Origin: an uncultured Prevotellaceae bacterium
Lineage (GTDB): Bacteria > Bacteroidota > Bacteroidia > Bacteroidales > Muribaculaceae
Direction: 5' to 3'
Assembly (NCBI GenBank): GCA_900320245.1
Contig: ONRP01000041.1
Location: forward strand, 1 to 36,696
DNA: 36,696 nt
Positions 1 through 36,696 of the stretch are shown here, piece by piece. A program made the translations under genes and the position numbers. The notes beneath the pieces were generated by a model. It searched no databases, had not been told where the DNA came from, and saw only the letters and a program-made list of their open reading frames with translations. Position 1 is the stretch's first letter, and the number at the start of each line of letters is the position of its first letter.

Positions 1-64
1 CTCGCGCCCTCCGGCCCGACCGCCTGAAAAAGGCGTCAAAAAAATCGCTCACGCAATTTGTCAT
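1..64 (-). CDS. possible 5' end of a gene running off the left edge
   Basis: An ATG at 62-64 on the minus strand opens a frame that stays open to the window edge (about 21 codons, rich in Phe and Arg). A well-formed promoter (86-117) lies just upstream and points into it, which is the main reason to list it. Nothing in the short peptide identifies a family. The true start could also lie outside the window. Confidence 0.3.
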   Translation of the reverse strand, partial: MTNCVSDFFDAFFRRSGRRAR

Positions 65-85
65 ATTGTGAGCCGAAAAGCGTTG

Positions 86-117
86 CAAAATTATAGCCGT
101 CACCGAAACTGACCAAA
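86..117 (-). promoter_or_regulatory. Bacteroidetes-type promoter, leftward
   Basis: On the minus strand a -33 TTTG (114-117) is followed after 20 bp by a -7 TAATTTTG (86-93), matching the Bacteroidetes primary sigma consensus. It would drive a gene to the left of the window. Confidence 0.6.
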
Positions 118-238
118 TATTTCGAAGAAAAAATTCAATATTTAACCTAAATTAACCATTCGATGGCAATTTTGGCCCATATTGAATTCTTTTAGCCTAA
201 ATTTTACCGAAAACTGTGAGGTAAATCGTCTATTCAGA

Positions 239-1018
239 TCAGGCATTGACCTGGACTTTGATCCCCGCGTCGCGGAATCGCTGGGCGATGCGCTCCAGTT
301 CCTCTTTGTCCACCTTGACCATATTCTCGGCAGGCGTCTTGCGGTCGATGCTATAGAGCATCACCTCGCGCGGCTTGATCTGGAGGTAGGCGCTCAGGAG
401 GGCATCGAGTTCCTCGTCGGTGGTGTTGTCGTAGTGCTCGCCATCATACTCGCCACGCGTCATGATGGTCTGCACCACGCACTGCCCATTGTAGCGCTTG
501 AGGTCGGCGATGACCCCGTCGGGCAGACAGTTGGGCGATACCGGCCTGTTGAGCAGGCGGAAGGTGCGGGGCAAGGCGCTGTCGAGTTTGAGGATGTTGT
601 TATCCACCTTGAGCAAAGCCTGCATGACCTGGGGCTTGCCAGCCATGGTGGAATTGCTGAGCACCGACACTTTGGCATTGGGGAAATACTCGGTGCGCAG
701 GCGTAGTACATCCTCAACGATTTTCTTGAACTCGGGATGGATGGTGGGCTCACCGTTGCCCGAGAAGGTGATGACGTCGAGGGTCTGGCCCTGCTGCTTC
801 ATCTCCTCGAGTTTGGCGCGCAACTGCTTCTTGACGGCATCGCGTGAGGGCACACCGTCCTTGCCGGGCCCCTGGGCGTTGAATCCAGCCTCGCAATACA
901 GGCAGTCGAACGAGCAGATTTTGCCATCGTTGGGCATGAGGTTGATACCTAAGGACATTCCCAGGCGGCGGCTGTGGATGGGTCCGTATATGGTCGAGTG
1001 GAATAGTACTGTTTGCAT
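239..1018 (-). CDS. radical SAM protein
   Basis: This 259-residue protein has a radical SAM iron-sulfur motif CSFDCLYC (CxxxCxxC) near residue 35, followed by a TFSGNGEPTIHP segment, the glycine-rich SAM-contacting region with a GEPT element typical of small radical SAM enzymes. The family makes 5'-deoxyadenosyl radicals from S-adenosylmethionine; the substrate cannot be told from sequence. No second cluster domain is visible, so it is a minimal radical SAM fold. It is separated from its neighbours by AT-rich spacers and is probably transcribed alone. The ATG at 1018 gives a normal N-terminus. The 1-238 region downstream has no convincing hairpin. Confidence 0.85.
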   Translation of the reverse strand: MQTVLFHSTIYGPIHSRRLGMSLGINLMPNDGKICSFDCLYCEAGFNAQGPGKDGVPSRDAVKKQLRAKLEEMKQQGQTLDVITFSGNGEPTIHPEFKKIVEDVLRLRTEYFPNAKVSVLSNSTMAGKPQVMQALLKVDNNILKLDSALPRTFRLLNRPVSPNCLPDGVIADLKRYNGQCVVQTIMTRGEYDGEHYDNTTDEELDALLSAYLQIKPREVMLYSIDRKTPAENMVKVDKEELERIAQRFRDAGIKVQVNA

Positions 1019-1090
1019 TTCGTTTTAGGTTTTAGATATAGATTGTCGTTATTAACGTCGTTTACACATTATATAATATAAAAGGGAGCA

Positions 1091-1624
1091 TCACATCAGG
1101 TCCAATTGCTGCAGGATGTCGGTGACATCGATGTGCGAGAGCACGCGGCGTTGCTTCAGGGTGTCGGCAAACGTGTCCATGGCTTTCCTGACCTGTGAGT
1201 TGGCAAAAAGCCGCATCATGTTGTCGAAGGCCTCGTCAAAGATCGGCTCCACCTCGTCGCGCTCGAGTTGGCAGTACTCGCGGCCGTCCTCGAGGGCGAC
1301 ATTGAAGAGTTGGTCCCTGAGTCTGCTGTCCACCTTCTCGTTGTCGAGGACCATGCGTCGGCACAGGGCATTGGCAACCGTCAAACCCACCGAGATGCGG
1401 TAATGCCCGATGATGTACTTCCAGGCTCCGCGCGGCGACAGGCGCGGATTGCCGGCAAAAAAGAACTCGGGTGTGAACTTGATGCACTCGGTGCTGTCGC
1501 CGTCGATGGTCACGGCGGTGAACAGGTCCTTGGCATCATAGACCGACAGGCCCAGGACCATACCGGCCACGCCATAGGTCTTGTCGAGTTCGTCGCGATA
1601 TTTCATTCTGATTTTCTCAGCCAT
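1091..1624 (-). CDS. conserved unknown protein, linked to RNase HI
   Basis: This is a 177-residue soluble protein with no signal peptide, membrane segment or motif that I recognise. It is mostly helical in appearance, acidic in its C-terminal half, and ends in a Leu/Gln-rich segment. The frame could also start at a TTG at 1633, but the ATG at 1624 is preferred. It begins about 9 bp after the stop of the RNase HI gene and is almost certainly co-transcribed with it from the promoter at 2307-2338. Function unknown; the coupling to RNase HI is the only contextual clue. Confidence 0.75.
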   Translation of the reverse strand: MAEKIRMKYRDELDKTYGVAGMVLGLSVYDAKDLFTAVTIDGDSTECIKFTPEFFFAGNPRLSPRGAWKYIIGHYRISVGLTVANALCRRMVLDNEKVDSRLRDQLFNVALEDGREYCQLERDEVEPIFDEAFDNMMRLFANSQVRKAMDTFADTLKQRRVLSHIDVTDILQQLDLM

Positions 1625-1633
1625 AGCAATCAA

Positions 1634-2278
1634 TCATTTGCGGCCAAAATCGGCCGGTATTTCTCCCCACTCGCTTGTGTTCCACTTGAGGATGGCATTG
1701 CTCCAGGTGTGGGTGGCCAGCCAACGCTCGGCACGTGCGATGATGTCAAACAGGCGCGCGTTGGCTTCGGTCCGTGCCAACTTGGTGCGGCACTGCTTGT
1801 TGCGCACCCACGCCATTGCCGTGCGGCTGTCGCTGTAGATGGCGGTGCGGTCGTTGCCGCTGTTGTGGAACATCGCCAAGGCGTGCACGATGGCCAGGAA
1901 CTCGCCGATGTTGTTGGTCGCATCGGGGAAAGGACCCTGGCGGAACAGTTCGGCGCCAGTGGGCACATCCACGCCACGGTATTCCATAATGCCCGGGTTG
2001 CCTGAGCAAGCCCCGTCGACGGCGATGCTGTCGTGGACGATGTCGGGGATGGCGTCATAGTTGATGATCTCGCGCGGGGCGCGGGCGATGGCACGCAGGA
2101 TGTCCATCTCCCCCGGGTCGTTGCGGAACGCCTCGACCGCCTCTTCCTGGGTCGCAAACGCCTTGTAGCGCGCACCGGGAATGCCCTTCACCCGCAACTC
2201 GCATTCAGCCCACGAGTCACAGATGCCAGGTTCGGTCCCCTGCCACACCACATACCACTTGCGCCTATCGCTTGCCAT
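1634..2278 (-). CDS. rnhA: ribonuclease HI with N-terminal viroplasmin-type domain
   Basis: This 214-residue protein degrades the RNA strand of RNA-DNA hybrids, clearing primers and R-loops. Residues about 8-50 (YVVWQGTEPGICDSW...) form the small viroplasmin-like hybrid-binding domain found in eukaryotic-type and many Bacteroidetes RNases H. The catalytic domain follows, with the four acidic positions visible: Asp in DGACSGNPG, Glu in NIGEFLA, Asp in YSDS and Asp in the C-terminal WGEIPADFGRK. Length and domain order match the family. It is the first gene of a two-gene unit with the unknown protein at 1091-1624. The catalytic residues look intact. Confidence 0.92.
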   Translation of the reverse strand: MASDRRKWYVVWQGTEPGICDSWAECELRVKGIPGARYKAFATQEEAVEAFRNDPGEMDILRAIARAPREIINYDAIPDIVHDSIAVDGACSGNPGIMEYRGVDVPTGAELFRQGPFPDATNNIGEFLAIVHALAMFHNSGNDRTAIYSDSRTAMAWVRNKQCRTKLARTEANARLFDIIARAERWLATHTWSNAILKWNTSEWGEIPADFGRK

Positions 2279-2306
2279 TCACTTTTTCCTTTTAAATCTG
2301 GAACGA

Positions 2307-2338
2307 CAAAATTACATCATTTTTTCCATATCGGCAAA
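2307..2338 (-). promoter_or_regulatory. promoter of rnhA unit
   Basis: Minus-strand TTTG (2335-2338), 20 bp, then TAATTTTG (2307-2314): a full match to the Bacteroidetes -33/-7 pattern. It lies about 29 bp before the rnhA ATG. Confidence 0.7.
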
Positions 2339-2383
2339 TTTTGCAATTTATGCCCTCCCGATGCGAAAAACAGGTGCTGCGCA

Positions 2384-2414
2384 CTTGTTTTTCAGCGAAA
2401 AGTGACTACTTTTG
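2384..2414 (+). promoter_or_regulatory. promoter of WG-repeat gene
   Basis: TACTTTTG at 2407-2414 is a -7 match, with CTTG at 2384-2387 in -33 position (19 bp apart). The ATG of the WG-repeat gene is at 2478, leaving a leader of roughly 55 nt. It is divergent from the rnhA promoter. Confidence 0.55.
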
Positions 2415-2477
2415 CAACATCTCACACACTGAGTGCATTAATCCACCCCTAGAATTAATCTTTAACCCACTTACAAC

Positions 2478-3899
2478 ATGAGAAAATCTTACCTTATCAA
2501 GCGACTGCTGTTGATGGTTGCTGTCATGGCCCTCGCACTTCCCGTTGCCGCTCAGGACTATGAAGAGGACGAGCGCGCAGCGCTGCTGACCAAGCAATAT
2601 GATGAACTGATCGACTACTGGGGAGGCGATAACGTGATTGTCAAGAAAAACGGCAAGATGGGCGTAGTCAATGCCGACAACAAGTTATTCATCCCGCTGC
2701 AGTATGACTCCATCCAAAAATTAGAGCACCTCTACTATGTGTGGCAAAACGACAAGATGGGTCTTATCTCGAGCACCGGGTCGACCATCATCCCCATCAA
2801 ATACGCACAACTCGAGACTTTCGGCACTAACGAAAAATACTACTTTGTCGCCATTCAGGGCGATATTGAATGCCTGGACCAGACCGCCGGGGACTTTGAG
2901 GCCTGTGGCGTGACCTGCGGCATACTCGACTCAATAGGCCGTGTTGTCATCCCATTTTCTCATAATTTTCTGGTACCCCTTGAGACATTCGGAAACGACG
3001 AAGACGATGACTTCCATTATCTTGCCAAATTCAACATCAAGCAGCAACATATCGGCGTGATTGACATGGCAGGCCAAGAGGTCTTGCCCATGGTTTATGA
3101 GGACCTGTACACCAAAATATGCTACGGCAACCTGATCGTTAGTAAAGATTCCAAATATGGCGTCATCAACATGAAGGGCGAGGAAATCATCCCCCTCCAA
3201 TATGACAAAGCCGCCTTTGATGGCTATGGCAAAGCCCTTGCCCTCGGAAAAAAAATTGGTGAGACTGACGATGAGGAACAGTATCAATACGGTTTTTGGG
3301 ACTTAGATGGCCATCAATTGAGTGATATGGTATTCAGTGATGTCGAAGCAAATATCTTCGGTTATATCCTTCAAATCGATGGCAAAACTTATTACACCAT
3401 GTCTTTCAATGAAGGACTCACGCCTTTCTTCAACAATGACGAAGATGAAGAATCCATTGTTGAAGAATCTTCATTGTTTGGCTATCTTGACCGACAAGGC
3501 AGGGTTGCCATTAAGCCACAATTCAGTTCGGCCGAACCCTTCAGTGACGGTTTGGCTGCAGTGGGTTTGCCAAATGATGATGGTAATGGCGAACTATACG
3601 GCTATATTGACACCAGCGGCAAAATGGTGGTACCGGCCATCTATTCTGTCGTCGCTCCATTCGTTGCCGGTCTTGGAGTCGTGAGGACAACCGATGGCGA
3701 GGTCATCGTCATTGACAAACAAGGCAACCACATCATGGATGTTCCGGGCTATGATGCAGAAATCATCGTTGACGATAACGGCCTGGGCCTGACGCTCATC
3801 AAGGTTACCGGATATGATGACAATGTCAAATACTATGACAGGACAGGAAAACTCATCAAGATGCTTGTCGACGGGGAGTACTTATACCCACGTCCCTGA
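2478..3899 (+). CDS. exported WG-repeat protein
   Basis: This 473-residue protein starts with a basic stretch and hydrophobic core ending in VAAQD, a signal peptide cleaved around residue 25. The rest is a run of about seven WG-type repeats: each has an aromatic or small residue next to Gly, a beta turn with Asp/Gly, then an IP-x-x-Y/F segment (for example KMGVVNADNKLFIPLQY, KYGVINMKGEEIIPLQY, LFGYLDRQGRVAIKPQF, LYGYIDTSGKMVVPAIY). WG repeats form beta-rich scaffolds; no enzymatic residues are visible. Cleavage by signal peptidase I would release it to the periplasm or outside, since no lipobox Cys is present. It is monocistronic, between its own promoter and the convergent terminator at 3935-3975. 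Confidence 0.88.
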   Translation: MRKSYLIKRLLLMVAVMALALPVAAQDYEEDERAALLTKQYDELIDYWGGDNVIVKKNGKMGVVNADNKLFIPLQYDSIQKLEHLYYVWQNDKMGLISSTGSTIIPIKYAQLETFGTNEKYYFVAIQGDIECLDQTAGDFEACGVTCGILDSIGRVVIPFSHNFLVPLETFGNDEDDDFHYLAKFNIKQQHIGVIDMAGQEVLPMVYEDLYTKICYGNLIVSKDSKYGVINMKGEEIIPLQYDKAAFDGYGKALALGKKIGETDDEEQYQYGFWDLDGHQLSDMVFSDVEANIFGYILQIDGKTYYTMSFNEGLTPFFNNDEDEESIVEESSLFGYLDRQGRVAIKPQFSSAEPFSDGLAAVGLPNDDGNGELYGYIDTSGKMVVPAIYSVVAPFVAGLGVVRTTDGEVIVIDKQGNHIMDVPGYDAEIIVDDNGLGLTLIKVTGYDDNVKYYDRTGKLIKMLVDGEYLYPRP

Positions 3900-3934
3900 C
3901 CCGGCATTATCTTGACAAATCAATAGCGAGAAAT

Positions 3935-3975
3935 AGACTGACAGTGGCCCATTGCTGAACGGGCGCTGTCAGTCT
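3935..3975. terminator. bidirectional terminator between WG gene and aroK
   Basis: A 10-bp stem (3935-3944 with 3966-3975) is extended by GCCC/GGGC (3947-3950 with 3961-3964). The hairpin overlaps the aroK stop codon and sits between two convergent genes, so it can serve both. The T-run is short on either side. Confidence 0.6.
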
Positions 3976-4511
3976 TCTTGTTTCAGGATGGCGGCGAGGC
4001 GGCGGGCAGTGCGCTCGGTAGCCCTGGCGGTCTCGATGTCGGTGGAATCGAACAGCAACCTGGATTGGGAATAAAAGGGAGCCCGTTCTTCCAGTTCCTT
4101 GACAACCAGGGAGAGAACCTCGTCGGAAGGTAAAGTATTGATTTTTGGCCGTTTGCACTTCTGCTCGGGCAGAAGCAGACGGTCGGTGATGCGTTCGGGA
4201 CTGGTAGTGAGCCACACGGTGATGCCGGCCCGGTTCATCAGCGCCATGTTGTCACAGTGGCAGGGTGTGCCACCACCGCAGCCGACGATGACATCGGTCA
4301 TCGCAGCCACCTCATGCAGGGCCTCGGTTTCCAACTCACGGAAGCGGTTTTCGCCCATTTCATCGAAGATTTTGACGATTGACATACCCTGTCGGGCCTC
4401 GATGAATTCGTCGAGGTCGATGAAGCGCAGACCCATCTGCCGGGCAAGTACCTCACCCAGTGTGGTCTTGCCGCAGCCCATGTAACCGATCAGGAAAACA
4501 GGTTTCATCAT
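3969..4511 (-). CDS. aroK: shikimate kinase
   Basis: This 180-residue enzyme phosphorylates shikimate at the 3-OH using ATP, in the pathway to chorismate and aromatic amino acids. Visible elements are the Walker A loop GYMGCGKTT (about residue 9), the shikimate-binding FIDLDEFIE, RFRELE with its Arg, the GCGGGTP loop, and a lid Arg in CKRPKI. The C-terminal ELEERAPFYSQ is typical of the Bacteroidales protein. The ATG at 4511 is chosen because it overlaps the upstream epimerase stop as ATGA and gives a normal N-terminus; the frame extends further upstream only through the epimerase gene. It is the last gene of the unit GT9-epimerase-aroK. Confidence 0.92.
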   Translation of the reverse strand: MMKPVFLIGYMGCGKTTLGEVLARQMGLRFIDLDEFIEARQGMSIVKIFDEMGENRFRELETEALHEVAAMTDVIVGCGGGTPCHCDNMALMNRAGITVWLTTSPERITDRLLLPEQKCKRPKINTLPSDEVLSLVVKELEERAPFYSQSRLLFDSTDIETARATERTARRLAAILKQED

Positions 4512-5518
4512 AACCATCCCGCCTCGCGGTACCACGCGATAGCCTCGCGGATGCCTTCGCGCAGCGGGTACTTGGGATTGAAGGAGAAATCGCGTTGCGC
4601 CTCGCTGGTGTCGCACTGCCAGTTGCGCTGTTTCAGTATCTTGAACTTGTCGCGGTTGAGGGGGCTTGCCTTGAGAGTCACCTTGCCCACAAACTCGGCA
4701 ATGCGGCACACGATCTTGACCAGCCACAGGGGGCAGGTCACTGGAATGACGAACTTCTTGCCCAGTTCCTCACAGACGATCTTTCGGAATTCCTGCTGCG
4801 TGTAAGCGCGGTCCTCGCTGATGAAGTAAGCCTTGCGCATCGGTCCTTTTTCCAACGCGTCCATCACTGCGGTGACCAGGTCCTTGACATAGATGAACGT
4901 GAGCATCTGCTTCTTGAACCCCACGCTGAAGTCAAATCCGCGCTTGATGCTCTTGATCATCAGGAAGTAGTCCTTCTCGTGCGGGCCGTAGACGCCCGTG
5001 CAGCGGAAGATGGTGTAGGGGAAACCTTCCACGCTCTGCAGGTAGGTCTCACCCTTGAGTTTTGAGACACCATAGAAAGTGTTGGGCAACGGCACATCGC
5101 TCGATGAAATGGGCCTATAGTTCTCCTCATCACCCGGTCCCATCACGCTCAGGCTGCTCATCATCAAAAAGACGTCGGGGGTCATGTTAGTGACCTGCAG
5201 GGCATCGACCAGGGCGCGCAGATAGCCGTGGTTGACCATCTCGAAGTCCAGATAGTTGGTGCTCTTGGTCACGCCCAGGTTGTGTACGATGTAGTCCCAC
5301 CTGCCCCACTCGCCCATGTGGTCGCGCAGGGTGTCCTCCAGGCGGTCCTGGTCTCTGTAGTCCAGTTCGATGAAATGGATGCGTTCGTCCTTGAGAAACT
5401 CGCGGCTGGTGGTCGCTCTCACCGCAGCCCAGGTGTCATAGCCGCGCTTGAGGGCCTCCTCGACGAGGAAACCGCCGATGAAACCGCCGGCTCCGGTAAT
5501 CAGGATACTCTTGCTCAT
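4508..5518 (-). CDS. NAD-dependent epimerase/dehydratase (extended SDR)
   Basis: This 336-residue protein has the N-terminal dinucleotide-binding loop TGAGGFIG (residues 8-15), the acidic residue after beta 2, a catalytic YGVSK (YxxxK) with upstream MSSLSV, and the RCTGVYGP segment of extended short-chain dehydrogenases. The family acts on nucleotide sugars or 3-beta-hydroxysteroid/flavonol-like substrates; the substrate is not determined here. Both ends overlap neighbours by 4 bp (ATGA), so translation with the GT9 gene and aroK is coupled. Placement behind a heptosyltransferase-like gene suggests a surface-glycan role, which is an inference. Confidence 0.85.
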   Translation of the reverse strand: MSKSILITGAGGFIGGFLVEEALKRGYDTWAAVRATTSREFLKDERIHFIELDYRDQDRLEDTLRDHMGEWGRWDYIVHNLGVTKSTNYLDFEMVNHGYLRALVDALQVTNMTPDVFLMMSSLSVMGPGDEENYRPISSSDVPLPNTFYGVSKLKGETYLQSVEGFPYTIFRCTGVYGPHEKDYFLMIKSIKRGFDFSVGFKKQMLTFIYVKDLVTAVMDALEKGPMRKAYFISEDRAYTQQEFRKIVCEELGKKFVIPVTCPLWLVKIVCRIAEFVGKVTLKASPLNRDKFKILKQRNWQCDTSEAQRDFSFNPKYPLREGIREAIAWYREAGWL

Positions 5519-6642
5519 TCCTTATTGTCGTGTGATTCTTGTTCTTGTCGGCGCGCCTGTGCCAGTTTGGTTGCCTTGGTCTTGTGCTCGGCGTTATACT
5601 CCACGGCCTCAACGACACGCTTGACGATGTCCTCAGGCTTGATGTTGCCCAGACAGCGGTAGTCGCCGTACTTGCAAGTCTTGTCGCCGGTGATGGAACA
5701 GGGTCGGCAGTCCATATCGAGTTGGATATCATCTTCCACGACCTGGTTGTAGCCCAGATAGCCGCACGACGGCGACGTGGGTCCCCAGATGGTCATGGCC
5801 TGCAGGTCGACCAGCGAGGCCAGGTGCATATTGGCCGACTCCATCGTGAGCATCAGGTCGCACTTGGCAAACAGCGCATACTCGTCGATGAATTTGTGCT
5901 TGACCTCGGCCATCGAGGTGACGCGCTTGTACTTGCGGGCAATACCCCTTAGCGCGATCTTCTCGGCCTTGCCGCCGCCCATAAGGAATATCCAGTAGTT
6001 CTCGCGCTTGCTCAACTCGGCAATCACCTGCTCCATGAGTTCCAGGGGGTAGGCCTTCTGCCGATGCGATGAGAACGGCGAGATGGCAATCCACCGTTGC
6101 CCGGGTTCCTTTTCCAGGACAATGGGGCTGACCGGCCAGTCGCGTCCCTCGTAGAGGCGGGTGAAGTTGTCGGGGGCCTCACATCCCAATTGGGTGAACA
6201 CGTTGCGGTAACGCTGGTGGATGGGAGTGACCGGATCGGTGGAGCGATGGCTGACCAGCGCGCGGCGTTTGGGTTTCTCACGGTCAAGACGGGCAATCTG
6301 CGCGCCACGCAAACGCAGATAGGCATCGATAATCCATGTTCCTGACACATTGTGCAGGTCGGCAACCGCATCGATATCATACATCTTGTAGAGTTGCCTG
6401 GCAAGTTTAATCAGGCCGAACAAGCCGCGGTAGTTCTCCTTGACGTCAAAGTCCACCACCTTGAGGTTGGCGGGGCGGTCATGGAACATCGATGCGGGCC
6501 AGCGCTTGGTGAGCATGACAAAACGTGTGTCGGGGTTGGCCTTGCACACGGGGTACAACACCGGTATGGCCATCGCTACGTTACCCAACACGGAGAGTCG
6601 CATGACAAGCACATTTTTATGTTTTTTCTTCTCGGTTGCCAT
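5515..6642 (-). CDS. glycosyltransferase family 9 (heptosyltransferase-like), copy 1
   Basis: This 375-residue protein has the GT9/LPS heptosyltransferase layout: an N-terminal NVLVMRLSVLGNVAM segment, KRWPASMF, then a C-terminal donor-binding half with WIFLMGGG, LTMESANMHLAS and TIWGPTSP. It is expected to be cytoplasmic and to transfer a sugar from a nucleotide donor to a lipid A-core or other lipid-linked glycan. The ATG at 6642 is preferred over a GTG at 6651. It is paralogous to the gene at 6785-7843, with a nearly identical core. Note ESAN here against DSAN in the paralogue, and GN in place of the usual GD in the N-terminal motif. First gene of its unit. Confidence 0.88.
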   Translation of the reverse strand: MATEKKKHKNVLVMRLSVLGNVAMAIPVLYPVCKANPDTRFVMLTKRWPASMFHDRPANLKVVDFDVKENYRGLFGLIKLARQLYKMYDIDAVADLHNVSGTWIIDAYLRLRGAQIARLDREKPKRRALVSHRSTDPVTPIHQRYRNVFTQLGCEAPDNFTRLYEGRDWPVSPIVLEKEPGQRWIAISPFSSHRQKAYPLELMEQVIAELSKRENYWIFLMGGGKAEKIALRGIARKYKRVTSMAEVKHKFIDEYALFAKCDLMLTMESANMHLASLVDLQAMTIWGPTSPSCGYLGYNQVVEDDIQLDMDCRPCSITGDKTCKYGDYRCLGNIKPEDIVKRVVEAVEYNAEHKTKATKLAQARRQEQESHDNKE

Positions 6643-6685
6643 AGGGAACACAGGATTAGTGAGATAGATGATAGAAATTGCATGG

Positions 6686-6717
6686 CAAAGTTATATCATC
6701 TCAACGAATTATGCAAA
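6686..6717 (-). promoter_or_regulatory. promoter of the GT9-epimerase-aroK unit
   Basis: Minus-strand TTTG (6714-6717), 20 bp, then TAACTTTG (6686-6693): a full -33/-7 match between the two GT9 genes. It indicates that copy 1 has its own promoter and is not only read through from copy 2. Confidence 0.7.
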
Positions 6718-6784
6718 AAACAGTTGAAATAATCCAACGGCGGCATCGTGCCAACCATCAGATTACAGAGGCGGCACGGTACCT

Positions 6785-7843
6785 TCAGCGTACCTGCTCG
6801 ACCAGGTCAACCACCCGCTTGACGATGCGCTCGGGCGGGATACCCGCCATGCAACGGAAGTCGCCGTAGCGGCAGTCACGCTCGCCATAGATCGAGCACG
6901 GGCGGCATTCCATATCCTCGAGTTGGATGTCGGTGCCGGCGTCCTGTCCGTAGCCGAGGAAGCCGCATGCGGGCGAAGTGGCACCCCAGATGGTGACGCT
7001 CTTAAGCCCCATCAGCGATGCCAGGTGCATGTTGGCCGAGTCCATGGTGACCATCAGGTCGCACTTGCCAAGCAAGGCATATTCGTCGATGAAACCGTGC
7101 TTTATCTCAGCCATCGAGATGACATGCTGGTGCCGCTTGGCGATGCCCCGCAGGGCAATCTTCTCCTCCTTGCCGCCACCCATGAGGAAAATCCAGTAAT
7201 TCTCGCGCTTGCTCAATTCGGCAATCACCTGTTCCATGAGTTCCAGGGGATAGACCTTGCCCTCGTGGGCCGAGAACGGCGAGACGGCAATCCAGCGCTG
7301 CCCCGGCTCCTTCTCAAGTACAATGGGACTCACAGGCAACGGCTTGTCGTCGTACAGGCGAGTGAAGCCGCCGGGTGCCTCCAGACCCAAGTTTTCAAAT
7401 ACCAAGCGATAGCGGTCGATGGTGGGAGTGACCGGCTCGTCGCTCTTGTGGTTGATGAGCGCTTTGCGCTTTGCCCGTTCCTTGTCGAGTCTAACGACAG
7501 GGAGGCCGTAGAGCCTGAAGACGAGGCCCATGACGCGAGTGCGCAACACATTGTGCAGGTCGGCCACAGCATCGATGCCATACTTGCGGCGCAACTTCAG
7601 GGCGAGCCTTATCAGCCCGAACACGCCCTTATACTCCTTCTTGACATCGATGCCCAGCACCTCCAGGTTGTCGGGGCGGTCATGGAACATCGAGGCCGGC
7701 CATTTCTTGGTCAGCATGACAAACCGCGTGCCGGCATTGGCCCGGCAGACGGGATACAGCACCGGGATGGTCATCGCCACATCGCCCAGAGCCGACAGGC
7801 GCATGACCAGCACGTTGCGCCACTGACCTTCACTTCTTGCCAT
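6785..7843 (-). CDS. glycosyltransferase family 9 (heptosyltransferase-like), copy 2
   Basis: This 352-residue protein has the same GT9 architecture as copy 1: NVLVMRLSALGDVAM at the N-terminus (with the normal GD), KKWPASMFHDRP, WIFLMGGGKEEK, TMDSANMHLAS and TIWGATSP. Four cysteines near the C-terminus (ECRPCS, RDCRYGDFRC) are shared with copy 1 and may bind metal. Its 5' end overlaps the DUF4254 gene by 14 bp, so the two are translated together. Acceptor and donor sugars are unknown; a role in lipopolysaccharide or lipooligosaccharide core assembly is the family expectation. Confidence 0.88.
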   Translation of the reverse strand: MARSEGQWRNVLVMRLSALGDVAMTIPVLYPVCRANAGTRFVMLTKKWPASMFHDRPDNLEVLGIDVKKEYKGVFGLIRLALKLRRKYGIDAVADLHNVLRTRVMGLVFRLYGLPVVRLDKERAKRKALINHKSDEPVTPTIDRYRLVFENLGLEAPGGFTRLYDDKPLPVSPIVLEKEPGQRWIAVSPFSAHEGKVYPLELMEQVIAELSKRENYWIFLMGGGKEEKIALRGIAKRHQHVISMAEIKHGFIDEYALLGKCDLMVTMDSANMHLASLMGLKSVTIWGATSPACGFLGYGQDAGTDIQLEDMECRPCSIYGERDCRYGDFRCMAGIPPERIVKRVVDLVEQVR

Positions 7844-8435
7844 ACAGGACAGGGTTGGTTTCGGGGTCGTTATACATCTTCATCTGCATATAGACCTTCA
7901 TGAACTTGCGGCCTTCGGCAATGTCTTCGAGCAACTGGTTGATAGCGGTCGTCAGGTCGTCGCGCTGCTCGAGCAGGACGTCGAGTTTGGCCTGGCACTT
8001 GGCGATATGGGCAGCATCGGCATCGGTGCGCTCGGTCTGCTCCCTCATGTGCCAAATCTTGAGGGAAAGAATCGACAGGCGGTCGATGGCCCAAGCCGGG
8101 CTCTCGGTGTTGATGGTCGCGTCGGGCAATACCTCCACAGCGGCATACTGCTGGCGGAAGTAGGCGTCAATCTCCTCGACGAGATCGGTACGGTCCTGGT
8201 TGCTGCGGTCGATGCGGCGCTTGAGGGCCAGGGCCACAACGGGGTCGATATTCTCGTCGCGGATGATGTCCTCGAGGTGCCACTGCACGGCGTCAATCCA
8301 ATTCTTGGATGCCAGGCTGGCCTCGACCGTGCCTTCCTCAAACGGGTTGATGAACACGGCGTCCACATCGTCGGTGGCGTGATACAGTTTTACCACCTCG
8401 TCAAATATCTCGTTACATTTGTTGGCAAAAGTCAT
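7830..8435 (-). CDS. DUF4254 family protein
   Basis: This 201-residue soluble helical protein resembles the DUF4254 family, which in Bacteroidales is commonly found beside GT9 genes. Recognisable blocks include NWIDAVQWHLEDIIRD, the DRLSILSLKIWHM segment and a C-terminal KMYNDPETNP. There is no signal peptide and no known catalytic motif. The 14-bp overlap with the GT9 gene and the 27-bp gap behind miaB place it in the unit miaB-DUF4254-GT9. Function unknown; an accessory role in glycan assembly is inferred only from neighbours. Confidence 0.82.
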   Translation of the reverse strand: MTFANKCNEIFDEVVKLYHATDDVDAVFINPFEEGTVEASLASKNWIDAVQWHLEDIIRDENIDPVVALALKRRIDRSNQDRTDLVEEIDAYFRQQYAAVEVLPDATINTESPAWAIDRLSILSLKIWHMREQTERTDADAAHIAKCQAKLDVLLEQRDDLTTAINQLLEDIAEGRKFMKVYMQMKMYNDPETNPVLYGKK

Positions 8436-8462
8436 AGTATTAATCGTTGTGTTGTGTTTTGG

Positions 8463-9842
<1,380 letters not shown>

Positions 9843-9875
9843 GTCAGTCTGCTTTTAATTCTGCAAATAATCCCG

Positions 9876-9907
9876 CAAAGGTACAACAAATCCCTCACCT
9901 ACACAAT
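9876..9907 (-). promoter_or_regulatory. promoter of miaB unit
   Basis: Minus-strand TACCTTTG (9876-9883) is a -7 match, with ATTG (9904-9907) 20 bp upstream in the -33 position. The miaB ATG lies 34 bp downstream. Confidence 0.6.
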
Positions 9908-9982
9908 AGCGCACGCACACGCGTGGCTCGTGGGCCATTGTTTTGCCTCTCAGGCATAAACAGCAAAAAACTGTGTAAAAAC

Positions 9983-10014
9983 CATTGCGGCAATGCTTTT
10001 TTTGCCTAACTTTG
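9983..10014 (+). promoter_or_regulatory. promoter of NagB-like/PIG-L gene
   Basis: ATTG (9983-9986), 20 bp, then TAACTTTG (10007-10014). The element lies downstream of an upstream in-frame ATG (9993), so the real start must be the ATG at 10044. Confidence 0.65.
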
Positions 10015-10043
10015 CTTTGTTGAACAACACTAAGGTAAAAAAG

Positions 10044-12029
10044 ATGAAGACGGATTTAAAGACCAATATCAAGTTTTATCAGGTTTCGAGCCGCTACTAT
10101 CGTCCTGAAAATGAGATAGAACTGGCTTCTCTCACGCGCTATGAGAAGGTGCCCACCACCATTATGGAGAGTGCCGAGCAGGGTGCCCGCCAGGCAGCCC
10201 TTGAGGCGGCACGCGTCATCAACGAGAGCATCGAGATGCATGGCCGGTGCGTCATCGGCTTCGGTTTCGGACGCTTTGTTCTCAAGGTGTATGACGAGTT
10301 GGTGAAACTCTACTTTGCCGACAAAGTAAGTTTTGCCGACGTGGTTGCCTTCAACCTGGGCGAGGTGGGAATGACCGAGGACGAGGAACAGAGCCTGAAC
10401 AAACTCATCAGCGAGCACCTGTATGACAAGGTCGATATCGAACCCGGCAAAATCCACACGCTCAACCGGCTGGCCGCCAACGAGAACACGCACAGCCAGT
10501 GCAAATCCTTCGAGCGCGAAATCATCGAAGCCGGCGGGCTTGACCTGGTGCTGTGTGACCTGAATCCCGACGGCTCGCTCGCCTTCAACGAACCCGGCTC
10601 GGCCCGCAACAGCGCATGCCGCCTGATGCTGTTGGGCAACGATTCCCGCACCCGTACCGCCGATTTGTTCCAGAGCGACATGCCCCCCAAAACCGCCGTC
10701 ACCCTGGGCATCGGCAACATCCTGAATGCCCGCAAAATCATCTGCGTGGCCTGGGAAGAGGACTCGGCCAACGCGCTGTTCAACACCATCGAGGGCAAGA
10801 TGACCGACCTGGTGCCCGCATCCTTCCTGCAGGTTCACGACGACGTGCAAATCATCGCCGACCTGGATGCCGCATCACACCTGACGCGCATCAGTTATCC
10901 GTGGAAAGTCACCTCCTGTGAGTGGAACGACTACCTCATCCGCCGTGCCATCGTGTGGCTGTGTGAACAGACGGGCAAGCCCATCCTCAAACTCACCAAC
11001 GAGAATTACAACGACTACGGCTTGAGCGAACTGGTGGCACTCTACGATTCGGCCTACAACGTCAACATCAAGATATTCAACGACCTGCAGCACACCATCA
11101 CGGGCTGGCCCGGCGGCAAACCCGATGCCGACGACACCTATCGTCCCGAGCGCGCCAATCCCTATCCCAAGCGGGTGCTCATCTTCAGCCCTCACCCCGA
11201 CGATGCGGTGGTGTCGATGGGCGGCACGGTGCGGCGGCTGGTGCAGCAGGGCCACGAGGTGAGCATCGCTTTCCAGACCGATGGCGACTTTGCCGTCAGC
11301 GACGACGACATGATGCGCAGCATCCTGCTCGCCGAACGGTTGACCAAGCATTTTGAAGGCTCCAGTTTCCAGTTCATCGAGGAAATCCTGTCCAAACTCC
11401 TGATGGGCACGACGACCCTCGACGATGCCGAAAACATCCGTTACTTCAAGGGCTCCATCATGCTGAGCGAAGCCATGATGGCCTGCCGCCAGATGGGCAT
11501 CAGGAGGAAAAACCTGTATGACCTGCGCATGCCCTTCTACATCAATGACCCGCACGGACAAGGCAAACTCACCGACGACGACATCGCCGTCGTCCAGAAC
11601 CTCATCACCCAGGTCAAGCCGCACCAGATCTTCTTTGACAACGACCTGGTGGACCCCCACGGCACCCATGCCCGCGCAACAGGCGCCGTGATTCACGCCC
11701 TGGACAACCTGAAGGACGAACCGTTCATGCGCGACTGCCGCGTGTGGATGTACCGAGGACAGTGGGGACAATGGGATGTTGACCACGTGGAGATGGCAGT
11801 GCCGATGAGTCCCGAGGAGTTCGGCGACAAGCGCGAAGCCATCCTCAAGTTCCACTCCCAGATGCAAGACGCGCCGTTCCGCACCGGCACCGACGGCAAA
11901 CTGTCGTGGCAGCGCTCCATCGAGCGTAACCGTGACCTGGCCGAGAAGTACCAGCAGTTGGGCCTGGCCACCTACGAGGCCATCGAGGCCTTCGTCCAGT
12001 ACAGTTTCCTCAACAACAACACCGATTGA
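10044..12029 (+). CDS. NagB-like / PIG-L deacetylase fusion protein
   Basis: This 661-residue protein has two domains. Residues about 30-310 resemble glucosamine-6-phosphate deaminase (NagB): FADVVAFNLGE, VDIEPGKIHTLN and AFNEPGS are recognisable. Residues about 375-650 are a PIG-L/LmbE-type zinc deacetylase with the metal motif SPHPDDAVVSMGG and the later DPHGTH. Bacteroidetes long-form 'NagB' proteins share this fusion. In the NagB domain the Asp of the usual FNMDEY block is Gly (FNLGE), the His of the usual DGHIAFNEPG block is Ser (DGSLAFNEPG), and the phosphate loop has lost the PTGGTP pattern, so deaminase activity is doubtful. The PIG-L metal site looks intact. An amino-sugar substrate is likely but unproven. 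Monocistronic. Confidence 0.85.
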   Translation: MKTDLKTNIKFYQVSSRYYRPENEIELASLTRYEKVPTTIMESAEQGARQAALEAARVINESIEMHGRCVIGFGFGRFVLKVYDELVKLYFADKVSFADVVAFNLGEVGMTEDEEQSLNKLISEHLYDKVDIEPGKIHTLNRLAANENTHSQCKSFEREIIEAGGLDLVLCDLNPDGSLAFNEPGSARNSACRLMLLGNDSRTRTADLFQSDMPPKTAVTLGIGNILNARKIICVAWEEDSANALFNTIEGKMTDLVPASFLQVHDDVQIIADLDAASHLTRISYPWKVTSCEWNDYLIRRAIVWLCEQTGKPILKLTNENYNDYGLSELVALYDSAYNVNIKIFNDLQHTITGWPGGKPDADDTYRPERANPYPKRVLIFSPHPDDAVVSMGGTVRRLVQQGHEVSIAFQTDGDFAVSDDDMMRSILLAERLTKHFEGSSFQFIEEILSKLLMGTTTLDDAENIRYFKGSIMLSEAMMACRQMGIRRKNLYDLRMPFYINDPHGQGKLTDDDIAVVQNLITQVKPHQIFFDNDLVDPHGTHARATGAVIHALDNLKDEPFMRDCRVWMYRGQWGQWDVDHVEMAVPMSPEEFGDKREAILKFHSQMQDAPFRTGTDGKLSWQRSIERNRDLAEKYQQLGLATYEAIEAFVQYSFLNNNTD

Positions 12030-12087
12030 TATTTTAAAAACACTATCGCCCTTAACAGGGCTTAATCCAATATCACTAATGATAAAA

Positions 12088-12122
12088 ACGGGGCAGGATG
12101 TGTGATGAACACCCTGCCCCGT
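12088..12122. terminator. strong bidirectional terminator
   Basis: A 10-bp GC-rich stem (12088-12097 with 12113-12122) is extended inside by GTGT/ACAC (12100-12103 with 12109-12112). A-rich sequence precedes it and T-rich sequence follows, so it works for both convergent genes. A smaller GCCCT/AGGGC hairpin lies upstream at 12048-12061. Confidence 0.85.
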
Positions 12123-12147
12123 CTTTTCTATAGTTAATCTGTTGCTT

Positions 12148-13677
12148 TCACGCTATTCCTTCTTGCATGACAGCGTTTGGAAGTGCTATCATTTCGGGGG
12201 ACAAGCCGATAGAGTACTTCCCGCCCCTCGCGCCCAAGATGAGATACTGCTTCTGCAAATTCTTGTCAACAATACATTTCCTGATAAAGCCATTGGCTCT
12301 GGAAATAGCCTCGTTCAGCGAATTGCTGAACGGGTCACACAAGTTGTCCACCGTGCGACGCACGCGATCGTCGTCAGCACCAGGCTTCACCAGTGAGTAG
12401 ATATTCACCATCTCGTCACGATACTGGTCGATATTCTTTAACTCAAAGCCATCCAGGCCCATGACGCGATGCTTCATGAACAGGATGTAGAGGGTGCGGC
12501 TCATGGCCGGCATTTTGATTTCCATCTCATCGTAGTCGGGCAGCACGATTTTCATGTCGCCGTTCACCAACAGGCGTCCGGGCGTCGGCCCTAACAGCAC
12601 CTTGCCCTCGAGCATGACTGACATCACCTGCTCGGGGTCTTGATGATACTTGGCGATAAAAGCGACAATCCTGGCCCTGAGGTCCCGCACATCACGCTCA
12701 TATTCCGACTCAATTTCCCTGGTTTCCCGGATTTCCTCGACCTCAAGGTCCACCTCCTCGACCTCGGGAGCGGCCATCACGCAGGCATCGCAAGATTCAT
12801 CGGCATCGGCATAATCACTATCATCATACCCCTCATCGTCCCGCACGATCATATACTGATCTTGAAGCCGGTCCTCATCGAGTCTGAAATGAACCTCACT
12901 ACGTTGTTCTTTCTCTCTGAGTTTTGCTTCCTCTTGGAGTTTTGCTCTCTCTCTGAGTTTTGCTTCTTTTTTGAGTTGTTTTTCCTCTTTGAGCCGTTCC
13001 TCTTCGCTCAGGGTAATATCCCGATCGCTCTTCTTGCTTGGAGCCATAGACTTGTACTTGAAGAACCCTATGCTCAGGCGCTTGCGCAGTGACATTTTCT
13101 CTCTGCGGGACTCGAACGGAACTGGCTCCAAATGGGGAGACTCCTCAGGCATCACCTCGGGGGTCTCATCGTGACCCTCCATGTAATCGTAATAGTCACG
13201 TTCGACACGGGTGTGGTCCTGAGGTGCGGAATCAACTTCAAATTTGTTAAGGACGTGGCCTAACGGTGTCGAGGACGTGGATGCACCCCAAGCGCCATGA
13301 GGCGGCTCGTTGCGGTCGCTATATTCCCGCTCGTTGATGATGACATCGCCCTGACCGTCATCCATCACGTCGGACAGACAGTCGCTGAAAGTGTGCACGG
13401 CGGCAAGCAGCGAGTAACTGTCGCTGCGGCCGTACCTGTTGAGGTGCAGTTGCACGGTGGCATACCGGCCCATATTACCCACGTTGAAGCGGCGTGCGGC
13501 AATGACCGTATGGTCCACGTGCCAGGTCTCGACCCACTGTAGCGAGAGCGGGCGAATCATGGGTTCAATCATCGAGGCGAACCAACGCAGGTTGGTCGTC
13601 TGCTTGGGATTGCCAATGACGTAGATATGGCCATAATCGAGATTTTGAAGCAGGTGCTGGAGTTCGGGGCTTTCCAT
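12148..13677 (-). CDS. unknown protein with a charged helix and a Bacteroidales C-terminal domain
   Basis: This 509-residue soluble protein has three parts. The N-terminal 130 residues form an alpha/beta-looking domain (GHIYVIGNPKQTTNLRW...) that I do not recognise. About residues 228-262 are a Lys/Glu/Arg-rich helix made of hexamer repeats of the EAKLRE type, encoded by 18-nt DNA repeats near 12905-12995. The last 130 residues (from about VNGDMKIVLPDYD) contain an IKMPAMSRTLYILFMKH block that resembles a C-terminal domain seen on various Bacteroidales proteins and may be a winged helix. No signal peptide. The ATG at 13677 is preferred to a TTG at 13683. It lies 117 bp behind the VWA gene, on the same strand; function unknown. 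Confidence 0.75.
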   Translation of the reverse strand: MESPELQHLLQNLDYGHIYVIGNPKQTTNLRWFASMIEPMIRPLSLQWVETWHVDHTVIAARRFNVGNMGRYATVQLHLNRYGRSDSYSLLAAVHTFSDCLSDVMDDGQGDVIINEREYSDRNEPPHGAWGASTSSTPLGHVLNKFEVDSAPQDHTRVERDYYDYMEGHDETPEVMPEESPHLEPVPFESRREKMSLRKRLSIGFFKYKSMAPSKKSDRDITLSEEERLKEEKQLKKEAKLRERAKLQEEAKLREKEQRSEVHFRLDEDRLQDQYMIVRDDEGYDDSDYADADESCDACVMAAPEVEEVDLEVEEIRETREIESEYERDVRDLRARIVAFIAKYHQDPEQVMSVMLEGKVLLGPTPGRLLVNGDMKIVLPDYDEMEIKMPAMSRTLYILFMKHRVMGLDGFELKNIDQYRDEMVNIYSLVKPGADDDRVRRTVDNLCDPFSNSLNEAISRANGFIRKCIVDKNLQKQYLILGARGGKYSIGLSPEMIALPNAVMQEGIA

Positions 13678-13756
13678 AATCAAGAAGCGGAATTAACGGG
13701 TGAGAAAAAAGATGAAGGATAACGTATTTGAACTGCAAAAATCATGCCAACGGACC

Positions 13757-13793
13757 GCCCCATAAAAAGACGGCCCGCCGACGATTATGGGGC
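13757..13793 (-). terminator. possible stem-loop between the VWA gene and its downstream neighbour
   Basis: A 9-bp stem (13757-13765 with 13785-13793) with a 19-nt loop lies just after the VWA stop codon. No clear T-run follows on the minus strand, so it may be an attenuator or partial terminator rather than a full stop. Confidence 0.4.
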
Positions 13794-13800
13794 AATGTGT

Positions 13801-14484
13801 TTAATCAAAGTACTCTGCCTCATTAGCCTCCTTGATGCGTGCTATACGCTCACTCTCATCGAGATCATCCTCGGCCATGAGATTTGATAACTTACTCATG
13901 CAAGAGAACCATCTGCCACGAGCCTTGCGTTCTTTGGCAAACATGGCCTTGGTGCCTTCTTCGGACTTGGAAAACTGCAGGTGGTGATTGATGTGCAGCG
14001 AATAAGACACCTGCTCCACATCGTGGTCGGCACCGATGTAGGTGAACTGCCAGCCCTGATCCTTGTAACTGTCGATGAGCGCCTTGATAGCGTTCAGGGA
14101 AAACTCGTGTGAGGCGTTCTCATAGCCGTCGGTGATAATGGTCACCAGGGCCAGCGAATCGACATTGTCGCTCTTGATGCGGTGCACACGGGTGATGGTG
14201 GTGCCGATGGCGTCATACAGCGGTGTCATGCAGCAGGGGCGGTAGTCCTTGTCGGTGAGGGTCGTGGCCTCGGCAACAGGCACATTGTCGTAGATGGTCT
14301 TCATCTCGCAGCCGCAGAAGGCGACCAGCGTTACCAGGTGTGTTTGGTCAGGGTTCTTTTCCTGGGCACTCTTGATGGAACCGATAGTCTCGTTCACGCC
14401 ATCGATGGCCTGGCGTGCAATGCTTGACATAGAGCCGCTCTTGTCAAGGATAATCACATTGTAGACAGTAATTGGAGTTTTCAT
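13801..14484 (-). CDS. von Willebrand factor type A domain protein
   Basis: This 227-residue protein is almost entirely one VWA domain. The MIDAS metal site is complete: DKSGSMS (DxSxS) near residue 14, the Thr in CMTPLYDA, and the Asp in ITDGYENAS. No signal peptide or membrane segment is seen, so it should be cytoplasmic. VWA domains of this kind mediate metal-dependent protein binding, often with partners encoded nearby; here the next gene on the same strand is the unknown protein at 12148-13677. The C-terminal tail is basic then acidic (KERKARGRW, then EDDLDESE). A -7 promoter element lies at 14552-14559. Confidence 0.87.
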   Translation of the reverse strand: MKTPITVYNVIILDKSGSMSSIARQAIDGVNETIGSIKSAQEKNPDQTHLVTLVAFCGCEMKTIYDNVPVAEATTLTDKDYRPCCMTPLYDAIGTTITRVHRIKSDNVDSLALVTIITDGYENASHEFSLNAIKALIDSYKDQGWQFTYIGADHDVEQVSYSLHINHHLQFSKSEEGTKAMFAKERKARGRWFSCMSKLSNLMAEDDLDESERIARIKEANEAEYFD

Positions 14485-14551
14485 CGTCTTGAAATTTTGA
14501 ATATGAGTAAAAAATTGAAGTTAAAAAACTGCGCCGTGGTGGCTGACGATG

Positions 14552-14559
14552 CAAAAGTA
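14552..14559 (-). promoter_or_regulatory. -7 promoter element of the VWA gene
   Basis: Minus-strand TACTTTTG matches the TAnnTTTG consensus about 67 bp before the VWA ATG. No good -33 is seen. Confidence 0.45.
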
Positions 14560-14705
14560 CACACGATAATCCTGCCCGCCGATTTCCTGCAAGGTTGTAG
14601 TTTTTTCTTATCACTACACGCCTGCCCAACACGGCAAAAAGGGCTTTTTGACATAGTCAGGCAAAAATCTGGCGGTTCATAACCGATAATGTAAAAACTT
14701 ATTCT

Positions 14706-14713
14706 TATCTTTG
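14706..14713 (+). promoter_or_regulatory. -7 promoter element of the psd-pssA operon
   Basis: TATCTTTG matches TAnnTTTG and lies 27 bp before the psd ATG. No clear -33 is visible. Confidence 0.5.
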
Positions 14714-14740
14714 CAGGTTAAATGACTTTTAACCGCAATA

Positions 14741-15427
14741 ATGAAAGTTAAAATCCATCACGAGGGCGAGAATATCCTGCTGATCCTGTTCCTGATCATT
14801 GCAGCAACAGGCGCTATGGCCTACAGGTTCATCAACTACAAGCCGGTGGCTTGGGTCCTGATAGCGCTCATGGCCATCCTGTTCCTGCTGGTGCTCAACT
14901 TCTTCAGGTTGCCCCGCCGCCGCTTCAAGGGCGACAACAGTGACGGCACGGCAGTCCTGTCGAGCGTCGACGGTACCGTGGTAGCCCTCGAGGAGGTCTA
15001 CGAGGACGAATACCTGCACCGCAACTGCATCCAGTTGTCGGTGTTCATGACCGTCTTCAACGTCCATGCCAACTGGGTCCCCGTCAAGGGCGAGGTCATC
15101 TACTACAAGCACCACTCGGGCCGTTTCCTGGCCGCCAACCTACCCAAGTCGAGCAGCGACAACGAGCGTTCGTCGATTGTCATCCGCACCACCACGGGCG
15201 AGGAAATCCTCGTGCGCCAGATTGCCGGTGCCATCGCGCGCCGCATCGTGACCTATGTCGAGCAGGGCGAGCAGGTCGACGTGAACGACTTCATCGGCTT
15301 CATCAAGTTCGGCTCCAGGGTGGACATCTTCCTGCCCATGGACACCAAGATTCTGGTCAAACTGGGCGACCGCACTTGGGGTGGAGAGACCCTGGTGGCA
15401 AGACTCAATAACAAGCAAGAATCATGA
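14741..15427 (+). CDS. psd: phosphatidylserine decarboxylase
   Basis: This 228-residue enzyme makes phosphatidylethanolamine by decarboxylating phosphatidylserine. It is the short, archaeal-type family: two N-terminal hydrophobic segments (about residues 12-30 and 34-53), the FFRLPRR segment, FMTVFNVHANW with the catalytic His, and the self-cleavage site FGSRVD near residue 192, where the Ser becomes the pyruvoyl group. Its stop overlaps the pssA start as ATGA, so substrate synthesis and decarboxylation are translationally coupled. All expected residues are present. Confidence 0.95.
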   Translation: MKVKIHHEGENILLILFLIIAATGAMAYRFINYKPVAWVLIALMAILFLLVLNFFRLPRRRFKGDNSDGTAVLSSVDGTVVALEEVYEDEYLHRNCIQLSVFMTVFNVHANWVPVKGEVIYYKHHSGRFLAANLPKSSSDNERSSIVIRTTTGEEILVRQIAGAIARRIVTYVEQGEQVDVNDFIGFIKFGSRVDIFLPMDTKILVKLGDRTWGGETLVARLNNKQES

Positions 15428-16122
15428 AAGCGATACGCAACAACATTCCCAATGCCATCACCTCGTTGAACCTGCTGTTCGGCTGCCTGGCATGCATCGC
15501 GGCGTTTCACTGTTCTGAAACGATGTGCGGCACTGACCTCAAGGGCTATCAGTGGGCATTTATATTCATCGCACTGGCTGCGGTGGCCGATTTCTTTGAC
15601 GGACTGGTGGCCAGATTGCTTCATGCCGTGAGCAACATCGGCGCTGAACTCGACTCACTGGCCGACCTGGTGAGTTTCGGCCTTGCCCCCGCTCTGGTGC
15701 TGTATAACATCATGTTGCAACAAGGAGCAGGCCACTGGGCACTCGTGTCGTTGCTGCTGCCCGTGTTCGGAGCCATCAGGCTTGCCCGCTTCAACGTGGA
15801 TACCAATCAGACGACAACTTTCACCGGCCTTCCCATCCCCGCCAATGCCATCTTCTGGATTGGTTTCACGTCATGGTATGCCACTTACCCCACCCCGCTG
15901 TGGATGGTGATTGTGCTCATCGTGGCGCTGTCACTGCTGATGGTGTGCAACCTGCGCATGTTCTCGCTGAAGATGCACAACCTGTCGTCGCTCAAGCAGA
16001 ATTGGGCACAATATTTGCAGGTAGTGGCTACAGTGGCATTTCTCGTGCTGATGGGTCTGAAGGGTCTGGCTCCCGCCATCATGCTCTACGTGCTGCTTTC
16101 TATCATTAAAAGAGAGAAGTAA
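15424..16122 (+). CDS. pssA: CDP-diacylglycerol-serine O-phosphatidyltransferase
   Basis: This 232-residue membrane enzyme joins serine to CDP-diacylglycerol to give phosphatidylserine, the substrate of Psd. The CDP-alcohol phosphotransferase signature is complete: D-x2-D-G-x2-A-R-x8-G-x3-D-x3-D, starting at DFFDGLVAR near residue 59. Several membrane helices follow. It starts inside the psd stop codon, and its stop directly abuts the start of the DUF4834-like gene. Confidence 0.95.
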   Translation: MKAIRNNIPNAITSLNLLFGCLACIAAFHCSETMCGTDLKGYQWAFIFIALAAVADFFDGLVARLLHAVSNIGAELDSLADLVSFGLAPALVLYNIMLQQGAGHWALVSLLLPVFGAIRLARFNVDTNQTTTFTGLPIPANAIFWIGFTSWYATYPTPLWMVIVLIVALSLLMVCNLRMFSLKMHNLSSLKQNWAQYLQVVATVAFLVLMGLKGLAPAIMLYVLLSIIKREK

Positions 16123-16434
16123 ATGTGGTATTTCCTGCTATTCCTGCTGTTCTTGTATATCTGGTGGCAATGGAGAAAACTGCGCCGCAACATCTTCATG
16201 CCCCATGGTGATGAGATGCCACCCTACGGTAGGAGGCAGAGTAATCGCCGCGGCGAGGAATATACCGAGACTGGCGAGCGCAAAAAATACACCAGCGACG
16301 AGGGAGAATATGCCGACTTTGAGGAAGTCTCAGGCGGCGCCTTCACCGAGGAGACCACCTCGACAGAGGGCGACACCCGCACCGTCATCGAGGAACAGGT
16401 GACGGATGCCGAGTTCGAGGAAATACGGGAATAG
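16123..16434 (+). CDS. DUF4834-like small membrane protein
   Basis: This 103-residue protein has one N-terminal membrane helix (residues 2-16, rich in Phe, Leu and Trp) followed by basic residues and then a long, hydrophilic, Glu/Thr-rich cytoplasmic tail ending in DAEFEEIRE. This pattern and the position directly behind pssA match the DUF4834 family of Bacteroidales. The gene starts at the base after the pssA stop and is surely co-transcribed. Its TAG stop is followed in the same frame by 55 further sense codons, ending with TAA at 16600-16602 (see findings). Function unknown; a link to membrane lipid synthesis is inferred from the operon. Confidence 0.8.
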   Translation: MWYFLLFLLFLYIWWQWRKLRRNIFMPHGDEMPPYGRRQSNRRGEEYTETGERKKYTSDEGEYADFEEVSGGAFTEETTSTEGDTRTVIEEQVTDAEFEEIRE

Positions 16435-16456
16435 CAGCGAGCCACAGGCTCGCAAC

Positions 16457-16510
16457 ACACCGACAAACCGGCGGCGGCACAATACACCGACAAACCGGCG
16501 GCGGCACAAC
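16457..16510 (+). repeat. 27-bp tandem repeat, two copies
   Basis: Two adjacent 27-nt units (16457-16483 and 16484-16510) differ only at the last base; a degenerate third piece follows to about 16530. In the frame of the preceding gene, the unit codes for nine residues (YTDKPAAAQ). Confidence 0.8.
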
Positions 16511-16590
16511 AAACCGGCAAACTGACGGCGAGAGCAAACACAACACAACAGCAACCAGGACAGGGACAACTCCCCTGGCGCAAAAATTTA

Positions 16591-16623
16591 CAGCCACGCT
16601 AAGTGAATCGCTTAGCGTGGCTG
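16591..16623. terminator. bidirectional terminator hairpin
   Basis: A perfect 13-bp stem (16591-16603 with 16611-16623) with a 7-nt loop lies between the convergent pssA operon and nadB. An A/T-rich stretch lies on the left side (serving the minus strand); there is little T-run on the right. Confidence 0.75.
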
Positions 16624-16652
16624 CATTATGGTGTGACCTGTGGGTTACAGTT

Positions 16653-18269
16653 TCAGGTCGTCCTCGCTCTTGGGTTGAGGGGGATAGTCGATGGTGTAGT
16701 GCAGGCCGCGGGATTCCTTGCGGTCCTTGGCCTGGCGGGTGATGAGGTAGGCCACGTTGATGATGTTGCGCAACTCGCAGATGCGGCGCGACACCTTGCT
16801 GGTCTTGAACAGATGCGGCGCGACACCTTGCTGGTCTTGAACAATCGCTCGGTCTCCTCGTAGAGGATGTCCAGGCGGTTCCACGCTCGGTCCAGACGCA
16901 GGTTGCTGCGCACGATGCCCACGTAGGTCGACATGATCTCGCCCACCTCTTTCTCGCTCTGGCTGATGAGCACCATCTCCTCGGGGTGCGTCGTGCCGGC
17001 ATCGTCCCAGGCGGGAATATCCTCGCGCCACGTGAACTCGTTGCGGTGCTCGATGGCATGCTTGGCAGCCGCGTCGGCATACACCACGGCCTCAATCAGC
17101 GAGTTGCTGGCCAGACGGTTGCCGCCGTGCAGGCCCGTGCACGAGCACTCGCCCACGGCATACAGGCGCTTGATGCTGGAGCAGGCATTCAGGTCCACCT
17201 TGATGCCGCCGCACATATAGTGGGCCGCAGGCACGACAGGAATGTACTCCTTGGTGATATCGATACCCAGATCCAGGCAGTGCTTGTAGATGTTGGGGAA
17301 ATGGTGCTTGGTCTCTTCGGGGTCCTTGTGTGTCACGTCGAGATAAACGTGGTCCTCGCCTCGCTGCTTCATCTCGTTGTCGATGGCGCGGGCCACCACG
17401 TCGCGCGGTGCCAACGACAGGCGCGGGTCATACTTCTGCATGAACTCTTCTCCTGCCAGGTTGCGCAACACACCGCCGTAGCCGCGCATTGCCTCGGTAA
17501 TGAGGAAAGCGGGACGGTCGCCGGGATGATAGAGCGTTGTGGGGTGGAACTGCACGAATTCCATGTCCTGGACCGTGCCCTTGGCACGATAGACCATGGC
17601 AATACCGTCGCCCGTTGCCACCAGCGGGTTGGACGTGGAGTGGTAGACTGAACCCACACCGCCCGTTGCCATCAGCGTCACGCGCGAGAGGAAGGTGTCC
17701 ACCTCGCCCGTCTCCTGGTTGAGGACATAGGCGCCATAGCACTCGATGCCGGGGGTGCGGCGGGTCACGATTTTGCCCAAATGGTGCTGGGTGAGGATTT
17801 CCACCGCGAAGTGGTCCTCATAGATGTCGATGTTGGGGTTGTTCTTCACCGTCTCGATGAGCGACACCTGGATCTCATGGCCCGTGTTGTCGGCATGGTG
17901 CAGGATGCGGAACTCGCTGTGGCCTCCCTCGCGGTGCAGGTCAAACTCGCCCTTCTCGTTCTTGTCAAAGTCCACGCCCCATCTCAGCAGTTCCTGGATC
18001 TGGGCGGGAGCCTCGGTAACAACCTTCTTCACGGCTTCGGGGTCGCTGAGCCAGTCACCGGCCACCATCGTGTCGTGGATGTGTTTGTCGAAGTTGTCCA
18101 CCTCGAGGTTGGTCACTGTGGCGACGCCGCCCTGGGCGAGGTCGGTGTTGGCCTCTTCCATCTTGGATTTGCACACGAGGGCCACGGTGCCCGTTTTTGC
18201 CACCTTGAGGGCAAAACTCATACCGGCTACACCCGAGCCGATGACGAGGTAATCATATTTGCGTACCAT
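16653..18269 (-). CDS. nadB: L-aspartate oxidase, C-terminus frameshifted by a tandem duplication
   Basis: NadB is a flavoenzyme that oxidises L-aspartate to iminoaspartate, the first step of de novo NAD synthesis. The FAD loop IGSGVAGMSFA, the substrate-site Arg in APRDVVARAI, the His in HYMCGGIKVD and the Arg in HGGNRLASNS are all present. After residue 487 a 32-bp exact duplication (16779-16842) shifts the frame, giving 51 unrelated residues rich in Ala, Arg, Ser and Pro. With one copy removed the frame runs to a TAA at 16645 and gives a 530-residue protein ending in the family-typical ESRGLHYTIDYP. The catalytic core is complete, but the C-terminal helical domain is broken. No nadA or nadC is nearby. 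Confidence 0.88.
   Translation of the reverse strand: MVRKYDYLVIGSGVAGMSFALKVAKTGTVALVCKSKMEEANTDLAQGGVATVTNLEVDNFDKHIHDTMVAGDWLSDPEAVKKVVTEAPAQIQELLRWGVDFDKNEKGEFDLHREGGHSEFRILHHADNTGHEIQVSLIETVKNNPNIDIYEDHFAVEILTQHHLGKIVTRRTPGIECYGAYVLNQETGEVDTFLSRVTLMATGGVGSVYHSTSNPLVATGDGIAMVYRAKGTVQDMEFVQFHPTTLYHPGDRPAFLITEAMRGYGGVLRNLAGEEFMQKYDPRLSLAPRDVVARAIDNEMKQRGEDHVYLDVTHKDPEETKHHFPNIYKHCLDLGIDITKEYIPVVPAAHYMCGGIKVDLNACSSIKRLYAVGECSCTGLHGGNRLASNSLIEAVVYADAAAKHAIEHRNEFTWREDIPAWDDAGTTHPEEMVLISQSEKEVGEIMSTYVGIVRSNLRLDRAWNRLDILYEETERLFKTSKVSRRICSRPARCRAASASCATSSTWPTSSPARPRTARNPAACTTPSTIPLNPRARTT
16779..16842. repeat. exact 32-bp tandem duplication inside nadB
   Basis: The unit at 16779-16810 is repeated base for base at 16811-16842 with no spacer. 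Because 32 is not a multiple of 3, it shifts the nadB frame. Confidence 0.95.
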
Positions 18270-18299
18270 TGCAGTTGTCTATTTTCAATTATCAAATGG

Positions 18300-18332
18300 T
18301 CTAGAGACACTAGAATATCTGGAGTTTCTAGA
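18300..18332. repeat. tctaga word array, 9-bp period
   Basis: Four 6-nt words (tctaga, actaga, tctgga, tctaga at 18300, 18309, 18318 and 18327) are separated by unrelated 3-nt linkers (gac, ata, gtt). It lies between upp and nadB. The word is palindromic, so the array can fold on itself. See findings. Confidence 0.7.
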
Positions 18333-18338
18333 ACTAAT

Positions 18339-18995
18339 TCACTCTTTCTCGCCGTAGAGCAGGTCGCCGCAGTCGCCCAAACCTGGCACGATGTAACTGT
18401 GCTCGTTGAGTTCGTTGTCGATATCACAGGTCCACAGCGTGGTCTTGTCCTCGGGCAGGTGCTGGCGCACCACCTCAATGGCCTTGGGCGTGGCCACTAC
18501 GCTGGCCACATGGATGTGCTCGGGATGACCCTTGGTCACCAGAGCCTGGTAGGCGAGTTCCATCGACGAGCCGGTGGCGAGCATCGGGTCAACGATGACC
18601 AGCGTCTTGCCGTCGAGGCGCGGGCTGGCGATATACTCGATGTGAACGACAAAGTCGTCAGTCTTGGGGAAGTATTTCCTGTAAGCCGACACAAAGGCGT
18701 TTTCGGCACCGTCAAAGAAATTCAGGAAGCCCTCGTGGAACGGCAGACCGGCACGCAACAGCGTGGCAAGCACCACACGGTCGGCCAGCACATTGCACTG
18801 CTTCACACCCAGCGGTGTGGTCACCCCAACGGTCTCGTACTGGAGTTTCTTGGAGATTTCATAGGCCATAATCTGACCCAAACGCTGGATATTAGCGCGG
18901 AAACGCAGGCGCTCTTGCTGCAAATCCTTATTGCGGATTTCGCTCATGAACTGTCCCACAAGCGAGTTTTGGTCACACAAGTTGATGATTTCCAT
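18339..18995 (-). CDS. upp: uracil phosphoribosyltransferase
   Basis: This 218-residue enzyme salvages uracil to UMP using PRPP. The PRPP-binding motif VIVDPMLATGSS is near residue 132, and the C-terminal uracil-binding YIVPGLGDCGDLLYG segment is intact; LLRAGLPF is the conserved early block. The length is usual for the family. It lies 8 bp behind ribF and probably shares its transcript. Confidence 0.95.
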   Translation of the reverse strand: MEIINLCDQNSLVGQFMSEIRNKDLQQERLRFRANIQRLGQIMAYEISKKLQYETVGVTTPLGVKQCNVLADRVVLATLLRAGLPFHEGFLNFFDGAENAFVSAYRKYFPKTDDFVVHIEYIASPRLDGKTLVIVDPMLATGSSMELAYQALVTKGHPEHIHVASVVATPKAIEVVRQHLPEDKTTLWTCDIDNELNEHSYIVPGLGDCGDLLYGEKE

Positions 18996-19003
18996 TTGTC
19001 TCT

Positions 19004-19945
19004 TTATTGTTTAGTGGTTAAGTATTCTTGCAGTAATGCTCTGGCATTGTCACGGTCCTTGGTGAGTTGGCGCTTGAGTTCGTCCAGGCCGCACATTTTG
19101 AATTCCAGCCTCAGGAAACTGATGAACTCGAGCGTGATGTCCATGCCGTAGATGTCTTCGTCGAAGTCGAACAGGTTGACCTCGATGCTCAGCCGGGTGC
19201 CGTTGTCCAGCGTGGGACGGCGACCGATGTTGGTCATTCCCTGTAAACGCTTCCCGCCCACATAGGCCAGCACAGCGTAGGCGCCATTGTGGGGCAGCAG
19301 CACATCGGGGTTGATTTCGCCCACATTGGCCGTTGGGAAACCCAGTCCCCTGCCGTTGTGGAAACCATGCACCACCTTGCCCTTGAGCACATGGGGGCGG
19401 CCCATGCAATGCATCGCGTCCACCACCCTGCCGGCAGCGATGAGCCCCCTGACAATCGTGGAACTAACGGGTGCATAGCGGCCCAGGTACTCGGGAGCCT
19501 TGACCACCTCGACGCCCAGTTGGCGCCCATGGCGGCAATAGTCCTCAAAGGTCTCTCCCCGGTTGTGGCCGAAACGGTGGTTATAGCCCGCCACAAGCAT
19601 GCTCACGCCATAGCGGTCGCGCAACAGTTCAATGAACTGCGACGAGTCGAGTTGGGCCAATTCGGGGGTGAAATCAAGGGGCATCAGCAGGTCGGGGCCG
19701 AGGGCACCGATTTGGTCCATGCGGTCCTCGGGCGGCATAATCAGTTTGAAGTCCGCATCAGGGCACAGGACCTGGCGCGGATGCCGCAAAAACGTGATGA
19801 CGAGTGACTGCTTGCCCTGGGCGGCGGCCTGCTGCTTGAGGAAATCGACCAGTGTGGCGTGTCCACGGTGCACACCGTCAAACATGCCTATTGTAGCGAC
19901 TGTGCTGCCTGCCGGCAGGCGGTCGGTTTCGCCCAGAACCTTCAT
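19004..19945 (-). CDS. ribF: bifunctional riboflavin kinase / FAD synthetase
   Basis: This 313-residue enzyme phosphorylates riboflavin to FMN and adenylates FMN to FAD. The N-terminal nucleotidyltransferase domain has IGMFDGVHRGH (residues 19-29) and the SSTIVRGL signature; the C-terminal kinase domain has GRGLGFPTANV and the GMTNIGRRPT segment. Both sites look complete. It lies between the dehydrogenase gene and upp. Its FAD product is the cofactor of the downstream NadB. Confidence 0.95.
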   Translation of the reverse strand: MKVLGETDRLPAGSTVATIGMFDGVHRGHATLVDFLKQQAAAQGKQSLVITFLRHPRQVLCPDADFKLIMPPEDRMDQIGALGPDLLMPLDFTPELAQLDSSQFIELLRDRYGVSMLVAGYNHRFGHNRGETFEDYCRHGRQLGVEVVKAPEYLGRYAPVSSTIVRGLIAAGRVVDAMHCMGRPHVLKGKVVHGFHNGRGLGFPTANVGEINPDVLLPHNGAYAVLAYVGGKRLQGMTNIGRRPTLDNGTRLSIEVNLFDFDEDIYGMDITLEFISFLRLEFKMCGLDELKRQLTKDRDNARALLQEYLTTKQ

Positions 19946-19995
19946 TCTCTGTTATTTAAACTTCCTAACTATAGTGAATAACCCGCTGTGGACTG

Positions 19996-20880
19996 TCACT
20001 TATCGATGTACTCCTTGAGAATGCGCATCGTGTCGTTGCACACCCTGATGAACATCTCGCGGTTCTTGAGCATCGTCGAGGTCTTCACCTGCTTGTCGGC
20101 ACCCGAGAACAGGTAACCCGTGTCCTTGCTCTCGAGGGCGCGCAAGGTGGGCACCACGCCGGCCTCGGGGCTCGGGATGTTGCGGCTCAGGTAGTCGGGC
20201 ACGCGGTCAATCCAGCGCGACATGGCAATGGCGCCGCTCTTCAGCAGACCCGGGTTGACGCAGTTCACCGACACGCGACGCGTCTTCATCACACTCGACA
20301 TATAGATCGAGAACAAAGTGAGGGCCAACTTGCTCTGGGCATAGGCACCCCACGGCGTGAAGTGGGACACGGCAGGGAACTCATAGGGCAACGTCACAAA
20401 ACGACGCGACACGCTGGTCGACAAGATGATGTGGCCTTCCTCCTCGATGAGCGGATAGACCTGCATCGACAACAGCACGGTGCTCAAGTAGTTGACTTGA
20501 ACAGCATGCTCAAAGCCGTTCTCTGAAATCTCGCTGCGGCGGGGCAGCAGACCGGCATTGTTGATCAGTGCCGCCACAGGACGGTTCAACGCCCGCAGCC
20601 GCGCCACGAAGTCATTGACCAATTCAAAGGAGTTCAAGTCCAACTGCAGGCACGAGATGTCCTTGTTGCGGGTGAGCGTGCGCAGTTGCGCGGCATAACT
20701 CTCGGCCTTCTGGATATCGCGGCTGGCCAACAGCACCGCCTTGCCCTGTTCGGCAAGTTTGCGGGTAATCACACTGCCCATGCTGTCGGTAGAACCCGTG
20801 ACGATATACAACGGCTTCTCCTGTTCAGCCATGATTTTGTCGTTATCGGTCATCATATCATAGTTTTTTGTTGGGTTCAT
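19996..20880 (-). CDS. short-chain dehydrogenase/reductase
   Basis: This 294-residue classical-type SDR has an N-terminal cofactor loop TGSTDSMG, the NNAGLL segment, an STSVSRR strand with the catalytic Ser, and YAQSK (YxxxK). The closing part matches the NAD(P)-dependent oxidoreductases related to retinol dehydrogenase-like SDRs; the substrate is unknown. An ATG at 20880 is chosen because the promoter element at 20896-20903 lies inside the longer frame (start 20985), making the first 35 codons untranslated. It leads the unit SDR-ribF-upp-nadB. Confidence 0.85.
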   Translation of the reverse strand: MNPTKNYDMMTDNDKIMAEQEKPLYIVTGSTDSMGSVITRKLAEQGKAVLLASRDIQKAESYAAQLRTLTRNKDISCLQLDLNSFELVNDFVARLRALNRPVAALINNAGLLPRRSEISENGFEHAVQVNYLSTVLLSMQVYPLIEEEGHIILSTSVSRRFVTLPYEFPAVSHFTPWGAYAQSKLALTLFSIYMSSVMKTRRVSVNCVNPGLLKSGAIAMSRWIDRVPDYLSRNIPSPEAGVVPTLRALESKDTGYLFSGADKQVKTSTMLKNREMFIRVCNDTMRILKEYIDK

Positions 20881-20895
20881 AATTGTTCTAACCTG

Positions 20896-20903
20896 CAAAG
20901 TTA
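20896..20903 (-). promoter_or_regulatory. -7 promoter element of the SDR-ribF-upp-nadB unit
   Basis: Minus-strand TAACTTTG matches TAnnTTTG and lies 15 bp before the chosen ATG at 20880. It decides against the longer start. No clear -33. Confidence 0.5.
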
Positions 20904-21087
20904 ATAAAACTCCGCAATAACTCACCTTATATCGCGATAAAAAATGGACTAATTTTCTTTTCGTGCACCTTGGAGCGCGCTTCACTGAGATGAAAATACC
21001 GATTAAGTTGTTAAACCATATCTGATTTTATCGTCTAAAATTAAAAGGCAAGCATTTTGCCTCCAACCCTAAAACATCGTCCATTTT

Positions 21088-23751
21088 ATGAGAAATATCA
21101 TTCTCTCACTCCTACTCATACTAACGGCAGCGGCATCGCTGCCCGCCCAGGATATTGATGCCATATCGGCAAGGATTGACCTGCAGCGCACGGAGTTTCC
21201 TCAAGAGAAAATCCACGTGATGACCGACCAGGGCAGTTATCTGGCAGGAGACACCATCTGGCTGCGCGCCTGGGTGGTGGATGCTGCAAGCCACCAGCCG
21301 GTCAACGCCAGCCAGTTTGTGTATGCCGAACTGGTGTCACCCATCGACTCGGTGACTGCGCGTGTCAAGATTCACCCCGATGCCAATGGGGTGTTCCGGG
21401 GATACCTTCCCCTGGACATCGACCTGCCCGAGGGACGTTACCAATTGACGGCCTACACGATGTTCATGCAGAGTGTGGGCGTGGACTATTTCTACAGCCA
21501 GCCCATCGAGATTGCGGCCTTGCCGTCGTTGCGACAAAGCATCGTCAGCAAGTGTGTGAGATATCAGGACGAGGTGGACGTCACGCTGCGCTACGAGAAC
21601 AAGGCCGACAGCAGCCTGTGCCCCTACAACCAGTTCAATTACGGGACCGGCAGCGACTTCTGGTATGAAAAACAATACCGTAACCGCACCAGTGAAGAAC
21701 ACCTGACCCTCAAGGGCAAAGAGGCCAACCGGTCGGCTATACTGGTGCAGTTTGACCGGTATGCCAAGTACATCGCCCTGCCTCCACAGGAAACCCTCGA
21801 CGTGACCTTTTATCCCGAGGGCGGCTACCTGATCCCTGATGTGGAGAACCTGGTCACTTTCAAGTTGACCAACACCAGCGCAACGTCCCTGTCGCAGGTC
21901 GGGGAATTGGTCGACCAAAACGGGGACGTGGTGACACAACTGCAGGTTGAGCACGATGGAATGGGCCTCATCAGATTCACGCCCCACGGCAACAGCACCT
22001 ACACGGCGCAATGGAGAGATGCCTTCGACGAGACGTTCTCTGTCCCGCTGCCTCAGGTGCGGCAAGACGCCACCGTGCTGCAGGCACGCCGCAGCGATGA
22101 CGGCCTCGTCACGCTATCGGCCGCCGGAGCCAAAAGCAGTGATGGGCTGATTGTGCTGCAACAACGCGGGCTGATGTTAGCCTGCGCGATGGACTCGATG
22201 ACGGTTCGTGAAGCAGATTTGCCGGCCGGGGTCGTGCAGGCAATGCTGTTTGACGAGGATATGCGCTGCCTGAGCGAAAGGCTCTTCTTTGTGGGCGCTT
22301 CATCACCTTCAGAACCCACGGTGTCTACCGACCGCGAGACCTACTCCGACCGCGAGCCTGTGAAGGTCAACGTGGACTTGAGCAGTTTGACGAGCCACAC
22401 GGGCAATTATGCGGTATCGGTTATTGACGGACAAGCCAGCGAGCCATCTGAGGGGAACATTCTTGCAAACTTGTTGCTGCAGAGCGAATTGCGAGGTCGC
22501 ATCAACCAGCCCAATTACTATTTCGAGCAAGGCGACACCATCGACAGGAAGCAGCGCGAGCACCATCTGGATTTGCTTATGCTCACCCAAGGCTGGCGAC
22601 GTTATGACATTCCCCGTGTGCTGCGAGGACGTCTTGCCGAGCCTCAGTACCCCATCGAGATGTCACAGGTGGTGACTGGCCGTGTCCTGAGCGATTGGCG
22701 CAAGAAGCCGGTGGCCGGTGGCAAGGTCAGCCTGATTGCCCCCCGTGTGGGATACAGTTCAGTGACTTTTACCGACTCATTGGGTGAATTTGCCATCAAT
22801 ATGCCGCTGCTGCCCGATAGCGTGGATTGTGTCGTGATGGCCGAGAACATCAAGGGGAAAAAACAGATGAACCTGGAACTGGACGACGAACAGTATCCCT
22901 CGACCTACTACACGACACCCGAGAAGTCCATTTCGGCGGCACCCACTTTCAGCGATGACCAGTTGTGGAGATTGGAACACAGCGGTGACTGGAGGCACAT
23001 CATCCTCAACGAACTGATGGTGACGGCCTACAGGCCCCGGCACCATTCCAACGAACGCAACCCCTATAACCTGACCAACAGAAAAATCAAGGAAAAGGAT
23101 ATCACGACACTGGATGGTGTAGCACGGGAAATCCCAAACCTCATGGTGATGGGCGGCTCGCTCTATACCCCTGGCGGCAGGGCCAAAGACCACGTGACCA
23201 TCTATGTTGACGGGGAGCCGGTTGCAGCAAACTTCGAGACCGACGAGAGCGCCATCAGCCTATTGTCAGAGTACATCTCACCCATTGAGCCGAAACCGCA
23301 AAGCAATATCTTCTTAGGATACCAGGGCACGACTGACCTGTCAGAATTGTCGATTGCACAGAGCATGATTTCGTTCCAGGATGTGGAATACATCTACTTC
23401 GTGAGGAATGCCCATGGTGGTGGCAGCCTCTTTATCGAACACCGCGAGGGATATCTGGGTGACCGCAAGGAGCCCAGCATCTACCTGAGAATCATCCAGC
23501 CCATGGGTGCACAGACTCCAGTCGAATTCTATTCGCCACGGTATGACCAGGGTGATGGGGGCCGCGAACCCGGCTCTGACCTGCGCAAGGTGCTGTACTG
23601 GAATCCCTGCGTGACCGTCAATCAAGACGGAACATCCACGTTTGACTTCTATGCCAGCGATGCCCACAACACCACCTATATCGTCACCATCGAGGGCATC
23701 GGCAATGACGGCACACTCTTCCGCACCACCCACCAGGTGACCAAACGCTGA
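21088..23751 (+). CDS. large exported protein with MG2-like and carboxypeptidase-regulatory-like domains
   Basis: This 887-residue protein has a signal peptide (hydrophobic residues 4-16, cleavage near LPAQD). The N-terminal region (EKIHVMTDQGSYLAGDTIWLRAWV) matches the macroglobulin MG2-like fold, and DVTFYPEGGYLI is the conserved block that follows it in this Bacteroidetes family. Near residues 530-590 a VTGRVLSDWRKKPVAGGKVSL segment resembles a carboxypeptidase-regulatory-like/Ig domain. Residues about 660-760 recall a TonB-receptor plug (LDGVAREIPNLMV, VTIYVDGEPV), but no barrel follows. It is likely periplasmic or outer-membrane associated; its partner is unknown. It stands alone. Confidence 0.8.
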   Translation: MRNIILSLLLILTAAASLPAQDIDAISARIDLQRTEFPQEKIHVMTDQGSYLAGDTIWLRAWVVDAASHQPVNASQFVYAELVSPIDSVTARVKIHPDANGVFRGYLPLDIDLPEGRYQLTAYTMFMQSVGVDYFYSQPIEIAALPSLRQSIVSKCVRYQDEVDVTLRYENKADSSLCPYNQFNYGTGSDFWYEKQYRNRTSEEHLTLKGKEANRSAILVQFDRYAKYIALPPQETLDVTFYPEGGYLIPDVENLVTFKLTNTSATSLSQVGELVDQNGDVVTQLQVEHDGMGLIRFTPHGNSTYTAQWRDAFDETFSVPLPQVRQDATVLQARRSDDGLVTLSAAGAKSSDGLIVLQQRGLMLACAMDSMTVREADLPAGVVQAMLFDEDMRCLSERLFFVGASSPSEPTVSTDRETYSDREPVKVNVDLSSLTSHTGNYAVSVIDGQASEPSEGNILANLLLQSELRGRINQPNYYFEQGDTIDRKQREHHLDLLMLTQGWRRYDIPRVLRGRLAEPQYPIEMSQVVTGRVLSDWRKKPVAGGKVSLIAPRVGYSSVTFTDSLGEFAINMPLLPDSVDCVVMAENIKGKKQMNLELDDEQYPSTYYTTPEKSISAAPTFSDDQLWRLEHSGDWRHIILNELMVTAYRPRHHSNERNPYNLTNRKIKEKDITTLDGVAREIPNLMVMGGSLYTPGGRAKDHVTIYVDGEPVAANFETDESAISLLSEYISPIEPKPQSNIFLGYQGTTDLSELSIAQSMISFQDVEYIYFVRNAHGGGSLFIEHREGYLGDRKEPSIYLRIIQPMGAQTPVEFYSPRYDQGDGGREPGSDLRKVLYWNPCVTVNQDGTSTFDFYASDAHNTTYIVTIEGIGNDGTLFRTTHQVTKR

Positions 23752-23860
23752 ATGCGCCAGCCCTGAATTCCCGGGAAGTGGGATAACGGCCCGCGTCAAG
23801 TATTGGACAAAACAATTATGCTCAAATTGTCCAAAAATCGCTTTTCTAAGATAATTGTCT

Positions 23861-23868
23861 TATCTTTG
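23861..23868 (+). promoter_or_regulatory. -7 promoter element of the esterase-psuK-psuG unit
   Basis: TATCTTTG matches TAnnTTTG and lies 21 bp before the ATG at 23890. It shows that an upstream in-frame ATG (23803) is not used. Confidence 0.5.
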
Positions 23869-23889
23869 CCAAAGAAAACCGGTTTCTTT

Positions 23890-24825
23890 ATGGCAAACAA
23901 GAAGAAAAGCAAAAAATGGCTATGGATCACGCTGGTGATTTTGGGCCTGTTGGCCACAACAGCAGCATTGTCTCTGTGGCCCCGTAACAAGATTCCCACT
24001 GTGAGCCGTGGGACACTGGAACGCTTCCCGCAGTTCCAGTCGCAGTATGTCCCGCCAAGGGATGTCGTCGTCTGGCTGCCAGAGGGTTACAAGACGGGCG
24101 ACTCGTGTGATGTGCTTTACATGCACGACGGGCAGATGTTGTTCGATGCCACCACGACATGGAACGGGAAGGAATGGCGTGTCGATGAGGTGGCGAACAG
24201 TATGATCCAGGACGGCTCCATCAGGCCGTGCATCGTCGTGGGCATCTACAATACCGATGACCGCCTCGCCGAGTATTTCCCCACCAAGACATGGCAGCAC
24301 GTCAGCGAAGCCGACCGGCAGAAAGCCGACATCTCAAAACTCACGGGCGACGCCTATCTGCAATTCATCGTCAAGGAGTTGAAGCCCTTCATCGACGAGC
24401 GTTACAAGCCCTTGACGTCGCGTGAACACACCTTCATGATGGGTTCCAGCATGGGCGGGCTGATTTCGCTCTATGCCCTGTGTGAATACCCGCAGGTGTT
24501 CGGCGGCGTGGCCTGTCTCTCGACCCACTTGTCGATGGCACAATTGCCTAATGGCGTTAGTGGAGACGCATGGGCCGCGGGCTTTAGGGACTATGTGGAC
24601 CAGCATTTGCCCGAGACCAACAGCAGCCTCATCTACATGGACCACGGCACCGTGGATCTTGATGCAAAATACAGTCTCTATCAGGATGAACTCACCAGAG
24701 TCATCTCCTACAAATACTGGGACAATGAACACTTCACTGTACACGTGTATGATGGGCATGGCCATAGCGAGACCTACTGGGCAAAACGCCTTGACGTACC
24801 GCTTTTATACTTACTTGGCAAATAA
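23890..24825 (+). CDS. membrane-anchored esterase (esterase D / enterochelin esterase-like)
   Basis: This 311-residue alpha/beta hydrolase has an N-terminal anchor: a lysine-rich start (MANKKKSKK) then a hydrophobic helix to about residue 30. The LYMHDGQMLFD block is typical of the esterase D/Fes-like family. The nucleophile Ser is in GSSMGG near residue 184, the acid is probably in DHGTVDLD, and the His is in DGHGHSETYW. The rest should face the periplasm. It ends 9 bp before psuK and seems to share its transcript, although the two activities have no obvious link. The substrate is unknown. Confidence 0.85.
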   Translation: MANKKKSKKWLWITLVILGLLATTAALSLWPRNKIPTVSRGTLERFPQFQSQYVPPRDVVVWLPEGYKTGDSCDVLYMHDGQMLFDATTTWNGKEWRVDEVANSMIQDGSIRPCIVVGIYNTDDRLAEYFPTKTWQHVSEADRQKADISKLTGDAYLQFIVKELKPFIDERYKPLTSREHTFMMGSSMGGLISLYALCEYPQVFGGVACLSTHLSMAQLPNGVSGDAWAAGFRDYVDQHLPETNSSLIYMDHGTVDLDAKYSLYQDELTRVISYKYWDNEHFTVHVYDGHGHSETYWAKRLDVPLLYLLGK

Positions 24826-24834
24826 TACCGAAAA

Positions 24835-25737
24835 ATGGACGGATATGTAACTGTTATTGGTGGTGTGAATATGGACATCTCGGCGGCTTTGACAGCGCCG
24901 TTTGTCCCTGCCGACTCGGTGCCGGGGCAGGTGACCCTGGGCTGCGGCGGAGTGGCACGCAACATCGCCCACAACCTGCGGCTGATGGGACACGAGGTGA
25001 AATTCGTGAGCCTCTTTGGCGGCGAGACCTTCGGCGAGATGTGCTGGCGCGAGTGCCAAGCCATCGGGCTGGACCTCACGCTGAGTGAGCGCCGCGAAGG
25101 CCTGCGCAACGGCCTGTACCTGTGTGTCAACGACCAGACAGGCGACATGATTGCCGCCGTCGCCGATACCGACATCGTGGGACACATCACACCCGGTTTC
25201 CTGGAACAGCGCCTTGAGACCATCAACGCATCGGCTCTTGTGATGGCCGACACCAATATCGAAACCGAAACCCTGCTGTACCTCATCGACCACTGCACGG
25301 CACCGCTCATCATCGACGCCGTGAGCACCGCCAAGGCGCCGCGCGTCATCAAGGCGTTGCAGCAGAGCCGGTCACGACAATTGTACGCCCTGAAACTCAA
25401 CCTGCAGGAGGCACAGGCCGTGACCCATTGTCCAACGGCCCAAGAAGCGGCCGTCCGCCTCACGGCCATGGGCAGCGGTCAGGTCTACATCACCCTGGGC
25501 AGCGACGGCGTGTACTGCAGCGACGGCACCCGCCATGAGCACCTGAAAGCCATCCCCTCGCGCGTCATCAACACTACTGGGGCCGGTGATGCCTTTATCG
25601 CCGGCGTGGCCCATGCCCTGATGGGCAACACCCCCTTCCCCGACTGTGCCCAAACAGGACTCAAGGCCGCCCACGCCACCCTGCTCTCGCTCCAAACCGT
25701 CAATCCCGACATCAACGACTATATCCAAGGCATCTGA
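24835..25737 (+). CDS. psuK: pseudouridine kinase (PfkB family)
   Basis: This 300-residue PfkB-family sugar kinase has the N-terminal GGVNMD and GGVARNIAHNL blocks and the C-terminal anion-hole signature NTTGAGDAF. Adjacent psuG makes pseudouridine the likely substrate: PsuK phosphorylates it to pseudouridine 5'-phosphate, which PsuG splits to uracil and ribose 5-phosphate. Kinase specificity is inferred from this pairing. No pseudouridine transporter is visible nearby. Confidence 0.87.
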   Translation: MDGYVTVIGGVNMDISAALTAPFVPADSVPGQVTLGCGGVARNIAHNLRLMGHEVKFVSLFGGETFGEMCWRECQAIGLDLTLSERREGLRNGLYLCVNDQTGDMIAAVADTDIVGHITPGFLEQRLETINASALVMADTNIETETLLYLIDHCTAPLIIDAVSTAKAPRVIKALQQSRSRQLYALKLNLQEAQAVTHCPTAQEAAVRLTAMGSGQVYITLGSDGVYCSDGTRHEHLKAIPSRVINTTGAGDAFIAGVAHALMGNTPFPDCAQTGLKAAHATLLSLQTVNPDINDYIQGI

Positions 25738-25769
25738 TATGTCCAATATATCCTATGTCCAGTTTATCT
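25738..25769 (+). repeat. degenerate word array between psuK and psuG
   Basis: Words tatgtcc, tatatcc, tatgtcc and tttatct begin at 25738, 25747, 25754 and 25763 (spacings 9, 7, 9). It resembles the other word arrays but has no mirrored arm, so it is listed cautiously. Confidence 0.4.
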
Positions 25770-25795
25770 AGTACAACCCTAAAAACCAACAAGAT

Positions 25796-26707
25796 ATGAA
25801 CCAATACCTTTCCATCTCACCCGAAGTGCAGCAGGCACTTGACGAGGGCCGCCCCGTGGTTGCCCTCGAGTCGACCATCATTTCACACGGCATGCCCTAT
25901 CCCCAGAATGTGGAAACGGCCCTCAAAGTCGAGCAGACCATCCGCGACGGCGGTGCCACGCCCGCAACCATTGCCATCATCGGCGGCCGCCTCAAGGCGG
26001 GCTGCACCCCCGAGGAAATCGAATACCTGGGCCGCAAAGGTCAAGCCGTGACCAAGGCGTCGCGCCGCGACCTGCCCGTGCTCATCGCCCGCGGCGAGGA
26101 CGGTGCCACCACCGTGACCACGACGATGATTATCGCTGCCATGGCAGGCATCAAGGTGTTTGCCACCGGTGGCATCGGCGGCGTGCACCGCGGTGCCGAG
26201 ACCACGATGGACATCAGTGCCGACCTCGAGGAACTGGCCATGACACCCGTGATGGTCATCTGCGCCGGCGCCAAGTCCATCCTTGACTTGGGACTCACCC
26301 TGGAATACCTTGAGACCAAGGGTGTGCCGGTCATCGGCTACGGAACCGAGGAACTGCCCGCCTTCTACACCCGTCACAGCGGTTTCAAGGTGGATTACCG
26401 CATCGACACCCCCGAGGACCTGGCCGCCGCTTTCCGCGCCAAACTCGACATGGGGCTGCAGGGCGGCATGCTTGTCACCAACCCCATCCCCGAGGAGTAC
26501 TCGATGCCTGCCGATGTCATCAACAAGGCTATTGACGAGGCCATCGACGAGGCCAACCGCCTGGGCATCCGCGGCAAGGAAACCACTCCCTTCCTCCTGG
26601 CCAAAGTCAAAGACCTCACCGGCGGCGACAGCCTGGCCAGCAACATCCAACTGGTGCTCAACAATGCCCGACTCGCGGCCCGCACGGCTGCCGCGCTCAT
26701 GCGCTAA
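25796..26707 (+). CDS. psuG: pseudouridine-5'-phosphate glycosidase
   Basis: This 303-residue enzyme reversibly splits the C-C glycosidic bond of pseudouridine 5'-phosphate to uracil and ribose 5-phosphate. Diagnostic blocks are ALESTIISHGMPYPQN with the catalytic Glu, TVTTTMIIAAMAGI, FATGGIGGVHRGAE, and CAGAKSILD with the Lys that forms the ribose adduct. The length is typical. The uracil produced could be salvaged by Upp (18339-18995), encoded elsewhere in the window. Confidence 0.95.
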   Translation: MNQYLSISPEVQQALDEGRPVVALESTIISHGMPYPQNVETALKVEQTIRDGGATPATIAIIGGRLKAGCTPEEIEYLGRKGQAVTKASRRDLPVLIARGEDGATTVTTTMIIAAMAGIKVFATGGIGGVHRGAETTMDISADLEELAMTPVMVICAGAKSILDLGLTLEYLETKGVPVIGYGTEELPAFYTRHSGFKVDYRIDTPEDLAAAFRAKLDMGLQGGMLVTNPIPEEYSMPADVINKAIDEAIDEANRLGIRGKETTPFLLAKVKDLTGGDSLASNIQLVLNNARLAARTAAALMR

Positions 26708-26753
26708 TCCAGCACTCAGGCCAGCGTTTCCCGGCCGTTAATCACCCTTATCG

Positions 26754-26786
26754 ACAGGTGCATCACCGTCCCTGTAATCTTTTTTG
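26754..26786 (+). terminator. intrinsic terminator after psuG
   Basis: A short stem ACAGG/CCTGT (26754-26758 with 26771-26775) is followed by a T-run at 26778-26785, 47 bp after the psuG stop. The stem is weak but the position and T-run fit. Confidence 0.5.
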
Positions 26787-26820
26787 TGCATAAATGGGCC
26801 AATAATCAGAGATTATTGCT

Positions 26821-26828
26821 TACTTTTG
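26821..26828 (+). promoter_or_regulatory. -7 promoter element of the zinc-ribbon gene
   Basis: TACTTTTG matches TAnnTTTG, 50 bp before the ATG at 26878. No good -33. Confidence 0.5.
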
Positions 26829-26877
26829 CAGGTTGTAAGTAAACGAAGTATAAAAACCCGATAATAAGACTACGATT

Positions 26878-28356
26878 ATGAAATGTCAACATTGCGGACA
26901 TGAAGTTCCCGAAGGTTCCTCCTTCTGCAACCATTGCGGTTATCGCATGAGTACCACGGTCACCTGTTCCTATTGCCACAAAACCATGCCGGCTTCATCG
27001 GTATTCTGCCCCCACTGCGGCAAGGCTATCGACAATGCCATGAGTGTGGCACAGAAGTCTGTGACACAGGCTGCGGCTCCTGCCGCGGCAACTGCAGGCA
27101 ACGGCCCCGACCCCGAAAAGGCCACCGATGCCCAGCGCGCTGCCCAACGCCGTGCCGCCGCCAAACCCGTGAAACCCGTCACCGCTGATGATGATGACGA
27201 TGACGATGACGACGACGATGATGACAACGGACAGGAAGGCCGTTCCAACTTCAACCGTAATCTCATCATCGGCATCGTGCTCGCAGCAGTGCTCATCGGC
27301 TTGTTGAGCATGCTCAAACACTGCAACAGCCAGGCTAACGATGACCTGAAGGCCAGGGGCGACAGCGTTGCCGCCATGGCCGACAACAGCCAGGACGAAG
27401 CCGCCATTCTGGGGGCCGAACTGAGTCGTAACAACTTCACCGAGGACGGTGCCTCCATCGGCGGCGCCGTGAAATTGCACGGTACCGACCCCGACACCCC
27501 CGACCGCATCTTGGGTGTGACCTACAAGAACGATGCTGACCGTCCCTTCATCAAGATTTACCAACTGACGCGTGACGGCGGCGGCTGGAAGACCGAACTG
27601 GGCCAGACCAAGTATCTGGACGGACGCAACATCATCATGGACAATTCGTCGCTCATCGCCGATGCCATGTATGTGCCCCGCGCAGTGACCGTCGACGGCA
27701 AGCAGTGCCTCTACTTCGCCTTCCTGAACCACCTCAAGGGTGCCGGCGAGGGCAACACGGGTCGCGTGACCCTGGCCCTGTATGAGCCCGAGGGCAAGAA
27801 GTTGACCACGCTGAACTATGACGGCCCCATCCGCTCGCGCAGCGACGGCCGCCAGTACGTCTACAGCCGCGGACCTCTCGAGAGCGTCAGCGGCAGCGAG
27901 CGCAACTTCCTGCAGCAGGAGGCAGTACACATCAGCGCCATCCGCGTAGCCACTCCCGAGGAGATTGAGGCCGAAGAAGAGGCCAAAGCCAAGGAAGAAG
28001 AAGAAAAGGCCCTGGCCGGCGAAGAGAACGCCGACACCAAGTGGGACCACGACAATGCCGAGAATATGGACAAACTGAAAGAGGGCGAAGATGTGCAGAT
28101 GAAGTCCACCCAGTATGACAAGCCCCTCTTCAAGATGGACGAGATCAAGGAAAAGGTGGAAACCAGCAAGTACCTCGTCTTCCTCGACAAGAAAGGTATG
28201 GTATATGGCTTCAATAAGGACAGCCGCAAGTACTTCACCATCTACTCCTCGGCACAGGGCATCAGCAAGAACGGCGAAACCAGCGTACTGATCAAGACCG
28301 CCAACGGCAACATCAACTACGACCTGGTGCATGACAAGGCCAAAGCAGCGAACTGA
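26878..28356 (+). CDS. double zinc-ribbon membrane protein
   Basis: This 492-residue protein starts with two zinc ribbons: CQHC...CNHCG (residues 3-22) and CSYC...CPHCG (about residues 31-50). An Ala-rich linker, a run of 13 Asp residues (about 104-116) and a single membrane helix (IIGIVLAAVLIGLLSML, about 131-150) follow. The rest is a soluble domain, with a Glu/Lys-rich stretch near residues 365-380 (EAEEEAKAKEEEEK). The ribbons and Asp tract should be cytoplasmic and the large domain outside. I do not recognise the large domain. It is closely followed by the microprotein at 28362. Confidence 0.82.
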   Translation: MKCQHCGHEVPEGSSFCNHCGYRMSTTVTCSYCHKTMPASSVFCPHCGKAIDNAMSVAQKSVTQAAAPAAATAGNGPDPEKATDAQRAAQRRAAAKPVKPVTADDDDDDDDDDDDDNGQEGRSNFNRNLIIGIVLAAVLIGLLSMLKHCNSQANDDLKARGDSVAAMADNSQDEAAILGAELSRNNFTEDGASIGGAVKLHGTDPDTPDRILGVTYKNDADRPFIKIYQLTRDGGGWKTELGQTKYLDGRNIIMDNSSLIADAMYVPRAVTVDGKQCLYFAFLNHLKGAGEGNTGRVTLALYEPEGKKLTTLNYDGPIRSRSDGRQYVYSRGPLESVSGSERNFLQQEAVHISAIRVATPEEIEAEEEAKAKEEEEKALAGEENADTKWDHDNAENMDKLKEGEDVQMKSTQYDKPLFKMDEIKEKVETSKYLVFLDKKGMVYGFNKDSRKYFTIYSSAQGISKNGETSVLIKTANGNINYDLVHDKAKAAN

Positions 28357-28361
28357 CAAAT

Positions 28362-28469
28362 ATGACTCCCGAGAAACGCTATTACTTCTGGTTCTTCCTG
28401 AAATTGGACATCATCCTGGTGGGGCTGCTCGCCCTGCTGTGGTGGCTGGCCAATGTAGTGTATGCGTGA
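28362..28469 (+). CDS. 35-residue single-pass membrane microprotein
   Basis: An ATG five bases after the stop of the zinc-ribbon gene opens 35 sense codons and ends with TGA at 28467-28469. The peptide begins MTPEKRYYFWFFLKLD, then has a hydrophobic helix (about residues 17-35, IILVGLLALLWWLANVVYA). Positive residues before the helix predict an N-in topology. Its tight spacing behind one gene, 33 bp before the next, and its clean amphipathic-then-membrane composition support a real gene. It may be a partner of the zinc-ribbon membrane protein; that is inference. Confidence 0.6.
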   Translation: MTPEKRYYFWFFLKLDIILVGLLALLWWLANVVYA

Positions 28470-28502
28470 TCCCTATCACCCGAAACCAAAATAATTATCA
28501 TA

Positions 28503-29636
28503 ATGGCAGTAGAAATCAGAGAAATCCAACCCACCAAGCGCAACCTGCTCAAGTTTGTGCATTTTCCCATCGATGTCATCTACCGCGACAACGAGTACTA
28601 CGTACCGCCACTGGTCACCGATGAAGTGAACACCCTGCGCCCCGACAAGAACCCGGCATTTGACTTCTGCGAGGCCGTCTATTTCCTGGCCTACCGCAAC
28701 GGGGAAATCGTGGGACGCATCGCCGGCATCATCAACAAGGTGGTCAACGAGCGCGCCAACAAGAAAGAGGCCCGCTTCAGTTACATCGACTTCATCGACG
28801 ATGCCGAGGTGGCCGACGCCCTCATCGATGCCGTGACCCGGTGGGCCAAAGGCAAAGGCATGGAACACCTGACAGGTCCCCTGGGCTTTACCGACATGGA
28901 TCCCGAGGGTTTGCTCGTCGAGGGCTTTGACCGCATTGGCACTACAGGCGCCGTGTACAGCCACGCCTATTATCACAAGCACTTGGAGCGCATGGGCTTC
29001 GTCAAGGATGTGGACTGGCTGGAGTTCCTGATCACCATCCCCACCGAGGTCCCCGAGAAGATGCACCGCATCGCCACTTTGATCAGCGAACGCATGAATG
29101 TGACGACCATCAAGTACACCGACCGCAAGCAACTGGTCAAGGACTACGGTGACGCCATCTTCAAACTGATCAATGTGGCCTATGACGAGTTGTTCGGCTA
29201 CTCGCCGCTCACCGACAAGCAGATCAAGCACTACATCAAGATGTACCTGCCCTTCCTGCCTCTCGACGACCTGTCGATGGTCATCGACAAAGACACGCGC
29301 GAACTCGTCGGTGTGGGCATCACGATTCCCTCGATGTCCAAGGCACTCATCAAGAGCCGTGGCCGCCTGTTCCCCATGGGATGGAAATACCTGCTCGACG
29401 CCTTCAAGCACAACAATGTGGTGGACCTGATGCTCATTGCCGTCAAGCCCGAACTCCAGAACAAGGGTGTGAACTCGCTCATCTTTGACGACCTCATCCC
29501 CGTGTTCAACAAGCATGGCTATACCCATGCCGAGAGCAACCACGAGTTGGAACTCAACTCCAAGGTGCTCAAGCAATGGGAATACTTCGAGTATGACCAG
29601 CACAAGCGCCGCCGCGCCTACACCAAGGAAATTTAA
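28503..29636 (+). CDS. GNAT-like N-acetyltransferase family protein
   Basis: This 377-residue soluble protein has an N-terminal part (residues 1-190) with YYVPPL, FLAYRNGEIVGRIAGIIN and a TGPLGFTDMDPEGLLVEG block, and a C-terminal part with LVGVGITIPS and IAVKPELQNKGVNSLIFDDL, which resembles the acetyl-CoA binding Q/RxxGxG/A region of GNAT enzymes. Large Bacteroidales proteins of this type are annotated as N-acetyltransferases; substrate unknown. It lies 33 bp after the microprotein and 70 bp before pgi, with a word array in that gap. Confidence 0.72.
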   Translation: MAVEIREIQPTKRNLLKFVHFPIDVIYRDNEYYVPPLVTDEVNTLRPDKNPAFDFCEAVYFLAYRNGEIVGRIAGIINKVVNERANKKEARFSYIDFIDDAEVADALIDAVTRWAKGKGMEHLTGPLGFTDMDPEGLLVEGFDRIGTTGAVYSHAYYHKHLERMGFVKDVDWLEFLITIPTEVPEKMHRIATLISERMNVTTIKYTDRKQLVKDYGDAIFKLINVAYDELFGYSPLTDKQIKHYIKMYLPFLPLDDLSMVIDKDTRELVGVGITIPSMSKALIKSRGRLFPMGWKYLLDAFKHNNVVDLMLIAVKPELQNKGVNSLIFDDLIPVFNKHGYTHAESNHELELNSKVLKQWEYFEYDQHKRRRAYTKEI

Positions 29637-29654
29637 CCACAGAAATCCAAACCC

Positions 29655-29687
29655 ACTAGACCATCTAGATTATCTAGACTTTCTAGA
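29655..29687. repeat. tctaga word array, 9-bp period
   Basis: actaga, tctaga, tctaga, tctaga at 29655, 29664, 29673 and 29682, separated by cca, tta and ctt. It shares its word and exact 9-bp period with the array at 18300-18332. It lies between the GNAT-like gene and pgi, and an A-run follows. Confidence 0.75.
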
Positions 29688-29706
29688 AAAAAACAAATAA
29701 AGCAAC

Positions 29707-31026
29707 ATGAACAACAAGATTCAAGTCATCAGCAAATACGCCCTTCAAGGGCTGGAGACACAGGACCTGTGCAATGCTGCCCTCGCCGCCAAGCAGACGC
29801 TCGAGAGCGGCTCGGGTGCCGGCAACGACTTCCTGGGCTGGCTTCACCTGCCCAGTAGCATCGACGAGCAGCAACTCGCCAGCATCGAGCAGACCGCTGC
29901 CGTGCTGCGCGAGCAGTGTGAGTATGTCATCACCATCGGCATCGGTGGCAGTTACCTGGGCGCCAAGGCCGTTATCGAGGCCCTGAGCGACCACTTCGCT
30001 GCCTACAAGTCGGGCAGTGGCCCCAAGGTGCTCTTTGCCGGCAACAACATCGGCGAGGACTACCTCTACGACCTGATGGACCTGGTGCGCGGACACAAGT
30101 TCGGCATCATCGTCATCTCCAAGTCGGGAACCACCACCGAACCCGCTATCGCCTTCCGCCTGTTCAAGGAGATGCTCGAGCAGCAGGAGGGCAAGGCATT
30201 CGCCCAGCGCAACATCGTTGCTGTGACCGATGCCCGCCGCGGTGCCCTGCGCAACCTGGCCACCCAGGAGGGCTATGCCACCTATGTCATCCCCGATGAC
30301 GTGGGCGGCCGCTTCTCGGTATTGACCCCCGTTGGCCTGCTGCCCATCGCCGTTGCCGGATTCGACATCCGCGCCCTCGTGGCCGGTGCCGTCGAGATGG
30401 AACAGGACGGCGACGAGCAGGTGCTCAACTATGCCATCGCCCGCAACGCCCTCTATCAGCAGGGCAAGAAGGTCGAGATTCTCGCCAACTTCACCCCGCG
30501 CCTGCACTTCGTCGCCGAGTGGTGGAAACAACTCTACGGCGAGAGCGAGGGCAAGGGCCACAAGGGCATCTTCCCCGCCAGCGTGGACTTCACTACCGAC
30601 CTGCACAGCATGGGACAGTGGATTCAGGACGGCGAGCGCACCATCTTTGAGACGGTGCTCAGCGTGGGCGACCAGCAGCATGAGGTCATCATCCCCACCG
30701 ACGAGGCTGACCTCGACGGGCTGAACTACATCGCAGGCAAGAACGTGGACTACGTCAACAAGATGGCCGAACTCGGTACCCGCCTGGCTCACATCGACGG
30801 CGGTGTGCCCAACCTGCTCATCACCATGCCCGCCGTGACCGAGCGCTATATGGGCCAATTGATCTACTTCTTCGAGAAAGCCTGCGGCGTGAGCGGCTAC
30901 ATGCTTGGCGTCAACCCGTTTGACCAGCCCGGTGTCGAGGCCTACAAGAAGAACATGTTCGCCCTGCTCGAGAAACCCGGCCACGAAGAGGCCACCAAAG
31001 CCATCAAAGAAAAACTCAAACAATAA
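29707..31026 (+). CDS. pgi: glucose-6-phosphate isomerase
   Basis: This 439-residue enzyme interconverts glucose 6-phosphate and fructose 6-phosphate in glycolysis and gluconeogenesis. It is the short bacterial form. Visible motifs are [11 protein letters not shown] (about residues 78-88), the sugar-phosphate loop [13 protein letters not shown] (about residue 138), and the C-terminal [14 protein letters not shown] with the catalytic Lys. The ATG at 29707 follows an A-rich leader, and the family-typical length supports it. Confidence 0.95.
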
Positions 31027-31049
31027 CAAATAATCAATTAACGCCTAAT

Positions 31050-31140
31050 AATCAAACAACATGAACAACAATAAACAACAAAAACAACCAATTATTATAT
31101 TGTTGTTAACGTTGTTCAGCGTTGTTAAAGTTGTTTGATT
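31050..31140. repeat. mirrored aacaac / gttgtt word array (long interrupted hairpin)
   Basis: The left arm (31050-31088) has aacaac at 31055, 31064, 31074 and 31083; the right arm (31102-31140) has gttgtt at 31102, 31111, 31121 and 31130. Spacings are 9, 10 and 9 in both. The outermost word is extended to an 11-bp match. The words pair perfectly; the 3-4 nt linkers between them mostly do not. It lies between pgi and the CoA-transferase gene. Loop of 13 nt, A/T only apart from one C. Confidence 0.85.
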
Positions 31141-31164
31141 TAACTAGAAACTACTAACTAAGAA

Positions 31165-32664
31165 ATGATTTATCCGATTCTTTCGGCCGAGGAAGCCGCC
31201 GAATTTGTACAAAATGGCTTCACCGTAGGTGTTTCGGGCTTTACATCACCCGGTTGTCCTCAAGCAGTTCCCGTTGCCATCGCCGAGCGCGCCAAGCGCG
31301 AGCATGAGGCAGGCCGTGAATTCAAAATCAACCTCTTCTCTGGCGCTTCGACCAGCGACCACATCGACGGCGAGTTGACCCGTGCCGATGCCCTGAACTT
31401 CCGCACACCGTACCAGTCACACCCCGACATGCGCAAGGCCATCAACGCCAATGCCATCCACTATAACGACCGCCACCTGAGCGAACTGGCACAGGAGTTC
31501 CGCTATGGCTTCTACGGCAAGATGGACATCGCCATCGTTGAGGCCCAGAGCATCACCGACGACGGTGAACTCGTGCTGGGTACCTCGATGGGCAACACCG
31601 CCACCTGGCTCAAGATGGCCGACAAGGTGATTGTCGAGGTCAACGACCAGATTCCCGAGACCATCCGCGGCATGCACGACGTCTACACGCCCGTCGACCC
31701 GCCTTACCGTCGCGAGATTCCCATCTATACGCCTCACGACCGCGTGGGCACTCCCACCGCCCATGTCGACCCCAGCAAGGTCCTCGGCGTTGTCAAGACG
31801 TCGCTGCCCATCAGCAAGGAGGGTGCCTTCACCCCCGTTGATGAGGTGACCGCAGCCATCGGCCGCAACGTGTGCGCCTTCCTGGTCAATGAATTGAAGG
31901 CCGGCCGCATCCCCAAGGAGTTCCTGCCCCTGCAGAGCGGTGTGGGCAACATCGCCAACGCCGTGCTCGACGCCCTCGACAAGAGCGACGACATTCCTCC
32001 CTTCGAGATGTACACCGAGGTGATCCAGGACAGCGTGCTCGAGTTGCTCGAGAGCGGCAAGTGCAAGTTTGCCAGCACCTGCTCGATGACCTTCTCCAGC
32101 GGCGCCATGACCGAGTTCTTCGAGAAGGGCGAAGCCCTGCATGGCAAGGTGCTCATGCGTCCCAGCGAGATCAGCAACAACCCCGAGGTGGTTCGCCGTC
32201 TGGGCGTCATCACGATGAACACCGCCATCGAGGCCGACATCTATGGCCACATCAACTCGACCCACGTCAGCGGTACGCGCCTGATGAACGGTGTGGGCGG
32301 TTCGGGCGACTTCACCCGCAACGCCTACATCAGCATCTTCCTGTGCCCGTCGATCAAGAAGGACGACTGCATCAGCACCATCGTGCCCATGGTATCCTAT
32401 CCTGACCACAACCCGCACTCGGTCGACATCATCATCACCGACCAGGGTATCGCCGACCTGCGCGGCAAGGACCCCGTCCAGAGCGCCCACGAGATTATCG
32501 AGAAGGCCGCTCATCCCGTCTATCGTCCCCTGCTGCGCGAGTACCTCAGCCTCGCCAAGAAGGGCCACGTGATGATGAACCCCGACATCGCCTTCGCCAT
32601 GCACAGCACGCTTATTCACGACGGCGACATGCGCAAGACCGACTTCGCCAAGTTCATGAAGTAA
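31165..32664 (+). CDS. succinate / acetyl-CoA:CoA transferase family protein
   Basis: This 499-residue protein belongs to the acetyl-CoA hydrolase/transferase (Ach1/Cat1) family. The N-terminal VGVSGFTSPGCPQAVP, GTSMGNTATWL and PLQSGVGNIANAV blocks are present, and the probable catalytic Glu that forms the CoA thioester lies in MNTAIEADIYGHINSTHV. In propionate- and acetate-producing Bacteroidales this enzyme is usually a succinate or propionate CoA-transferase; exact substrates cannot be told. The word array at 31050-31140 lies upstream and the one at 32721-32775 downstream. Confidence 0.9.
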   Translation: MIYPILSAEEAAEFVQNGFTVGVSGFTSPGCPQAVPVAIAERAKREHEAGREFKINLFSGASTSDHIDGELTRADALNFRTPYQSHPDMRKAINANAIHYNDRHLSELAQEFRYGFYGKMDIAIVEAQSITDDGELVLGTSMGNTATWLKMADKVIVEVNDQIPETIRGMHDVYTPVDPPYRREIPIYTPHDRVGTPTAHVDPSKVLGVVKTSLPISKEGAFTPVDEVTAAIGRNVCAFLVNELKAGRIPKEFLPLQSGVGNIANAVLDALDKSDDIPPFEMYTEVIQDSVLELLESGKCKFASTCSMTFSSGAMTEFFEKGEALHGKVLMRPSEISNNPEVVRRLGVITMNTAIEADIYGHINSTHVSGTRLMNGVGGSGDFTRNAYISIFLCPSIKKDDCISTIVPMVSYPDHNPHSVDIIITDQGIADLRGKDPVQSAHEIIEKAAHPVYRPLLREYLSLAKKGHVMMNPDIAFAMHSTLIHDGDMRKTDFAKFMK

Positions 32665-32720
32665 TTCAAACTACAAATTACGCTAATTGAACCAATTGGC
32701 ATCCGCACGACGGAATTGAA

Positions 32721-32775
32721 AACAAGGAATACAAGAACAACAATTCAACCGATTGTACATCTTGTATTTCTTGTT
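32721..32775 (+). repeat. mirrored acaag / cttgt word array, possible terminator
   Basis: Left words aacaag, tacaag, aacaat (32721, 32730, 32739) are mirrored by attgta, cttgta, cttgtt (32752, 32761, 32770); all spacings are 9 bp. The loop is 7 nt (32745-32751). A T-run follows, so on the plus strand it could terminate the CoA-transferase transcript. An AATT-centred word run with the same period (32675-32698) precedes it, just after the stop codon. Confidence 0.75.
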
Positions 32776-32833
32776 TTTTCATATTTCTGCCCGCTAAGAG
32801 CCCTATTCGGGGCGGCAGAGATTATTATACCTT

Positions 32834-32890
32834 GAAATGTAAAAGTGGTTCCTCTACTGGGTATTGACTCAAGAGGAACCACTTCATTTC
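32834..32890. other. long stem-loop in the gap before the lipoprotein genes
   Basis: A perfect 13-bp stem (32843-32855 with 32872-32884) is extended by GAAATG/CATTTC (32834-32839 with 32885-32890) across a 3-nt bulge; the loop is 16 nt. No T-run follows on either strand, so it is not a standard terminator. Apart from this and the word arrays, the 441-bp gap 32665-33105 holds no convincing gene. Confidence 0.65.
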
Positions 32891-33030
32891 CGGAAAATTT
32901 ATGCAAGCCGATTGAAATGCCAATTTTATTTGAACATTTTTGAGGCGATGCCAAATTTATCCAAATCACGTTTCGGTGTTTGTATGAAAAAACTTCGTGT
33001 GAACGACTATTGCCGTGGAGAAAGGAGAAT

Positions 33031-33088
33031 GATTAAGGATTAAAGATAGCCTCAGCAACCATTAAACATTATCCTTTATCCATTAACC
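33031..33088. repeat. mirrored 7-bp word array, degenerate
   Basis: Left words gattaag, gattaaa (33031, 33038) and right words attatcc, tttatcc, attaacc (33068, 33075, 33082) have a 7-bp period and are partly complementary. A perfect CAAGTT/AACTTG hairpin at 33091-33103 follows, next to the stop of the minus-strand lipoprotein gene. Confidence 0.5.
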
Positions 33089-33105
33089 ATCAAGTTAAAC
33101 TTGAT

Positions 33106-33855
33106 TTACTTGTCGTGGACGGGACGGATTGGCATGTGAAAGGCTCTCACATAGTCAAGGAGATACCGCTTCTCTCCCGCCCCAATCAACAGCATCCATG
33201 CTGTCACTACACCAGGATGGATATCATAGCCTCGCGCATTACTCTGCGTCCAACTAACGGTCGATGTCCAATAAAAAGCACTCGTATTGACATGGGCGGG
33301 GCCACCAAGGAATCGGGCGTACTTTTCACCTGTGGGATCGTAATACAACCCACCCATCGGCAGGTCGATGCTGTTGCCGTTAGGCCCTTTGGCCTCATAC
33401 CACTTTATTCCACCCTGCTCCAATTTAGTCCATTGGCATTGATTCATTAATTCTTTCATTTCGGCATAGGTGGGCATGCGCCATCCGTCACCCCAGTGCA
33501 CGGTCACGACATCCAAGTCGGTGCCGCTGATGTCGGCGGGCGGGTTGTTTCCACCATAGTTGCTGGTATTCCAGGTATAGCCTTGTTCGTCATAACTAAT
33601 GCCATCGGCCGACCACAAGGCTCCTGTCGGGTCACCCCAAGCGAAATAGCCGCCATAGTCTGTGGGAGAACTTGCGCCCAAGTTGCAACTGGCCCATAAG
33701 ACCGACAGACCCAAATCCACAGCCTCGACGTTACTCGGTTTTTGAAGATTAAATACTGGCGGCTCGATTTTGACATCGGGTTCGTTATCCTTGCCACATC
33801 CTGTTGCCATCAGCAGGATGGCAAGTAATCCAAATAAGTAATTGTAAGTTTTCAT
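33106..33855 (-). CDS. lipoprotein with FISUMP-like domain, short paralogue
   Basis: This 249-residue lipoprotein has a hydrophobic signal ending in a lipobox, LLMATGC (Cys 20), followed by Gly-Lys-Asp. The mature part is one domain like the Fibrobacter succinogenes major paralogous (FISUMP) domain: EAVDLGLSVLWASCNLGA, YGGYFAWGDP, a WGDGWRMPTYAEM core and a closing VRAFHMPIRPV. Such domains are found on Bacteroidetes surface or periplasmic proteins, with no known enzyme activity. It closely resembles the neighbour at 33867-35039 and lies 11 bp behind it. Likely sorted to the outer membrane; function unknown. Confidence 0.85.
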   Translation of the reverse strand: MKTYNYLFGLLAILLMATGCGKDNEPDVKIEPPVFNLQKPSNVEAVDLGLSVLWASCNLGASSPTDYGGYFAWGDPTGALWSADGISYDEQGYTWNTSNYGGNNPPADISGTDLDVVTVHWGDGWRMPTYAEMKELMNQCQWTKLEQGGIKWYEAKGPNGNSIDLPMGGLYYDPTGEKYARFLGGPAHVNTSAFYWTSTVSWTQSNARGYDIHPGVVTAWMLLIGAGEKRYLLDYVRAFHMPIRPVHDK

Positions 33856-33866
33856 TGTTTTTATCT

Positions 33867-35039
33867 TTATTGGTTAGGTTGAATATCTTCTGGTTTAGTA
33901 TATACCGGACGGATTGGCATGTGGAAGGCGCGAAGGTGGTCATTAAACCAACTAACTCCTTGCCATTCCTCATAGTCAGAGCCAAAGATAAATGCCCATG
34001 CAGTAGCCACCCCTTGATGGACGGCATAACTCCTGGTTGCCGAAGTGCCAGGTGTGTCACAAATGGTTGATGTCCAATAAAACCCTTTAGAATTGGTGTG
34101 CAAGGGACCCTCCATTAGAAGCGAACTGCCCTTGCCAGGTTTAATGCCGTATATTCCCGCCAACGGTATGATGATGCTGTTGCCGTTAGGACCGATGACC
34201 TCATACCAGTTGCGGCCATCCTGTGAGTGCCGTTTCCACTCGCATTGAAGTCTCAATTCCCTTGCTTCATTAGCACTGGGCGTATGCCAGCCGGCGCCCC
34301 AATGTGCAGTCACAACGTCTAACAAAGTGCCGCCAATCTCGGTCGGGGGATTCATGCCACCGAAGTTATCGGTATTCCAAACGAAAGCGCCAGCCTGTTT
34401 GTAAATGCCGTTTCCGTCCCACAGTTCACCTGTCGGGTCGCCCCATCCAAAGTAACCGCCATACTCCTCGGGTGATTGGGCTCCCAGATTGCAGTTAGCC
34501 CACATCACTGACAGTCCCAAGTCAACAGCCTCTAACGCATCGGGCTTGTTCAAGGAGAATTCAGGCGGCGTGGGGTCGCTCGACCCATCTGGATCCAATC
34601 CCTTAAGGGCTCGGAAGTAGTAGGTCTTGAGCGTCGTGCCCTCCTGAGATTTTCCGTCCACAAGTTTGCGACGGTTGATCTGGACATAGCATAGGGTTTG
34701 TCCAGAATATTGGACATAGGCCGAAGCATATTCACGGTAAATGCTGTCACATGCCGTGAGCAAGGCAGCCTCGATATCTGTGGAGTTTTGGTTTGAGTCA
34801 TACTGAGCCATGACATTCCTCATTCGTGAGACCGTCCTGGATATCACACTCATTTGCCCACCAACCAGCGTGCCTTCCTCCTCAGCATTATTTGACAATT
34901 CCAATTCTACTTCGGACTGGATGAGCATGTAATAATTGTAAACGGCTCCAGGCTCATCGCTATTGTCCCCGCACGAGGCGACCATCACGACTATTGCCAT
35001 CAGCAAGAGCATACTGAATGTAGTCATTAGATTTCTCAT
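33867..35039 (-). CDS. lipoprotein with FISUMP-like domain, long paralogue
   Basis: This 390-residue lipoprotein has a signal peptide and a lipobox VASC near residue 24. Residues 30-160 are an extra helical domain absent from the neighbour, including ISRTVSRMRNVMAQYD and an ACDSIYREYAS segment. The C-terminal half is the FISUMP-like domain with the same EAVDLGLSVMWANCNLGA, YGGYFGWGDP and LRAFHMPIRPV blocks. An ATG at 35039 is preferred to a TTG at 35045. It appears to be a tandem duplicate of the short gene, with which it is probably co-transcribed. Function unknown. Confidence 0.85.
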   Translation of the reverse strand: MRNLMTTFSMLLLMAIVVMVASCGDNSDEPGAVYNYYMLIQSEVELELSNNAEEEGTLVGGQMSVISRTVSRMRNVMAQYDSNQNSTDIEAALLTACDSIYREYASAYVQYSGQTLCYVQINRRKLVDGKSQEGTTLKTYYFRALKGLDPDGSSDPTPPEFSLNKPDALEAVDLGLSVMWANCNLGAQSPEEYGGYFGWGDPTGELWDGNGIYKQAGAFVWNTDNFGGMNPPTEIGGTLLDVVTAHWGAGWHTPSANEARELRLQCEWKRHSQDGRNWYEVIGPNGNSIIIPLAGIYGIKPGKGSSLLMEGPLHTNSKGFYWTSTICDTPGTSATRSYAVHQGVATAWAFIFGSDYEEWQGVSWFNDHLRAFHMPIRPVYTKPEDIQPNQ

Positions 35040-35534
35040 AATCAATTAGGTATATTTGGGTTATTAATTTCGGTAAAGTACTAATATCAAAACATTTACG
35101 GACATCAAAACATGTCCCCAATGATTAGACCTTATTCACAAAAATGGTTTAATTACCCCCCATTTTAACATTTCTTGACTATTGCAATTAGTACTTTGCT
35201 CAAACACGGTGAGTTTATCGCCATCAAGATAGTGATAAGCCATCATTATACTTTTGAAAATTAGCATTATAATATCATTTTATTCTTGTTGGTAAAGGAT
35301 TATTTTTCACGCAACAAAGGTAGTAGGGAAAACTGTTAAATCGGACTAAAATGCGTAAAATCTGACCTAATTTTAGAAAACGTAAAATATTGAAAATCAG
35401 ATATCTAAAAAACAAAATTCTAATTATGCCCTAACGGGGGAGAAAATTGGGCCTTAAAGTGTTAAATTTGCAACCTATTTCATTGGCTTTATAGTGGAAA
35501 CTGCAGCAAATCCCAACCCAAAAACATCTATCAC
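35040..35534. promoter_or_regulatory. AT-rich divergent intergenic region with two -7 elements
   Basis: This 495-bp AT-rich spacer separates the lipoprotein pair from the TPR lipoprotein. A minus-strand TACCTTTG (35315-35322) could drive the lipoproteins through a 276-bp leader, and a plus-strand TAAATTTG (35463-35470) lies 65 bp before the TPR gene. GGACAT-6-ATGTCC (35100-35117) is an operator-like inverted repeat in the leader. No gene is evident. Confidence 0.45.
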
Positions 35535-36696
35535 ATGACACGTTTCTGGAATATCATCATCTCATTTGCGGCCATTTTTACTCTCGTGTTGACAGGGTGC
35601 CACCATGGCTCTGCCACCATGCAGGAATTGGCTGCTATCGACTCGACGTTGACCGTTTCGCGCCAGTATGAGACAGCCCTGCATCGTCTAGATTCATTGC
35701 AACCCGACAGCTTTAACAAGGAGGAGCGTGCCTACTACTCCCTGCTGCTCACCCAGGCCCATTACAAATGCTTTGTTGACGATACAACCGACTCTGTCAT
35801 CAACATCGCTGTGGACTACTACAAAAATTCCAATGACCACGAGAAACGTACCCGCTCCCTAATCTATCAAGGCGCTGTCTATGAGGTCATGGGCGACCTT
35901 GAAAAAGCAGTGGAAACCTATAAAAAGGCCGATGAAACCGCAGACGAGAGTGACCTGGAAAATAAAGCTTATGCAAAATTGAGATTAGGCTTTTTGTACC
36001 AGCGAGAAGTGATTGATTCACAGAATTTCGCACTCACAAAATTTCAAGAGGCATTGGAGATTTATCGTAATTTGCATGATAAACATTATGTCATTGTGTG
36101 TCTTGGTGAGATAGGATCGCTTTATATTTTAAAAGAGAACAAGGATAGTTTACTGCTTTGTACTGGTCAGGCAATAGTATTGGCAAAAACTGATGAGAGC
36201 GAGCGTTATTATGTTTTTGGCAACTATTGTGTCAGGGCACAATACCATTTGTTTAATACCGAAGATTACATGCAAGCCAAAAACGAGGCGATAAAAGCCA
36301 TTGCGGCTGGACAAGATTTAATTGACCACCCTAGGGCCCATCTTGCTGCATCTGAGGCCTTTGTGGAATTAGGGCAATTAGATTCAGCAAATTATTACCT
36401 CATGCATGCACCACGATTGGAGGTCGCTGCTGATTCCATTTGCTACTATAGAATAAAATACAAGTTGGCCAAGGCAAATCGGGACTCGCTGAGTTACTAT
36501 AAAAACAAATTAAAAACATTCATCATTTCTGATTCCGTACTTCTTACAAGTCAGAGCAGTAAGATGCTGGCAATTGAGAAGCAGAATGATGTTCAGTTGG
36601 CGGAATTGAACAAGGTGAAGTATCAATCCCGTTGGCGTGGTGCGTTGCTGGTGGTGGCGTTGCTGGCATTGTTGGCCCTGGCGTCAACATTCCTGG
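35535..36696 (+). CDS. TPR lipoprotein, 3' end outside the window
   Basis: The frame is open from ATG 35535 to the window end (387 codons seen). It has a signal sequence with lipobox LTGC (Cys 22) and then helical repeats of TPR type from about residue 30: for example AVYEVMGDLEKAVETYKKA, with a likely set of five or more repeats. Near the visible end the sequence QSRWRGALLVVALLALLAL is a membrane helix (about residues 366-386), typical of Bacteroidetes TPR proteins that continue into a cytoplasmic coiled coil or DNA-binding domain. That continuation is not in this window. The codon content turns noticeably AT-richer after about 35.95 kb. Confidence 0.8.
   Translation, partial: MTRFWNIIISFAAIFTLVLTGCHHGSATMQELAAIDSTLTVSRQYETALHRLDSLQPDSFNKEERAYYSLLLTQAHYKCFVDDTTDSVINIAVDYYKNSNDHEKRTRSLIYQGAVYEVMGDLEKAVETYKKADETADESDLENKAYAKLRLGFLYQREVIDSQNFALTKFQEALEIYRNLHDKHYVIVCLGEIGSLYILKENKDSLLLCTGQAIVLAKTDESERYYVFGNYCVRAQYHLFNTEDYMQAKNEAIKAIAAGQDLIDHPRAHLAASEAFVELGQLDSANYYLMHAPRLEVAADSICYYRIKYKLAKANRDSLSYYKNKLKTFIISDSVLLTSQSSKMLAIEKQNDVQLAELNKVKYQSRWRGALLVVALLALLALASTFL

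Follow-up and report, generated by a model that had tools for sequence, protein, structure and literature searches.

The window analysed here, a stretch of 36,696 nucleotides from contig ONRP01000041.1 of an uncultured Prevotellaceae bacterium, contains six places at which short words appear to be repeated at a fixed step, and it raises the question of whether such arrays reflect a process that keeps the step while the word is free to change. An initial annotation had proposed that 6-nt words recur on a 9- or 10-bp step, with one 7-bp version, at unrelated sites that all lie between genes, and that this points to a shared mechanism rather than a shared sequence family. We scored each site against dinucleotide shuffles of its own spacer, taking the best 6-column word over four units at steps 7-10 (Table 1). 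Our gene calls place all six of the sites in spacers, as proposed. The arrays at 18300, 29655 and 33031 are clear, the last with a period-7 tandem repeat at 33059-33090, and the one at 25738 is weak when taken alone. The site at 31050-31140 is weak as a direct array in an A-rich spacer (35/300 shuffles as good; 9/200 for step 9 only); there, four AACAAC words (steps 9, 10, 9) pair with four GTTGTT words (9, 10, 9) and the linkers are left unpaired. At 32721-32775, only two or three words match, and loosely (1/300 shuffles as good; 0/200 for step 9 only), and the hairpin at this position is best read as a bidirectional terminator, not as a word array. Seven matches to the end motifs of the segmented hairpin at 31052..31138 occur in the DNA retrieved, and some of them repeat its segmented arrangement; the hairpin itself is kept in genomes G024 and G019 (L149, L152), and other species have step-7 arrays in that spacer. 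Several congeners likewise carry longer ACTANNN arrays at the position of the short leader that follows it.

Table 1 Features of the window, with their genomic context and their shuffle and folding results.
Position	Strand	Feature	Context	Result
18300..18332		Degenerate step-9 TCTAGA array (TCTAGA gac ACTAGA ata TCTGGA gtt TCTAGA)	Between upp and nadB, both minus strand	0/300 shuffles as good; no fold, z -0.6
25738..25769	+	Eroded step-9 array, TCC-containing words	Between a PfkB-type kinase gene and psuG	11/300 shuffles as good; step 9 only, 2/200; no fold, z -0.3
29655..29687		Step-9 array, ACTAGA/TCTAGA x3	Between a GNAT-like gene and pgi	0/300 shuffles as good; folds, z -5.2
31052..31138		Segmented hairpin TCAAACAAC...GTTGTTTGA	Between pgi and an acetyl-CoA hydrolase gene	Spacer fold z -5.2
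31142..31162	+	Short step-7 leader, AACTAGA AACTACT AACTAAG	Directly 5' of the start codon at 31165	Step-7 match 115 nt into the spacer, 4 nt from its end
32718..32778		AT-rich hairpin, 19-bp outer stem, T run on the + strand	Convergent genes	Fold z -6.7
33031..33088		Step-7 array, CCATTAA-type, left part loosely complementary		0/300 shuffles as good; fold z -2.7

The word arrays are genuine and belong to a lineage-wide pattern in Candidatus Sodaliphilus, a genus of gut bacteria to one species of which the contig of the window belongs. Among 653 spacers (1.24 Mb) from seven genomes of this genus, words in three copies were present at steps 6, 7, 8, 9, 10, 11 and 12 in 2, 72, 7, 38, 5, 3 and 1 spacers, respectively, whereas mononucleotide shuffles gave no more than 0.4 per genome. 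When five units were required and no word was preset, steps 6-9 gave 4, 75, 1 and 18 spacers and steps 10-13 gave none in the genus pool (at step 7, a single shuffle gave 1 against the observed 75), and a replicate of 371 kb and 204 spacers gave 26 at step 7, 9 at step 9, 2 at step 8 and 1 at step 10. Genome-wide, pairs of 6-mers were in excess at step 7 (332 versus 18.6), step 9 (190 versus 18.9) and step 10 (50 versus 15.6), and in the genome from which the window comes TCTAGANNNTCTAGA was counted 71 times, versus once for the reversed control. A genome-wide excess of three-copy words, far above shuffles, is present at steps 7 and 9; steps 8 and 10 also exceed shuffles at a much lower level, and the 10-bp step does not stand as a class of its own, with three-copy words in 1/222 spacers in one scan and 5/653 of the pool.

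Length-matched pieces of called genes contained arrays in 0/222 cases at step 7 and 1/222 at step 9, and TCTAGA pairs numbered 45 in spacers versus 1 in genes. A cultured Prevotella with arrays, strain tf2-5, has 24 TCTAGA pairs. In 20 other families of the order, each represented by one stretch, step 7 was found in 1/136 spacers and step 9 in 0/136, and in an E. coli K-12 control (positions 1-50000, 32 spacers) the counts were 0 at step 7 and 1 each at steps 8, 9 and 12. Loci of metagenome-assembled genomes (MAGs) that had been selected for TCTAGA (350 spacers, among the matches listed) contained step 8 in 13 spacers and step 10 in 9, so the two-step rule is sharp in Candidatus Sodaliphilus only. 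(Note that spacers of 30-600 bases were kept in most scans and of 30-700 in two, the others being dropped, and that genes were called with custom scripts, in three scans without codon scoring. Stop-free arrays can hide inside called genes, so that the scan favours words with TAA or TAG; in the MAG loci, which were chosen for TCTAGA among the matches listed, called genes contained 18/124 of the TCTAGA x3 arrays.)

The step-7 class consists of heptanucleotide tandem repeats, in which a 7-nt unit is repeated head to tail, between genes and above chance. The step-9 class has instead a 9-nt unit. In the 18 spacers with five-unit step-9 arrays, six columns of this unit are conserved and three are free: column identity was 0.79-0.98 over six columns and 0.44-0.48 over three, and the variance between columns was 0.084 versus a simulated 0.055; of the 18 that carry this contrast, 16 are TCTAGA-like, and one match (L019 12331) resembles overlooked coding DNA. 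By the three-copy criterion, 21 of the 38 step-9 spacers have no CTAG, and three of those 21 are A/T runs or a trinucleotide repeat (L006 16126, L019 17902, L192 9049). We rejected a palindromic word as the rule for step 9: it holds for TCTAGA, CTATAG, CTTAAG and TCCGGA but fails for TCCAG, TCCGT, ACAAC and CGAAT. Among step-7 words, those of the CTAA type precede starts and those of the TTAG type follow stops, as judged in codirectional spacers of 40-350 bases only (57 with step 7, 20 with step 9, 306 with neither); 11 of 70 step-7 clusters belong to neither type, and 9 of these are near a stop. These words track the compositional lean of the spacer, so that no dedicated signal is needed.

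What the arrays have in common is a type of spacer, downstream of genes and, for step 7, rarely between divergent ones, and not a locus. Step-7 arrays were found in 0/91 divergent spacers of the genus versus 69/535 others (p 1.5e-5), and in 2/28 divergent spacers of the replicate; the corresponding deficit for step 9 in the genus was not significant (3/91 versus 33/535). Codirectional genes flank 61/72 step-7 and 27/38 step-9 spacers of the pool, which holds 458 codirectional spacers in all, and with arrays at this frequency the flanking genes may be affected. Conservation of array positions relative to genes, which the initial annotation put forward as a test, was not supported: among 68 orthologous spacer pairs, in which one spacer can enter several pairs such that they are not independent, both members had arrays in 14, versus 11.2 expected from the margins (Fisher p 0.20).

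Where orthologous spacers do carry arrays, the words turn over. In the upp-nadB spacer, G024 and G036 have longer TCTAGA arrays, G016 and G025 have degenerate ones and G008 has no TCTAGA array; in the pfkB-psuG spacer, G016 has six RTCCA units at an exact step of 9, G024 has TCTAG units and G008 has step-7 arrays. From species to species, small changes separate the words of a given spacer (TCTAGA, TCTGGA, TCCAG). The claim that the step is conserved and the word is not is thus borne out across the genus, and the constant steps together with the replacement of words favour a shared process over a single sequence family. Lengths differ by whole units in some comparisons. The spacer of the 29655..29687 array is exactly 18 bp, or two 9-bp units, shorter in G016 than in G000, and G023 differs from G020 by a single 7-bp gap within an array (few close pairs were compared, with one genome per species). 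The G000 and G016 pfkB-psuG spacers differ by 18 plus 2 bases, a pair of upp-nadB spacers differs by 1, and the pgi-acetyl-CoA hydrolase spacers of G000 and G024 show several further gaps that are not whole units only. Likeness in the variable columns at lags 1-6, calculated over all fetched DNA with genes included, was 0.62, 0.65, 0.60, 0.58, 0.56 and 0.54 at step 9 (order-shuffled, 0.57 at lag 1 and 0.62 at lag 6) and 0.65, 0.65, 0.61, 0.57, 0.52 and 0.58 at step 7 (order-shuffled, 0.59 to 0.63). A preference for jumps of two units was considered and rejected: the step-9 mean is higher at lag 2 than at lag 1 (0.652 versus 0.619), yet counted by arrays the difference is only 61 versus 52, and the step-7 class runs opposite, at 50 versus 78.

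On balance, we favour the view that the arrays belong to the degenerate short tandem repeats and gain or lose whole units, probably by replication strand slippage, with a strong preference in this lineage for units of 7 and 9. Seen directly are the two favoured steps, the six conserved and three free columns of TCTAGA-like step-9 arrays, the step-7 context and the turnover of words; the whole-unit length differences, two of them exact, and the observation that neighbouring units are the most alike fit slippage. Arrays would originate in spacers downstream of genes, local duplication of units would lengthen them, and other words would take over at the same spacer within the genus. Slippage would be the copying step, and the word may stay intact either since the slipped strand re-pairs through it or because it is selected, as the linker drifts. 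Hairpins would form where the word is self-complementary or where both arms hold arrays, and not as a general rule. Plain slippage would copy word and linker alike, and an additional step is therefore required for the six-to-three contrast, and the dominance of TCTAGA in distant gut bacteria as well, seen among the matches listed, is not predicted by slippage alone. Loss of MutS or SbcCD, for which mutS and sbcD were tested, was rejected: MutS was matched in 61/61 genomes (56 above the cut-off) and SbcD in 54/61 (38 above); within the genus, mutS was above the cut-off in 34/37 genomes and sbcD in 29/37, and the window's own genome was matched for both.

The alternative that survives best, although we consider it unlikely, is that the arrays are selected RNA stem-loops, namely intercistronic hairpins that act in transcript stability or processing and in which the words make up the stem segments and the linkers the internal loops. 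The sites at 29655, 31050 and 32721 fold much better than shuffles whereas those at 18300 and 25738 do not fold, and the median z of codirectional spacers was -4.8 for the step-9 class (8 spacers), -2.1 for the step-7 class (17) and -1.8 without arrays (100). The deviant words of TCTAGA arrays formed complementary pairs in 38/330 cases, versus 13.5 expected and 30 in the largest of 2000 nulls (TATAGA..TCTATA in L111 and TCTGGC..GCCAGA in L156 are examples), but identical deviant pairs were even more frequent (62 versus 13.8). Permute and rotate nulls of mirrored pairing were rejected (0/400 each); since these nulls also shift deviant units from the array ends, we relied on a null in which deviant words were flipped at random, which left mirrored pairing unchanged and attained the observed value 229/400 times. 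In symmetric loops of strong step-9 hairpins, G-U facings outnumbered A-C facings by 16 to 5 (135 to 91 in array-free spacers), and the placement of TTAG- and CTAA-type arrays would also suit stem-loops. Mirrored linkers were less complementary than random linkers (0.17 versus 0.28), a deficit that arises because of likeness within an array. Against this alternative, own halves in 41 step-7 spacers have no better rank than those in 254 array-free ones (0.327 versus 0.316), the sense-strand lean of the window's genome (11 versus 4) vanishes in the pool (26 versus 24), and TCCAG and TCCGT arrays are incapable of self-pairing. As a general rule the hairpin is unsupported by the arm-swap, orientation-flip and sense/antisense tests, although single cases look compensatory and complementary deviant pairs are more frequent than after shuffling between arrays.

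Somewhat less likely still is that the arrays are dispersed or mobile repeats, copied between loci by ectopic templating or by a small mobile element so that each species comes to have its own words. Within a species the same few 7-mers do recur at many spacers, which suggests inter-locus copying or a trans-acting cause, and GCTCGCAGTTTA, a flank joined to a TTTAGAG array, occurs at 4/236 spacers of the window's genome; the segmented hairpin is multicopy, and the TCTAGA arrays of distant phyla could be read in the same way. However, no common flank was apparent around TCTAGA arrays in spacers looked over informally, and the interspecies changes of word at one spacer are small. We hold it doubtful, in turn, that a dedicated copying process, rather than ordinary polymerase slippage, writes the arrays into transcribed spacers, with its geometry setting 7 or 9, about three bases per unit left free, and the word supplied by the site itself or by other arrays. 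Were this so, finding one word at one step in gut-dwelling Bacteroidales, Victivallales and Kiritimatiellae would imply movement of the process, or of its templates, between phyla.

We consider it quite improbable that the words are binding sites, each recognised by a DNA- or RNA-binding protein that assembles at step 7 or 9. The six conserved and three free columns resemble sites with spacers, and TCTAGA is palindromic, but one genome uses many words at the same step, words are replaced at orthologous loci, TCTAGA pairs range from 0 to 132 among congeners, and TCTAGA is avoided in genes no more than the rarity of CTAG implies (19 versus 14.8 expected). Least credible is that ordinary intrinsic terminators account for every site: the layout at 32721 is terminator-like (long stem, T run, convergent genes), but a consensus scan matched 0/6 sites (it requires three G-C stem pairs and loops of 3-8, and is blind to 32721 too), the stem ahead of the T run at 32721 is AT-rich and not G+C-rich, two sites do not fold, and most array spacers of the pool are codirectional. 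A search of the window against the known RNA families of Rfam 15 gave no match at gathering score.

The STRR heptamers of heterocystous cyanobacteria are short tandem repeats with degenerate units that fall into named word families, whereas in Candidatus Sodaliphilus the word is replaced between species. The step-7 class is of a known kind, the heptanucleotide repeats, and the bacterial long simple sequence repeats for which PMC4679880 and PMC4692102 cite Mrazek et al. 2007 are likewise reported to have a 7-nt unit, a scattered phylogenetic distribution and a proposed polymerase-linked slippage. TAACTGA direct repeats, reported in Beggiatoaceae, Cyanobacteria and five Bacteroidetes (MacGregor 2015, PMC4679880), are intergenic heptamers as well, often just 5' of start codons and in forward orientation. 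G032 carries the related AACTGAA, but 1608 kb of genus DNA contained no TAACTGATAACTGA, and the available text of that paper describes one word and no 9-step class, in contrast to the many words found here. The GGGAATC heptamers of Xanthomonas and GGGGA(C/T)T of Nostoc (Rehm et al. 2015, PMC4692102, which also mentions Calothrix heptanucleotides) share conserved and free positions, an inverted pair and variation in length and sequence at one spacer in two species, but are G-rich and quadruplex-forming and, in the text available, again have no 9-step class. For the step-9 class we found no description in the literature searched, as far as its text was available. To the repeats of Mrazek et al., as they are cited, Candidatus Sodaliphilus thus adds a second unit, 9 nt long and laid out as six plus three columns, together with a large set of words in each genome that are replaced from one orthologous spacer to the next. 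Repeats in bacterial spacers can therefore be more conserved in unit length than in sequence, here with a single genus favouring two lengths, and the dominance of heptanucleotides among long simple repeats becomes testable against a second length, a six-plus-three layout and word turnover in the same genomes.

The arrays of short words repeated at a fixed step between genes are real and lineage-wide in Candidatus Sodaliphilus, the genus of the window's source, and their words turn over faster than their steps. The window is the entire contig C51 of genome G000 (3,022,080 bases in 73 contigs). The genus follows from matches at identical contig positions in the congener G030 and in G371, the genome with the Ca. 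Sodaliphilus fimicaballi locus L052. In 437 kb of G000, 5-mers occurring three times at step 7 or step 9 were found in 19 and 18 of 222 spacers, respectively; dinucleotide shuffles of those spacers gave 0.1 and 0.05. Pairwise recurrence of 6-mers was maximal at 7, 14, 21 and 28 and at 9, 18 and 27 bases (332 versus 18.6 in shuffles at step 7, 190 versus 18.9 at step 9 and 50 versus 15.6 at step 10), with remaining steps mostly no more than about threefold over shuffles. Across seven genus genomes (1.24 Mb, 653 spacers), arrays at steps 6 to 12 occupied 2, 72, 7, 38, 5, 3 and 1 spacers. A word-free criterion (five units, mean identity at least 0.62 across all columns) gave 4, 75, 1 and 18 spacers at steps 6 to 9 and none at steps 10 to 13 in the same genomes, and 1 at step 7 in a single shuffle. 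A second set (371 kb, 204 spacers) gave 26 at step 7, 9 at step 9, 2 at step 8 and 1 each at steps 10 and 12. The steps in this genus are therefore mainly two, 7 and 9. The 9- or 10-bp step initially described thus stands in part: step 9 is abundant (38/653 spacers), but step 10 is scarce (5/653, and 1/222 in G000).

All six sites first noticed in the window fall between called genes, as had been claimed. Compared with 300 shuffles of their own spacers, the sites fared differently (see the table), three of them being equalled by no shuffle. The array at 25738 gains support because six RTCCA units at step 9 occupy that spacer in the relative G016; the site at 31050 is better described as two arms than as a direct array. 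The genes are named (upp, nadB, pgi, psuG, acetyl-CoA hydrolase, GNAT-like and PfkB-type kinase) from their translations alone. Past a tandem duplication, the nadB-like frame differs from a second open frame, which looks like the usual C-terminal part.

Features of the window by position (z, folding of the spacer relative to shuffles)
Position	Feature	Shuffles as good, of 300	z
12909-12993	18-bp tandem repeats, intragenic		
16453-16530	27-bp tandem repeats between ORFs ending at 16434 and 16653		
16645-17031	second open frame		
16778-16843	perfect 32-bp tandem duplication near 3' end of nadB-like gene		
18300	array	0	
25738	eroded array	11	
29655	array	0	
31050	AACAAC and GTTGTT arms, steps 9, 10, 9 each side, linkers unpaired	35	-5.2
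32698-32706	9-mer GCGGATGCC or its complement		
32721	AT-rich hairpin plus T run, genes convergent	1	-6.7
33031	array	0	

Spacers within one genome have words in common, and the words vary from species to species: G000 has TAACTCC and TTTAGAG, G032 has CCTAAAG and AACTGAA, and G015 has words of CTCAACC type. The proposal that the step is kept and the word is not holds across the genus, with steps 7 and 9 dominating. At a single spacer, even the step may be replaced: between pfkB and psuG, relatives carry step-9 RTCCA (G016), TCTAG (G024), TCTAGA with TCTGGA (G025) or TCCAG (G036), or step-7 GTTAGGC (G008) or ACTAANN (G023). Among 68 orthologous codirectional spacer pairs, arrays were present on both sides in 14 (step the same in 8, different in 6), on one side in 28 and on neither in 26. 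In a separate observation around pgi, the upstream GNAT-like gene shares 97% identity with the window's copy in G031 (L153) and 80% in G035 (L155), with pgi at 87% in both; TCTAGA arrays are present in G031 and in G016 (L169; GNAT-like gene 96%), G035 has another word, and G022 (L159; 93%) is without a TCTAGA array. The mismatch in identity, together with the array words, suggests recombination.

The 18 five-unit step-9 arrays combine six conserved columns (0.79-0.98) with three adjacent free ones (0.48, 0.44 and 0.45; column-shuffled null for the last three, 0.57, 0.62 and 0.43). This six-plus-three layout is claimed for TCTAGA-like arrays alone, because 16 of the 18 carry such words. The 75 step-7 arrays lie near their null (four columns at 0.88-0.95, the others at 0.75, 0.64 and 0.52). 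Deviation in 149 TCTAGA arrays is greatest at word positions 1 (101) and 6 (99), whereas each position of the CTAG core has the fewest deviations (32 to 44). Because arrays entered this set by having two exact TCTAGA words side by side, the contrast between word and linker is inflated in it. CTAG is absent from 21 of 38 step-9 spacers (words include ACAAC, ACAAT, CGAAT, TCCGT and TCCAG), three of these being A/T runs or a trinucleotide repeat. CTAG is itself scarce in the called genes of the seven genomes (271 versus 1385.5 expected in 1.01 Mb; 200 versus 256.8 in spacers).

Change by slippage would predict whole-unit changes and likeness of neighbouring units, and both are seen. The GNAT-pgi spacers of G000 and G016 differ by exactly 18 bases, or two units, and the pgi-acetyl-CoA hydrolase spacers of G023 and G020 by a single 7-base gap plus substitutions; further pairs differ less neatly (by 18 plus 2 bases, 1 base, or several gaps). 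In the variable columns, likeness is highest among close units and falls with distance. The contrast of six conserved columns with three free ones does not follow from slippage alone. We infer that units whose word re-pairs after slipping go on being copied; because only such words would be copied further, the word would be purified while the linker drifts. Alternatively, selection on the word, instead of a re-pairing filter, may keep the six columns.

Selection of the arrays as hairpins fares less well. Several arrays fold well, and complementary deviant words (those departing from TCTAGA) exceed the between-array null (38 versus 13.5), but the excess is larger for identical deviant words (62 versus 13.8), random flipping of deviant words does not lower mirrored pairing, the arrays' own arms rank no better in pairing than those of array-free spacers, sense-strand preference is absent in the pool, and words without self-complementarity retain step 9. 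At individual loci pairing may still play a part, the TCAAACAAC..GTTGTTTGA family (seven matches) being one example. Among dispersed motifs, GCGGATGCC or its complement occurs in 9/236 G000 and 7/165 G032 spacers, sometimes beside arrays, and GCTCGCAGTTTA or its complement links a GCTCGC/GCGAGC stretch to TTTAGAG arrays (L006, L012, L021 and L022; this junction type in 4/236 G000 spacers).

Step-7 arrays are rare in divergent spacers (++ 32/210, -- 29/248, +- 8/77, -+ 0/91; divergent versus rest, Fisher p 1.5e-5), although these are longer (median 249 versus 104-150 bases); in the second set 2/28 divergent spacers have them. Step 9 gave 3/91 divergent versus 33/535 other (p 0.34), but in MAG loci that are unplaced or from Bacteroidales three-copy TCTAGA arrays occupied 2/48 divergent versus 83/332 other spacers (p 0.0006). 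TTAG-type 7-arrays lie nearer the upstream stop (25/27; second set 4/4) and CTAA-type nearer the downstream start (21/32; 13/21). The 7-arrays follow local composition, because array-free spacers show the same lean (CTAA, 19 in the first 40 bases and 45 in the last 40; TTAG, 33 and 25).

Matches to TCTAGANNNTCTAGA number 71 in G000 (reversed control, 1) and 0 to 132 in each of 36 congeners, with none in five (controls 0 to 2). Among 24 genomes from other families of the order, four have one to three, not above their controls (0 to 3), and in a draw of 296 phylum genomes that included G000, three units in a row were found in G000 only. Four in a row occurred in at least 117 stretches of named genomes, the matches listed including Prevotella, other Bacteroidales, MAGs of Victivallales, Kiritimatiellae and Lentisphaeria, and one labelled Proteobacteria (labels are those of the records). 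Whole genomes behind twelve loci, chosen for holding a match, have 3 to 352 (controls 0 to 5); the highest, G363 (source of L101, labelled Victivallales; about 4.1 Mb), exceeds each of the 37 Sodaliphilus genomes searched. One stretch per family, for 20 families elsewhere in the order (136 spacers in all), gave one array each at steps 7 and 8 and none at step 9, E. coli K-12 (50 kb, 32 spacers) gave 0, 1 and 1 at steps 7, 8 and 9, and 32 further spacers from Victivallales, Kiritimatiellae and Lentisphaeria loci gave one each at steps 7 and 9. In MAG loci (Bacteroidales and unplaced) selected for TCTAGA, the 350 spacers remaining after removal of those with TCTAGA gave 35, 13, 18 and 9 at steps 7 to 10; the two-step rule is looser here because of the counts at steps 8 and 10.

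Passages in two papers (PMC4679880 and PMC4692102, citing Mrazek et al. 2007) describe heptanucleotide repeats as the commonest class of long simple repeats in the majority of genomes examined, and mention a proposed link to the polymerase. The arrays described here are partly new, in that a 9-step class stands alongside this known heptanucleotide class.
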